Positions 1 to 64,000 of a stretch of 64,000 nt of DNA are shown here, one piece after another. How positions within the stretch are numbered: the stretch's first letter is position 1; each line of letters begins with the position of its first letter. Source of the DNA: Halichondria panicea (taxonomy: Eukaryota; Porifera; Demospongiae; Suberitida; Halichondriidae). The translations under genes were made by a program, and so were the position numbers. Under the pieces are notes generated by a model. It was given only the letters and a program-made list of their open reading frames with translations, ran no database searches and was not told the DNA's origin. The stretch spans positions 868,001 to 932,000 of the forward strand of contig NC_087382.1 in assembly GCF_963675165.1 (NCBI RefSeq), read 5' to 3'.

Positions 1-1040
1 ATAGATGGAGAGGGGGAACATTCCTCTAGTAATAAACAAACCAGGATATGTTATACACAATCGTTCTTTATTTACAAAACAGAAGCCCAACACATACTGA
101 AATATAGATGAGGTGAATGGGAGTTTGAAACGTACACAAGTCATGGTGTCCATATCATGGTATTAAATCACTGGAGTACTCTACTGGTCGGAACTGAGAG
201 ATAAGAACAATACTTGGGGAATAGATGCCAATACATGTACTACTATAGGACCACAATGACAAGTTGAATGTCATCCTCTCTACTAAACCAACCTCTAGAA
301 TACGCTTTCACTACGTATATAGTCAATGTCTCCAGTGACTACAGTTGACGTACACAAGGTCGAACAACAAACCACAATTAACGACCAAATGCTCGTCACA
401 ATGTACACTATATAATGGACTTGCCTTGTTGTTGGAACAGCTCGGCCAATTCCTCAGTGTATACATCTCCTACTGTATTATTCATTCTTGTTTATGTAAT
501 TATTATAATTATATCTTGATCCCTAAGTTCTTGATTAGATTTCAGCTCCCTCCACTGGACACAACATCAATCCTCCGTACAGCACTGTAGCCATGAGTAT
601 CACCATCATAACAGAGAGTCGGCCTCATGGGGTCAAGGCTGCCATAATGATCATTAGCTAATAGTGCATAGGTTAGGCTGAGCAGCCCCTCCCCTTCAAT
701 ACAACAGCAACAAAAAACTCAGGATCCCGTACCAGGAACAGGGTCACTAAAGTAGAAAGCTAGAATTATGATTTTGTGTTGCTTGCATCACATAATTATA
801 TCACAGCAGCACCCTGACTCCACAGGACCGGCTAAGACCGGGTGTATATACATGCAGTAACCCTCTATATGAATTTCATGATCATGCCCTGTAGACTGAT
901 GATCGATTTCAAGAGTAGATTTAGTGATCATGATAATTATATTTAAAACGCACTTCACAACTCATAAACATGCATACAACAATTCACGCAAGCGCACGTT
1001 TACACAAAATTAATTATAGCTACTATGATTATAGAGTATA
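1..1040. repeat. Copy 1 of a ~1.3 kb duplicated non-TRAF segment
   Basis: This stretch reappears from about 35807 to 37080 with only small indels and substitutions, so it is one of two copies of a duplicated block. No TRAF-like sequence is in it. On the - strand around 475-405 a short open stretch follows an AG acceptor and ends in a stop (peptide begins VGDVYTEEL); it is kept in both copies and may be a terminal exon of an unrecognised gene. Around 720-770 it carries, reversed, a piece of the satellite unit found at 48-52 kb (CTACTTTAGTGACCCTGTTCC-like). Confidence 0.75.
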
Positions 1041-1046
1041 TTGATG

Positions 1047-1215
1047 TTCAGAATGTTCATGGCAGATCCTGATAGTACACTTGGGACAGGCCATTGCTGC
1101 GTGCTTCTGTTCCTTGCTGGGTATCTTCTCTCACACACATACTTGCTGACATCTACCTCTGCCGCTCAGTCCCACTCTGCTGACACAAGCTCACACGGAT
1201 GTCCTGTGAGGGAGT
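1047..1215 (-). pseudogene. piggyBac transposase C-terminal cysteine-rich tail, relic
   Basis: Read on the - strand this matches the last ~50 codons of the piggyBac transposase at 57547: a Cys-x2-Cys near VCVREKIPS, then an MACP-x-C motif and a closing Cys/His pair. No catalytic core is present nearby, so it is a 3'-end fragment of a related element. The same fragment is in the second copy of the block at 36871-37042, so it was there before that duplication. Confidence 0.7.
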
Positions 1216-1386
1216 AATTATTGAGACCAGTATATAATTATGCTATTGCATGCATGCATGCATATGTATACTTGATTCACAAAACAATTAGATCCAGTAT
1301 GCAAACCTTAAAGAGAACCTTAAATACTAACTTCATTCACTTATATGTCTTGTATAGTAATGAGTTGGTACATAAAAAGGAGCTAC

Positions 1387-1470
1387 AGTGGAACCCCTCT
1401 ATATATAACGGACACCTTTGGGGAACAATGTTTTGGCCTTTATATATACATATCGATAGAGCTTAGTTCA
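1387..1470 (+). mobile_element. MITE end fragment (CAGTGGAACCCCTCTATA family)
   Basis: It begins CAGTGGAACCCCTCTATA and runs on with ACGGACACCTTTGGGG, the terminal motif of the complete element at 46078-46536. Only this end is present; it then breaks into the 3' part of a TRAF-like copy. A similar fragment lies at 37208. The junction shows that the TRAF-like copy lost its 5' part here. Confidence 0.65.
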
Positions 1471-1928
1471 ATACACATTCCCCAAACGATGAGACACCCA
1501 TTAGTGGTATTAGAACAATGCTAACCTCCCTAACTACAATGATACAACCTGATGGAAAGACTCACTGTGTACATATGAGCAACAAACTGGGAGTATTTAG
1601 GGAGCCATAATTAGAGGAATATTTCAAGCCAAATCACCAGCACTATGCATATACCCGGGATTCAAAATCTACCTTGTATTTGGTAAGAATCGGTTATTGT
1701 TGGTGTTGGAGGAAAGTGATATCCATGGTTACCCCGAGACTCTGTCTATTGAAGTGCAGTCTACAACAGGACAATCATTCTCACGTTCTCTAAGTGACCT
1801 CACATGTACAGCAACCAAGCAATGTGACTCCGGAAGAGAATTTAGATTCATGGTGGGTACTACGTTACCTTTTCGAGTTTCAAACAATCTCTATGCGAAC
1901 ATTAAGATCATGCACTGACATTTCTTAG
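1470..1928 (+). pseudogene. TRAF-like copy, 3' fragment (C-terminal domain only)
   Basis: It starts inside the linker after the coiled coil and carries the whole C-terminal domain to its final TDIS-type end; RING and zinc fingers are missing. Compared with the intact copy at 15529-16818 it lacks about ten bases near 1622 (the YYDILQ segment), which shifts the frame, and it has a changed last line (KIMH then stop). The downstream sequence, with a GGCGCC-rich palindrome near 2090, matches that behind copies 9025, 15529 and 37538, so it belongs to the same subfamily. Confidence 0.85.
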
Positions 1929-2285
1929 AGCAGAGACAACCTAGCAACTGTAGATGTAGAGGAAAGCCATCTATAATGTGTGTATATACCCCAAACACAA
2001 AGTGTTTTAGTGTTCTTAATTGTTCTATACGAGTCTAAATCAAAATAGACTTGGTTTTATTCAAAGGGGATATGTATATTATACGCAGGCGCCTTGCGGA
2101 AGCTCTGATTTGTTTATGCATGTTGCTAAGTAATAATAGCTAAATGAAAGAGGTACAAAAATGAATCGGACAGTTGACATTGAAAGTGGTGTGTGTAGTG
2201 TTATAGTAATCCGATCCACGTTTTTCATCTTCTTTATTTACTCTATCATCTGTATAATTATATAGAGATACATTCAAGTTACTAG

Positions 2286-2672
2286 ATGGTAAGGAAGAAA
2301 GGAAAACACTCAGCAATAACTAGCCCTCTACACTTATGCATATGTACCCACCTGCCTGTAGAGTGTTCTAATGATTGCCAAAAAGAGGGGATAATGCGTA
2401 AGGATATTCAAAATCATCTAGACAAATAATGCACAAAGAGACAAGTATATTGTGAGTATTGCAGTGAACGTGGTACTTATGAGTATATAACCGACACGCA
2501 TTTAGAAGAGTGCCTACATGTCCCGATAAAATGCCCCAGGGGATGTTTAGAAGACGACATCACAAGAAGTACGCTAGACGATCACAAACTAGTATGTAAA
2601 ATGGAGCCTATACAATGCACTTTTTATGAGTTAGGCTATAAGGAAAATATACTACGGAAAGATCTGCATTAA
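2286..2672 (+). pseudogene. RING-less zinc-finger/coiled-coil family copy 1, truncated
   Basis: Homologous to 10880-11482: the finger lines CSNDC-x-KEG, CEYC and CPRGC can be read, but there is a stop in the first finger (DK followed by TAA, near 2427) and the copy ends at the codons before the coiled coil. It lies ~360 bp behind a TRAF-like fragment, the same order seen in three other cassettes. Confidence 0.75.
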
Positions 2673-2989
2673 CTGATACACCGTTTTCAATGGACACAAG
2701 ATTTACAATAAATACTGGACAACCATGCAATCACATACAATTATCCGTAAGGCACCTCCATCAAGCACACATAGAACAATGCATATTCCCTTATTCCCTA
2801 TTATAGTAACCATGCACTGACTCTCCATGCCTACAACAACTTACCTTTATGACCTGAGGCTCCCCACAACAGCTAACAAGAGAGAGAACAACACATACAC
2901 TAAAGAAACATTGCACAGCTTAAATTCAATACACATTTCCGGGGCCCATGCATACCATAAATATACAGTGATGTACCCGTGCACACTGG

Positions 2990-3245
2990 TCAATGGTAGT
3001 CCGAACGGTAGTCTGCACTAACAACCTTTTATATATAGGCCTAGTTTTGAAATTTTGTGTGTGTGCTGAATTGCAGGATTGAGTATTAAAGCAGCCACCA
3101 TGGCAAGTTCTGCATGCATGCTCTTACACACAGACAGCATGGCGCCTTTTTAGGAGTGTCTATATTTAGTACTGCACATTTCGTGGTCAATGACCTTAGA
3201 CAAAGAAGTAAGAAGCTAACAAAAGAATCATCAGTATAGCTATGC
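2990..3245 (+). promoter_or_regulatory. Conserved leader with upstream ATG, TRAF-like gene 3246
   Basis: A pyrimidine/GT-rich tract ends TGAATTGCAG (near 3076), like a 3' splice site. It is followed at 3100 by an ATG in strong context (GCCACCATGG) that opens an 18-codon reading frame including the stop, ending at 3153. The main ATG lies ~93 bp further on. The same order recurs at nearly every array copy (5928, 8921, 15425, 18580, 24263, 27360, 28856, 45311). Seen: the sequence and its conservation. Inferred: a 5'UTR intron and translational control through an upstream ORF. Confidence 0.55.
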
Positions 3246-4535
3246 ATGGCTACTCCTAATCCAGAGCCAGTTTTTGTCAAAGAGCTAGCTGATAAGTACA
3301 AGTGTAGTATTTGTACTAACCTTCTGGATACGCCAGTTTTAACTGAATGCTGTGGACAGCATTTTTGCAAAGCTTGTATAGGAAAGTGGATTATCCGAAA
3401 AAAAAAATCTATTTGCCCTCAGTGTCGAGCAGAAAACTTCAATAAGATAGTTTCTCAGCCGATAATCAGAGAGATCAAAGAGCTGGGAGTGTATTGTACG
3501 AATGATAACAATGGGTGTAAAGCGGTTATCAAATATGGAGATTTTCAGAAGCATGTGGACGAGTGCCCGTTTGGAGTTGTTGAATGCACCAACGATTGTG
3601 GTATGGGCAGATTGCTAAGAAAAGACCTCGAACAACATCGCAAACAAGTGTGTCCTAATCGAATAGTTCACTGTGAGCTTTGTAATGAAGAGGGTAAGCA
3701 TTCGGTAATAGTTGGAGAACACATACAAACTTGCCCTAGCGTTATTTTAGAATGCCCTAACAAATGCAACGAGAAAGTAAAGAGAAAAGATATCGAAGAG
3801 CACAGAAACGAGTGTACACTTGAGGAAGTGGACTGTCCTTTCAAAGATATTGGTTGTGAAGTGAGGCTGCCTCGTAAACGTGTTGAAAAGCATGAAATGA
3901 CAAGCATACAAAGCCATCTTAGACTCAACATGAAAGCTACAGCTACTGTCAAGAGAGAGAATAAGGAACTAAAAAGAAGCAACGATAAACTAAAAAAAAG
4001 CAACAATGAACTAAAAGAAGACTTTGACACGATTTTATCAGTTGTATCAACAGGGCTTAGTTCAATGGACATTCCCCCAAACAATAGGAAACCCATGAAT
4101 GGTATTAAAACAATACTAACCTCCCTAACCACAATGATTCAACCTGATGGCAAGACCCGCTGTGTACACATGAGCAACAAACTAGGAATATTCAGAGATC
4201 CACAATTAAAAGAGTTGTCTAGCCTTATTCAAGTAAGTTCACCACCACTATGCATATACCCGGGATTCAACATCTACGTTGCATTTGGTAATAATAGTTT
4301 AAATAAACTATTTTTGCTTTTGTTGGAGAAAAGTGCTATCCACGGTTACCCTGAGACACTGTCTATTGAAGTGCAGTCTACAACAGGACCACCATTCTCA
4401 CGTTCCCTAAATGACGTTTCATCAACAACCCACCAAAGTGACTCGGGAAGAGAATTTAGGTACATAGTGTGTAATACATCGCCTATTCTAGTTACAAACA
4501 ATTTCTTGAACATTAGGATCACTGACATTTCTTAG
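3246..4535 (+). CDS. TRAF-like RING / zinc-finger protein, 429 aa, intact
   Basis: Single open exon; the start is the ATG opening MATPNPEPVF, shared by all paralogs. RING: Cys 20, 23, 36, 41, 44, 57, 60; the usual His ligand is Gln38, with His39 next to it. Five TRAF-type fingers follow: C84-C91-H103-C107 (the CX6CX11HX3C spacing), C114-C118-H131-C136, C143-C146-H159-C163, C170-C174-H186-C190 and C197-C204-H216. A Lys/Glu-rich coiled coil spans ~228-265. Residues 266-429 form a C-terminal domain with YPGF, HGYPETLSIEVQ and SGREFR lines which I cannot assign. By family analogy it would be a cytoplasmic ubiquitin-ligase-type adaptor downstream of receptors; this is inference. Short antisense frames here are shadows of the fingers. 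Confidence 0.9.
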   Translation: MATPNPEPVFVKELADKYKCSICTNLLDTPVLTECCGQHFCKACIGKWIIRKKKSICPQCRAENFNKIVSQPIIREIKELGVYCTNDNNGCKAVIKYGDFQKHVDECPFGVVECTNDCGMGRLLRKDLEQHRKQVCPNRIVHCELCNEEGKHSVIVGEHIQTCPSVILECPNKCNEKVKRKDIEEHRNECTLEEVDCPFKDIGCEVRLPRKRVEKHEMTSIQSHLRLNMKATATVKRENKELKRSNDKLKKSNNELKEDFDTILSVVSTGLSSMDIPPNNRKPMNGIKTILTSLTTMIQPDGKTRCVHMSNKLGIFRDPQLKELSSLIQVSSPPLCIYPGFNIYVAFGNNSLNKLFLLLLEKSAIHGYPETLSIEVQSTTGPPFSRSLNDVSSTTHQSDSGREFRYIVCNTSPILVTNNFLNIRITDIS

Positions 4536-4940
4536 AGCAAAGACAATCTATAGCAACTGTCGTAGAGGAGAGCCTTCTAATGTGTATATATACCACACTT
4601 GTGTTACTAGAAACAGCAATGGTCATTGTACAAAGCGTTAATTGTGAACCTAATGAAGTAAACTTGATTGACCTTCAGGGCCGGGAACATTAAGGATAAG
4701 ACAATACACAACGACATGTAGTAGCAATTAACAAGCGACCACTGAGAGTATTGCACGTTATTACACTATATATAATCATCACACTCACTAGACCTCACCC
4801 ACTACAAGCAAACTATCGACACATTAACTGATACTATAACTTCCAATGGATATCTGATTATAATAACTACTAGACAACCAAGAATATCAATAAGGAACCT
4901 CATAAGATTATTCATATCATCAGCAGTACTAAATATTATG

Positions 4941-5347
4941 TACCGTATTTACTTGATTAAACGCCCGGGCATTTATTTCCTAGCAGCATCTGTAGAGGGG
5001 GCATTTAAACGAGATGGGCGCTTATTTGAAACGGGCGTTTATTGTTTTGTCTACTTCAAACTCTTGCTCATCAGCAGTTATTATGCTCTTTTTGGCTGCT
5101 GCCACAGCTCTCAGCTTCAAACTTAAGTCGTAGGAGTGGTGTTTCTCCCTCTGTGTCCTCTCTGCCATCATAAACAGTATTTATTCTATGCTGCCATTGT
5201 TTCAGCTGGTTTCACGAGCTAATTCAGCTCCACCCACAGTGCCACGCCCATACATGGGCGATTATTTAAGAGGGGCGTTTATTGACAAAGACAGCTTTTA
5301 CCATGGGCGTTTAAACGAGATGGGCGTTTAATCAAGTAAATACAGTA
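4941..5347. mobile_element. MITE, TACCGTATTTACTTGATTAA family, copy 1
   Basis: Terminal inverted repeats: TACCGTATTTACTTGATTAA at the left, TTAATCAAGTAAATACAGTA at the right, each followed inward by more inverted copies of a GGGCGTTTA motif. No transposase. Three further copies lie at 20173, 25826 and 53453, in both orientations. All sit in intergenic spacers of the array. Confidence 0.9.
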
Positions 5348-5363
5348 TGCTGCTATTGCATAC

Positions 5364-5573
5364 CAGAGGAGGTATGACATCCTTCCTGAAGGTTCTGAAG
5401 CTGAAACGATGGTTGATAAGCTATAACCTAGATCGAACAGTGCACGAATCAGACTCTTGGCAGCTAAAAATAGACCAGTGTGTGTTTGGCAGGTAATACG
5501 CAATTGAACTTTGACCTAAGTAATGTGAGTCTAAAACACTTCGCGGATGTCGTACCTCCTCTGATTCCACCTC
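5364..5573. mobile_element. MITE, CAGAGGAGGTA family
   Basis: Ends CAGAGGAGGTATGACATCC and GGATGTCGTACCTCCTCTG are inverted repeats ~170 bp apart. A second related element is at 17770-17925, and a solo right end of this version is at 18169-18185. No coding content. Confidence 0.75.
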
Positions 5574-6034
5574 TGATTCCATACATGTAATAACCACTAC
5601 TCCCAGCCTACAACAACTGACCTTTATAACCCAAGGCTTCCTCAACCACAAAAAAGAGCCAAAGGTGAACAACCTTCAGTACTACACAACAGGAGAGAGG
5701 ACAACACACTAAAAAGTGACTGTACAGATTTTACATGCAGTTCAATACACCATGCAGTTCATTACACATCCTCAAACGATAGGGCCCCATGAATATGCAG
5801 GGATATGCTCACATGCACTGGTGGTGGCGATGCATGCATGGTGTTTGGTACTAAGGACCTCTATATAGATACAACCACCTCTTAGGCCTAGTTTATCTTT
5901 GTGATTGCAGGATTGAATATTAGCCATCATGGCACTTGAAAGTTCTACAGACAGCAATCTATATTTAGTACTGCACATTTTGTGGTCAATGACTTTAGGC
6001 TATATAGAAGCTATACAAAGAATCACCAGTAACT
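5574..6034 (+). promoter_or_regulatory. Spacer and leader of TRAF-like pseudogene 6035
   Basis: Carries the array-typical spacer (GCCTACAACAACTGACCTTTAT-type lines, near 5607), a degenerate form of the 20-bp dyad near 5845 and the upstream ATG at 5930, which here stays open past the main ATG in another frame. No other gene seen. Confidence 0.5.
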
Positions 6035-8048
6035 ATGGCTACTCCTAATCAAGAGCCAGTGTTTGTCAAAGAGCTAGCTGATAAGTACAAGTGTAGTATT
6101 TGTACTAACCTTCTAGACACACCAGTTCTAACTGAATGCTGTGGACAGCACTTTTGCAAAGCTTGTATAGAAAAGTGGATCATACGAAAAAAGGAATCAA
6201 TTTGCCCTCACTGTCGAGCAGAAAACTTCAATAAGATAGTTTCCCAGCCGATAATCAGAGAGATCAAAGAGCTAGAGGTGTACTGTACAAATCGTAAAAA
6301 CGGGTGCAATTAAAGCGGTTATCAAATATGGAGATTTTCAGAAGCACGTGGACGAGTGCCCGTTTGGAGTTGTTGAATGCACCAACGATTGTAATATGAT
6401 TGGATTGCTTAGAAAAGACCTCGAACAACATTGCAAACAAGAGTGTCCTAATCGAATTGTGCTCTGTAAGCTTTGTAACGAAGAGGGTAAGCATTCGGTA
6501 ATAGTTGGAGAGCACATACAAACTTGCCCTAACTTTACTTTAGAATGCCCTAACAAATGCAAAGAGAAAGTAAAGAGAAAAGATATCGAAGAGCACAGAA
6601 AAGAGTGTTCACTTGAGGAAGTGGATTGTCCTTTCAGGGAGGCTGGTTGTGAAGTGAGGCTGCCTCGTAAACATCTTGAAAAGCATGAAGCGTCTAGCAT
6701 TCAAAGCCATCTTCGACTCAACATGACAACTACTGCTACTGTCAATAGACCCATTGCAGTGACGTAATCAATAATTATGTCATTGGAATGTCAGCCATTT
6801 TGAGGTACCAGCAGCAGACTTTTACGTACAATGAACACAATTTGGCTAGTATTTAGCACCAAAAAGATACCCTTTGTAGAAGGTTATTTATCTTCAAAAC
6901 AAGACCAAGGTGGCAAGAAGAAGTACCTGAACAAGCTAGATATCATTATTGGGCTAGATCCTTCAAAATGCGGCTGAAAACAAGGAGTGAAAAGATGGCT
7001 CTGTACTAGTGGAAATGCATTGCAATGACATAGAGTTATTTTCAAGTTTATGTGTGTTAGCTATATTTAGCTATATGATTTGTGACATGTGTGTGCAAGT
7101 ATGAACTGAATTGAACATTCTATGAAAAAGTTACAGGAACAGCAAAACTGCAGAAAATACACAAGCCATTCTCCATGTCTCAGGCTGCTCAGCTCTAATT
7201 CTTTGTCTCTTTGACTTGGGATGACACTTGGGAGTCAGTAGAAGTTCTTGTCTTTATCCCTACTACTATAGGATTTCCACAATATAATAAGTACAAAAAT
7301 CACTATTTTTACCTGTAAATTCACAAATCTGTTTGATGTGGTACCCCAAAAATGGCGGCTATCATTGAAGTATCAAAGCGTGACGTCATAACCACACCCA
7401 CTGCAATGGGTCTATACAGCTATGACTAATGTCAATACAGCTCTAGCTAATTTCAATACAGCCATGGCTATACCGTTACGAGAGAGAATAAGGAACTAAA
7501 AAGAAGTCACGATGAACTAAAAAGAGATTTTGATACGATTTTATCAGTTGTAACGACAGAGCTTAGTTTATTGGACATTCCCCCAAACGATAAGAAACCC
7601 ATGGATGGTATTAGAACTGTACTAACCTCCCTAACCACAATGATACAACCTGATTGTAGGGCCTATACTGTGTACACATGAGCAACATATTGGGATTATT
7701 CAGAGATCCAGAATTAAAGAGTTTTTCTAACATCCTTCGAGCCAGTTCACCACCACTATGCATTCTCCCGGGATTCAAAATCTACCTTGCATTGGTAATG
7801 ATTGTGTTAGCAAACGATTTTTTCTTCTGTTGGAGAAAAGTGCTATGCATGGTTACCCCGAGACTTTGTCTATTGAAGTGCAGCCTACAACAGGACAACC
7901 ATTCTTGTGTTCCTTAAAAGACCTCCAACATTCTTGTGACATACAACGTGACTCAGGAAGAGAAGTTAGGGTTAGGATGGGGGATATATTACCCAATCTA
8001 GTTTCAGACGATTTCTATGCAAACATTAGGATCACTGATATTTCTTAG
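6035..8048 (+). pseudogene. TRAF-like copy, broken by stop, MITE and frameshifts
   Basis: RING and first-finger Cys pair are intact up to codon 92; then three extra bases (TGCAATTAAAG instead of TGTAAAG, near 6306) put in a TAA. Fingers 1-5 are still readable from 6348 to 6700. At 6747 a 667-bp element splits the coiled coil. After it, two extra bases in the ATGGCTACC line and one lost base near 7794 shift the frame again. The C-terminal domain then reads to TDIS at 8048. At least four lesions make this a dead copy; its pieces resemble 13560-14220 and 42221-42703 most. Confidence 0.9.
6747..7413. mobile_element. 667-bp element inserted in TRAF-like pseudogene
   Basis: Ends AGACCCATTGCAGTG and CACTGCAATGGGTCT are perfect 15-base inverted repeats, with ACGTAAT / TGACGTCAT just inside. 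The empty site is readable in paralogs (GTCAATACAGC at 22833), which gives a 2-bp AT duplication. No transposase ORF. It disrupts the coiled-coil codons of copy 6035. Confidence 0.9.
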
Positions 8049-9024
8049 AGCAGAGACAACCTAGCAACGGTAGATGTAGGGGAAAGCCTGAATTCTAATG
8101 TGTATATACCCCAATATACCACACACACACAGTATCTTAGTGTTATTGTGCTATGTGAGTATTACTTTGTGGAAACAACAATGATCATTGTTATAATTAA
8201 AAGCAAGTAAATTTAATCGAGTTTCAATTAGAACACTCAAATTTTAAAACACAATTCTTGGCTCAAGTATTGGTTACACACAATGACATACAGTAGCCAC
8301 AAGCGACCAATAGAATCACTGAACAGTAGTACCGTACGTTAAATACCACACTCACTAGGCCACACCCACTACAAGCAAACTACGTATGCATGTATTAACT
8401 GATATTGTTTTAATAAGGCACCTCATAAGATTATACACACATAGAACAATGTATGGCTATTCCCTATATAGTAACCACTCATCACATGACTCTCCGGCCT
8501 ACACCAACTCTGCATGAGGCTCGACGAGTCAATTATAAATAAAATGACAGATGTCTTCACTACTTATACTTTGATTTTTATGACCCAGCAATAAGAGCAC
8601 TGTAGACTTCCTCAACCACAAGTAAGAGTCTATAAAGTGAACACCTTCAGCTATAGTACACACAACAGCTAACAAGAGAGAAGAACAACACACTAAACCA
8701 GCTTACACAGCTTATAATAATTCCATACACATTCTCAAACGATATAGCGCCCATACACATAAATATACATACATGCAGTGATGTGCTCACACTGGTAAAT
8801 GGTGGTCGGTACTAACCACCTTTAGACAAAAAATAATAACAAACTCTTATAGGCTTAGTTTACTATATTAAATGTTGTGTGTTGAATTCCAGGATTGCAT
8901 GAGTATTGAAAAATAGCCATCATGGCACTTGAAAGTTTTGCATGCAGACAACCTAGCATGGCACCTTTTTAGGAATGCCTATATTTAGTACTGCACATTA
9001 TGTGGTCAGCATGAGCAAAGAAGT
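8049..9024 (+). other. Spacer and leader between TRAF-like copies
   Basis: No ORF of note. It holds the 3' trailer (AGTATCTTAGTGTTATTGTGC line), blocks shared almost word for word with 14221-15528 and 42706-43360, the 20-bp dyad (8801) and the leader ATG at 8922 (17 codons with stop). No mobile element seen; it therefore serves as the empty site for the insertions at 14613 and 43366. Confidence 0.7.
8801..8820. promoter_or_regulatory. 20-bp dyad GGTGGTCGGTACTAACCACC
   Basis: Near-perfect palindrome with TACTAAC in it, about 240 bp before the main ATG at 9058. Kept at 15311 (identical), 24156, 28734 and 45195, and in decayed form upstream of other copies. It could be a protein-binding dyad, or the branch-point region of a leader intron ending at the AG near 8893; the distance of ~75 bp is long for a branch point. 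Confidence 0.5.
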
Positions 9025-10229
9025 ATGGAAGCTAACACAAGAAGCATCAGTATAGCTATGGCTACTCCTAATCCAGAGCCAGTGTTTGTCAAAGAGTTAG
9101 CTGATAAGTACAAGTGTAGTATTTGTTTGAACCTTCTAGACACGCCAGTTCTAACTGAATGCTGTGGACAGCATTATTGCAAAGCTTGTATAGAAAAGTG
9201 GATCATACGAAAAAACGAATCGATTTTCCCTCACTGTCGAGCAAAAAACTTCAATAAGATAGTTTCCCAGCCGATAATCAGAGAGATCAAAGAGCTGGGA
9301 GTGTATTGTACGAATCGTAAAAAAGGGTGTAAAGCTGTTATCAAACATGAAGATTTTCAGAAGCACGTGGACGAGTGCTCGTTTGGAGTTGTCGAATGCA
9401 CCAATGATTGTGGTACGCGCGGATTGCTAAAAAATGACCTCAAACAACATTGCAAACAAGAGTGTCCTAATCGAATAGTGCACTGTAAGCTTTGTAACGA
9501 AGAGGGTAAGCATTCGGTAATAGTTGGAAGGCACAAGCGTACTTGCCCTAACGTCATCCTAACAAATGCGACAAGAACATAAAGAGAAAAGATATCAGAA
9601 AGCACAGAAACGAGTGTCTACTTGAGATTGTAGATTGTCCTTTCAAAGAGGCTGGTTGTGAAGTGAGGCTGCCTCGAATAGATACCGAAGATCATGAAGC
9701 ATCTAGCATGCAAAGCCATCTTAGACTTGCTATGACAACTAACAAAAGGGAGAAAAACGAGCTAACAAGAAAACACGATGAACTAAAACGAGATTTTGAC
9801 AATCTTCTATCAGTTGTATCGACAGAGCTTAGTTCAATACACATTTCCCCAAACGATGAGACACCCATTAGTGGTATTAGAACAATACTAACCTCGCTAA
9901 CTACAATGATTCGAGCTGATGGCACTGTGTACATAATTTATGAGCAACAAACTGGGAATATTCAGGGAGCCAGAATTAGAGGAATATTATGACATTCTTC
10001 AAGCCAGTTCACCAGCACTATGTATATACCCGGGATTCAAAATCTACCTTGTATGTGGTAAGAATCGGTTATTGTTGGTGTTGGAGGAAAGTGATATCCA
10101 TGGTTACCCCGAGACTCTGTCTACTGAAGTGCAGTCTACAACAGGACAATCATCTCACGTTCTCTAAGTGACCTCACATGTACAGCAACCAAGCAATGTG
10201 ACTCTGGAAGAGAATTTAGATTCATGGTG

Positions 10230-10264
<35 letters not shown>

Positions 10265-10328
10265 TACGTTACCTTTTCGAGTTTCAAACGATTTCTATGC
10301 GAACATTAAGATCACTGACATTTCTTAG
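9025..10328 (+). pseudogene. TRAF-like copy, near-twin of 15529, broken
   Basis: Nearly identical to the intact gene at 15529. Lesions: a RING Cys codon is changed (IFPHC for ICPHC); eleven bases are lost near 9560 (LECPNKC line), shifting the frame inside finger 4; several bases are gained near 9925; one base is lost near 10153; and an (AT)n run sits in the GTACTACG line. Reading pieces: 9025-9582, 9663-9992, 9940-10167. The preferred start by family comparison is 9058; 9025 is an in-frame upstream ATG. The high identity to 15529 with this many lesions suggests recent decay. Confidence 0.9.
10231..10263. repeat. (AT)n microsatellite inside a TRAF-like pseudogene
   Basis: About 16 TA/AT units placed where the sister copy 15529 reads GGTGGGTACTACG. 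It interrupts the last ~30 codons of the C-terminal domain. Confidence 0.95.
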
Positions 10329-10879
10329 AGCAGAGACAACCTAGCAACTGTAGATGTAGAGGAAAGCCGTCTAATGTGTGTATACCCCAAACACAAAGTG
10401 TTTTAGTGTTCTTAATTGTACTACAAGTAAAATAAAATAGACTTGGTTTTATTCAAAGTTAACTAAGGGCATGCATACGTATGTATATTATACGCAGGCG
10501 CCTTGCGGAAGCTCTGTGCATGTTGCTAAGTAATAATAGTAAATGAAAGAGGTACAAAAATGGATCGACATTGAAAGGGGTGTGTGTAGTGTTCCGATCC
10601 ACGTTTGTCATCTTCTTTATTAATAATCTGTATAATTATATAGAGGAACATAGAAGTTACTAGATGGTAAGGAAGAGAGGAAAACACTCAGCAATAACTA
10701 GCCCTCTACACTTACACACATGTACCCACCTGCCTGTGAAGTGTGAGATCTGATTTATAATATTATATATAACTGCTGGACAACCAAAACTAAGCGAAAT
10801 CATACAAATTTGATACCAATAACTTAGAGAAGATTTAGACGAGCATCTTAGAGAGCATTGTCAAAGCCAAAAATTTATT
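10329..10879 (+). other. Intra-cassette spacer
   Basis: Joins the TRAF-like copy to the RING-less finger copy. Contains ATACGCAGGCGCCTTGCG (GC-rich palindromic core, ~10492), also present near 2084, 16955 and 38672 at the same place in the other cassettes. Near 10840 a line reading DLDEHLREHC looks like the second half of one more TRAF finger, so the downstream gene may once have begun here. Confidence 0.6.
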
Positions 10880-11482
10880 GTGAAAAAAGGAAAACAACAC
10901 TCAGCGATAACCAGCCCTCTACACTTATGCATATGTACCCACCTGCCTGTAGAGTGTTCTAATAATTGCCAACAAGAGGGGATAATGCGTAAGGACCTTC
11001 AAAATCATCTAGACAAAGAATGCACAAAGAAACAAGTATATTGCAAGTATTGTGACGAACGTGGTACTTTTGAGTATATAACTGACACGCATTTAGAGGA
11101 GTGCCTACATGTCCCGATAAATTGCCCCATGCAGGGGATGTTTAGAAGACAATATCACAAGAAGTACGCTATAGACAGTCACAAACTAGTATGTAAAATG
11201 GAGCCTATACAATGCACTTTTTACGAGTTAGGCTGTAAGGAAAATATACTACGGAAAGATTTGGAGACACATAATGAGCAGAGCATACAGCAACACTTGG
11301 TCTTAATGATGAAGACGGGGGCTACTGTACACAGCAGTTTAAGAATGGAGAATGAAGCTATGAAAACTGAAATTGAAACCTTGAGGACAGAAATGGATGC
11401 ATCGAGAGGAGAGTTGGAAGAGCTGAGACTAGAACACACACAATTGAAGGAACATAATGAGGAGCTAGATCAGGTGGACTAG
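10880..11482 (+). CDS. RING-less zinc-finger/coiled-coil protein, 200 aa
   Basis: Longest member of the sister family. Fingers: CSNNC-x-H-x-C, then YCKYC-x-H-x-C. A third finger is damaged: four extra bases near 11130 and two near 11172 cancel out, so residues ~101-120 are read out of frame and one Cys pair (CPRGC in relatives) is lost. The last finger and a strongly heptad-like coiled coil (from ~MKTGATV to LDQVD) are intact. There is no RING and no C-terminal domain. If expressed it could pair through its coiled coil and act as a RING-less partner; this is inference. It may equally be a pseudogene with compensating frameshifts. The start is uncertain; upstream codons are open only for a short way. 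Confidence 0.6.
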   Translation: MKKGKQHSAITSPLHLCICTHLPVECSNNCQQEGIMRKDLQNHLDKECTKKQVYCKYCDERGTFEYITDTHLEECLHVPINCPMQGMFRRQYHKKYAIDSHKLVCKMEPIQCTFYELGCKENILRKDLETHNEQSIQQHLVLMMKTGATVHSSLRMENEAMKTEIETLRTEMDASRGELEELRLEHTQLKEHNEELDQVD

Positions 11483-11910
11483 CTAGAGTGCAGTGTGCAT
11501 GTATTAATGAATGTGTTTGTGCTAATGACAGATTGTGCAGTATTACAACAACACAGCATGCATGAGGGGGTCACTGACGTCAGACCTGGCTAGGAGGGAT
11601 CTATATGGGATAAACATGCACATTGTGATGGAATAGCACCATTAAATTAATGTGAGGCATGAATCGTAGCCAAACTTTGAACTTTTGTGTGCAAATTAAG
11701 AAACTATGAATTCCCTTACATGCAGCATGCATGCCTTTTTACTAGCTTGTAACTGATAGCTAACCTGGTGCTGAACTTGTTGACACCTCCACCTTCATTG
11801 TCCTCGTGGTCAGAGAACACAAGAGCTCTTTTGTGAAACTGCAAGGAATGAGGCTAGAGTTATATAGGAGCGTCTATATTTGTGGGTGGTTTGACCTTGT
11901 ACAAATATCA
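11483..11910 (+). other. 3' trailer of the finger/coiled-coil family
   Basis: Shared with 17592, 21476 and 39722 (lines such as GAGTGCAGTGTGCATGTATT and GGGGGTCACTGACGTCAGAC). No ORF; ends at a MITE. Confidence 0.6.
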
Positions 11911-12243
11911 TACTTCTTCTAAATAAGGCGCCTCTTTTTAATAATTACGATATGAGCAAGGGCCATAATTAAAGACAGAAAAATTAGATTTGGTCCAAGG
12001 AGGCGCGTATTTAGAAGGGCGCCTTACAAATAGGGGTTATTTGAACAATCTTGGTATCCTCGATTCCAGGCCGTGTCTCATCATCTTCAAGCTTTCTGAA
12101 AAAAGATGGTGTTAGCCTCCATTTACAACGCGCCACCAAAAAATAATCTCTCTAGCCACGTGGAGCTCTATATGGAGACTTTAAAATTACTTTTCAGTCT
12201 GGGTGGCGCCTTATTAGAAGGGCGCCTTATTTAGAAGAAGTAC
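11911..12243. mobile_element. MITE, TACTTCTTCTAAATAAGGCGCC family, copy 1
   Basis: Ends TACTTCTTCTAAATAAGGCG and CGCCTTATTTAGAAGAAGTA are inverted repeats; more GGCGCCTTA motifs lie inside. It sits in the leader of the next TRAF-like copy. A second copy at 21763-22098 has the same flanks on both sides, so it was duplicated along with the surrounding block rather than inserted twice. Confidence 0.85.
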
Positions 12244-12281
12244 GGTAAGTAGAAGCTAACACAAGAAGCATCAGTATAGCA

Positions 12282-14219
12282 ATGTCTACTCCTAATCCAG
12301 AGCCAGTGTTTGTCAAAGAGCTAGCTGATAAGTACAAGTGTAGTATTTGTACTAACCTTCTAGACACGCCAGTTCTAACTGAATGCTGTGGACAGCACTT
12401 TTGCAAAGCTTGTATAGGAAAGTGGATTATACGAAAAAGAAATCTATTTTCCCTCAGTGTCGAGCAGAAAACTTCAATAATATAGTCTCTTAGCCGATAA
12501 TCAGAGAGATCAAAGAGCTGGGAGTGTATTGTATGAATCGTTACAACGGGTGTAAAACAGTTATCAAATATGGAGATTTTCAGAAGCACGTGGACGAGTG
12601 CCCGTTTGGAGTTGTTGAATGCACCAACGATTGTGGTATGGGCGGATTGCTAAGAAAAGACCTCGAACAACATCGCAAACAAGTGTGTCCTAATCAAATA
12701 GTTCACTGTGAGCTTTAATTGTAATGAAGAGGGTAAGCATTTGGTAATAGTTTTTTTTTTTTTTTTTTTTTTTTACAATTCAGCGAAAGCCAGGATACAA
12801 TAAAATAGCAGAAGCTAATAAGTTAGTACCCTAAAAAATATATATAATATTATATAATTATATATAGTGTAACTATACCTATTCAAAGAATGCTAAGTAC
12901 TATACAGGGTCATTAAGCATAGACTTAAGGGAGTACAAGTGCTGATTATAAGTTCACAATTTGCCATAATCCTGTTCCACAGTTCAATGGTCCTTGGGAA
13001 AAAGGAGTTACTATGGACTGATGTTATGCATGATACTGGAGTCAGAGACAAATTGTTAACATGTCTTGTATTGTATGTTAATTGTCTCTTCTTAGGTGTG
13101 TCCTCATAGTAACTTATATTATACATAATTTTGAATAAATGGTGCAGACTGGCCAATGCCCTTCTCTGACCCAGCGTTGGTAGTTCTGCTCGTTTCAAAA
13201 GTTCCAAATAGCTGATAGAGTAATCCCACTGTTTTAGGCAAACCTTTAATGCAAACTTCTGGACTTTTTCCATATCCTTGATAATGCATTTTAAGTGTGG
13301 GTTCCAAACGATTGAAGCATACTCTAGTTTTGGTCTAATAGTTGGACAACACATACAAACTTGCCCTAGCGTTATTCTAGAATGCCCTAACAAATGCAAC
13401 GAGAAAGTAAAGAGAAAAGATATCGAAGAGCACAGAAACGAGTGTCCATTCGAGGAAGTGGATTGTCCTTTCAAAGAGGCTGGTTGTGAGGTGAGGCTGC
13501 CTCGTAAACATCTTGAAAAGCATGAAGCGTCTAGCATGCAAAACCATCTTTGACTCAACATGACAACTACTGATACTGTCAATACAGCTATGACTAATGT
13601 CAATACAGCTCTAGCTAATTTCAATACAGCCATGGCTACCGTTACGAGAGAGAATAAGGAACTAAAAAGAAGTCACGATGAACTAAAAAGAGATTTTGAT
13701 ACGATTTTATCAGTTGTATCGACAGAGCTTAGTTTATTGGACATTCCCCCAAGCGATAAGAAACCACTGGATGGTATTAGAACTGTACTAACCTCCCTAA
13801 CCTCAATGATACAACCTGATGGCAAGACTCACTGTGTACACATGAGCAACATATTGGGATTATTCAGAGATCCAGAATTAAAGAGTTTTTCTAACATCCT
13901 TCGAGCCAGTTCACCACCACTATGCATTCTCCCGGGATTCAAAATCTACCTTACATTTGGTAATGATTGTGTTAGCAAACGATTTTTTCTTCTGTTGGAG
14001 AAAAGTGCTATCCATGGTTACCCCGAGACTGTGTCTATTGAAGTGCAGCCTACAACAGGACAACCATTCTCGTGTTCCTTAAAAGACCTCCAACATTCTT
14101 GTGACATACATCGTGACTCAGGAAGAAAAGTTAGGGTTATGATGGGGGATATAATTTATTACCCAATCTAGTTTCAGACGATTTCTATGCAAACATTAGG
14201 ATCACTGATATTTCTTGTA
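12282..14219 (+). pseudogene. TRAF-like copy split by a retrotransposon
   Basis: Start MSTPNPEPVF; RING intact to WIIRKR, then a base loss in an A-run (near 12438) shifts the frame, and a TAG follows near 12489. Fingers 1-3 resume at 12524-12718. A LINE fragment interrupts finger 3 at 12751-13335. Fingers 4-5 read from 13341; a CGA to TGA stop (13552) falls in the HLRL line. The rest (13560-14171) is open but the end is shifted by three-to-four extra bases near 14152. Copy 22134 has the same TGA, so that lesion is older than their separation. Confidence 0.9.
12751..13335 (-). mobile_element. 5'-truncated non-LTR retrotransposon (RT C-terminus)
   Basis: On the - strand it codes the end of a CR1/Jockey/L2-type reverse transcriptase ORF: RPKLEYASIVWNP opens the recognisable C-terminal region, and a stop lies at 12893. 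The 3' end is a 24-base T run on the + strand (12751-12774), i.e. a poly-A tail. The host sequence GGTAATAGTTGG is split, with TAATAG on both sides as target duplication. Being 5' truncated and tailed, it is a typical dead-on-arrival insertion. The 246-codon - strand frame over this area is part LINE and part antisense TRAF and is not a gene. Confidence 0.9.
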
Positions 14220-14612
14220 GAGCAGAGACAACCTAGAAACTGTAGATGTAGGGGAAAGCCTTCTAATTATGTGTATATACCCCAATATACCACACACACA
14301 GTATCTTAGTGTTATTGTGCTATGTGAGTATTACTTTGTGGAAACAACAATGATCATTGTTATAATTAAAAGCAAGTAAATTATCGAGAGCACTGAAATT
14401 TAAAACACAATTCTCGGCTCAAGTAAACACAATTCTCGGCCATTGGTTACACACAACGACATACAGTAGCCACAAGCGACCAATAGAATCACCAAACAGT
14501 AGTACCATACGTTAAATACCACACTCACTAGGCCACACCCACTACAAGCAAACTACGTATGCATGTATTAACTGATATTGTTTTAATAAGGCACCTCATA
14601 CGATTATGCACA

Positions 14613-14957
14613 CTTAGATCATGTTTGCCATAAATACTGCAATTTGATTGGCTAAAGAAAGTGTTCTATCCAACTTAGAAAATCATGTACTTATTTAGAA
14701 AATCATGTACTTACTTAGAAAATCATGTACTTCACTTTGAAAATCATGTAGCAAAGATTAGATAAGAACATTCAAATTTGATTGGCTGAATACTCACGGT
14801 TGCTATGATCTAAAATGCTTAGACACTGTTTAGGAAGTTTCCACATGATTTAGAAGTCCTCAGGGCTAGTAGAACCCTCACTGCGTTCGGGATACTACAA
14901 CCAGCCCTTTGGGCTTCTAAATCATGTAGAAACTTCCTAAACAGTGTCTAACTATTA
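14613..14957. mobile_element. Insertion with inverted repeats and AAATCATGTA tandem motif
   Basis: Absent from the matching spacers at 8430 and 43085. The right part is an inverted repeat: TTAGACACTGTTTAGGAAGT... near 14820 against ...ACTTCCTAAACAGTGTCTAA near 14930, about 37 bases per arm. The left part holds three tandem copies of a ~23-bp unit, TTAGAAAATCATGTACTTA. A scrap of the same family is near 32390-32425. Confidence 0.75.
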
Positions 14958-15310
14958 TATAGAACAATGTATGGCTATTCCCTATATAGTAACCACTCAT
15001 CACATGACTCTCCGGCCTACACCAACTCTGCATGAGGTTCGACGAGTAAATTATAATTAGAATGACAGATGTCTTCACTACGTATACTTTGATTTTTATG
15101 ACCCAGCAATAAGAGCACTGTAGACTTCCTCAACCACAAGTAAGAGTCTATAAAGTGAACACCTCACAACAGCTAACAAGAGAGAAGAACAACACACTAA
15201 ACCAGCTTACACAGCTTATAATAATTCCATGCATATATACACATTCTCAAACGATAGCGCCCATACACATAAATATACGTACATGCAGTGATGTGCTCAC
15301 ACTGGTAAAT

Positions 15311-15330
15311 GGTGGTCGGTACTAACCACC
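15311..15330. promoter_or_regulatory. 20-bp dyad upstream of TRAF-like gene 15529
   Basis: Identical to 8801-8820, about 250 bp before the ATG at 15562. The leader then carries a GAATTGCAG acceptor-like site and the upstream ATG at 15426 (17 codons with stop). Confidence 0.5.
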
Positions 15331-15528
15331 TTTAGACGAAAATAACAAACTTTTATAGGCTTAGTTTAAAATTAAATGTTGTGTGTTGAATTGCAGAATT
15401 GCATGAGTATTGAAAAATAGCCACCATGGCACTTGAAAATTTTGCATGCAGACAACCTAGCATGGAACCTTTTTAGGAATGCCTATATTTAGTACTGCAC
15501 ATTATGTGGTCAGCATGAGCAAAGAAGT

Positions 15529-16818
15529 ATGGAAGCTAACACAAGAAGCATCAGTATAGCTATGGCTACTCCTAATCCAGAGCCAGTGTTTGTCAAAGAG
15601 TTAGCTGATAAGTACAAGTGTAGTATTTGTTTGAACCTTCTAGACACGCCAGTTCTAACTGAATGCTGTGGACAGCATTATTGCAAAGCTTGTATAGAAA
15701 AGTGGATCATACGAAAAAACGAATCGATTTGCCCTCACTGTCGAGCAAAAAACTTCAATAAGATAGTTTCCCAGCCGATAATCAGAGAGATCAAAGAGCT
15801 GAGAGTGTATTGTATGAATCGTAAAAACGGGTGTAAAGCTGTTATCAAACATGAAGATTTTCAGAAGCACGTGGACGAGTGCTCGTTTGGAGTTGTCAAA
15901 TGCACCAATGATTGTGGTACGCGCGGATTGCTAAAAAATGACCTCAAACAACATTGCAAACAAGAGTGTCCTAATCGAATAGTGCACTGTAAGCTTTGTA
16001 ACAAAGAGGGTAAGCATTCGGTAATAGTTGGAAGGCACAAGCGTACTTGCCCTAACGTCATCTTAGAATGCCCTAACAAATGCGACAAGAACATAAAGAG
16101 AAAAGATATCAGAAAGCACAGAAACGAGTGTCTACTTGAGATTGTAGATTGTCCTTTCAAAGAGGCTGGTTGTGAAGTGAGGCTGCCTCGAATAGATACC
16201 GAAGATCATGAAGCATCTAGCATGCAAAGCCATCTTAGACTTGCTATGACAACTAACAAGAGGGAGAAAAACGAGCTAACAAGAAAACACGATGAACTAA
16301 AACGAGATTTTGACAATCTTCTATCAGTTGTATCGACAGAGCTTAGTTCAATACATATTTCCCCAAACGATGAGACACCCATTAGTGGTATTAGAACAAT
16401 ACTAACCTCCCTAACCACAATGATTCAACCTGATGGCATTAAGGCTCACTGTGTACACATGAGCAACAAACTGGGAATATTTAGGGAGCCAGAATTAGAG
16501 GAATATTATGATATTCTTCAAGCCAGTTCACCAGCACTATGCATATACCCGGGATTCAGAACCTACCTTGTATTTGGTAAGAATCGGTTATTGTTGGTGT
16601 TGGAGGAAAGTGATATCCATGGTTACCCCGAGACTCTGTCTATTGAAGTGCAGTCTACAACAGGACAATCATTCTCACGTTCTCTAAGTGACCTCACATG
16701 TACAGCAACCAAGCAATGTAACTCCGGAAGAGAATTTAGATTCATGGTGGGTACTACGTTACCTTTTCGAGTTTCAAACGATTTCTATGCGAACATTAAG
16801 ATCACTGACATTTCTTAG
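15529..16818 (+). CDS. TRAF-like RING / zinc-finger protein, 429 aa, intact
   Basis: Open throughout. The frame has an upstream ATG at 15529, but comparison with paralogs favours the ATG at 15562 (MATPNPEPVF), giving 418 aa. RING with Cys pairs CSIC, CKAC, CPHC and CCGQHYC in the middle; five TRAF-type fingers; a coiled coil shorter than in gene 3246; then the family C-terminal domain (CIYPGF, HGYPETLSIEVQ, SGREFRFMVG, ending ITDIS). It belongs to the subfamily marked by QASSPALC and LLLVLEESDIHGYPE. Copy 9025 is its decayed twin, and fragments 1470 and 38150-38514 share its C-terminal half. Role by family only: signalling adaptor or ubiquitin ligase. Confidence 0.9.
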   Translation: MEANTRSISIAMATPNPEPVFVKELADKYKCSICLNLLDTPVLTECCGQHYCKACIEKWIIRKNESICPHCRAKNFNKIVSQPIIREIKELRVYCMNRKNGCKAVIKHEDFQKHVDECSFGVVKCTNDCGTRGLLKNDLKQHCKQECPNRIVHCKLCNKEGKHSVIVGRHKRTCPNVILECPNKCDKNIKRKDIRKHRNECLLEIVDCPFKEAGCEVRLPRIDTEDHEASSMQSHLRLAMTTNKREKNELTRKHDELKRDFDNLLSVVSTELSSIHISPNDETPISGIRTILTSLTTMIQPDGIKAHCVHMSNKLGIFREPELEEYYDILQASSPALCIYPGFRTYLVFGKNRLLLVLEESDIHGYPETLSIEVQSTTGQSFSRSLSDLTCTATKQCNSGREFRFMVGTTLPFRVSNDFYANIKITDIS

Positions 16819-17059
16819 AGCAGAGACAACCTAGCAACTGTAGACGAAAGCCGTCTATAATGTGTGTATACCCCAAACACAAAGTGTTTTAGTGTTCTTA
16901 ATTGTACTACAAGTAGACTTGGTTTTATTCAAAGCTAACTAAGGGCATACGTATATTATACGCAGGCGCCTTGCGGAAGCTCTGTGCATGTTGCTAAGTA
17001 AATGAAAGAGGTACAAAAATGAAGAGTTGGCTGACATAGGATCGACATTGAAAGGGGTG

Positions 17060-17591
17060 ACTTATGCATATGTACCCACCTGCCTGTGGAGTGCTCTAAT
17101 GATTGCCAACAAGAGAGGATAATGCGTAAGGACCTTCAAAATCATCTAGACAAAGAATGCACAAAGAGACAAGTATATTGTGAGTATTGCGGTAAACGTG
17201 GTCATTTTGAGTACAATTAGAGGAGTGCCTACATGTCCCGATAAATTGCCCAAGGGGATGTTTAGAAGACAATATCACAAGAAGTACGCTAGACAGTCAC
17301 AAACTAGTATGTAAAATGGAGCCCATACAATGCACATTTTATGAGTTAGGCTGTAAGGCTACGGAAAGATTTGGAGACACATAATGAGCAGAGCATGCAG
17401 CAACACTTGGTCTTAATGATGAAGACGGGGGCTACAGTACAGAGCAGTTTAAGAATGGAGAATGAAGCTATGAAAACTGAAATTGAAACTTGAGGACAGA
17501 AATGGATGCATTGAGAGGAGAGTTGGAAGAGCTGAGACTAGAACACACACAATTGAAGGAACATAATGAGGAGCTAGATCAGGTGGACTAG
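17060..17591 (+). pseudogene. RING-less finger/coiled-coil family copy 3, broken
   Basis: Reads CSNDCQQERIMRKDLQNHL and further fingers, but a run of ~20 bases is missing near 17215 (the EYITDTHLEE line), the CKENI line is cut near 17356, and one base is lost near 17491 in the coiled coil (GAAACTTGAGG), giving a TGA. Lies ~240 bp behind gene 15529, the cassette order. Confidence 0.8.
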
Positions 17592-17769
17592 CTAGAGTGC
17601 AGTGTGCATGTATTAATGAATGTGTTTGTGTTAATGACAGATTGTGCAGTATTACAACAACACTGCATGCATGAGGGGGTCACTGACGTCAGACCAGGCT
17701 AGGAGGGATCTGTATGAGATAAACGTGCACATTGTAATGGAATAGCAAGAATCATTAAATGTAAGGCAT

Positions 17770-17925
17770 CAGAGGAGGTACGACAGGCGTGGTGCAGCAC
17801 AAGCAATTAGCCTTTGATTGAGCAATAATTATCCGCCCACGCCCGCCCACGTCGTATGTTTTTGCTGAGAGTAATCAGAGGCTAATTACTTGAGCTGCAC
17901 CGCGCCTGTCGTTACCTCCTCTGGT
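17770..17925. mobile_element. MITE, CAGAGGAGGTACGACAGGCG family
   Basis: Inverted ends CAGAGGAGGTACGACAGGCG / CGCCTGTCGTTACCTCCTCTG-like, with GTGGTGCAGC against GCTGCACCGC just inside, ~155 bp in all. Outer bases are shared with the element at 5364, the inner ones are not. Confidence 0.8.
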
Positions 17926-18707
17926 AAGGCATGAATCATAGCCAAACTTTGAACTTTTGTGTGTGCACAAAGGAACTATGAATTCTCTTACAGCATGCCT
18001 GTTTGGAGCAATGGTTGATTAAGCTAATAGCTATAACCTAGATCAAACAGGGCACGGAATCAGACTCTTGGCAGCTAAAAATAGACCAGTGCTTGTGTTT
18101 GGCAGGTAATACGCAATTGAACTTTGACCTAAGTAATGTGAGTCTAAAACACTTCCTTTGACTCGCGGATGTCGTACCTCCTCTGCATAGTTTCACCTCT
18201 GATTCCATACATGTAATAACCACTAATCACATGACTCCCAGCCTACAACAACTGACCTTTATAGCCTGAGGCTTCCTCAACCACAAATAAGAGCCAAAGG
18301 TGAACAACCTTCAGCTATAGTACACACAACAGCTATATAACAAGAGAGAAGAACAGCACACTAAAAAGAGACTGTACAGATTTTACATGCAGTTCAATAC
18401 ACATCCTCAAACGATAGGACCCCCATGCATGAATATGCAGGGATATGCTCCCATGCGCTATGCACTGGTCAGTGGTGATGGTGTTTGGTACTAAGGACCT
18501 CTATAGACACAACCACCACTTCAGTCTTAGGCCTAGTTTACCTTTGTGATTGCAGGATTGAATATTATAACCATCATGCATGGCACTTGAACGTTCTACA
18601 GACAGCATGATGCCTTTTTAGGAGTGTCTATATTTAGTACTGCATATTTTGTGGTCCATGACTTTAGACAAAGAAATAGAAGCTAACAAAAAGAATCACC
18701 AGTAGCT
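17926..18707 (+). other. Spacer and leader of TRAF-like gene 18708
   Basis: Close to 5400-6034 (same GTTGATTAAGC, CAGACTCTTGGCAGC and CGCGGATGTCGTACC lines), so genes 6035 and 18708 were duplicated together with this spacer. A solo MITE end is at 18169-18185, and a decayed dyad near 18478-18496. The upstream ATG in the leader (18580) opens a short frame ending in MPF and a stop. Confidence 0.65.
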
Positions 18708-19958
18708 ATGGCTACTCCTAATCTAGAGCCAGTGTTTGTCAAAGAGCTAGCTGATAAGTACAAGTGTAGTATTTGTACTAACCTTCTAGACACACCAGTT
18801 CTAACTGAATGCTGTGGACAGCACTTTTGCAAAGTTTGTATAGAAAAGTGGATCATACGAAAAAAGGAATCGATTTGCCCTCACTGTCGAGCAGAAAACT
18901 TCAATAAGATTGTTTCCCAGCCGATAATCAGAGAGATCAAAGAGCTTGGGGTGTATTGTACGAATCATAAAAACGGGTGCAAAGTGGTTATCAATTATGG
19001 AGATTTTCAAAAGCACGTGGACGAGTGCCCGTTTGGAGGTGTCGAATGCACCAACGATTGTGGTACGAGCGGATTACTAAGAAAAGACCTCGAACACCAT
19101 CGCAAACAAGTGTGTCCTAATCGAATAGTGCACTGTGAGCTTTGTAACAAAGAGGGTAAGATTTTGATAATAGTTGGAAGGCACAAACGATTTTGCCCTA
19201 ACGTCGTCTCAGCATGCCCTAACAAATGCAACGAGAAATTAAAGAGAAAAGATATCAAAAAACACAGAAACGAGTGTACACTTGAGAAAGTGGATTGTCC
19301 TTTCAGGGAGGCTGGTTGTGAAGTGAGGCTGCTTCGTAAAGATATCTCAGAGCATGAAACGACTAGCATTCAAAGCCATCTCCGACTCACCATGAAAACT
19401 ATGACTACTGTTAAAAGAGAAAATAACAAACTAAAAGGAGACGTTAATACAATATTATCAGTTGTATCAACAGAGCTTAGTTCAATGGACATTCCCCCAA
19501 CCCATACGAAACCAATGAATGGTATTAGAACAATATTAACTTCCCTAACTACAATGATACAACCTGATGGCAAGACTCACTGTGCACACATAAGCAACAA
19601 ACTGGGACTATTCAGAGATCCAGAATTAAAAGTTTTTTCTAGCTTTACTCAAGCCAGTTCACCAGCACTATACATACACCCGGGATTCAACATCTACTTT
19701 GCATTTAGTAATGATAGTTATAGAAAACTATTTTTGCTTTTGTTGGAGAAAAGTGCTATCCATGGTTATCCCAAGACTCTGTCTATCGAAGTGCAGTCTA
19801 CAACAGGACAATTCTCATGTTCTCTAAGTGACTTCATATGTGCATCAACCCAGCAATTATACTCAGGAAGAGAATTTAGGTTCATGACGGGTAATACGTT
19901 ACCTATTCTAGTTACAAACGATTTCTATATGAACATTAGGATCACTGACATTTCTTAG
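18708..19958 (+). CDS. TRAF-like RING / zinc-finger protein, 416 aa, intact
   Basis: Start MATPNLEPVF. RING (CSIC, CCGQHFC, CKVC became FCKVC, CPHC), five TRAF-type fingers with the spacing of gene 3246, a shorter coiled coil (KRENNKLKGDVNT; one heptad block absent), then the unassigned C-terminal domain ending ITDIS. A few unusual replacements: KILIIVGRHKRFC in finger 3 and CAHISNKLG for CVHMSNKLG. The spacer upstream matches that of pseudogene 6035. A RING-less finger copy follows at 20880 after a MITE, another cassette. Confidence 0.9.
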   Translation: MATPNLEPVFVKELADKYKCSICTNLLDTPVLTECCGQHFCKVCIEKWIIRKKESICPHCRAENFNKIVSQPIIREIKELGVYCTNHKNGCKVVINYGDFQKHVDECPFGGVECTNDCGTSGLLRKDLEHHRKQVCPNRIVHCELCNKEGKILIIVGRHKRFCPNVVSACPNKCNEKLKRKDIKKHRNECTLEKVDCPFREAGCEVRLLRKDISEHETTSIQSHLRLTMKTMTTVKRENNKLKGDVNTILSVVSTELSSMDIPPTHTKPMNGIRTILTSLTTMIQPDGKTHCAHISNKLGLFRDPELKVFSSFTQASSPALYIHPGFNIYFAFSNDSYRKLFLLLLEKSAIHGYPKTLSIEVQSTTGQFSCSLSDFICASTQQLYSGREFRFMTGNTLPILVTNDFYMNIRITDIS

Positions 19959-20172
19959 AGCAGAGACAACCTAGCAACTGTAGATGTAGAGGAGAGCCTT
20001 CTATAATATGTGTATATACCACACACAAAGTGTTTTAATGTTCTAAGACTTGTGCTATACTTATATCGAGTATTATATTTGTGGAAACAGTTTACAAAGC
20101 GTTAATTGTGAACCTACATGTATAATGTAGTAAACTTTTTTAATCAACCTTCGGAGGAAAATTAAACTCAAG

Positions 20173-20591
20173 TACCGTATCTACTTGATTAAACACCCTC
20201 CTTGATTAAACGCCCAGGGTAAAAGCTCTGTCTTTGTCAATAAACGTCCATCTTAAATAATCGCCCATATATGGGGCGTGGCACTGTGGGTGGAGCTGAA
20301 ATAGCACATGGAATCCAGTTGCAAGCATGGCAGCATAGAATAATAATACTTTTTATGATGCATCGATGGCAGAGAGAGAGAGATACCGACACAGAGGGCA
20401 CTCCTATGACTTAAATTTAAGCTGAGAAATAGATTCCCAAGAAGAGCACAATAACTGCTGCTGTGCAAGAGTTTTGGAGTAGACATAACAATAAACGCCC
20501 TCCTCTTTAAACGCCCTCCTCGTTTAAACGCCCCCTCTAAAGACTTCGATCTGAAATAAACGCCCGGGCGTTTAATCAAGTAAATACCGTA
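20173..20591. mobile_element. MITE, TACCGTATTTACTTGATTAA family, copy 2
   Basis: TACCGTATCTACTTGATTAA at the left and TTAATCAAGTAAATACCGTA at the right; internal GGGCGTTTA-type repeats, ~420 bp. Opposite internal orientation to the copy at 4941. The 136-codon - strand frame here has no family resemblance. Confidence 0.9.
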
Positions 20592-20879
20592 TATGGATAA
20601 GACAACACACAACGACATATAGTAGCCACAAGCGACCAATAGGATCACTGAACAGTATACCACACATCATTACTAATAATCACATCTCTCACTAGACCAC
20701 ACCCACCACAAGCAAACTATCCACTGATATTACAGTTTCCAATGAACGTCTAATAACTGCTGGACAACCATACAAATTTGATATAGCATACCAAGAGAAA
20801 ATTACGTTCAAGAAGGATTCAGACGAGCATCTTAAAGAGCATTGTCAAAGCCAAAAAACTAATTGCCAGCATTGTTGAA

Positions 20880-21475
20880 AGAAAGACCAGAAAACACTCA
20901 GCAATAACTAGCCCACTACACTTACGTACATGTACCCACTTGCCTGTGAAGTGTTCTAATAATTGCCAACAAGAGGGGATAATGCGTAAGGACATTCAAA
21001 ATCATTTAGACAAAGAATGCGCAAAGAGACAAGTATATTGCGAGTATTGTGACGAACGTGGTGCTTTTGAGTATATAACTGACACGCATTTAGAGGAGTG
21101 CTTACATGTCCCGATAAATTGCCCCAGGGGATGTTTAGAAGAGGATATCACAAGAAGTACGCTAGACGGTCACAAACTAGTATGTAAAATGGAACCTATA
21201 TACAATGCACTTTTTACGAGTTAGGCTGTAAGGAAAATATACTACGGAAAGATCTGGAGAGACATAGTGAGCAGAGCATGCAGCAACACTTGGTATTAAT
21301 GATGAAGACGGGGGCTACTGTACAGAGCAGTTTAAGAATGGAGAATGAAGCTATGAAAACTGAAATTGACACCTTGAGGACAGAAATGGATGCATTGAGA
21401 GGAGAGTTGGAGGAGCTGAGACTAGAACACACACAATTGAAGGAACAGAATGAGGAGCTAGATCAGGTGGACTAG
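20880..21475 (+). pseudogene. RING-less finger/coiled-coil family copy 4, frameshifted
   Basis: The first 94 codons from 20940 read three fingers cleanly (CSNNC, CEYC, CPRGC). Two extra bases near 21200 (CCTATATACAATG instead of CCTATACAATG) then shift the frame. From 21278 the coiled coil is open to LDQVD. The same extra TA pair is in copy 39130, so the lesion is inherited by both. Relative to 10880 this copy keeps the finger that 10880 lost. Confidence 0.8.
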
Positions 21476-21762
21476 CTAGAGTGCAGTGTGCATGTATTAA
21501 TGAATGTGTTTGTGCTAATGACAGATTGTATGTGCAGTATTACAACAACACTGCATGCATCAGGGGGTCACTGACTTCAGACCAGGTTAAGAAAGATCTA
21601 TATGGGATAAACATCCACATTGTAATGGAATAGATTAATGTGAGGCATGAATCATAGCCAAACTTTGAACTTTTGTGTGCAAATTACTTCCCTTACATGC
21701 AGCGTGCATGCCTTTTTAGGAGTGTCTATATTTGTGGGTGGTTTGACCTTGTACAAATATCG

Positions 21763-22098
21763 TACTTCTTCTAAATAAGGCACCTCTTTTTAATAATTAC
21801 GATATGAGCAAGGGCCATAATTAGAGACAGAAAAATTAGATTTGGTCCGGGGAGGCGCGTATTTAGAAGGGCGCCTTATAAATAGGGGTTATTTGAACAA
21901 TCTTGGTGTCCTCGATTCCAGGCCGTGTCTCATCATCCTCAAGTTTTCTGAAAAAATATGTGATGTTAGCCTCCATTTACAACGCGCCACCAAAAAATAA
22001 TCTCTCTAGCCACGTGGAGCTCTATATGGAGACTTTAAAATTACTTTTCAGTCTGGGTGGCGCCTTATTAGAAGGGCACCTTATTTAGAAGAAGTACG
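21763..22098. mobile_element. MITE, TACTTCTTCTAAATAAGGCGCC family, copy 2
   Basis: Same ends and flanks as 11911-12243, directly before TRAF-like copy 22134. Part of a duplicated block running from the RING-less copy through the MITE into the next TRAF-like copy. Confidence 0.85.
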
Positions 22099-22133
22099 GT
22101 AAGTAGAAGCTAACACAAGAAGCATCAGTAGCA

Positions 22134-23495
22134 ATGTCTACTCCTAATCCAGAGCCAGTGCTTGTCAAAGAGTTAGCTGATAAGTACAAGTGTAGTATTT
22201 GTACTAACCTTCTAGACACGCCAGTTCTAACTGAATGCTGTGGACAGCACTTTTGCAAAGCTGTCTGGAAAAGTGAATCATATGAAAAAAGGAATCGATT
22301 TGCCCTCACTGTCGAGCAGAAAACTTTAATAAGATCATTTCCCAGCCAATAATCAGAGAGATCAAAGAGCTGGGAGTGTATTGTGCTAATCGTAAAAACG
22401 GGTGTAAAGCGGTTATCAATTATGACAATTTTCAGAAGCACGTGATCGAGTGTCTGTTTGGAGGCGTTGAATACACCAACGATTGTGGTACGAGTGGATT
22501 GCTAAAAAATGACCTCACAAAACATCGCAAACAAGAGTGACCTAATCGAATAGTTCACTGTAAGCTTTGTAACGAAGAGGGTAAGCATTCGATAATAGTT
22601 GGAGAGCACATACAATCTTGCCCTAACTTAACTTTAGAATGCCCTAACAAATGCAAAGAGAAAGTGAAGAGAAAAGATATCGAAAAGCACAGAAAAGAGT
22701 GTCCACTCAAGGAAGTGGATTGCCCTTTCAAAGAGGCTGGTTGTGAAGTGAGGCTGCCTCGTAAACATCTTGAAAAGCATGAAGCGTCTAGCATGCAAAA
22801 CCATCTTTGACTCAACATGACAACTACTGCTACTGTCAATACAGCTATGACTAATGTCAATACAGCTCTAGCTAATTTCAATACAGCCATGGCTACCGTT
22901 ACGAGAGAGAATAAGGAACTAAAAAGAAGTCACGATGAACTAAAAAGAGATTTTGATACGATTTTATCAGTTGTAACGACAGAGCTTAGTTTATTGGACA
23001 TTCCCCCAAACGATAGGAAACCAATGGATGGTATTAGAACTGTACTAACCTCCCTAACCTCAATGATACAACCTGATTGTAGGGCCTACTGTGTACATAT
23101 GAGCAACAAACTGGGATTATTCAGATATCCAGAATTAAAGAGTTTTTCATCCCTCGAGCCAGTTCACCACCACTATGCATTCTCCCGGGATTCAAAATCT
23201 ACCTGGGATTTGTTGTTGTACTGACGATGTTCACTTTACATGATTGTGTTAGCAAACGATTCTTTCTTCTGTTGGAGAAAGGTGATATCCATGGTTACCC
23301 CGAGACTTTGTCTATTGAAGTGCAGCCTACAACAGGACAACCGTTCTCGTGTTCCTTAAAAGACCTCCAACATTCTTGTGACATACAACGTGACTCAGGA
23401 AGAGAAGTTAGGGTTATGATGGGGGATATAATTATTACCCAATCTAGTTTCAGACGATTTCTATGCAAACATTAGGATCACTGATATTTTTCTTA
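22134..23495 (+). pseudogene. TRAF-like copy, broken
   Basis: Start MSTPNPEPVL. In the RING, bases are lost around 22262 (CKAV for CKACIEKW), shifting the frame. Downstream fingers read in pieces, with a TGA near 22539 (EQE-stop for QECPN) and the TGA at 22808 shared with copy 12282. The coiled coil and C-terminal domain are open in parts (22817-23224, 23227-23475) with a rearranged stretch around 23200-23240. Ends with ITDIFL and stop. Confidence 0.9.
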
Positions 23496-24416
23496 GAGCA
23501 GAGACAACCTAGCAACTGTATATAATTATATAAATGTGTAGAGGAAGGCTTTCTAATGTATATACATGTACCCACACACAGGGTGTCTTAGTGTTCTGTG
23601 TTACTTATAAGTATTATTATATTTTGTGGAAACAGCAATTATCAGTGTTATTCCAAAACGTTAATTGTGATTAAAAGCTAATCGAATTTCAATTAGAACA
23701 CTCAAATTTAAAAAAAAAATTCTCGGCTTGGATAAAACAACACACAATGACATGCCACACGTGGCCAATAGGATCACTGAACAGTGTGTATAGTACTGTA
23801 CAAATCCCCACACCCACCACAAGAAAACTATGCATGCATTAACTGATTAAATGGAAATAACAACCAAGCATATACAATTATCCATAAGCACTTTATAAGA
23901 ATGCACACATAGAACAATGCATGGCTATTCCCTACATACTATAATATTATATCATTCGTCACATGACTCCTGGCCTACAACAACTGACCTTTAACATGAG
24001 GCTTCCACAACCACAAGCAAGAGCCTATAAAGTGAACATCGTCAGTACACACAACAGCTAACAAGAGAGAAGAACAACACACTAAATAATCTTAAGTCAA
24101 CGAACGATAGGGCCCATGCTCAGAAATATGCAGCGATATGCCCAAACTGGCAAATGGTGGTTGGTACTAACCACCTCTTATAGACCTATAGTTTACTCCT
24201 GATTATATGAATTGTGTGTGTGTATATATTGAATTGCAGGATTGAGTATAAAATTAGCCACCATGGCACTTGAAAGTTCTGTATGCACACATCTCTTACA
24301 GACAATAATATTATGGCGCCTTTTGAGGAATGCCTATATTTATAGCACTGCACATGTCAGCATGACCTTACACAAATGAGTAGAAGCACTAACAAAAGAA
24401 GTATCAGTAGCTATAG
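23496..24416 (+). other. Spacer and leader of TRAF-like gene 24417
   Basis: Array-typical spacer without a mobile element that I can delimit. Dyad at 24156. Leader with TTGAATTGCAG (near 24231) and the upstream ATG at 24263, here opening 39 codons including the stop (to 24379), the longest of the set. Confidence 0.65.
24156..24175. promoter_or_regulatory. 20-bp dyad GGTGGTTGGTACTAACCACC
   Basis: The most symmetric form of the element: GGTGGTT and AACCACC arms around GGTACT. Upstream of an intact gene by ~240 bp. Confidence 0.5.
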
Positions 24417-25727
24417 ATGGCTACTCCTAATCCAGAGCCAGTGTTTGTTAAAGAGTTAGCTGATAAGTACAAGTGTAGTATTTGCACTAACCTTCTGGAC
24501 ACACCAGTTCTAACAGAATGCTGTGGACAGCACTTTTGCAAAGCTTGTATTGAAAAATGGATCATACGAAAAAAAGTATCGATTTGCCCTCACTGTCGAG
24601 CAGAAAACTTCAATAAGATCGTTTCTCAGCCAATAATCAGAGAGATCAAAGAGTTGGGGGTGTATTGTGCAAATCGTAAAAACGGGTGTAAAGCGGTTAT
24701 CAATTATGACAATTTTCAGAAGCACGTGATCAAGTGTCTGTTTGGAGTTGTCGAATGCACCAACGATTGTGGTATGGGCGGATTGCTAAGAAAAGACCTC
24801 AAACAACATCGCAAACAAGAGTGTCCTAATCGAATAGTGCACTGTGAGCTTTGTAACGAAGAGGGTAAGCACCAGGAAATAGTTGGAAACGAAACTAAAT
24901 ACTATATACTAGTTGGAGATCACAAACGAACTTGCCCTGAAGTTATCTTAGCATGCCCTAACAAATGCAATGAGAAATTAAAGAGAAAAGATATCGAAGA
25001 GCATAGAAACGAGTGTTCACTTGAGGAAGTGGATTGTCCCTTCAAAGAGGCTGGTTGTGAAGTGAGGCTGCCTCGTAAAGATATCCCAGAGCATGAAACG
25101 ACCAGCATGCAAAGCCATCTTAGACTTGCTATGAAAGCTAGTGCTACTGTCAATACAGCTATGGCTACTGTCAAGAGAGAGAATAAGAAACTAAAAAAGA
25201 GTCACGATGAACTAAAAGGAGATTTGGACACGATTCTATCAGTTGTATCAACAGAGCTTAGTTCAATGGACATTCCCTCAAACAATAGGAAACCCATGGA
25301 TGGTATTAAAACAATACTAACCTCCCTAACCTCAATGATTCGAGCTGATGGCAAGACTCACTGTGTACACATGAGCAACAAACTGGGAATATTCAGAGAT
25401 CCAGAATTAACAGAATATCGCATGCTTCAAGCCAGTTCACCACCACTATGCATATACCCGGGATTCAAAATTTTCATTGGATTTTTTGCTAATGTGTTAT
25501 TGCTTTTGTTGGAGAAAACTTCTATCCACGGTTACCCCCAGACCCTATCTATTGAAGTGAAGCCTACAACAGGACCACCATTCTCATTTTCCTTAAATGA
25601 CTTCACACATTCATCGGACGTAAAATGTGACTCAGGAAGAGAACTTATGTTCGTAATGGGTGATGCATTACCTATTAAAGCTTCTAAGGATTTTTATGCG
25701 AACATTAGGATCATTAACATTTCTTAG
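24417..25727 (+). CDS. TRAF-like RING / zinc-finger protein, 436 aa, intact
   Basis: Longest open member. Start MATPNPEPVF. RING with CSIC, CCGQHFC, CKAC, CPHC. Fingers 1-5 as in gene 3246, but finger 3 carries an insert (HQEIVGNETKYYILVGDHK), so the Cys pair and His lie further apart. The coiled coil has an extra MKASATVNTAMATVKRENK block. The C-terminal domain keeps CIYPGF, HGYP and SGREL but is the most divergent of the open copies (ends IRIINIS; FIGFFANVLLLLLEK). The leader has the 39-codon upstream frame and the dyad. Function by family only. Confidence 0.9.
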   Translation: MATPNPEPVFVKELADKYKCSICTNLLDTPVLTECCGQHFCKACIEKWIIRKKVSICPHCRAENFNKIVSQPIIREIKELGVYCANRKNGCKAVINYDNFQKHVIKCLFGVVECTNDCGMGGLLRKDLKQHRKQECPNRIVHCELCNEEGKHQEIVGNETKYYILVGDHKRTCPEVILACPNKCNEKLKRKDIEEHRNECSLEEVDCPFKEAGCEVRLPRKDIPEHETTSMQSHLRLAMKASATVNTAMATVKRENKKLKKSHDELKGDLDTILSVVSTELSSMDIPSNNRKPMDGIKTILTSLTSMIRADGKTHCVHMSNKLGIFRDPELTEYRMLQASSPPLCIYPGFKIFIGFFANVLLLLLEKTSIHGYPQTLSIEVKPTTGPPFSFSLNDFTHSSDVKCDSGRELMFVMGDALPIKASKDFYANIRIINIS

Positions 25728-25825
25728 AGCAGAGAAAACCTCTCATGTACAAAGTGTTTTAGTGTTCTTGTGCTACGAATGTAAAACAGTAATCACATAA
25801 TTATAATTAATCGTTATTGAGTATA

Positions 25826-26265
25826 TACCATATTTACTTGATTAAACGCCCATCTCGTTTAAACGCCCATGTTAAAGCTCTGTTTTTGTCAATAAACGCC
25901 CATCTTAAATAATCACCCATATAATATGGGGCGTGGCACTGTGGGTGGAGCTGAATTAGCACGTGGAACCAGTTGCAAGTATATGGCAGCATAGAATAAT
26001 AGATACTATTTATGATGGCAAAGAGAGAGATATCGACATAGAGGGAGAAACACCACTCCTATGACTGAAGATTTAAGTTGAGAGCTGAGGCAGCAGCCAA
26101 AAAGAGCATAATAATTGCTGCTGTGCAAGAGTTGGAGTAGACTGTGGAGTAGACATAACAATATATAAACGCCCGTTTCAAATAAGCGCCCATCTCATTT
26201 AAACGCCCCCTTTACAGACTTCGATATGAAATAAACGCCCAGGCGTTTAATCAAGAAATACAGTA
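25826..26265. mobile_element. MITE, TACCGTATTTACTTGATTAA family, copy 3
   Basis: Left end TACCATATTTACTTGATTAA, right end TTAATCAAGAAATACAGTA (one base lost); ~440 bp with inner GGGCGTTTA motifs. Confidence 0.88.
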
Positions 26266-26680
26266 GAACACTCAACTACGTATATCAATTCCAGTAGATA
26301 ATATACAACACACAATGAAAGGGACTTCGAAAAACACAAGTAAAAAGTGCCACGAGAAGGAATATACTTGTTCATTCTATGAATCTGGTAATTGTACTAT
26401 GCATCACCAAGGATCTGGAGAAACATTTATTTACACAGTCTCTATTATATTATAATGACGGCTTACTTGTCTGTTAAGCAATAACTAAAAAAATGATCGC
26501 TGCATGTGAGAAATTTTAACACAAATAATCATTGTTACACGTGCACATTCACAAATTCTGACTATAGTTATAGTATTACAACAATACACTTACTAGCTAC
26601 AATTCCCCTCTAGGGATTTATATGCACCTCTTTTATGCGTACTGTATAATTTGCATGGTATAATGAATACAATAAAGAAT
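26266..26680. other. Spacer, nothing recognised
   Basis: No homology to the array's usual spacer except scattered words; no ORF, no repeat arms seen. Confidence 0.4.
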
Positions 26681-26682
26681 TA

Positions 26683-26981
26683 CAGTAGAACCTTGATTAT
26701 CCGGACACCTTGGTTCCAGAAGCAGGCCGGATAAGTGAATATGCTGGATAATCGAATAGATAAACCACGCCTTGATCCACCCACTTTATTGATAAACAAC
26801 AGTGCCACATGGTTGTCTGCGCATGCGCAGAATATAAGCAGGCATGTCTCCATGGTAACAGCTGCAACGCGCATGCGCGTTTGAGGGACACGCCCATTTT
26901 CTGATCTGATAGTAAGAAAACTGCCAAGCCGGATAATCGAGGTTCCGGATAATGGAGGGCCGGATAATCGAGGTTCTACTA
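26683..26981. mobile_element. pogo/Tigger-type MITE with TA duplication
   Basis: Ends CAGTAGAACCTTGATTATCC and GGATAATCGAGGTTCTACT(A), flanked by TA on both sides. Such ends are typical of pogo/Tigger-group elements (family knowledge). No transposase. Relatives: an end fragment at 31667, and a large internal part in reverse orientation at 62680. Confidence 0.85.
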
Positions 26982-27394
26982 TACACCCACACACACACAC
27001 TGTAAATTCACGTCTAAATACGTAGTCATGTGATTGGAGAATCATGTTTTACACTTCTGGATGATGTTAGGAGAAAAAAATTGAAAGTTACTTTTCTAGT
27101 GAAAGTTACTGGTTTCTCAAAACTCTCCATGCCTACAACAACTGACCTTTATGACCTGAGGCTTCCCACAACAGCTATAAGAACAACACATCCACTAAAG
27201 AAACTTTGCACATCTTAATTCACGGGGCCCATGCATACCATAAATATATGTAGTCCGAACGGTAGTCTGTACTAACAACCTTTTATAGGCATAGTTTTAA
27301 TACTATTATGACATTTTGTGTGTGTGTCTGAATTGCAGGATTGAGTATTAAAGCAGCCACCATGGCACTTGAAAGTTCTGCATGCACACATCTA

Positions 27395-27565
27395 TTACAC
27401 ACAGTATGGCGCCTTTTTAGGAGTGTCTATATTTAGAATTGCACATTTCGTGGTCAATGACCTTAGACAAAGAAGTAAGAAGCTAAACACAGTATGGCGC
27501 CTTTTTAGGAGTGTCTATATTTAGAATTGCACATTTTGTGGTCAATGACCTTAGACAAAGAAGTA
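27395..27565 (+). repeat. Tandem duplication of ~86 bp in a TRAF-like leader
   Basis: The line from ACACAGTATGGCGCCTTTTT through CTTAGACAAAGAAGTAA occurs twice in a row, with two or three differences. It duplicates the end of the upstream ORF and the 3' part of the leader. Confidence 0.9.
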
Positions 27566-27566
27566 A

Positions 27567-27919
27567 TGCACCTATCAATTTCAGTCCCCACTACCCCCCA
27601 TGTGGGCTATGTCGGGGTTTAGTGGGGATTTGATTTACATCAATATCAATTGCCCCACCCCAGGGGGCCTGGTTGAAATCAAATCCCCACTTCTCCTCCC
27701 ATACCCCCACTTAACAACCCCGGGATTTGACTACACGCGTGCATGTGCTATACTTTTCCGGATATTACTGCTATAAGTTTGTATATTGAGGAAGTCAAAT
27801 TCCCCACCCTATCCCGCACCTCAGGGTTATACTTGCTGAATCAAAACCCCAACAAAACCCCACTATGTCCCCACTATGCCCCGCAGGGGGGGTAGTGGGG
27901 ACTGACATTGATAGGTGCA
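27567..27919. mobile_element. PIF/Harbinger-like MITE, TAA target duplication
   Basis: Inverted ends TGCACCTATCAATTTCAGTC and GACTGACATTGATAGGTGCA, then CCCCACTACCCCCC against GGGGGGGTAGTGGGG. The 3-bp TAA flanks both ends, and the empty site AAGTAAGAAG is seen in the leader at 3208. A three-base TWA duplication is the mark of PIF/Harbinger elements. It separates the leader from pseudogene 27951. Confidence 0.9.
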
Positions 27920-27950
27920 TAAGAAGATAACAAAAGAATCATCCGTAGCT

Positions 27951-28480
27951 ATGGCTACTCCTAATCCAGAGCCAGTGTTTGTCAAAGAGCTAGCTGATAT
28001 ATAAGTACAAGTGTAGTATTTGTACTAACCTTCTAGACACGCCAGTTCTAACTGAATGCTGCGGACAGCATTATTGCAAAGCTTGTCTGGAAAAGTGGAT
28101 CATACGAAAAAATGAATCGAGTTGCCCTCACTGTCGAGCAGAAAACTTCAAAAAGATCGTTTCCCAGCCGATAATCAGAGAAATCAAAGAGCTGGGAGTG
28201 TATTGTGCAAATCGTAAAAACAGGTGTAAAACGATTATCATGTATGGAGATTTTCAAAATCACGTGGATAAGTGCCCGTTTGGAGGTGTCGAATGCACCA
28301 ACGATTGTGATATGATTGAATTGCTTAGAAAAGACCTCGAACAACATTGCAAACAAGAGTGTCCTAATCAAATAGTTCACTGTACCGAAATCTTACCCTC
28401 ATCGTTACAAAGCTTATAAGCTTTGTAACGACGAGGGTAAGATTTTGGTAATAGTTGGAGAGCACATACAAACTTGCCCT
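27951..28480 (+). pseudogene. TRAF-like copy, truncated after finger 3
   Basis: Start MATPNPEPVF; four extra bases near 28001 (GATATATAAGTAC for GATAAGTAC) give a TAA after codon 16. RING and fingers 1-3 are otherwise readable, with a RING Lys/Glu change (CLEKW). Finger 3 contains the inverted duplication at 28388. At ~28480 finger 3 runs directly into 3' spacer sequence matching 8243 onward, so the rest of the gene was deleted by recombination. Confidence 0.88.
28388..28445. repeat. Perfect-centre palindrome, 29-bp arms, in finger 3 codons
   Basis: The gene line TAAGCTTTGTAACGA..GAGGGTAAGATTT is preceded by its own reverse complement with no spacer and one mismatch (TCATCG/CGACGA). The left arm replaces the normal CTGTAAGCTT context. 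Such a mark is expected from strand-switching during replication. Confidence 0.95.
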
Positions 28481-28999
28481 ATTTTAAAACACAATTCTCG
28501 GCTCAAGTATTGGTTACACACAACGACATACAGTAGCCACAAGCGACCAATAGAATCACCGAACAGTAGTACCGTTTAACTGATATTATTTTAATAAGAT
28601 ACCTCGTAAGATTATGCACACATAGAACAATGTATGGCTATTCCCTATATAGTAACCACTCATCACATGACTCTCTGGCCTATACAACATCAACGAGTCA
28701 AATATAAGCAGTCATGTGCTCACACTGGTAAATGATGGTCGGTACTAACCACCTTTAGACAAAAAATTAATAACGAACTCTTATAGGCTTAGTTTACTAT
28801 ATTAAATGTTGTGTGTTGAACTGCAGGATTGCATGAGTATTGAAAAATAGCCACCATGGAACTTGAACATTTTGCACGCAGACAACTCTCTATAATTATA
28901 CAGACAGCATGGTGCCTTTTTAGGAAAGCCTATATTTAGTACTGCACATTATGTGGTCAGCATGAACAAAGAAGTATAGCAAAAAGCATCAGTATAGCT
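28481..28999 (+). promoter_or_regulatory. Spacer and leader of TRAF-like gene 29000
   Basis: Shortened array spacer. A dyad variant (GATGGTCGGTACTAACCACC) is at 28734-28753, the acceptor-like GAACTGCAG near 28825 and the upstream ATG at 28857, open for 27 codons and a stop. Confidence 0.5.
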
Positions 29000-30184
29000 A
29001 TGGCTACTCCTAATCAAGAGCCAGCGTTTGTCAAAGAGTTATCTGATAAGTACAAGTGTAGTATTTGTACTAACCTTCTAGACACGCCAGTTCTAACTGA
29101 ATGCTGCGGACAGCATTATTGCAAAGCTTGTATAGAAAAGTGGATCATACGAAAAAAGGAATCGGTTTGCCCTCACTGTCGAGCAGAAAACTTCAACAAA
29201 ATCATCGCCCTACCACTAGTTCGAAAAATCAAAGAGCTGGGAGTGTATTGCACAAATCGTAACAACGGGTGTAAAGCGGTCATTAACTACGAACATTTTC
29301 AGAAGCACGTGATCGAGTGTCTGTTTGGAGCTGTTGAATGCACCAACGATTGCAGTACGGCCGGATTGCTAAGAAACAAACTCGAACACCATTGCAAACA
29401 AGAGTGTCCTAGTCGAATAGTGCACTGTAAGCTTTGTAATGAAGAGGGTAAGCACTCGGTAATAATAGGAAGGCACATACAAATTTGCCCTGACATGACC
29501 TTAGCATGCCCTAACAGATGCCACCAGAAAGTAAAGAGAAAAGATATCGATGAGCACAGAAACAAGTGTCCACTTGAGGAAGTGGATTGTTCGTTTAGTG
29601 AGGCTGGTTGTGAAGTGAGGCTGCCTCGTAAACATCTTGAAAACCATGAAAGGACTAGCATTCAAAGCCATCTCCGACTCACCATGGCAACTACAGCTGC
29701 AGTTAAGAGAGAAAATAAGGAACTAAAACGAGACTTGGACATGCTGCTGTCTGTTGTATTCACAGGGTCTAGTTTAGTATGCATTCTCCCAAACAATACG
29801 ACACGTGTACACATGAGCAACAAACTGGGAGTATTTAGGGAGCCAGGATTAGAGGAATATTATAACAATATTCAATGCAGTTCACCAGCACTATGCATAT
29901 ATCCGGGATTCAAAATCTACCTTGCATTTGGTAATGATAATGTTGGTAAACAGTTTTTTCTTTGGTTGGAGAAAAGTGATATCTATGGTTACCCCAAGAC
30001 TCTGTCTATTGAAGTGCAGCTTACAACAGGACAATCATTCTCGTGTTCCTTAAATGAACTCTTACACTTAAAGGACATACGATTTGACTTAGAAAGAGAA
30101 GTTAGGTTCATGATGGGCGATTTAATACCTAATCTAGTTTCAAACCATTTCCACGCCAACATTAAGTTCACTGACATTTCTTAA
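29000..30184 (+). CDS. TRAF-like RING / zinc-finger protein, 394 aa, intact
   Basis: Start MATPNQEPAF. RING CSIC, CCGQHYC, CKAC, CPHC; the following linker differs (IIALPLVRKIKELG for IVSQPIIREIKELG), as it does in pseudogene 45458. Fingers 1-5 are intact. After a short coiled coil about thirty residues of the linker found in other members (from DIPP to DGKT) are absent, so the C-terminal domain begins at once with RVHMSNKLG. That domain is complete (CIYPGF, YGYPKTLSIEVQ, EREVRFMMG, ITDIS-like FTDIS). This shows the missing linker is not needed to keep the frame open. Trailer with TTTCTTAAAG in place of TTTCTTAGAG. Confidence 0.9.
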   Translation: MATPNQEPAFVKELSDKYKCSICTNLLDTPVLTECCGQHYCKACIEKWIIRKKESVCPHCRAENFNKIIALPLVRKIKELGVYCTNRNNGCKAVINYEHFQKHVIECLFGAVECTNDCSTAGLLRNKLEHHCKQECPSRIVHCKLCNEEGKHSVIIGRHIQICPDMTLACPNRCHQKVKRKDIDEHRNKCPLEEVDCSFSEAGCEVRLPRKHLENHERTSIQSHLRLTMATTAAVKRENKELKRDLDMLLSVVFTGSSLVCILPNNTTRVHMSNKLGVFREPGLEEYYNNIQCSSPALCIYPGFKIYLAFGNDNVGKQFFLWLEKSDIYGYPKTLSIEVQLTTGQSFSCSLNELLHLKDIRFDLEREVRFMMGDLIPNLVSNHFHANIKFTDIS

Positions 30185-31824
30185 AGCAGAGTCGACCTAG
30201 CAACTGTATAGATGTAGTGCGTGTACTCCATTGTCTTAGTGTTCTTGTACTAATATTATTATATTGTGGAAACAGACAATGATTGTATTCAAAACGTTAA
30301 TTGTGAACCTATAAAGCCAGCAAACTTAATCGATCTTCAACACGAAGGAACACTCAACTAACACAGCTAACAAGAGAGAGAATTTATTATAATTATAACA
30401 ACACACTAAAACGAGACTTTATAGAAGGAACTTACGTGATGTAGATCAAACACACCTCAAACGATAAGACCCTTTGGGTGGTGTTGTACTTGTGGCATGT
30501 GGACTAAACTGGCAAAGCGACAATGTAGATAATTATGTCTGGTCAAGAGACTCTTGGTGGTCTGGTTTATTGTATTGTGCCAGTAAAGCAAGGTTTATGA
30601 CCCAATAGTGTAGACGTACAAAAATATAGTATCATCCAACACAATGTTTTAGCAAGTGAGCTGGCCAGCTGTAGCTATGTGTGCCTGTGTGATTTCAGGC
30701 TGGTGTGACTTGCTGTACTGTTCTGACCTGCTGTAGGTGTACCTGTGGCCTCAAGAGTCTCTGTGTCTTGTTTGAGTCTTCGTTGCTGAGTGTAGCTAGC
30801 TCTTGTGCCCATGCGTAGCATTTCATGTAAAGGGTCGCGAGTACAAAAAACAAATATCGTGCCGACACACACACACACACACACAAAATCTCAACGTTCA
30901 TTATTAGGTAAGGGTCTCGCTTCACTCGCCCCAATAACCACATACTATGCCTATAGTTTACGTCATGGTTAGATTATAGCCACCTCTATAGACCTCTTAG
31001 TTTACCATAACTATTATAGAGTGTTTGAATTGACGGTCAATCAAGAATCCTAATTATTACGAGAAAAATACACGACTTGAGCACATTCATGCGCATCCCT
31101 GGTAGTGGAACAAGACCAGAACAACATCATGCATAGACAACTAAAGTCCCCTCTATGTGACGTGTGGATGGTCGGTTGCTTATAATTATTGTTACAGTTC
31201 TGAGCAGCACTATAAGTGACCCTTTCACTTCATCCCCTGCTGTAAAAGTAAGTACAGCAGGCACAAGAAGAACATAGTAGAAATAGCTATTATTATGTAA
31301 AATCAGAGTGGCGCACTATATAGCTTGAGGCAATTAAATGCTGTGTCTAATCCTTTTTTCTTTGTAATTGCAACCAGGCCTCCAAATTAACTTTACAGAC
31401 ACAGTGGTGTATCTAGTCCACTACCTATATAGGGGAGGGCCTTCCAAAAATGTAATTTTAAAGCTTGAAGCAATGGCCACTGAATGATCAAGAGATTGTG
31501 TGGGAAATAAAAAAATTAATGGTGATATAATTATAGTGCTAGCATTTACGAAAGACAGCGTGTATACAAAGAGAATGAACACAATATTAACCTGAGGTAT
31601 TTACGTACTATACTGAGTTTGATAAACCGTCGTTATTCATCATAATTATAGTGTAAAGCGGGTACAGTAGAACATCAATTATCCGGACACCTTGGTTCCA
31701 GAGGCAGGATTTTGAAGAAAATTATGAAGGTCCTACATGCACCATTTTGAGCCGTACAAAAATAAATTTGTATCACACGAAAATAATCGCTATACCTAAC
31801 CACACCCCAATGCCACGCGCCCAC
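30185..31824. other. Spacer between the array and the STK11IP-like gene
   Basis: Up to ~30460 it is TRAF-like trailer. After that the sequence is unlike the array: a (CA)n run at 30861-30884, no ORF I believe, and no LRR-coding exon found on the - strand, although the next exons of the STK11IP-like gene would be expected here. A pogo-type MITE end lies at 31667-31712. Confidence 0.5.
31667..31712. mobile_element. pogo-type MITE end fragment
   Basis: CAGTAGAACATCAATTATCC then GGACACCTTGGTTCCAGA, the same start as the complete element at 26683; the other end is missing. Confidence 0.7.
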
Positions 31825-34800
31825 CTTCAATAGTGTCCAGTTGGTTGTTCCTGAGGTTGAGCACAGTGAGTGTGTACTTGGCCTTACTGGCAAACCGTGG
31901 GACTACTCTCAACTTGTTGAACCCAAGATGAAGAAACGTCACCTTCTCCAGGCACTGTGGGGGGTAAGGTGTATAGTTGGGGGTATGACATCACTAGTAT
32001 ACACATGCACTGTGGGGGGTAGAGTGCACGGTAACATCACTAGTATACACTACAATATCCAGGCACTGTGGGGGGTATGACATCACTAGTATACACTTAC
32101 ATTCACTGCAACAAACACAGTCTCTAGCACTAACTTTATGAAAGCACCGCGGGTACTGATGCCTCAATGGAAGTGTCTACATTACTATTAGCAATATAAT
32201 TATATATACACACATTATTGACATTTTTTTGTTTTGCTGCATGCAGACAGAATCAGGGAACTGAAAGAGTGGGATGATCGACCATGATTGTTGTCAAAAG
32301 TCAAAGTCTAAAATTAATGGCTGCTAGGAGAATGTACAACATTGTAGGGCGAGCGTGCACAAATTTGAGTGTAACGAGGGTACTACAAGGGGCTTCTAAA
32401 TCACATGGACACCAACAAAACTGTGTCTAGATACTAGTGTGCATGCACAGACCTTGCTTTGAGGCTTGACTGCAACAACAAGTGTATTTTGCTTGGGATA
32501 CTATAAGTAGGTAGCAGGCATACACTAAGTCCCATAGTAAACCTCCTCTGGGGCAGTTTCCCATTCCCACAGAAGAGGAAATTTTAATATTGTTTTTTGA
32601 AAAACGAACTAATATTGGTACTAACAGCTTACAGAGTTGCTAGGTAATTATCTCACCACGATCCCTTCGTATGAGTTGGTGATGGTAGCATTGACAACAC
32701 TGTCGTTAGACGGACCCTGCCCTCCGATAGTTGAACTTTGACCCTCGGCCAGTGAGGCGCTTTCCCAACCCTCAGAGCTGATATAATTGTTACTGAAGTT
32801 CACTTTCTCCATACCGGGGAGGTATTGCTATATAGGAAGTGATGTGTGTGTGTGTGTGGGGGGGGGGGTGTTTATTACATGAATGTTACTGCAAGTGTAC
32901 AAAGAAAGTTGTTTTGGTAAAGATGGACAATGTAGAAAGCTCACATCAATGTGTGCCAGGTAAAGGGTCATCACACGCACAACTCACCAACGAGTCCCCT
33001 AGCTGGCTTATGTGGTTACTGGAGAGGTCCAATTCAGGCTGTCCCACACAAATGAAGTAGAGTCATCACCTCCACACCTGAATACACCAACACACAAAAC
33101 AAAACAATTTCATCAGAATTCTGTAACGTTGTTGCTATAAGGAGGAGTTGGGTTGGCCTCGAATCCACGCTGAATCGGCGTAGATTCGAGGCTAGGACTG
33201 GGTCTACAGCAAAGAGCTACTGAATGCATATTTCAGATTTGATTCTAAACTAAAGTTACAGAACTTCAAAAGACGCTACAGCACATCATTCATCCTATCA
33301 CTAGCTTACCTGACAATAACATCATCAATGTTGTTGACATGGCAACGCTGTATGACGAGTACCCTCAGTTGACTGCGTAGTCTCTGTAGACCAGTCACAT
33401 TCACCAAAGACACCTTCTTCAACTGAAGAGCAGAGGGGGGCAGGGTTAGGGGGTTGCTTAGTAACATATGAATTATATAGGGATTTGCCACGAGATTTCA
33501 CAAAGTAGTGGCTGGCATGATTTCTACTTTAGTAGTTCTGTTGGTCCAATAATATTGATTTTATGAAAGCTTGGAGATAGTAGATAATGTGCAAAACGGG
33601 TATGTTTTTGGGCCAAAATACAGAAATGGAAAATATTACCCTTTCCAAAATTTCACAATTCAGCATACCATCTGAATTAGCTCTTTCAAAGCCTTCAGAA
33701 AATCAGAATATAGACCATAATAACTCTAGTTACAGAGTCGACTATAGTACTTTCAAAATAAAGGGGACAGCTAGTACGGACCACCGCCATTAAGCAGTGT
33801 GGGGCCATCCCTGGTGTTACCACTAGTGTGTGTGCTCTAGTGTGGGGCCATCCCTGGTGTTACCACTAGTGTGTGCAGTGCTCTAGTTTGGGGCCATCCC
33901 TGGTGTTACAACTAGTGTGTGTGCTCTAGTGTGGGGCCATCCCTGGTCTTACCATTAGTGTGTGCAGTGCTCTAGTGTGGGGCCATCCCTGTCTTACCAC
34001 TAGTGTGTGCAGTGCTCTAGTGTGGGGCCATCCCTGGTCTTACCACTAGTGTGTGTGCAGTGCTCTAGTGTGGGGCCATCCCTGGTCTTACCACTAGTGT
34101 GTGCAGTGCTCTAGTGTGTGCAGTGCTCTAGTGTGTGCAGTGCTCTAGTGTGGGGCCATCCCTGGTCTTACCACTAATGTGTGCAGTGCTCTGAATGGCT
34201 CCAGGTTGAGGGTAGCTGTGGACGCTAGAGTCATCTGTTTGTCTGTGATCAGTTTCAGAGAGACCACTTTAGCCAGGCAGCCTTGGAGACAATGTAACAC
34301 TGCAAACTTGGCCGGGACTGGGTCTGTCGATCTTTCTGTGTGTGTGGGCGTGTGTGAGGGTGTGGAACATGGGAGGCTAGTGTGGGGTGTGTGTGAAGGT
34401 GTGGAACATGGGAGGCTTGTGTGGGGTGTGTGTGAAGGTGTGGAACATGGGAGGCTAGTGTGGGGTGTGTGTGAAGGTGTGGAACATGGGTGGCTAGTGT
34501 GGGGTGTGTGGAACATGGGAGGCTAGTGTGGGGTGTGTGTGAAGGTGTGGAACATGGGAGGCTAGTGTGGGGTGTGTGAAGGTGTGGAACATGGGAGGCT
34601 AGTGTGGGCGTGTGTGTGAAGGTGTGGAACATGGGAGGCTAGTGTGGGGTGTGTGTGAAGGTGTGGAACATGGGAGGCTAGTGTGGGGTGTGTGTGAAGG
34701 TGTGGAACATGGGAGGTTAGTGTGGGGTGTGTGTGAAGGTGTGGAACATGGGAGGCTAGTGTGGGGTGTGTGTGAAGGTGTGGAACATGGGAGGCTAGTG

Positions 34801-35099
34801 TGGGCGTGTGTGTGAAGGTGTGGAACATGGGAGGCGTGTGTGGTATATGGGTGGGTGTGTGGATCATGGGAGGTTTGTGTGGGCGTATGTGGAACATGGG
34901 AGGCTTGCGTGTGCGCGTGTGCGCGTGTGTGGTGAGGAGAATATCGATCAGGCCTTCACGCATAGGGTAAAGTACAAATGAGGAAAATTGAATGGTGATA
35001 TTCTTTAGCTACCTTGAATGGCTGAAAACCTCTTCTGTAGAAAGTGCAGACACGGTGTATTGAGACAGAGGCTGTGTTGACCATCGTACAGCAGCTGAC
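31825..35099 (-). CDS. STK11IP-like leucine-rich-repeat protein, 5' part, six exons
   Basis: Exons on the - strand: 35099-35013, 34317-34172, 33422-33310, 33077-32988, 32827-32657, 31954-31825. All have GT-AG borders and matching phases. Peptide lines: LCLNTPCLHFLQKRF; VVSLKLITDK; SQLRVLVIQR; CGGDDSTSFVW; LDLSSNHISQL; MEKVNFSNNYI; LHLGFNKLRVVPRFASK; LTVLNLRNNQLDTIEG. Order and wording resemble the N-terminal LRR region of STK11IP (LKB1-interacting protein), including the CGGD line before the repeats; that match is from memory. In exon 4 the frame changes at about 33034-33040 (a missing base between DSLN and LDLSS), so this is either an error or a disabling mutation. No exons for the rest of the protein are seen; the gene is probably cut short. 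True first exon not found. Confidence 0.65.
31950..32095. repeat. Tandem repeat copying a splice acceptor
   Basis: Three copies of GCACTGTGGGGGGTA, two followed by ATGACATCACTAGTATACAC. The left-most copy is the real acceptor (CCCCCCACAG on the - strand) of the last exon seen of the STK11IP-like gene. Confidence 0.85.
32130..32656. other. Intron of the STK11IP-like gene
   Basis: No ORF. Near 32390-32430 is a scrap of the CTTCTAAATCA...CTGTGTCTAG repeat seen complete at 14820-14950. Confidence 0.5.
33149..33194. repeat. Short inverted repeat GCCTCGAATCCACGC
   Basis: GCCTCGAATCCACGC against GCGTAGATTCGAGGC around a short loop. Its arms resemble the ends of the element at 44591-44777 (GCCTCGATTCAAGG). 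It lies in an intron of the STK11IP-like gene. Confidence 0.6.
33795..34192. repeat. Minisatellite (~42-50 bp unit) carrying an exon end and splice donor
   Basis: About nine units of GTGTGGGGCCATCCCTGGT followed by TTACCACTAGTGTGTGCAGTG and CTCTA. On the - strand each unit has the end of exon 34317-34172 (AGAGCACTGCACACA..AGTG) and its donor GTAAGACCAG. The exon itself ends with the outermost unit. Confidence 0.92.
34336..34930. repeat. Minisatellite (~39 bp unit) in STK11IP-like intron
   Basis: About fifteen units of GTGTGTGAAGGTGTGGAACATGGGAGGCTAGTGTGGGG, ending in GT/GC-rich sequence. Open frames on both strands through it are only a result of the unit length. It fills most of the intron between exons 1 and 2 as numbered here. 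Confidence 0.95.
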
Positions 35100-35806
35100 C
35101 TGTGGAGGGGGGTTTAGGGTTCAGAAGTCATATCTGAGAACATGGACACTTGAACATGTGAACAAGTAGGTATAGGGAAAAAAATACATAAATATCTTTA
35201 TCCCACCATTCCTAGTTATCACTTCCCAGAGCTGGTACTCTATAAGAGGCTAGTTACTTATTGCCAGAACAGGTCAATATTAAAATCTTCACTATTAATA
35301 AAGACAACAATTCTTATGATAAAACTTATCCTCAGGGGAAAATGGTCTACTCCACCATGTGCATGTGTGTGGGGGTGGGTACTGTAGATGACACCCAGGT
35401 AGGCACTGTACTACAGTGTAGGTGTAAACTGTACTAATATTATGCTGTGTCAGGTTTGCACAATACCCAGAACTATAATACAGAGAGAGATGGACAATGT
35501 GTTGAGTGAACCAGCTCACAATACAAGGCCCTGTGTGTGTGTAGTCCATTATATCCCACACACTACTAACATGAGTATCTGAAAAGAGGTACAAGAAATG
35601 ACCAAGTGACAGCTAATCATTAGACAAGGTATCATTGACACGTATGAGCGTGCACATGTCATATACTTATATGCCTACAGAGAACAGTCAAGCTGATATC
35701 ACAACAGATAGCTCTGAGTGAGTGACAATGCTTCACAGTGGATACCTTAGCAACACACTCCATATGACTCTCATAGCTACTCCACTATACTTTAGAGAAC
35801 AACTCA
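35100..35806. other. Upstream region of the STK11IP-like exons
   Basis: No exon that I can support, though an initiator exon is expected on the - strand. No repeat arms. Ends where the duplicated block begins. Confidence 0.4.
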
Positions 35807-37080
35807 ATAGATGGAGAGGGGGAACATTCCTCTAGTAATAAACAAACCAGGATATGTTATACACAATCGTTCTTTATTTACAAAACAGAAGCCCAACACA
35901 TACTGAAATATAGATGAGGTGAATGGGAGTCTAAACGTACACAAGTCATGGTGTCCATATCATGGTATTAAATCACTAGAAGAGTACTCTACTGGTCTGA
36001 ACTGAGAGATAAGAACAATACTCGGGGAAGAGATGCCAATACATGTACTACTATAGGACCACAATGACAAGTTGAATGTCATCCTCTCTACTAAACCAAC
36101 CTCTAGAAGACGCTTTCACTACCGTATATAGTCAATGTCTCCAGTGACTACAGTTGACGTACACAAGGTCGAACAACAAACCACAATTAACGACCAAATG
36201 CTCGTCACAATGTACACTATATAATGGACTTGCCTTGTTGTTGGAACAGCTCGGCCAATTCCTCAGTGTATACATCTCCTACTGTATTATTCATTCTTGT
36301 TTATGTATTGATATAATTATATATATATCTTGATCCCTAAGTTCTTGATTTAGATTTCAGCTCCCTCCACTGGACACAACATCAATCCTCTGTACAGCAC
36401 TGTAGCCATGAGTATCACCATCATAACAGAGAGTCAGCCTCATGAGGTCAAGGCTACCATATGATCGTTAGCTAATAGTGCATAGGTTAGGCTGAGCAGC
36501 CCCTCCCCTTCAATACAACAGCAACAATAGTTTAGGATCCCGTACCAGGAACAGGGTCACTAAAGTAAAAAACTAGAAATATGATTTTGTGGTTGTTGCT
36601 AGATCATCATACTCCACAGCAGTATATAGTACCCTGACTCCACAGGAGCCTGGTCCTGCCATACATTATTTCTAAGGCTCGAGTGTATATACATGCAGAA
36701 ACGTAGCCCTCTATTTCATGCCCAGTAGACTGATTTCAAGATTAGTGGTTATGATAATAAAATGCACTTCACAACAACTCATAAAAATTAATGATGTATA
36801 CAACAATGCATGCAAGCGCACGTTTACACAAAATTAATTATAGCTACTATACTTATAGAGTCTATATCGATGTCCAGAATTTTTATGGCAGATCCTGATA
36901 GTATACTTGGGACAGGCCATTGCTGTGTGCTTCTGTTCCTTGATGGGTATCTTCTCTCACACACATACTTGCTGACATCTACCTCTGCCACTCAATCCCA
37001 CTCTGCTGACACTAGCTCACACGGATGTCCTGTGAGGGAGTAATTATTGAGACCAGTATATAATTATGCTATTGCATGCA
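35807..37080. repeat. Copy 2 of the ~1.3 kb duplicated segment
   Basis: Matches 1-1260 from ATAGATGGAGAGGGGGAACA onward; small differences only. It keeps the same - strand mini-exon (VGDVYTEEL line, near 36290-36220) and the reversed satellite scrap near 36535-36575. Confidence 0.9.
36871..37042 (-). pseudogene. piggyBac transposase C-terminal tail, relic (copy 2)
   Basis: Same fragment as 1047-1215: Cys-rich tail related to the end of transposase 57547, no catalytic part. Confidence 0.7.
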
Positions 37081-37207
37081 TGCATGTATACTTGACTTTT
37101 CAGGACCACATTCAATTTGTGTGCAAACCTTAAAGAGGACCATAAATACTAACTTCAATCACTTATATGTCTTGTATAATAATGAGTTGGCACATAAAAA
37201 GGAACTA

Positions 37208-37392
37208 CAGTAGAACCCCTCTATATAACGGACACCTTTGGGGAACAATGTTTTGGCTTTTATACAGAGGTAGCCTTTTGTTGAGAGGTTGTTTTGTACA
37301 CAAAACTGTTCATTTGGGACCTAGGTGCACGGCCGTTATATAGCAGCTGGCCTTTAATCTGAGGTGGTTGTTAACAGAGCTCCGTTGTCTAT
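37208..37392. mobile_element. MITE fragment (CAGTAGAACCCCTCTATATA)
   Basis: Starts CAGTAGAACCCCTCTATATA ACGGACACC, continues with inner lines (GCCGTTATATAGCAGCTGGCC, GGTGGTTGTTAACAGAG) like those of the full element at 46078, but the final inverted end has decayed. Confidence 0.7.
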
Positions 37393-37537
37393 AGAATGTG
37401 TACATACCACATGATTACGCATGCATCAAATCCCTTGGGCTTTTAAAACCATAACTAAAAGTCTAAGGGAGATACGTAACCTTCAGTACATGTTTCTAGT
37501 AGTATAATTAGAATCACTGTGTGATACGATTAGAGCA

Positions 37538-38514
37538 ATGGCTAGTCCAGTTAATTACGAGTTTGTAGACAAAGTACTGGAAGATTATCTCTGCACTATT
37601 TGCACTAACATTCTAACAGATTCAGTATTGACGGATTGTTGTGGACAAGATTTTTGCGAGGGCTGTCTAAAAAAGTGGCTACAGAGCCGGAAGACATGCG
37701 CACATTGTCGAGAAGTTATCTTGGAATGCCTTAACAAATGCAACAAATGCAACAAGAACATAAAGAGAAAAGATATCAGAAAGCACAGAAACGAGTGTCT
37801 ACTTAAGATTGTAGATTGTCCTTTCAAAGAGGCTGGTTGTGAAGTGAGGCTGCCTCGAATAGATACCGAAGAGCATGAAGCATCTAGCATGCAAAGCCAT
37901 CTTAGACTTGCTATGACAACTAACAAGAGGGAGAAAAACAACAAAAAAACAAAAACAAAAAAACACGATGAACGTACTAAAACGAGACTTCTATCAGTTG
38001 TATCGACAGAGTTTTGTTCAATGGACATTTCCCCTAACGATGAGACACCCATTAGTGGTATTAGAACAATACTAACCTCCCTAACCACAATGATTCAACC
38101 TGATGGCATTAAGGCTCACTGTGTACACATGAGCAACAAACTGGGAGTATTTAGGGAGCCAGGATTAGAGGAATATTATAACAATATTCAATGCAGTTCA
38201 CCAGCACTATGCATAATTATATCCGGGATTCAAAATCTACCTTGCGTTTGGTAACGATAATGTTGGTAAACAGTTTTTCTTTGGTTGGAGAAAAGTGATA
38301 TCTATGGTTACCCCAAGACTCTGTCTATTGTTATTGAAGTGCAGTCTACAACAGGACAATCATTCTCATGCACGTTCTCTAAGTGACCTCACATGTACAG
38401 CAACCAAGCAATGTGACTCCGGAAGAGAATTTAGATTCATGGTGGGTACTACGTTACCTTTTCGAGTTTCAAACGATTTCTATGCGAACATTAAGATCAC
38501 TGACATTATTTTCT
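37538..38514 (+). pseudogene. Chimeric TRAF-like copy: foreign RING on a family body
   Basis: The first ~58 codons (MASPVNYEFVDKVLEDYLCTIC..) are a different RING; its core CCGQDFC has no His at all, and CAHC closes it. At REVILEC the sequence joins finger 4 of the standard family; fingers 1-3 are absent. CNK is doubled. Finger 5, an A-rich coiled coil with changed codons (KTKTKKHDERTKT) and the linker follow. Near 38212 extra bases (GCATAATTATATCC for GCATATATCC) shift the frame, and one base plus six bases are changed later (38275, 38330). The C-terminal half mixes subfamilies 29000 and 15529. Open part 238 codons. Probably dead, possibly a truncated RING/finger protein. Confidence 0.8.
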
Positions 38515-39129
38515 TAGAGCAGAGACAACCTAGCAACTGTAGATGTAGATGAAAGCCGTCTAATGTGTACCCAAACACAAAGTGTTTTAGTGTTCTTAGT
38601 TGTACTATACGAGTAAAATAAAATAGACTTGATTTTATTCAAAGCTAACTAAGGGGATATGTATATGTTATACGCAGGCGCCTTGCGGAAGCTCTGTGCA
38701 TGTTGCTAAGTAATAATAGTAAATGAAAGAGGTACAAAAATGAAGAGTTGGCTGACATATATAGGATCAACATTGAAAGTGGTGTGTGTAGTGTTAGTAT
38801 AATCCGATCCACTTTCTTTATTAATCATCTGTATAATTATATATAAATATAGAATATATATATAGAGGAACATAGAAGTTACTAGATGGTAAGGAAGAAA
38901 GGAAAACAGTCAGCAATAACTAGCCCTCTACACTTATACACATGTACCCACCTGCCTGTGAAGTGTGAGATCTGATTTATATATAATTATAACTGCTGGA
39001 CAACCAAAACTAAGCGAAATCATACAAATTTGATACCAATAACCTTGAGGACATTATGTTCAGAAAAGATTTAGACGAGCATCTTAGAGAGCATTGTCAA
39101 AGCCGAAAATTAGTATTGGGAAAAAAGGA
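38515..39129 (+). other. Intra-cassette spacer
   Basis: Same as 10329-10879 and 16819-17059: ATACGCAGGCGCCTTGCGGA near 38672, GGTGTGTGTAGTGTTA near 38781, then GATTTAGACGAGCATCTTAG (finger remnant) near 39068. Confidence 0.6.
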
Positions 39130-39721
39130 AAACAACACTCAGTGATAACCAGCCCTCTACACTTATGCATATGTACCCATCTGCCTGTAGAGTGTTCTAA
39201 TGATTGCCAACAAGAGGGGACCGGACAATGCGTAAGGACCTTAAGAATCATCTAGACAAAGAATGCATAAAGAGACAAGTATATTGCGAGTATTGCGGTG
39301 AACGTGGGACTTTTGAGTATATAACTGATACGCATTTAGAGGAGTGCCTACATGTCCCGATAAATTGCCCCGGGGGATGTTTAGAAGATGATATCACAAG
39401 AAGTACGCTAGACGGTCACAAACTAGTATGTAAAATGGAGCCTATATACAATGCACTTTTTACGAGTTAGGCTGTAAGGAAAATATACTACGGAAAGATG
39501 TGGAGACACATAATGAGCAGAGCATACAGCAACACTTGGTCTTAATGGTGAAGAACGGGGGTTACTGTACAGAGCAGTTTAATAATGGAGAATGAAGCTA
39601 TGAAAACTGAAATTGAAACCTTGAGGACAGAAATGGATGCATTGAGAGGAGAGTTGGAAGAGCTGAGACTAGAACACACACAATTGAATGAAAATGATGA
39701 GGAGCTAGATCAGCTGGACTA
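39130..39721 (+). pseudogene. RING-less finger/coiled-coil family copy 5, frameshifted
   Basis: Fingers CSNDC (with GGGGACCGGAC inserted near 39217), CEYC and CPGGC read from 39204; the two-base TA gain near 39446 (as in 20880) shifts the frame; the coiled coil is hit again near 39553 (AAGAACGGGGGTTACTG). Trailer as in the other copies, shortened. Confidence 0.8.
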
Positions 39722-39906
39722 GCTAGAGTGCAGTGTGCATGCAGTATTAAACAACACTGCATGCATAAGGGGGTCAGACCAGGCTATGGGATAAAAATGC
39801 CATTGTAATGGAAAAGCATGCAAGCATGCATCATTAAATTAATGTAAGGCATGAGTCATAGCCAAACTTTGAACTGTGAATTCCTTTACATGCAGAATGC
39901 CTTTTA

Positions 39907-41281
39907 CACTGTTAAAAATGGGGTGTTACATAGCACACTAATTTTAGTAGGTAAATGTCAGTGGTGTGTTAATGAACACACTCGTGTGTTTGTCGTGCTC
40001 AACAACACACTTGGAGTGTAATAGAACACACTCGGGTGACACAACAGAATGGTGTGTTACTGAACACACTGACATCCATACAGTGGTGTAAAGTAGCACA
40101 CGATATATAAGATATTAAGAAGGTCTTTTTACTTTTTAGATACCAGAATTAATATTTATGTTCCACTTAGTACAGTTAGATCACCAAGAGTGCTAAGTAT
40201 GTGCAAGTGAAATAAGAGTTGAAATGCTGCAGTCCCTGCAAATGCGGGAAACAACTTGCTATCACTCTCAAAGGAAGCTTTATACTTTGCAAACCCAGAA
40301 ATCCAGGTCCTAAAAGTATGGCTATAGTATATAGAAGCCTGCAATGCATGTAGAATCTCTAGAGCTAAGTGGCTAAGTCCAGACCTTCTGTTTGCGCATG
40401 CGCATTGAGGCTAGAAGCACATGTAGTGTGCTTTAATTAAAATCAACAAAAGAAGAACTGGAGAAGAACTGAATTTAGCTCTGTACTAACTGCACTGAGT
40501 ATTTAGCTTTCCTGAAGAATATACACTACTGCAGCACTTCATGGAGCTTCCAAAGGCCATTCATGTGGTAAGCTGGTGAAATACTATGTGTGATATGATC
40601 ATATAAATTATATAGCCTTTCTCACAACTCAGCCCAGAAGTTGACCTCATTCTTGACTTGAGCACTGTTTGGGTATAGAAGTGACTATTCTCTGGGACAT
40701 ACTAACTGCTATAAATGTGCAGAAAAGTATCCAAGTACGTGGAGTAATAGATATGCTTACCAGACATAATTGTATTTATTATTTAGGACAAGATGACAAT
40801 CAAAATGTGCTACTGCTGCTGTGCGCTCTTTCGTCAAAAAGGAAACATGTGATGTGCTGTCATTAACAGTAATGTGTTGTAGTAATCCGTATAACATTTA
40901 AATAGTCGTTCGTTGTATAGATGTGTTTTTGATTTGTGTTAAATGACTTGTACATTTCGTTGAAATTGCAACAGCACCAAGCTAGAAGTAATCTTACCGT
41001 CCTGAAAATAACCAAGTTACGAGATGCACATGCACTGTATGCATGTGCTAGACAACCATTATTAGTGTGCTTGAAGGCACTGTATGTATGTGCTAGACAA
41101 CACATTTACCATTATTAGTGTGCTTAAAGGCACTTATGCATGTGCTAGATAACACACTTGCCAATGTGTTCAGCAACACACAACAGCTTATGTGTTACAA
41201 AACACCTTTAGGGGTGTCAAATTTAAAGTGTCATCCCAACATGCCAAAAGTGTGTTCCAGAACACATCATTTTTAACAGTG
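39907..41281. mobile_element. 1,375-bp element, CACTGTTAAAAATG ends, TA duplication
   Basis: CACTGTTAAAAATG at the left, a CAT(TT)TTAACAGTG end at the right, TA on both sides. The host line CCTTTTTAGGAGTG, known uninterrupted at 27411, is split exactly at TA. The inner part has many CACAC/GTGTG half-repeats near both ends (subterminal repeats). No convincing transposase; a 65-codon frame at 40669 has no resemblance I know. Non-autonomous element of unknown superfamily. Confidence 0.88.
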
Positions 41282-41354
41282 TAGGAGTGCATGTCTATAT
41301 TTGTGGGTGGTTTGACCATATACAGAAGCTAACACAAGAAGCATGAGTATAGAT

Positions 41355-42703
41355 GTGGCTACTTCTAATCCAGAGCCATGCAGAGTTTATCAAAGAGCTC
41401 TTTGATAAACTCTGGCTCTGGATAAGTACAAGTGTAGTATTTGTACTAACCTTCTAGACACGGCTGTTTTAACTGAATGCTGTGGACAGCATTTTTGCAA
41501 AGCTTGTATAGAAAAGTGGATTATACGAAAAAAGAAATCTATTTGCCCTCAGTGTCGAGCAGAAAACTTCAATAAGATTGTTTCCCAGCCGATAATCAGA
41601 GAGATCAAAGAGCTGGGGGTGTATTGTACAAATGATAAGAATGGGTGTAAAGCGGTTATCAATTATGGAGATTTTCAGAAGCATGTGGACGAGTGCCCGT
41701 TTAGAGTTGTTAAATGCACCAACGATTGTGATATGATTGGATTGCTAAGAAAAGACCTTGAGCAACATTGCAAACAAGAGTGTCCTAATCGAATAGTGCA
41801 CTGTCAGCTTTGTAATGAAGAGGGTAAACATTCGGTAATAGTTGGAAGGCACATACAAACTTGCCCTAACATGACCTTAGCATGCCCTAACAAATGTGAG
41901 GAGAAAGTAAAGAGAAAAGATATCGAAGAGCACAGAAAAGAGTGTCTACTTGAGGAAGTGAATTGTCCTTTCAAAGAGGCTGGTTGTGAAGTGAGGCTGC
42001 CTCGTAAAACATCTTGAAAAGCATGAAGCGTCTAGCATGCAAAACCATCTTCGACTCAACATGACAACTACTGCTACTGTCAATACAGCTATGAATAATG
42101 TCAATACAGCTCTAGCTAATTTACGTTACGAGAGAGAATAAGGAACTAAAAAGAAGTCACGATGAACTAAAAAGAGATTTTGATACGATTTTATCAGTTG
42201 TATCGACAGAGCTTAGTTTATTGGACATTCCCCCAAACGATAGGAAACCCATGAATGGTATTAGAACTGTACTAACCTCCCTAACCACAATGATACAACC
42301 TGATTGTAGGGCCTACTGTGTACACATGAGCAACATATTGGGATTATTCAGAGATCCAGAATTAAAGAGTTTTTCTAACATCCTTCGAGCCAGTTCACCA
42401 CCACTATGCATTCTCCCGGGATTCAAAATCTACCTTGCATTTGGTAATGATTGTGTTAGCAAACGATTTTTTCTTCTGTTGGAGAAAAGTGCTATCCATG
42501 GTTACCCTGAGACTGTGTCTATTGAAGTGCAGCCTACAACAGGACAACCATTCTCGTGTTCCTTAAAAGATCTCCAACATTCTTGTGACATACAACGTGA
42601 CTCAGGAAGAGAAGTTAGGGTTATGATGGGGGATATATTACCCAATCTAGTTTCAGACGATTTCTATGCAAACATTAGGGTCACTGATATTTTAGTCTTA
42701 TAG
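41355..42703 (+). pseudogene. TRAF-like copy, start lost, palindrome in codons 8-16
   Basis: The start codon is GTG (GATGTGGCTAC). The VFVKELADK line is replaced by an inverted duplication (41381-41414). RING and fingers 1-5 are open from ~41430 to 42007, where an extra A (CGTAAAACATC) shifts the frame. About 15 bases are lost near 42122 in the coiled coil. From 42221 the linker and C-terminal domain are open to TDILVL and a stop. Closest to copies 12282 and 6035. Confidence 0.9.
41381..41414. repeat. Perfect 34-bp palindrome in TRAF-like pseudogene
   Basis: CAGAGTTTATCAAAGAG followed directly by its reverse complement CTCTTTGATAAACTCTG. Farther out, CCAGAGCC and GGCTCTGG also pair. Paralogs have only one strand's version (TGTCAAAGAGCTAGCTGATAA). 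Confidence 0.95.
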
Positions 42704-43365
42704 AGCAGAGACAACCTAGCAACTGTAGATGTAGGGGAAAGCCTGAATTCTAATGTGTATATACCCAATATAACCACACACACAGTATCTTAGTGTTATT
42801 GTGCTATGTGATATTACTTTGTGGAAACAACAATGATCATTGTTATAAATGTGTGAATAATTAAAAGCAAGTAAACTATCGAGAACACTGAAATTTAAAA
42901 CACAATTCTCGGCTCAAGTATTGGTTACACACAACGACATGCAGTAGCCACAAGCGACCAATAGAATCACTGAACAGTAGTACCGTACGTTAAATACCAC
43001 AATCACTAGGCCACACCCACTACAAGCAAACTACGTATGCATGCATTAACTGATATTGTTTTAATAAGGCACCTCGTAAGATTATTCACACATAGAACAA
43101 TGCATGGCTATTCCCTATTATAGTAACCACTCATCACATGACTCTCCGGCCTACAACAACTCTGCATGAGGCTCGACGAGTCATTTATAAATAGAATGAC
43201 AGATGTCTTCACTACGTATATTTTGATTTTTATGACCCAGCAATAAGAGCACGTAGATTTCCTCAACCACAAGTAAGAGTCTATAAAGTGAACACCTTCA
43301 GCCATAGTACACACAACAGCTAACAAGAGAGAAGAACAGCACACTAAACGAGCTTTTACCTTATA

Positions 43366-45119
43366 CCGTACTTAACCGTCGAACCGCCCATATGTTTTGA
43401 TAGCTACATTTAGGCTAAACAAGGGGTGGGCGGATATTTGATTATGTGGCTACTGAACCGTGCAAGCGCCCACCTAACTCAATTAACGCCCACCAAACTC
43501 AATTAACACTGTCAGTAAATCAACAACACACATATATACAGATAACAGACTTCAAAGTATATATGTATGCAAGATAAAAAGCAATAGCATAATAATTTGT
43601 GAGCTCAGTCTTCCTCATCTTGATCTTCAGAGTCTTCATCAGAGAAGGGATCCCCCATGCATGCTGTCTACATCTGAGTCTCAGTGAGGGGTCCTGGTTT
43701 ACTTGGTCTTCCTCAGATATGATGTCAGGGATGTCATCTGAAACTTTATTATCCTCTGTTTCATCCAGAGGATTAGCCAATCCACAGACTAAAAAGAAAT
43801 GCACTGTGATCGCTGGATGCCCAGGCTCTTGACACTCAGTCAAGATTTCCAGCTTTAGTGGTGGGTACGGGTCTGTCCTGCTTGATCCACTCCCATTCTT
43901 GTCTCATGTAGGTCTTGTTTATACATCTGTCCATGGGCTGGATGATCGATGTACAGCCTCCAGGAATGGTGAGAAAGAAGACACTCTGCCACAACTGTCA
44001 AGAGGAAAAGGGCTGGAAGTACCATGTGCCAGTTCTGGTGTTCAAAGGGAAACAGTGTCATCTTGAACGCTTGATGTCCGTTCTAGAATAGATCCAACAA
44101 ACTTGTACAACTATATAGATCTAGCTAAAGTCATTGTTTCTGAGCTAGCACTCTAGATATAGATATATCTCTAGCTCTCTAGCTAGCTAGCTAGCTAGCT
44201 AGCTCTCAAATAAAAACTAGAGCACTAAAGTGCAAACCCTCGGCTGGTGACATGATAATAAAGAAACCAGAAGAGTGATTAATGCAGTGCATGTATGACT
44301 AGCACAGCAACTCAAGAGCAATAAAAGTAAACCAGACTGGAGGCATGCTGAAACATTGAGTGGTACATGTCACATTAGACATGCACTGTGGACTGGGATC
44401 ACAGCAAAGAAGCCTGAAGTCTTAGACTTAGAGAGGTATGGCTCCTTCCAGGCTGGAGTATTATTATATGTAGGAGCCAACAACCAGTCACAATTTTAGC
44501 TTCCTTATTAATTCAATTGTTCCTGGTACGGATCACTTCAGCTGCAACTACGTAATCAAGGCCACGTGTAGCTATAGCTAGCTGCCAACTAGCCTCGATT
44601 CAAGGCCGATTAAAATACGGAACATATTTTTAGTAAACGGACTAATTTCCTGTGTAATTTACTAAGGTTTTACGTTCGTAGTACGATTACCCATATTCTG
44701 GGTAATTTGAAGCGCATGCGCACTATCACCCCTGCAATAGGTACCAGGCCGTATTTTAATCGACCTTGAATCGAGGCTAGCTGCCAACGTGCAAATTCAA
44801 GCTTCTTAGCTTTTGCTCGACAATGAAGCTTTAACATCAAAATCTGCCACTATTTAAACCAAGATATTGTTCTGTGAAGGCTATCCATGCTGTAAACGCA
44901 GCGCTGTGGAACCCAGGTGAGTAGATATACCTGTGACAAACAAACCAACAGACTACTATACCCGTGGCCGACCACGCGCGCCTCGGGTAATCATGCATCC
45001 TGTTGACCTTTACCCGATTATACGCATGCGCAATAGTGGGCGCTTCTACGATTGCAAATAGGCCTCTACAGGACTTTCAGGCAAAAGTAGGGGGTGGGCG
45101 GTTCGACGGTTAAGTACGG
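43366..45119 (-). mobile_element. pogo-like DNA transposon, decayed
   Basis: Ends CCGTACTTAACCGTCGAACC and GGTTCGACGGTTAAGTACGG, flanked by TA. The empty site is readable in the spacer near 8710. On the - strand, around 44010-43860, a broken frame has FFLTIPGGCTSIIQPMD and RCINKTYMRQEWEWI, the line before and after the last catalytic region of pogo/CENP-B-type DDE transposases. Further on (43843-43520) is an acidic C-terminal part (LDETEDNKVSDD). Frames are interrupted. The 5' third (44217-45000) is the sequence amplified as a satellite at 48-52 kb, and a MITE is nested at 44591. Confidence 0.82.
44591..44777. mobile_element. Nested MITE, GCCTCGATTCAAGG ends
   Basis: GCCTCGATTCAAGGCCGATT against AATCGACCTTGAATCGAGGC, continuing with AAAATACGG arms; 187 bp. 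AGCTGCCAAC is on both sides (about 10-12 bp duplication). It lies inside the pogo-like element and is therefore younger. Confidence 0.85.
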
Positions 45120-45457
45120 TAATAACACATTCTCAAACGATAGCGCCCATACACATAAATATACATGCAGTGATCTGCTCACACTGGTAAATGATGGTCG
45201 GTACTATAACCACCTTTAGGCAAAAATAACAAACTTTTATAGGCTTAGTTTACTATTTGAAATGTTGTGTGTTGAACTGCAGGATTGCATGAGTATTGCA
45301 AAATAGCCACCATGGCACTTGAAAATTTTGCACGCAGACAACTCTCTATAATTATACAGACAGCATGGTGCCTTTTTAGGAAAGCCTATATTTAGTACTG
45401 CACATTATGTGGTCAGCATGAACAAAGAAGTAGCTATAAGAAGCTAACACAAAAAGC
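45120..45457 (+). promoter_or_regulatory. Leader of TRAF-like pseudogene 45458
   Basis: Resumes the array spacer after the pogo-like element: dyad variant with two extra bases (GGTACTATAACCACC, near 45199), GAACTGCAG near 45275 and the upstream ATG at 45311. Confidence 0.5.
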
Positions 45458-45925
45458 ATGAGTATAGCTATGGCTATAGCTACTCCTAATTCAGAGCCAG
45501 CGTTTGTCAAAGAGTTAGCTGATAAGTACAAGTGTAGTATTTGTACTAACCTTCTAGACACACCAATTCTAACTGAATGCTGCGGACAGCACTATTGCAA
45601 AGCTTGTATAGAAAAGTGGATCATACGAAAAAAGGAATCGGTTTGCCCTCACTGTCGAGCAGAAAACTTCAACAAAATCATCGCCCTACCACTAGTTTTA
45701 AAAATCAAAGAGCTGGGAGTGTATTGCACAAATCGTAACAACGGGTGTAAAGCGGTCATTAACTATGAACATTTCCAGAAGCACGTGGACGAGTGTCTGT
45801 TTGGAGCTGTTGAATGCACCCACGATTGTGGTACGGGCGGATTGTTTTAAAAGACCTTGAATGCAAACAAGTTTGTCCTAATCAAATAATGCTCTGTGAG
45901 CTTTGCAACGAAGAGGGTAGATCCA
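45458..45925 (+). pseudogene. TRAF-like copy, truncated after finger 2
   Basis: RING and finger 1 are intact (130 codons, linker IIALPLVLKIKELG as in gene 29000). At 45841 a T-rich change (GGATTGTTTTAAAAGACC for GGATTGCTAAGAAAAGACC) gives a TAA. The LCNEEG line of finger 3 can just be read at ~45890-45920, after which the sequence leaves the family. A mobile-element cluster follows. Confidence 0.9.
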
Positions 45926-46077
45926 TAGACCACACAGTAGATTACTCTGTTAGAGTAATGGAGTGACACACAATGACATCACTAAATGTAAGGACCGAAT
46001 AAAAGCAGAATCATAGAACCTTTTGTCTTCACTACTATGAATTCCCTTACAGCATTACACCTTTTTAGGAGTGTCTA

Positions 46078-46536
46078 CAGTGGAACCTCCATAAAACGGA
46101 CACCATTGGGGACCAGCCTTTTGGCCGTTATAGAGAGGTGGTCTTCCTTGGGAGGTTTCGATTTCCAGCTATGTATTTTCTACGAGTCATTTCTTGCTGC
46201 AAATGAATCTTGGGGCTTTGCTAACTGCTTCTTTAGCTCATACAAGCTTTGAAAAGGCTGTAGAGACAAGCTACAGCCAGGTTTTCACGATAATGCTATC
46301 TCAGCAATAATTTTCTGCTAATTCTGGGTGTGGCTGTCCGTTCTGGGAGGTTATTTTCCATTGCTAAAGCTAGTTGGGGACTAGAAAGCTGCTCGTTGTA
46401 CGGAGTAGAGAGGTGGTCGCTTTTGAGAGGTTGCTTTACATTGAAGTCATTGTAGTTTCAATCCGGACCTGAGCTCTTGTCCGTTATATAGCGTGTGGTT
46501 GCTATTCGGAGGTGGTCGTTAATGGAGGTTCCACTG
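46078..46536. mobile_element. MITE with TA duplication, CAGTGGAACCTCCAT ends
   Basis: CAGTGGAACCTCCATAAAAC at the left, GTTAATGGAGGTTCCACTG at the right, flanked by TA. Inner lines repeat GAGAGGTGGTC. Complete relative of the fragments at 1387 and 37208. Mariner/pogo-like by its TA target (family knowledge). Confidence 0.9.
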
Positions 46537-46544
46537 TATATACA

Positions 46545-47572
46545 GGGATTTGAGGAGTTCTTGCAACTGTAATGTCGAGTAGTCTCGAGGCCAGACTCCT
46601 CCCGGGGGAGAGAGTCTGGCAAACAGAGTCACTTTTCTTGGTTTTCAGACAGTTAAAGTGGGCGTGTCGGAAATGGGTGTGGTGACGATGCTAAAACTGG
46701 CTGGTTATCTCTACTCCTATACAGATTTAGTGAGATTTGAAAGATTCTCTGTACTTGAAATAACATTTTTAGTTGATGTATACAGGAATTTAAGTTAGCC
46801 ATTGCCTACTGGCATAGTTTTAAAAATGACAAAGGTCAAGTACTATCAACCTCCTCTGTGAAGTGGAATCATGTGACAGTTTAATTGCATTCTTGCGAAT
46901 CTGATTGGAGATGTCAAATTTTGACATCTGAACCAAGAAAAGTGACTCTAAATGCCAGACCCTCTCCCTGGCACATGTCAGATCACGTGCAAGGGAGTGG
47001 TCTGGGGCCAGACTAAATGTCGAGAGCGGAAGTACCTGTCACGTGAACCTTGGTAACAAGTTTGAATTTTGGCTCATTCCAAACCAATTTTTCTCCAATA
47101 GAGCCTATTCATTTTTGTTAAACTGGGAAAACATCGACTTACATCAGAAAGCTAAGAGCCTTTGGTAAAGGCTTTGCACCACAGAAGGTTGTCAGCTGAA
47201 GCTATCCTTGAGATTCTAATCGTTTTGTGAGCTACTACTTGCCCCAGCCTGACTGTAAGCTGTTGAAAGTGTATCACTAGTCTCAGTAAAATCTCTCTTA
47301 GGCTAGCTCCAGCTAGCTGGATACACAGTTTGTGTGACAGACTAATAGTAGTAGCTCACGATTTTGGGCTCAAGGATAGCTTTAGCTGTGGTGCAAAGGC
47401 TTGCAGATAGAGCAAAGCCTCCTGTATAGGTCGATTTTTTCCCAAAATAAACAGGCCTAAAGGCTTTATTGGAGAAAAATTGGTTTGTAATGAGCCATAA
47501 TTACGTAACTGTTCACGTGACAGGTACTTCCGCTCTCGACATTACAGTTGCAAGAACTCAAATCCCTGTACA
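46545..47572. mobile_element. MITE with long arms, split by a second element
   Basis: Left arm TACAGGGATTTGAGGAGTTC TTGCAACTGTAATGTCGAG, right arm reading the same on the other strand up to AAATCCCTGTA. Inner arms (AGCGGAAGTACCTGTCACGTG, AACCAATTTTTCTCCAATA) also pair. The left arm is interrupted at 46580-47015. Confidence 0.88.
46580..47015. mobile_element. Element nested in MITE, 9-bp target duplication
   Basis: AATGTCGAG stands on both sides (46571-46579 and 47016-47024); ends TAGTCTCGAGGCCAGACTC and GGTCTGGGGCCAGACTA. Inner inverted lines AGAGTCACTTTTCTTGG / CCAAGAAAAGTGACTCT. A 9-bp duplication points to a Mutator-like or related group. Confidence 0.88.
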
Positions 47573-48140
47573 GACCTTTGCAGAGTTCTTGCAACTCGAT
47601 GTCTAGAGCGGAAGTGCCTGTCACGTGAACCATTACATAACAAGATTTAATTCTGGCTCATTCCTAACCAATTTTTCTCCAATAAAGCCTATTTAATTTT
47701 GTTAAACTGGAAAAAATTCGACCTATATAGGAGGAAGGCTTTGAACATGAACAGCTAGCTAGCTGAGTATTTCCAATCGTTTTGTGAGTTACTATTAGTC
47801 ACACAGCCTGTGTCACAGAACTATATATCCAGCTGGAGCTAAGGCTTAGCTTCAAGCTTTTACTGTCTATGACTAGACTCTCAACAGCTTGCAGCAACAC
47901 AAAATGAGCGGGCAGGCTGGGGCAAGCCACTTCATATAATACTGGGAAGCTACAATCCTATTCTGAATAACTAGTAACAAGTAATTTAGTGATGCATCTT
48001 GAGAACTCAATGTAAAAAACTTGCCTCACTCAGCAATGTTGGGCTCACGTGATGTTGTGTGGCTTTAATGTACATGAATATCACGTGACGGTAACTTCCG
48101 CTTTAGACGTCGAGTTGCAATAACTCTGCAAAGGTCTGTA
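47573..48140. mobile_element. Second MITE of the same long-arm family
   Basis: ACAGACCTTTGCAGAGTTCT at the left, AGTTATTGCAACTCG.. to CTCTGCAAAGGTCTGT at the right; shares GCGGAAG, CACGTGA and AACCAATTTTTCTCCAATAA lines with its neighbour at 46545. The two stand end to end. Confidence 0.85.
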
Positions 48141-48204
48141 ATTACATTTTAGTACTGCACATGTTGTGGGTGGAGTTACCTTAGCTATTTGAAGCCATAT
48201 ATAA

Positions 48205-51200
48205 ACTAGAGCACTAAAGTGCAAACCCTCGGCTGGTGACATGATTATAAAGAAACCAGAAGACTGATATAATGCAGTGCATATATTATAGTGATGTTGT
48301 TATCATCATCATGCCATGACTTGCACAGCAACTCAGGACTAAACCAGACTCGACTGGAGGCATGCTGAAACATTTGAGAACAGGTAGTGGCTATAGATAA
48401 TATGCACTGTGGATTAGGATCACAGTAAAGAAGCCTGGAGTCTCAGAGAAGTATGGCTCCAGGTTCTGCATGGAGTAGGATCCCAGTCAGCAGCAGGAGC
48501 TATAATTCAAGCTTTTACTTTAGTGACCCTGTTCCATTGTTTCTGGTATATACAGCTTTCTACTTTAGTGACCCTGTTCCATCGTTTTCTTGGTACAGGA
48601 TCACTTCAGTTATAAGTAACGCATGTGCAAGTTCTGTTCAAGCTACATTTTGCTCGCTTTTATTAGACAAAGGAGCTTTAACACCGAAAGCTGTCACTAT
48701 CAAAAGTACTAACTTGTTGTGTGGAGGCTACTCATGCTGTAAACGCAGTGCTAGAGCATCCAGGTAAGCAGACCTAGTCACAAGCTTATTCAAGCTTCTT
48801 AGCTTTTGCTCGACAAAGAAGCTTTAACAGCAAAATCTGCCACTATTTAAATCAAGATATTGTTGTGTGAAGGCTATCCATGCTGTAAACGCAGTGATGT
48901 GGCATCCAGGTGAGTAGATATACCTGTGACAAACAAACAAACAAACTAGAGCACTAAAGTGCAAACCCTCGGCTGGTACATGGTGACATGATTAAAAAGA
49001 AACCAGAAATATAATGCAGTGCATATAGTGATGTTGTTATCATGTATGACTTGCACAGCAACTCAGGAGCAATAAAACTAAACCAGACTGGAGGCATGCT
49101 GAAACATTTGAGAACAGGTAGTCTAGTGGTACTATAGATATATGCACTATGGATTAGGATCACAGTAAAGAAGCCTGGAGTCTCAGAGAAGTATGGCTCC
49201 AGGTTCTGCATGGAGTAGGATCCTCCCAGTCAGCAGCAGGAGCTATAATTCAAGCTTCTACTTTAGTGACCCTGTTCCATTGTTCCTGGTATATATAGCT
49301 TTCTACTTTAGTGACCCTGTTCCATCGTTTTCTTGGTACAGGATCACTTCAGTTATAAGTAACGCATGTGCAAGTTCTGTTCAAGCTACATTTTGCTCGC
49401 TTTTATTAGACAAAGGAGCTTTAACACCGAAAGCTGTCACTATCAAAAGCACTAACTTGTTGTGTGGAGGCTACTCATGCTGTAAACGCAGTGCTAGAGC
49501 ATCCAGGTAAGCAGACCTAGTCACAAGCTTATTCAAGCTTCTTAGCTTTTGCTCGACAAAGAAGCTTTAACAGCAAAATCTGCCACTATTTAAATCAAGA
49601 TATTGTTGTGTGAAGGCTATCCATGCTGTAAACGCAGTGATGTGGCATCCAGGTGAGTAGATATACCTGTGACAAACAAACAAACAAACTAGAGCACTAA
49701 AGTGCAAACCCTCGGCTGGTGACATGATTAAAAAGAAACCAGAAATATAATGCAGTGCATATAGTGATGTTGTTATCATGTAGGACTTGCACAGCAACTC
49801 AGGAGCAATAAAACTAAACCAGACTGGAGGCATGCTGAAACATTTGAGAACAGGTAGTGGTACTATAGCACTGTGGATTAGGATCACAGTAAAGAAGCCT
49901 GGAGTCTCAGAGAAGTATGGCTCCAGGTTCTGCATGGAGTAGGATCCCAGCCAGCAGCAGGAGCTACTATCTATGCTATAATTCAAGCTTTTACTTTAGT
50001 GACCCTGTTCCATTGTTCCTGGTATATACAGCTTTCTACTTTAGTGACCCTGTTCCATCGTTCTTGGTACAGGATCACTTCAGTTATAAGTAACGCATGT
50101 GCAAGTTCTGTTCAAGCTACATTTTGCTCGCTTTTATTAGACAAAGGAGCTTTAACACCGAAAGCTGCCACTATCAAAAGTACTAACTTGTTGTGTGGAG
50201 GCTACTTATGCTGTAAACGCAGTGCTAGAACATCCAGGTAAGCAGACCTAGTCACAAGCTTATTCAAGCTTCTTAGCTTTTGCTCGACAAAGAAGCTTTA
50301 ACATAAAAATCTGCCACTATTTAAATCAAGATATTGTTCTGTGAAGGCTATCTATGCTGTAAACGCAGCGCTGTGGCATCCAGGTGAGTAGATATACCTG
50401 TGACAAACAAACAAACAAACAAACTAGAGCACTAAAGTGCAAACCCTCGGCTGGTGACATGATAATAAAGAAACCAGAAGAGTGATAATGCAGTGCATGT
50501 AGCATGTATGACTAGCACAGCAACTCAAGAGCAATAAAACTAAACCAGACTGTAGGGATGCTGAAACATTGAGTATGTCACATGAGACATGCACTGTGGA
50601 CTGGGATCACAGCAAAGAAGCCTGGAGTCTTAGACTAAGAGAAGTATGGCTCCTTCCAGGCTAGAGTATAGGATCCAGAGTCAGTCAACAACAACTAGTC
50701 ACAATTCTACTTTCTTGGCCCTTATTCATGTTACGGGATCACTTCAGCTGCAAATACCTAGTCAGCAGAGGTAGTAATTCTAGCTTTCTACTTTAGTGAC
50801 CCTGTTCCATTGTTTCTGGTACAGGATCACGTCAGCTGTAAGTAACCCATGTGGAAAAATCACAATGTAACGTAGGGTATCTCGAATAAAGGCCGCGTGT
50901 AGTTAGCAGCTGCCAACGGGCAAGTTTAGCTTTTGCTCGCTTTTATTCGACAAAGAAACTTTAACATCAAAATCTGCCACTATTTAAATCAAGATATTGT
51001 TGTGTGAAGGCTATCTATGCTGCAAACGCAGCGCTATGGCATTCAGGTGAGTAGAAAACCCCATCACAAACAAACAAACAAACAAACTAGAGCACTAAAG
51101 TGCAAACCCTCGGCTGGTACATGGTGACATGATTAAAAAGAAACCAGAAATATAATGCAGTGCATATAGTGATGTTGTTATCATGTATGACTTGCACAGC

Positions 51201-51800
51201 AACTCAGGAGCAATAAAACTAAACCAGACTGGAGGCATGCTGAAACATTTGAGAACAGGTAGTGGTACTATAGATATATGCACTGTGGATTAGGATCACA
51301 GTAAAGAAGCCTGGAGTCTCAGAGAAGTATGGCTCCAGGTTCTGCATGGAGTAGGATCCCAGTCAGCAGCAGGAGAAGCTTCTCTACTTTAGTGACCCTG
51401 TTCCATTGTTCCTGGTATATACAGCTTTCTACTTTAGTGACCCTGTTCCATCGTTCTTGGTACAGGATCACTTCAGTTATAAGTAACGCATGTGCAAGTT
51501 CTGTTCAAGCTACATTTTGCTCGCTTTTATTAGACAAAGAAGCTTTAACACCGAAAGCTGCCACTATCAAAAGTACTAACTTGTTGTGTGGAGGCTACTT
51601 ATGCTGTAAACGCAGTGCTAGAACATCCAGGTAAGCAGACCTAGTCACAAGCTTATTCAAGCTTCTTAGCTTTTGCTCGACAAAGAAGCTTTAACATCAA
51701 AATCTGCCACTATTTAAATCAAGATATTGTTCTGTGAAGGCTATCTATGCTGTAAACGCAGCGCTGTGGCATCCAGGTGAGTAGATATACCTGTGACAAA
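48205..51800 (+). repeat. Satellite-like array, five ~740-bp units
   Basis: Units start ACTAGAGCACTAAAGTGCAA at 48205, 48945, 49688, 50423 and 51086, and end in (CAAA)n. Each unit has two related halves, both closing on CATGCTGTAAACGCAG..CATCCAGGT(G/A)AG, which looks like an exon end with donor. The same unit occurs once inside the pogo-like element (44217-44940), its likely source. Frames of ~100 codons (MAPGSAWSR..) recur but are broken by indels in unit 3 and are absent in unit 4, so I do not call genes. Confidence 0.9.
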
Positions 51801-52110
51801 CAAACAAACAAACAAACAAACAAACAAACAGACCAACATACTACTATACCCGTGGCCGCCCACGCGCGCCTCGGGTAACAAACCAACAGACTACTATACC
51901 CGCTGGCCGCGGCACGGCCTCGGGTAACAAACAGACCAACATACTACTATACCCGTGGCCGCCCACGCGCGCCTCGGGTAACAAACAAACAAACAGACCA
52001 ACAGACTACTATTCCCGTGGCCGCCCACGCGCCTCGGGTAACAAACAAACAGACCAACATACTACTATACCCGTGGCCGCCCACGCGCGCCTCGGGTAAC
52101 AAAACAGTTT
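51801..52110. repeat. GC-rich tandem repeat, ~40-65 bp units
   Basis: Five units of ACTACTATACCCGTGGCCGC plus CCACGCGCGCCTCGGGTAAC, separated by (CAAA)n. A single unit stands at 44952-44990 in the pogo-like element. CCCG..CGGG arms in each unit are partly palindromic. Confidence 0.9.
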
Positions 52111-52351
52111 CAGTACATGTAGTAGCCTCCTCCACAGGCCACCTTGAAGGAAAGAAGGAGGGCCAGAAGTATGAGGGGCCTGGATTCGAGGCTATTTCAG
52201 TAGCTGCATCATAATCCAGAGCCAGTAAGAAATTATATGATTTCATGCCTTTTTAGGAGAACTATAAATAGTATTGCACATTTGTAGTCATTATGACCTT
52301 ATATACACACTGAAGTTGAAACTAACAAAAGAAGGAACACAGTATAGCTAT

Positions 52352-53278
52352 ATGGCTACTCCTAATCCAGAGCCAGTGTTTGTCAAAGAGCTAGCTGAAA
52401 AGTACAAGTGTAGTATTTGTTTGAACCTTCTAGACACACCAGTTCTAACTGAATGCTGTGGACAGCATTTTTGCAAAGCTTGTATAGAAGATTGGATCAT
52501 AACAAACAAGGAATCAACTTGCCCTCACTGTCGAGCAGAAAACTTCAAGAAGATTGTTTCCCAGCCGAAAATCAGAAAGATCAAAGAGCTGGAGGTGAAT
52601 TGTACGAATGATATCAATGGATGCAAAGCGATTATCAAATTTAGAGATTTTCAGAAGCACGTGGACGAGTGCCCGTTTGGAGGTGTCGAATGCACCAATG
52701 ATTGTGGTACGGGCGGATTGCTAAGAAAGAACCTCCAATTGCATTGCAAACAAGAGTGTCCTAATCGAATAGTGCACTGTAAGCTTTGTAACAAAGAGGG
52801 TAAGCATTCGGTAATAGTTGGAGAGCACAAACAAGAGTGTCCTAATCGAATAGTGCACTGTAAGCTTTGTAACGAAAAGGGTGAGCATTTGGTAATAGTT
52901 GGAGAGCACAAAGGAATTTGCCCTAAAGTCGTCGTAGCATGCCCTAACAAATGCAACGAGAAATTGAAGAGAAAAGATATTAAAGAGCACAAAAACGAGT
53001 GTCGACTTGAGATTGTGGATTGTCCCTTCAAAAAGGCTGGATGTAAAGCGAGTCTGCCTCGTAAAGATATCGCAGAGCACAGAAACGAGTGTCCATTTGA
53101 GATTGTGGATTGTCCCTTCAAAGAGGCTGGATGTGAAGCGAGGCTGCTTCGTAAGGATATCTCAGAGCATAAAGTGTTTAGCATGCTAAAACATCTCCGA
53201 CTAACACTTAATATGTGGTATATTTTAATTTCTGTATGTGTACTATTTATATGCGTGTGTTTGTACAACGAACGCTAA
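52352..53278 (+). CDS. RING / seven-finger protein with C-terminal membrane anchor, 308 aa
   Basis: Start MATPNPEPVF (52352) as in the family; the frame runs 26 codons further up without support. RING CSIC, CCGQHFC, CKAC, CPHC. The TRAF-type fingers have grown: the finger beginning CPNRIVHCKLC occurs twice in a row (~137-190) and the one with EIVDCPFK..AGC also twice (~218-280), giving seven. After HLRLTLN the family coiled coil and C-terminal domain are missing; instead residues ~288-305 (WYILISVCVLFICVCLY) are a hydrophobic helix, then NER and the stop. Directly behind lies the family trailer (GTGTCTTAGTGTTCTTGTG). So the product would be a tail-anchored RING/finger protein with the catalytic part in the cytosol. 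Membrane insertion is inferred from sequence only. Confidence 0.88.
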   Translation: MATPNPEPVFVKELAEKYKCSICLNLLDTPVLTECCGQHFCKACIEDWIITNKESTCPHCRAENFKKIVSQPKIRKIKELEVNCTNDINGCKAIIKFRDFQKHVDECPFGGVECTNDCGTGGLLRKNLQLHCKQECPNRIVHCKLCNKEGKHSVIVGEHKQECPNRIVHCKLCNEKGEHLVIVGEHKGICPKVVVACPNKCNEKLKRKDIKEHKNECRLEIVDCPFKKAGCKASLPRKDIAEHRNECPFEIVDCPFKEAGCEARLLRKDISEHKVFSMLKHLRLTLNMWYILISVCVLFICVCLYNER

Positions 53279-53303
53279 GTGTCTTAGTGTTCTTGTGTTA
53301 TTA

Positions 53304-54020
53304 ATGATTATCAAGAGTATATGATAGAGAGAGAGTATCGAACGAAGGCATACTGTACATCAGGAGAGTAACGTGACTTCCTGTATCTGTCACAAGCTTG
53401 GAATTTGCACACTGACCAATCCAAGTGTGGGTGATGTAATCTATCAAGAAAGTACCGTATTTACTTGATTAAACGCCCAGGCGTTCATTTCATATCAAAG
53501 TCTGTAAAAGGGACCTTTAAACCAGATGGGCGCTTATTCGAAATGGGTGTTAATTGGTCATGTCTACTCTAAACTCTTGCACAGCAGCAGTTATTATGCT
53601 CTTTTTGGCTGCTGCCACAGCTCTCAGCTTAAATCTTAAATCATAGAAGTGGCGTTTTTCTCCCTCTGTGTTGGTATCTCTCTCTCTCTGCCATCATAAA
53701 AAGTATCTATATTCTATGCTGCCACGCTTGCAACTGGTGCTAGTTCAGCTCCACCCACAGTGCCACGCCCATACATGGGCGATTCTTTAAGATGGGCGTT
53801 TACAGAGCTTTTACCATGGGTGTTTAAACGAGATGGGCTTTAATCAAGTAAATACGGTAGATTACATCACCTACACTTAAATGGGTTGATAGATTACATC
53901 ACCCACGCTTGGATTGGTCAGTGTGCAAATTCCAAGCTTGTGACAGATACAGGAAGTCACGTTACTCTTCGCATACATCTGATGTACAGTATATGCCTAC
54001 GTTCGATACTCTCTCTCTAT
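53304..54020. repeat. Large inverted repeat, ~145-bp arms around a MITE
   Basis: Left arm ~53304-53450 (AGAGTATCGAACG.., GTAACGTGACTTCCTG, AAGCTTGGAATTTGCACACT) reappears reversed at ~53864-54020. Between them is the MITE at 53453. The arms include the trailer of gene 52352, so the right arm is an inverted copy of that trailer. Confidence 0.9.
53453..53859. mobile_element. MITE, TACCGTATTTACTTGATTAA family, copy 4
   Basis: TACCGTATTTACTTGATTAA at the left; TTAATCAAGTAAATACGGTA at the right, with one inner base lost (GGGCTTTAATC). Same orientation as the copy at 4941. Confidence 0.9.
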
Positions 54021-54204
54021 CATATAATTATATACTCCTGATATTATGGAAAACAGCAATGACCAGTGTTTACAAAGGGTTATATTTGTGAACCTAATGA
54101 AGTAAACTTAATCGACCTTCAGGGGAACTTTGAATTCTGGATAAGACAACACACAACGACATGTAGTAGCCACAAGCAACTAATAGGATCACCACATTCA
54201 CTAC

Positions 54205-54460
54205 ACTGTAAAAACTAATGGGTTAAAGTGACTCGCGGTTGCGGGTCATTTGAATGTCTCACCAAATGACCCACACTACTCACGGGTTATGTTTGCAATG
54301 TGTTAAATTAACCAATGGGTTACCTTTTAAGTGGGTTAAAAGCACCATGAACCGTGTCATAAAATAGTTAAATTGACCCACGAGTTACCCCATGCACATG
54401 TGTTATAATCACCCATTCGTGGGTTGTTTTCCCATTACCATGCATGTGGTCCACACAGCA
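54205..54460. mobile_element. Probable MITE with GGGTTA subterminal repeats, one end seen
   Basis: TA then CACTGTAAAAACTAATGGGT at the left; many ATGGGTTA / TGACCCA half-repeats in both directions up to ~54440. I cannot fix the right end. The start resembles that of the element at 39907. Confidence 0.5.
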
Positions 54461-54628
54461 GTTAGTTCGCATTTCGTAACATAAACAGTATATACACAAC
54501 ATAGCACAACAGATAGAGAATGTCATGAACAAAATTAATATAGTAATATTATAAAGCAATAAATAATTATTGCGCACAATAACAATCAATTATACTTACT
54601 ACACTATAAATGTCATTTCAAACTGTCT

Positions 54629-56316
54629 TTATAGATGTTCGTTTTTTATATACATGCTGTACCTCACAGGCCTAGCAGATCCATCGCTTTGATCTATGAG
54701 GATGTCTTGAAGAAAAAAAAATGTCGCTTTTGGAGATTTCGGGTAAACAATGTCGAAAACATAATAAGCCGCCATCAAAGATGTTATTCCTCCAATTAAA
54801 TCCATGGAAGGCAATTCCATTAGCGCTTTTCCATCTGCTATCAAAAACATTTGAACAATTTGGTCGTCTTCGTGGAAAACCAAGAGTTGAGGCTCGCAAA
54901 TTTCAGACTTGAAAAAGATGTCAATCTTGTCACAAGCCTAATAGAAGAAAACGATTATAATTAGGACAGAAATGTGTGGTTCAGTGAAGAACATTACAAT
55001 AATGATGTGAATATTATAATTATACATTCATGTTATAGTTTACTCAGTAAAAAGTGCGGAGTGCGTGTATGTAAGTGACTGTGTTCAATCTAAGTATAAT
55101 ACCTCAACGAAAATTACTGGAAGATTGGGAGGCTTCCTGTGGTAGATGTTTTTGTTAATAACTTCCAGCAGCTGACGTTCAACACCAAATGTCATCTTTC
55201 CCGTTCCACCGAGAACTTTCTTGTTAACTGCCTGCCAATTTGCTTCAATGGTCTCCACAATTGAAGTTTCTTTAATGATTTCCTTAAACTCGTAAAGAAG
55301 CTGGAAAATTAATTAATGTCACATAATTATACCCATTTGTGCTCTTTGAAAACAGGAAATGTTTCAATGATGATACTAGTAGAGATCTCAGGATTCCTCA
55401 TCCATGCTATTCTCATTGATCGAGTGCTACTTATTAGCATTTGGATTGTTTGAGCTGGAGGATTTTTCGATTCTAAAAGCTTTTTCATAGATTCAACATT
55501 CTCCTGATATTCATCATTATCCACAGATTTTGCTGATTCACTCTCAACTTCATCCGGCTCAGTCTTGGGAACAGTCAGTGCGAAGCTTTTCGACTTAATG
55601 CGCGTGTGCATCTTTCTCTTGTTTCTATATCGCTGGGACAATTGCTTGTTGAACGTTTGCTGCAGGGCTATAATAATGGATGCGAGGGTATTTGTAGTTC
55701 ACTTACCCAATACTTGGTTTTTCTTGTGTCTTACAGTGAGGGGTATTTTTCGACCACCTTTCGACTTATAGCTTCATACTCACTGACACTAGGATCTGGT
55801 AGAACTCCATCGAAGAAGTCGACGATTTCTCGGATGAACACTGATCGGTTGTCTGGCTCTGCTAAGGTTCCATCAGCAATGAGATCCGTAACCCTTCGTG
55901 AGAAATGGGTGGGAAGCTGAATATTTTTAATGTCAAATGAAAGATCCAGGACATTTTCCTAGAGTGCAAGAAAGAGCACACCATAATTCATAATTCGTAT
56001 GGGTCGATATGAATACTTACTTCGACCTTTAATTTTTTCATCGGCGGTTCAGAATCTTTAGTTATGCCTCGAGGCGTAGCCGCACGAGGGATACGGTAAA
56101 GCTGACTGTGTGTGTGTGTGTCTGTGTGTGTGTGTGTGTATTCCAGCTATAACTGCTCAACGGTTGCAATGTAACGAAAACTAACAGCTTCTATAGGCTT
56201 CTAGCCACGTTCTCTTGGATTTTGATTCGTGGATTAGCAAACTAAAGCTTCTTTCTCGAGTTATGGCTAGTTTGACTCACATTGAAGGCTGTTGCAGTCT
56301 CTTCAGAATCTTTCAT
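54629..56316 (-). CDS. Uncharacterised six-exon protein
   Basis: Exons (- strand): 56316-56281, 56101-56021, 55958-55735, 55659-55333, 55300-55103, 54937-54629. All have GT-AG borders; phases agree at every junction except exon 3/4, where the 75-bp intron joins phase 2 to phase 0, so that border is wrong or hides a micro-exon. Lines: RIPRAATPRG, a Lys-rich PPMKKLKVE, FSRRVTDLIADG, AISRKVVEKYPSL, LSQRYRNKRKMHTR, an acidic TEPDEVESESAKS, GGITSLMAAYYVFDIVYPKS and FFLQDILIDQ. The order (R-rich YRNKRK after YP-x-L, then a C-terminal hydrophobic YVF-I-YPK..FLQ block) recalls an abundant uncharacterised fish and invertebrate family; that is from memory. The intron between exons 4 and 5 is only 32 bp. 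Promoter space is ~125 bp before the 946-bp repeat. Confidence 0.72.
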
Positions 56317-56440
56317 AGCACCATCTATCCGCACAAACTTTCTATTCAACATATGAGTTAGCCTTGCACTAAAGCGCTAGCTTTTTGTTAGCTACAATAC
56401 TCAGAAATATATGTTAAAACAGCTAGCTAGCAGTAGCCAT
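56317..56440. other. Upstream region of gene 54629-56316
   Basis: AT-rich, with CTAGCTAGC runs; no TATA box I would insist on. It ends at TTAA (56440-56443), where the 946-bp repeat begins. Confidence 0.3.
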
Positions 56441-57386
56441 TAACCCTTTCCTTGCCATTCGTGAAATCTGGAACAGGAGCGTCTTTAGGTCGATCAATTA
56501 GTGTGGATCCGGCCTCACCACGCCTCCAAGTCATTCTATTAGTCTAGATCCGGCTAGCAATTCTAGCTGGGACTCCCAGTTCTAGCTCCTTTTGTTTAGC
56601 GTGTCAGAGACTGGGAGAAGATGATTGGCACTCCCTGGCTCCTTTGGATGTACAGCTGTCCAGATCCCTAGAACATACCCTCCATTCTGACGAGTTATCA
56701 GTGCATAGGGTGCTTACTAGATTCTTGCCAGCCAGTACAGTTCAAGCTACACACAGCACCGCTCAACTATTCTCTACCCCATTATCTAGCTAAATCTGGT
56801 CCAACTAGACAGCAGACACAGCTAGTTAATTCAGTAAAGCCAGGGGTAGCCCTACTTCTACGGTTGTTCAGTACCCACGGTAACAATTCCTCTGGGCTGG
56901 GCTAACTAGTTGAGCCACGCCTCCCAATTCTCAAGGCTAGGTACATGTCTCTGTCTAGCTGCTTCTTCAGCTTCTTGCTCAGTTTTGTGGCTTAGAGAAA
57001 GGCCAGCTACTCAGGGGGAAGAGTCCAGATGAAAGTCTGGCAGCCAGGTGACGTCCAAACGGTCAGTTATTCTTTCCACCAACTTTTTAATCTAGTCTAG
57101 TCCTGCTTGCACTGCTACTACTACTGCTGCCTACTGCTGCTACTCTTCCTAGCTAGTCAAAGGTTTCTTTTTTTTTTTTTTTTTTGTAACTGCATATGCA
57201 CAAAGAGACATCAAAGCTTACATCAAAGGACACAGATTTTTAGCCTACTTGACTGATAAGGCGGTTACCTAGACTACAGTTTGTTTGTCAGGGAGGAGCT
57301 CACATACAACTTCATCTAATTCATCATAACGATTCCTTACCCATTGTTGTAATTTCTACAACAGATTGCCAAGGAAAGAGATAATT
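56441..57386. repeat. 946-bp direct repeat, copy 1 (3' side of piggyBac gene)
   Basis: Same length as, and by reading base for base apparently identical to, 61600-62545, including a 17-to-18-base T run. It begins TTAACCCTTTCCTTGCCATT at the left and ends CAAGGAAAGAGATAATT, so the outer ~16 bases form imperfect inverted repeats (CCCTTTCCTTGCCATT against CTCTTTCCTTGGCAAT). No coding content. Confidence 0.92.
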
Positions 57387-57546
57387 ACAACAGAATTTAC
57401 AACAGAGTGGGTTAGGGCCTCTCATATACAACTGAATTCTTTATCACAATTTTATTAATCATTGAAATAATACCCCTTTCCTCCCCTCTCCAAGGCCAAT
57501 TTAGACCAGGAGAGTACCATCTAACAAAAATCAGTCACACAGCACA
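57387..57546. other. 3' flank of piggyBac gene
   Basis: No feature apart from AATTTATTAATC-type AT-rich sequence; on the - strand AATAAAGAATTC-like and ATTGATTAATAAAA words could serve as polyadenylation signal. Confidence 0.35.
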
Positions 57547-60500
57547 TTAGCTAGCACATGTGTGTCCGATAACAGAGTGTCCTTTGCATATTCTTATGCG
57601 ACAGTGGGGACATGCCATTGCAGTGTGTTGCTGCTCTCTGCTAGGGATCTTCTCCCGAACACACACTTGACAGCGCCCACGAGACACTCCGACACTATTT
57701 GCACTCACACGTGCGCCCTGTGATGGGGGGAAAACGATATTTAGACTGGCCAGACCTGAGGCACTGCTACGAGTACGTGGCACACCCAATAGACTATGAA
57801 TTAGTTCCAATCGAAACCCTTTCAAAGGCATGGCCTTTGAACCCACCCTGACACAGTTGTGCCTGTATAGAATGTATGCATTATTCACACTAACGTCAAG
57901 GAATTGAAAGAAAATCCTGAACCAATACCGCCGACACTTTCTATCGTACCCATAGGTTTTCCTCATACGCCCTGTATTGTCAACTCCTCCCATGTACATG
58001 TTATATGCAGGGAGACAGGGGGGGACACTCTGAGAGCGTAGGGTACCGTCTTTGTGCATTCGCATTACAGTGTGGGGCATATGGTCAGGGAACACATTTG
58101 TTGCAAAGGACACAACTCTACGGTCGTTAAACATAGAGTAAGAAATATCACCAACAGTCATGGACGTATAGTCACCTTTGTCGAGTACCACATCCTTAAG
58201 ACTTGCTGGGAAACCAGCAGCATTCTTCAAAATTGTGCCGACAGTAAACACATTTTGCTTAGCCAACTCTTCTATCAATGGACCGGACGTGTAAAAGTTG
58301 TCCATGTACACAACATGCTGATGACCATAAAAAGGAGTGAGTAAACGATGGACTACATTTTTCACAAGCCCTTTCACAGCTATCTTTTTCCCAGAGGAAT
58401 CGGTGAGCTTACCACTGTATACATCAAACACACAGAGATACCCACAGCATGAACATGAGCAGCACCATACCTTGAACCCCAGTTTAACAGGCTTCTTGGG
58501 CATATGAATTTTCCCGCTTTTACGACCCTTGTACTTTATCATCATCTCATCAACGGAAAGCTCCTGACTGGGATTATACCTCATGAAGTAGTTGGCTTTA
58601 AGAGTCTCTAAAACAGTTTTTAGCTTGCTAGTTACCTTACGTGCATCAGTGATGGACGTATTGTCCTCACAGTGCAGATACCGCCATAAACTTTGGAACC
58701 TTTTGAGCGACATTACATTGCTCACACATTGTACACCTAAAAGGGGATCCTTGGACCAGTAGTCCGTAATTTCAGGGAGCCTATGAATGCCCATCTCTAG
58801 TACAATCCCCAAAAACACCCACAATTCGGCACTGTTTGTAGCTGACCAACCCTTAGCACCACACTGCCTAGCGTACAGGTTGGTCTGTTCGGCTATGTAC
58901 TCACACAAACTATCGGGCCAAAGTAACTTAACAAAATCTAGGCATGGAGTTACAGACGGATCAAGTTGATCGACAGGACCGACCACACCGCCAAAGACGG
59001 GGTATCTTCCTGTGGACTTAGCTTTTTGGAGTCCATTGTCCCTCGCCAGCTTCCTCCGTTTGGGAGTCGGAGCCATGCCATCGACCATTTCGTCATCATC
59101 CTCCACTGCAGCATCTGCACGGAAACAAAGCATGAATATCATTAGAGTACCACAAGAGTGCTCGCCAGTGCAGGTGGGGGACAGGCTATGAATGTCATTA
59201 TGTGGGCGTACCACACGCTAGTGGTGCTATGAATATCATTAACTACTGGGGGGGTTAGGGCGCATAGGTACAGTACAGCAGAGGAAAAGGCTCGTCCACA
59301 TCAAAGGCTCGTGGGAGGAGCCCAACAAACCACAACAACCATGAATGTCATTATGTGGGCGTACCGCACGCTAGTGGTGCTATGAATATTATTAACTACT
59401 GGGGGGGGGGGGGGTTAGGGCACATAGGTACAGTACAGCAGAGGAAAAGGCTCGTCCACATCAAAGGCTCGTGGGAGGAGCCCAACAAACCACAACAACC
59501 ATGAATGTCATTACGTGGGCGTACCGCACGCTAGTGGTGCTATGAATATAATTAACTACTGGGGGGGTTAGGGCACATAGGTACAGTACAGCAGAGGAAA
59601 AGGCTCGTCCCCATCAAAGGCTCGTGGGAGGAGCCCAACAAACCACAACAACCATGAATGTCATTATGTGGGCGTACCACACGCTAGTGGTGCTATGAAT
59701 ATCATTAACTACTGGGGGGGGGTTAGGGCACATAGGTACAGTACAGCAGAGGAAAAGGCTCGTCCACATCAAAGGCTCGTGGGAGGAGCCCAACAAACCA
59801 CAACAACCATGAATGTCATTACGTGGGCGTACTGCACGCTAGTGGTGCTATGAATATCATTAACTACTGGGGGGGGTTAGGGCACATAGGTACAGTACAG
59901 CAAAGGAAAAGGCTCGTCCCCATCAAAGGCTCGTGGGAGGAGCCCAACAAACCACAACAACCATGAATGTCATTACGTGGGCGTACCGCACGCTAGTGGT
60001 GCTATGAATATCATTAACTACTGGGGGGGAGGGGGTTAGGGCACATAGGTACAGTACAGCAGAGGAAAAGGCTCGTCCCCATCAAAGGCTCGTGGGAGGA
60101 GCCCAACAAACCACAACAACCATGAATGTCATTACGTGGGCGTACCACACGCTAGTGGTGCTATGAATATCATTAACTACTGGGGGGGGGGTTAGGGCAC
60201 ATAGGTACAGTACAGCAGAGGAAAAGGCTCGTCCCCATCAAAGGCTCGTGGGAGGAGCCCAACAAACCACAACAACCATGAATGTCATTACGTGGGCGTA
60301 CCACACGCTAGTGGTGCTATGAATATCATTAACTACTGGGGGGGGGGGGGTTAGGGCACATAGGTACAGTACAGCAGAGGAAAAGGCTCGTCCACATCAA
60401 AGGCTCGTGGGAGGAGCCTAACAAACCACAACAACCATGAATGTCATTACGTGGGCGTACCACACGCTAGTGGTGCTATGAATATCATTAACTACTGGGG

Positions 60501-61576
60501 GGGGGGGGTTAGGGCACATAGGTACAGTACAGCAGAGGAAAAGGCTCGTGGGAGGAGCCCAACAAACCACAACAACCATGAATGTCATTACGTGGGTGTA
60601 CCACACGCTAGTGGTGCTATGAATATCATTAACTACTGGGGGGGGGGGGGGGGGTTAGGGCACATAGGTACAGTACAGCAGAGGAAAAGGCTCGTGGGAG
60701 GAGCCCAACAAACCACAACAACCATGAATGTCATTACGTGGGCGTACCGCACGAGTGTGGTGCTATGAATATAATTAACTACTGGGGGGGGGGTAGGGCA
60801 CACAGGTACAGTACAGCAGAGGAAAAGGCTCGTGGAAAAGGCTCGTCCCCATCAAAGGCTCGTGGGAGGAGCCCAACAAACCACAACAACCATGAATGTC
60901 ATTATGTGGGCGTACCACACGCTAGTGGTGCTATGAATATCATTAACTACTGGGGGGGGGTTAGGGCACATAGGTACAGTACAGCAGAGGAAAAGGCTCG
61001 TCCACATCAAAGGCTCGTGGGAGGAGCCCAACAAACCACAACAACCATGAATGTCATTATGTGGGCGTACCGCACGCTAGTGGTGCTATGAATATAATTA
61101 ACTACTGGGGGGGTTAGGGCACATAGGTACAGTACAGCAGAGGAAAAGGCTCGTCCACATCAAAGGCTCGTGGGAGGAGCCCAACAAACCACAACAACCA
61201 TGAATATCAATATGTGGGCGTAATGCACGCGTGTGGTGCTATGAATATCATTAACAACTGGGGGTTAGGGTACAGTACAGTACTGCAGTCAAGGCGACGC
61301 CAAAAAGAGGCTCACACAATGTAGGAGGAGCCACAAAAGGCATGCACATGACGCCTCCGCCAAAAAGAGGCCACATATCGTTAGGGCATCACAATGCTGC
61401 CTCCCCAACCACTATTTAATGGTGCAATGACACAAACCTGAATCACTCTCCAGATCTGTCTCAAAATCGTCATCACTGGGCTCGTCATGGTCATAACAGA
61501 CTTCCTGGTCCTCCTCAAGCTCTCTGACAGTGTGCTCAAGCTCGCTGACAGTGTCAAGGAGTCCAATCAGCTCCAT
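57547..61576 (-). CDS. piggyBac transposase, two exons, 568 aa
   Basis: Exon 1: 61576-61438 (46 codons plus one base, MELIGLLDTV.., very acidic, donor CAG/GTTTGT). Exon 2: 59114-57547 (acceptor CCGTGCAG/AT), completing an Asp codon. Spliced protein: acidic N-terminus, nuclear-localisation-like PKRRK (~64-68), DDE_Tnp_1_7 core with the three Asp in SVDEMM (235), YMDNFYT (318) and GVDNTG (425), and a C-terminal Cys-rich zinc domain (RCQVCVREK.. MACPHC.. RICKGH). All parts are open and none is missing, so the enzyme may be active. The frame beginning in the repeat (59214) is an artefact of the intron. The 2.3-kb intron holds a minisatellite. Inverted TTAA-type ends around the gene were not found; two 946-bp direct repeats flank it instead. 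Confidence 0.9.
59160..61262. repeat. Minisatellite of ~150-bp units in the piggyBac intron
   Basis: Fourteen units, each with CTATGAATATCATTAACTAC, a G run of 7 to 16, TTAGGGCACATAGGTACAGT, GAGGAAAAGGCTCGT, GTGGGAGGAGCCCAACAAAC and GTGGGCGTACC. Units differ mainly in G-run length and loss of a CCATCAAAGGCTCGT block. Frames of 60-117 codons over it are due to the unit. Confidence 0.95.
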
Positions 61577-61599
61577 TTGGATTCAAAAGTTTTGAAAAA

Positions 61600-62545
61600 T
61601 AACCCTTTCCTTGCCATTCGTGAAATCTGGAACAGGAGCGTCTTTAGGTCGATCAATTAGTGTGGATCCGGCCTCACCACGCCTCCAAGTCATTCTATTA
61701 GTCTAGATCCGGCTAGCAATTCTAGCTGGGACTCCCAGTTCTAGCTCCTTTTGTTTAGCGTGTCAGAGACTGGGAGAAGATGATTGGCACTCCCTGGCTC
61801 CTTTGGATGTACAGCTGTCCAGATCCCTAGAACATACCCTCCATTCTGACGAGTTATCAGTGCATAGGGTGCTTACTAGATTCTTGCCAGCCAGTACAGT
61901 TCAAGCTACACACAGCACCGCTCAACTATTCTCTACCCCATTATCTAGCTAAATCTGGTCCAACTAGACAGCAGACACAGCTAGTTAATTCAGTAAAGCC
62001 AGGGGTAGCCCTACTTCTACGGTTGTTCAGTACCCACGGTAACAATTCCTCTGGGCTGGGCTAACTAGTTGAGCCACGCCTCCCAATTCTCAAGGCTAGG
62101 TACATGTCTCTGTCTAGCTGCTTCTTCAGCTTCTTGCTCAGTTTTGTGGCTTAGAGAAAGGCCAGCTACTCAGGGGGAAGAGTCCAGATGAAAGTCTGGC
62201 AGCCAGGTGACGTCCAAACGGTCAGTTATTCTTTCCACCAACTTTTTAATCTAGTCTAGTCCTGCTTGCACTGCTACTACTACTGCTGCCTACTGCTGCT
62301 ACTCTTCCTAGCTAGTCAAAGGTTTCTTTTTTTTTTTTTTTTTTGTAACTGCATATGCACAAAGAGACATCAAAGCTTACATCAAAGGACACAGATTTTT
62401 AGCCTACTTGACTGATAAGGCGGTTACCTAGACTACAGTTTGTTTGTCAGGGAGGAGCTCACATACAACTTCATCTAATTCATCATAACGATTCCTTACC
62501 CATTGTTGTAATTTCTACAACAGATTGCCAAGGAAAGAGATAATT
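61600..62545. repeat. 946-bp direct repeat, copy 2 (5' side of piggyBac gene)
   Basis: Same orientation as 56441-57386. It lies 24 bp upstream of the transposase ATG, so it must hold that gene's promoter. Unlike copy 1 it is preceded by AAAATAACCC, not TTAACCC. Confidence 0.92.
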
Positions 62546-62679
62546 TGATATCTTTGGACACACCCTTTAATTATTCCTGTGGATGTAATGCGCATGCGCG
62601 CTCATCCCCCATGTGTGAGAAAATAATATCCAAGATCCTCCTGGCAGAATCATCTTTGTCTTGAGAAGCCACAAAACAC

Positions 62680-62812
62680 TACAGTAGAACTTATCCGGCT
62701 TGGCAGTTTTCTTGTTATCAGATCAGAAAATGGGCGTGTCCCTCAAACGCGCATGCGCGTTGCAGCTGTTACCATGGATACATGCCTGCTTATCTTCTGT
62801 GCATGCTAGGGT
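62680..62812. mobile_element. pogo-type MITE, rearranged fragment
   Basis: ACAGTAGAACTTATCCGGCT then inner lines (GGCGTGTCCCTCAAACGCGC, CAGCTGTTACCATGG) that match the element at 26683 in reverse orientation; the far end is lost near 62812. Confidence 0.8.
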
Positions 62813-63440
62813 CCGCAACTCAAAAAATCAATGTCAACTAATTCAAGTTTTTAGTGGTGCCATAGATAGTCCTAAATGGTAGCAATACACTTGCACTTAC
62901 TAATCTCTCAGATCCTTAGCCTTTCTCCAGAAATTAAATTTTTTGTTTTGGGCTGAGGTCAAAGGTCGAGATTGGAATTACTGTAAATTCAAAATAAAAT
63001 TGAAATTAAACAATCTGAAGCAGATGATGTGTTATACTCCTTTGGTTATCGAATCTTCATCTGTTTGCAACTAAGAGGTGACAAATTTTTGCACATTAGT
63101 GTTGTAAATCTCATGCCTATCATATTTTTAGTTTAACAGACAGCTGTATTTACTGAACTATAGTAGTTACACACTTCTTAACGGGTATGCAGTAAGTACT
63201 AAGTCTACCTATTACCTGTACCAAATGTGAGTGAAATCTCCTGTTGCTGACTATCTCCTTGAACCAAACGTTTTTTGGTAATTTGCATTGTAAAGAGAAA
63301 AACTAGTTTGTTTTGAACCCAGGACCCCCCCTGCTTCTAGTTTACTGCTCTTACCACTAAGCTATCACAACACCAACTATTTACTCCAATTTTGCAGACT
63401 AGAGTGTAGTCTCGACTGTCGATAATAACAATTTATTACA
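62813..63440. other. Spacer upstream of the last gene
   Basis: No repeat or ORF that I recognise. CCAGGACCCCCC..TTACTGCTCTTACCACTAAG near 63322-63362 reads like the 3' part of a tRNA-derived (SINE-type) sequence on one strand, but no tRNA can be folded with confidence. Confidence 0.3.
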
Positions 63441-63514
63441 ATGGCTTCAAGACATGATGGTAAGAACCAGTATAATGTTTTATGCAAAATTTTTACTGCC
63501 TGTTTATCTTACAG

Positions 63515-63979
63515 ATGGAGAATCCCTCATACGGTGCACTGATTGACTTTTTCCAAGCCGCAGAAATCGCTTGCGAAACTGGGAGTGCTAAACAATCAGT
63601 AGCTGAAATCCTTACTGAAAAGGTCACCTCACACTACCCACACGTCTCTATTAGCCGTCCAACTCGGTTTTTGGATACAGTAAAGAGATTGGCTGCACCA
63701 ACACAACCATCCTCCATTGGGGAGCAGAAATTGTTGGGCTCACCATTAAATACTTACCGTCGCAGGGTATGGTTACCCAGAAACAGGCATAATCAAGGTA
63801 AAAATGTAGATAAAATATAAGTATAATAATCATAGTCATGTTTATTGTATGTTGATGCAGCCTCCAACGTATTTCCGACAAATGTAAAGCAGTGTGGTGT
63901 TACAGAGAGTGTTTTCCAGAAAGCGTTTCTGCAATGCTTGGAAGGGCAGCAGGATTTGTGTTGGACTCTTACGAAACCG
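63515..63979 (+). CDS. Uncharacterised protein, first coding exons; runs off the window
   Basis: Exon 63515-63797 after TTATCTTACAG, opening with ATG (MENPSYGALIDFFQAAEIAC), ends with donor AAG/GTAAAA in phase 1. Exon 63861-63979 after GTTGATGCAG is open in the matching phase (ASNVFPTNVKQCGVTESVF.., ending WTLTKP) with donor GTAACA. An upstream exon 63441-63459 (ATGGCTTCAAGACATGATG/GTAAG) cannot be coding in its own ATG frame, as that meets a TGA in the next exon, so it is probably 5' untranslated. The protein is Ala/Glu-rich and probably helical at first; no domain recognised. Confidence 0.65.
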
Positions 63980-64000
63980 GTAACAGTTGGATTTTATAGA

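Follow-up and report, generated by a model that had tools for sequence, protein, structure and literature searches.

A tandem array of TRAF-like RING genes in the sponge Halichondria panicea: the RING is constant, the C-terminal domain variable and probably a diverged MATH/TRAF-C

TRIM proteins combine a RING and a coiled coil with a fast-changing C-terminal recognition domain, an arrangement also proposed for the sponge proteins described here. In nematodes, MATH and F-box ubiquitin-ligase adapters form large lineage-specific sets (Thomas 2006, cited in PMC5392922); PMC5392922 describes their substrate-binding MATH domains as having positively selected sites and the adapters as responding to infection. 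Within the open-licence literature, judged by title or the beginning of the abstract, no paper on a TRAF/MATH expansion in sponges was found. We analysed a 64,000-nucleotide stretch of the Halichondria panicea genome (the window) and consider that it probably holds tandem genes for TRAF-like RING E3 ligases in a birth-and-death array, whose full-length products would combine a constant RING with a variable, diverged MATH recognition domain.

Based on open reading frames and tblastn, 15 copies of one RING/zf-TRAF/coiled-coil/C-domain family lie between positions 1482 and 53278 of the window, all on the + strand, and the same interval contains five sites of a sister family. Six main-family copies are open (ORFs at 3246, 15529, 18708, 24417, 29000 and 52274) and nine are broken, variously through a stop, a frameshift, truncation or an insertion, i.e., the same counts as in an earlier sequence-only reading, whose quoted protein lines (YPGF, HGYPETLSIEVQ, SGREFR and ITDIS) are likewise present. 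The open copies are copy 2 (3246..4535, 429 aa, with RING at aa 19-61, two zf-TRAF, coiled coil and C-domain), copy 6 (15529..16818, 429 aa from the first ATG or 418 aa from 15562), copy 7 (18708..19958, 416 aa), copy 9 (24417..25727, 436 aa), copy 11 (29000..30184, 394 aa, linker partly missing) and copy 15 (52274..53278, 334 aa via a TTG start, with an ATG at 52352). The last encodes a RING and a zinc-finger region that contains two in-frame finger duplications, its homology ends past the fingers and the C-domain is absent, which leaves five full-length copies in the window. Among the broken ones, copies 1 (1482..1909, C-domain only, with a frameshift and a stop), 3 (6035..8045, frameshifts), 8 (22134..23421, stops and frameshifts), 10 (27951..28480, N-half only, frameshifts) and 14 (45476..45951, N-half only) were located by tblastn. 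Copy 4 (9058..10325) has a frameshift at ca. 9558, a broken C-domain and a RING Cys57 changed to Phe, copy 5 (12282..14171) has frameshifts, stops and a gap separating its two halves, and copy 13 (41355..42703) retains an open C-domain behind a broken N-half. Copy 12 (37538..38507) is a broken mosaic: its RING derives from another family (the bridge family, see below) and is followed by 15562-like, 29000-like and again 15562-like sequence.

Chance similarity between copies is ruled out, as the best non-self tblastn matches of gene 3246, both to copy 18708, reach E-values of 4.5e-130 (N-half) and 1.0e-68 (C-half). The array extends past the window, as 21 stretches related to the C-domain lie at C6:852-910 kb and 1,257 kb, and full-length ORFs with a C-domain number nine in all, five within and four outside. 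The proposal that these RING/TRAF-finger genes form a local array with birth and death of copies is supported, and the array was in addition duplicated in units, with recombination between copies.

In each full-length copy, a single open frame runs from a RING at the N-terminus through TRAF-type zinc fingers and a predicted coiled coil to the C-terminal domain. In copy 2 these parts fall at 3294..3434 (+ strand; RING, aa 17-63, Pfam zf-RING_2 at 27.4 bits, zf-C3HC4_3 over the same residues), 3720..3893 (+; the better of two zf-TRAF stretches, aa 159-216, PF02176 E 2.2e-20), 3942..4175 (+; coiled coil and linker, aa 233-310, the linker being homologous to that of the bridge family) and 4176..4532 (+; C-domain, aa 311-429, read as a diverged MATH/TRAF-C). 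PF02176 lies above cut-off in all six open copies (E 1.3e-22 to 2.1e-15), and the RING models PF13639/PF00097 score around cut-off in the same six. Nine candidate RING zinc residues (C20, C23, C35, C36, H39, C41, C44, C57 and C60) are conserved in the alignment of all open copies; eight of those listed would bind zinc. Among solved structures, the N-half is closest to TRAF5 and TRAF6. The coiled-coil and linker part of copy 2 carries 21-bp tandem repeats, i.e., one heptad each, at 3967-4020.

The five sister sites, all on the + strand, are copies a (2295..2666), c (17047..17588), d (20795..21472) and e (38895..39719), all broken, and b (10709..11482), whose zinc fingers and coiled coil are open from 10880. 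None has a RING, and so the description of a RING-less sister holds for the window. It fails for the family as a whole: an intact copy outside (C6:850,682-851,704, 341 aa) starts with a RING-like stretch, and its first 93 residues are matched by none of the five window copies. We therefore reject a strictly RING-less sister.

Direct sequence searches left the C-domain unrecognised. The Pfam MATH models matched none of 13 window pieces at E <= 10, a Pfam search of open copies and fragments left this part unmatched, hhalign of the window family against canonical MATH gave 1.9% (score 18.77 vs 18.37 for shuffles), a canonical-MATH HMM against the window family reached E 0.2 at best, and a joint window-plus-bridge profile (A6) returned zero matches. 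The window profile retrieved, among PDB sequences, only M2-1 chains of respiratory viruses (E 0.08 to 0.17), which we regard as chance, and the bridge profile found TRAF6 at E 0.37 to 0.76, ranked after bacterial adhesins at 0.13.

Both AlphaFold models of the C-domain are beta-sandwiches. For the better one (model 2, from copy 7; pLDDT 67.6, pTM 0.65, eleven strands), 33 of the first 34 VIA rows are TRAF1/2/4/6, Siah1, meprin, USP7 or SPOP chains; the top alignment (Z 6.3) covers 106 residues at 3.5 A and the first unrelated row has Z 4.1, all values staying below Z 8, a range flagged by the tool for common arrangements. A structural match to TRAF-C/MATH, a possibility raised by the sequence-only reading, is thus found in direction, but with a modest Z. 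Foldseek against the PDB gave nothing at E <= 0.001 for either model, the first MATH row for model 2 standing at rank 3 (E 0.5, TM 0.35). Model 1, which includes the coiled coil (pLDDT 56.9), has TRAF/MATH in 7 of 50 rows and an unrelated first row; its coiled coil is predicted, with low confidence, as one helix at residues 2-48 of the modelled stretch.

A stepwise connection to MATH is provided by the bridge family, encoded on the same contig. Of 13 bridge members, 12 show a PF21355 (MATH) match at E <= 0.1 (best 5.8e-4) that stays under the cut-off, and canonical MATH aligns to this family with 95.8% in hhalign (E 7.2e-9). Bridge and window families in turn align with 58.8% (E 9.4e-5; no more than 4.1% in any of 100 shuffles) without the linker, and with 91.9% (E 6.9e-7; no more than 12.7% in any of 60 shuffles) when the common linker is included, these hhalign E-values applying to a single comparison each. 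In the alignment, the WP of the bridge LKWPM line stands opposite the YP of the window HGYPETLSIEV line. A tree of N-halves (40 proteins) sets the window, bridge and C-less families apart from the MATH-bearing ones with support of 89.8/89, values taken from an unrooted tree, and this split implies MATH-bearing lineages on both sides. Descent of the window C-domain from a MATH-bearing paralogue is therefore backed by the profile chain and the N-half tree, the direct comparison being non-significant. Relatives were drawn from 40 loci of the genome, of which L033 has no ORF of at least 200 aa; the truncated or broken L025 and L051 were excluded from all comparisons, L036 and L058 (incomplete N-half) entered the MATH profile only, L034 the tree and mosaic test only and L022 the profiles only, and no use was made of L061 or of the second ORF in L053.

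Genome-wide, there are at least 150 zf-TRAF matches (150 scored of 677 candidates) and at least 150 MATH_2 matches (150 scored of 309), all scored ones being above cut-off, and both domains often share one ORF, e.g., C3:7401682 and 7402333 in the same 471-aa frame. The interval C6:838,941-975,236, which reaches past both ends of the window, contains 20 or more of the zf-TRAF matches that were scored. At sequence level, the array is one outlier cluster within a genome-wide RING/zf-TRAF/MATH expansion.

The two ends of the array proteins evolve very differently. Across the five full-length copies in the window, the C-domain has an identity of 0.61 vs 0.92 for the RING and a pN/pS of 0.99 vs 0.20, and the view that both are conserved to the same degree is consequently wrong and was dropped. 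With n = 9, pN/pS increases from RING (0.25) over zinc fingers (0.49) and coiled coil (0.68) to the C-domain (0.86), whose bootstrap intervals include 1 (mean 0.86 to 0.99) and whose M0 omega is 1.00. Neutral dN/dS, also considered previously, thus describes the C-domain on average but not the RING or the zinc fingers, and within the C-domain constrained and fast sites adjoin: under M1a, ca. 30% of codons are strongly constrained (omega 0.08), and M2a improves on M1a by 2dlnL 13.7, which none of 169 null simulations reached (maximum 8.7). We prefer this value to the 21.9 given by a looser optimiser, owing to the differing M1a fit of the latter; the site model is home-made with relative branch lengths fixed, and recombination, present here, can produce the same signal as positive selection. 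A comparable 2dlnL (14.5) was obtained for the zinc fingers. We disregard the bridge C-domain signal (2dlnL 90.9), as its high-scoring sites are mostly found in a gap-rich, badly aligned stretch (404-421).

Taken together, the window C-domain is most likely a diverged MATH/TRAF-C that would have drifted beyond sequence recognition, as profiles and models suggest, and the idea that it is a new domain is not supported, given that the better model retrieves the TRAF/MATH fold and a profile bridge leads to MATH. A new beta-sandwich unrelated to MATH, substituted for it in this cluster, would account for the failed recognition by Pfam, hhalign, PDB and joint-profile searches and for the lack of a significant Foldseek match, but we find it improbable in view of the stepwise link via a family that has the same part order and a common linker, and of a VIA list that is mostly TRAF/MATH. 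A more serious contender, though still unlikely, accepts a diverged MATH but sees a decaying cluster under relaxed constraint, in which the C-domain does little and duplication and gene conversion maintain the copies. The nine dead copies of 15 and the near-neutral C-domain averages fit such a scenario; yet the RING of the same genes holds pN/pS at 0.20 to 0.25, the C-domain keeps its constrained codons and is fitted better with a class above 1, and nine full-length ORFs survive. Finally, the changing C-domain could serve self-assembly or pairing among paralogues instead of binding ligands, copies co-changing so that networks are kept apart. TRAF-C domains participate in trimers, the coiled coil adjoins the C-domain and heptad-length repeats alter the length of the coil, all of which would agree with self-assembly; even so, we hold this to be very improbable.

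Returning to the favoured reading of an array of TRAF-like RING ligases, we postulate that RING and flank form the constant effector part and that the C-domain has a constrained core with many positions free or adaptive, as might be expected of a recognition surface. The products could be trimeric or multimeric ligases that differ from one another in MATH specificity and bind differing peptides or substrates; bound targets would be ubiquitinated, or signalling scaffolded, and the repertoire would turn over via duplication, inter-copy recombination and pseudogenisation. Ligase activity, expression and ligands of these proteins are putative throughout. A sensing role is possible, with the variable MATH as the substrate- or ligand-binding part. 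More tentatively, and on balance we doubt it, the locus could represent germline-variable intracellular recognition on a TRAF scaffold in a non-bilaterian, i.e., a diversifying repertoire of one-chain ligases with a constant RING, a MATH carried beyond sequence recognition by fast adaptive change, and recombining halves.

Under the MATH/TRAF-C reading, a candidate new domain drops out, and the array illustrates the extent of MATH drift within a recent tandem family beside a constant RING. Annotation pipelines will label such genes as RING/zf-TRAF proteins lacking a C-terminal domain. The array offers a compact, testable case for the hypothesis that recognition domains of ubiquitin ligases diversify in early-branching animals as they do in the MATH adapters of nematodes.

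Compared with known systems, the array proteins share with animal TRAFs (TRAF2, TRAF4, TRAF5, TRAF6) the order of RING, TRAF zinc fingers, coiled coil and, as modelled, a putative TRAF-C-like sandwich, their N-half matching solved TRAF5/TRAF6 and their modelled C-domain aligning to TRAF1, 2, 4 and 6. They differ in a C-domain that is missed by Pfam MATH models and changes much faster than the RING, and in being encoded by single-exon-like frames in large tandem arrays. The genome's own RING/zf-TRAF/MATH genes (C3:7.27-7.42 Mb and others) have the same part order, one ORF and tandem arrangement, but their MATH is above the Pfam cut-off and evolves at a rate close to that of the RING (pN/pS 0.50 vs 0.40, n = 6). 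TRIM proteins have B-boxes and PRYSPRY where the array proteins have TRAF fingers and MATH. The nematode MATH expansions, as described in PMC5392922, are likewise large and lineage-specific, being sets of ligase adapters with positively selected sites in the substrate-binding MATH; however, those adapters serve cullin ligases and have no RING of their own, whereas the array proteins carry the RING in the same chain.

The window spans C6:868,001-932,000 in a genome of 131.5 Mb and 39 contigs. A tblastn search with pieces of gene 3246 placed the window family, i.e., genes joining a RING, zf-TRAF fingers, a coiled coil and a C-terminal domain, at 15 places in the window, all on the plus strand, from 1482 to 53278. 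Six have open frames (3246, 15529, 18708, 24417, 29000, and 52274, the last lacking the C-domain) and nine are broken by frameshifts, stops, truncations or insertions; together with a frame scan, this confirms the 15 copies, six open and nine dead, of the sequence-only reading, whose account of the array was mostly right. Further members lie upstream of the window on the same contig (C6:852.5, 858.7, and 860.8 kb), and one at 1,257 kb. The five copies of a “RING-less sister” were also found, using the sister protein as query, but they are truncated duplicates of an intact gene outside the window (C6:850,682-851,704, 341 aa, no C-domain) that starts RING-like and lies just upstream of a family copy.

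Self-alignment revealed similar long blocks, e.g., 8441-10562 and 14959-17021 (92.6%), and a block at 9561-11683 matching 37742-39875 (83%) that holds a family copy and its adjoining sister, which indicates duplication in units. Two overlapping blocks at 48203-50856 (offset ca. 740 bp, 88% alike) contain no family copy that we could find, and the gap between copies 11 (29000) and 12 (37538-38507) carries GC-skewed minisatellites of 46 bp (33796-34192) and 39 bp (34340-34891). An ORF at 12893-13633 (minus strand) runs across broken copy 5 (12282-14171), and part of it, which we take to resemble a non-LTR reverse transcriptase end, is probably an insertion. Broken copy 12 is a patchwork of sources: 37480-37749 is nearest to genes of a second C6 family, hereafter the bridge (89-95%), 37720-37929 and 38020-38169 to copy 15562, i.e., 15529 from a later start (97-99%), 38140-38349 to copy 29000 (92-99%), and 38320-38529 to 1482/15562 again (95-100%). 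After Bonferroni correction, one of 36 window-family pairs, gene 3246 with the member at 852.5 kb, had strongly different halves (N-half pS 0.150, C-half 0.015), as did none of 66 bridge pairs.

The C-terminal half had been read as a possible new domain, and its 160 residues indeed matched no Pfam MATH family. The bridge family (L022-L041), picked out among 40 fetched loci, shares its arrangement of parts with the window family, and a remnant of MATH can still be read in the bridge C-domain (PGYKMYV ... LEKGEHDHQLKWPMPEMEIEL); PF21355 matches 12 of the 13 bridge members at E <= 0.1 (best 5.8e-4), one member scoring 19.4 bits, below the cut-off of 27.4. Profile-profile comparison (hhalign) joined the bridge to canonical MATH of the same genome (95.8%, E 7.2e-9) and the window family to the bridge (58.8%, E 9.4e-5, 100 column shuffles reaching at most 4.1%; with the linker 91.9%, E 6.9e-7, and no more than 12.7% in 60 shuffles). 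Compared directly, window family and canonical MATH gave a non-significant 1.9%, and the relation therefore depends on the bridge as intermediate. Among predicted structures, a model built from seven sequences and including the coiled coil (pLDDT 56.9) had 50 VIA matches listed, of which 7 were to TRAF1, TRAF3, meprin or USP7, all ranking below an unrelated first match. A model of the C-domain of copy 18708 from 13 window stretches (pLDDT 67.6, pTM 0.65) gave no significant match with Foldseek alone; in VIA, 33 of its first 34 matches (Z 6.3 to 4.5; many entries of about eight proteins, one title naming no protein) were TRAF1, TRAF2, TRAF4, TRAF6, Siah1 (which we take to be a member of the TRAF-C fold), meprin, USP7 or SPOP, and the 35th was unrelated (Z 4.1). 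Based on the hhalign chain and these matches, the new-domain reading is most likely wrong, and the predicted fold is likely MATH/TRAF-C.

In an IQ-TREE analysis of RING and fingers (40 proteins), the window (9) and bridge (13) families each had full support, and both, with four C-less proteins, split from 13 MATH-bearing proteins and L059 (89.8/89); inside this group the window family joined the sister at only 45.5/50. As MATH occurs on both sides of the split, a MATH-bearing ancestor is the simplest reading.

Pfam models detect a RING in every open window copy, along with two to three zf-TRAF stretches, and the nearest solved sequences to gene 3246 are the N-halves of TRAF5 and TRAF6. The RING at 3303-3425 and its homologs read CCGQHFC, one residue separating His from the next Cys; classical RING spacing differs from this His-x-Cys. 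Canonical genes such as L047 have CCGKKFC at the corresponding line, without His, and the zinc ligands may thus be of the C4C4 kind. Tandem 21-bp repeats (one heptad) in the coiled coils of four copies (3967-4020, 7410-7470, 13577-13638, and 22829-22895) are a likely route to length change, and in copy 15 (52274) stretches of 81 bp (52747-52912) and 90 bp (52973-53173) within the zinc-finger part are duplicated in frame, yielding extra fingers.

The claim that the C-terminal half is kept as well as the RING did not hold: in the window set, mean identity is 0.61 vs 0.92, and pN/pS (five members) rises from RING (0.20) through fingers (0.52) and coiled coil (0.70) to C (0.99). Nine full-length members gave 0.25, 0.49, 0.68, and 0.86 (bootstrap 0.70-1.05 for C), with C above RING in 1000 of 1000 bootstraps in either set. 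The contrast is weaker in the bridge (RING 0.43 vs C 0.64, n = 12) and hardly seen in canonical MATH genes (RING 0.40 vs C 0.50, n = 6). For the window C-domain, omega under M1a is 0.08 for 31% of codons and 1 for all others; M2a, a model without recombination, adds a class of 32% at omega 2.3 (2dlnL 13.7; 0 of 169 simulations under M1a exceeded 8.7). Zinc fingers reach a similar 14.5, and this signal is therefore not peculiar to the C-domain.

Genome-wide, zf-TRAF and MATH_2 exceeded their cut-offs at all 150 places scored for each (677 and 309 candidates), i.e., at least 150 places each as lower bounds, often in one frame (e.g., C3:7.40 Mb and C6:69 kb); RING/zf-TRAF/MATH genes are thus a large expansion of which the window family is one cluster. 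The window also holds direct 946-bp repeats, 100% identical (56441-57386 and 61600-62545), enclosing an intact 555-aa transposase ORF (57547-59214, minus strand; PF13843, E 8.8e-69) and a satellite (59188-61264, 13.4 copies of 153 bp). The unit, whose TTAACCC start presumably resembles piggyBac, has at least 40 genomic copies at >=99% (40 scored of 346 candidates), some serial at about 5.05 kb spacing (C8:885707, 890758, and 895808). A DNA pattern that we take to be the silicatein active-site signature matched twice (control 0), both matches translating to a cathepsin-L-like exon with Ser replacing Cys, as would fit a demosponge.

We consider the window genes most likely putative TRAF-like ligases or scaffolds, in which the RING would stay constant and the surface of the MATH domain, which may serve in sensing, would change. 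For sponges, PMC8242945 describes a response of TRAF genes generally, rather than of this cluster, to microbial signals. A precedent for a changing MATH surface is found in nematodes, where, as stated in PMC5392922, F-box and MATH genes respond to infection and strong positive selection acts on substrate-binding sites in most of them.
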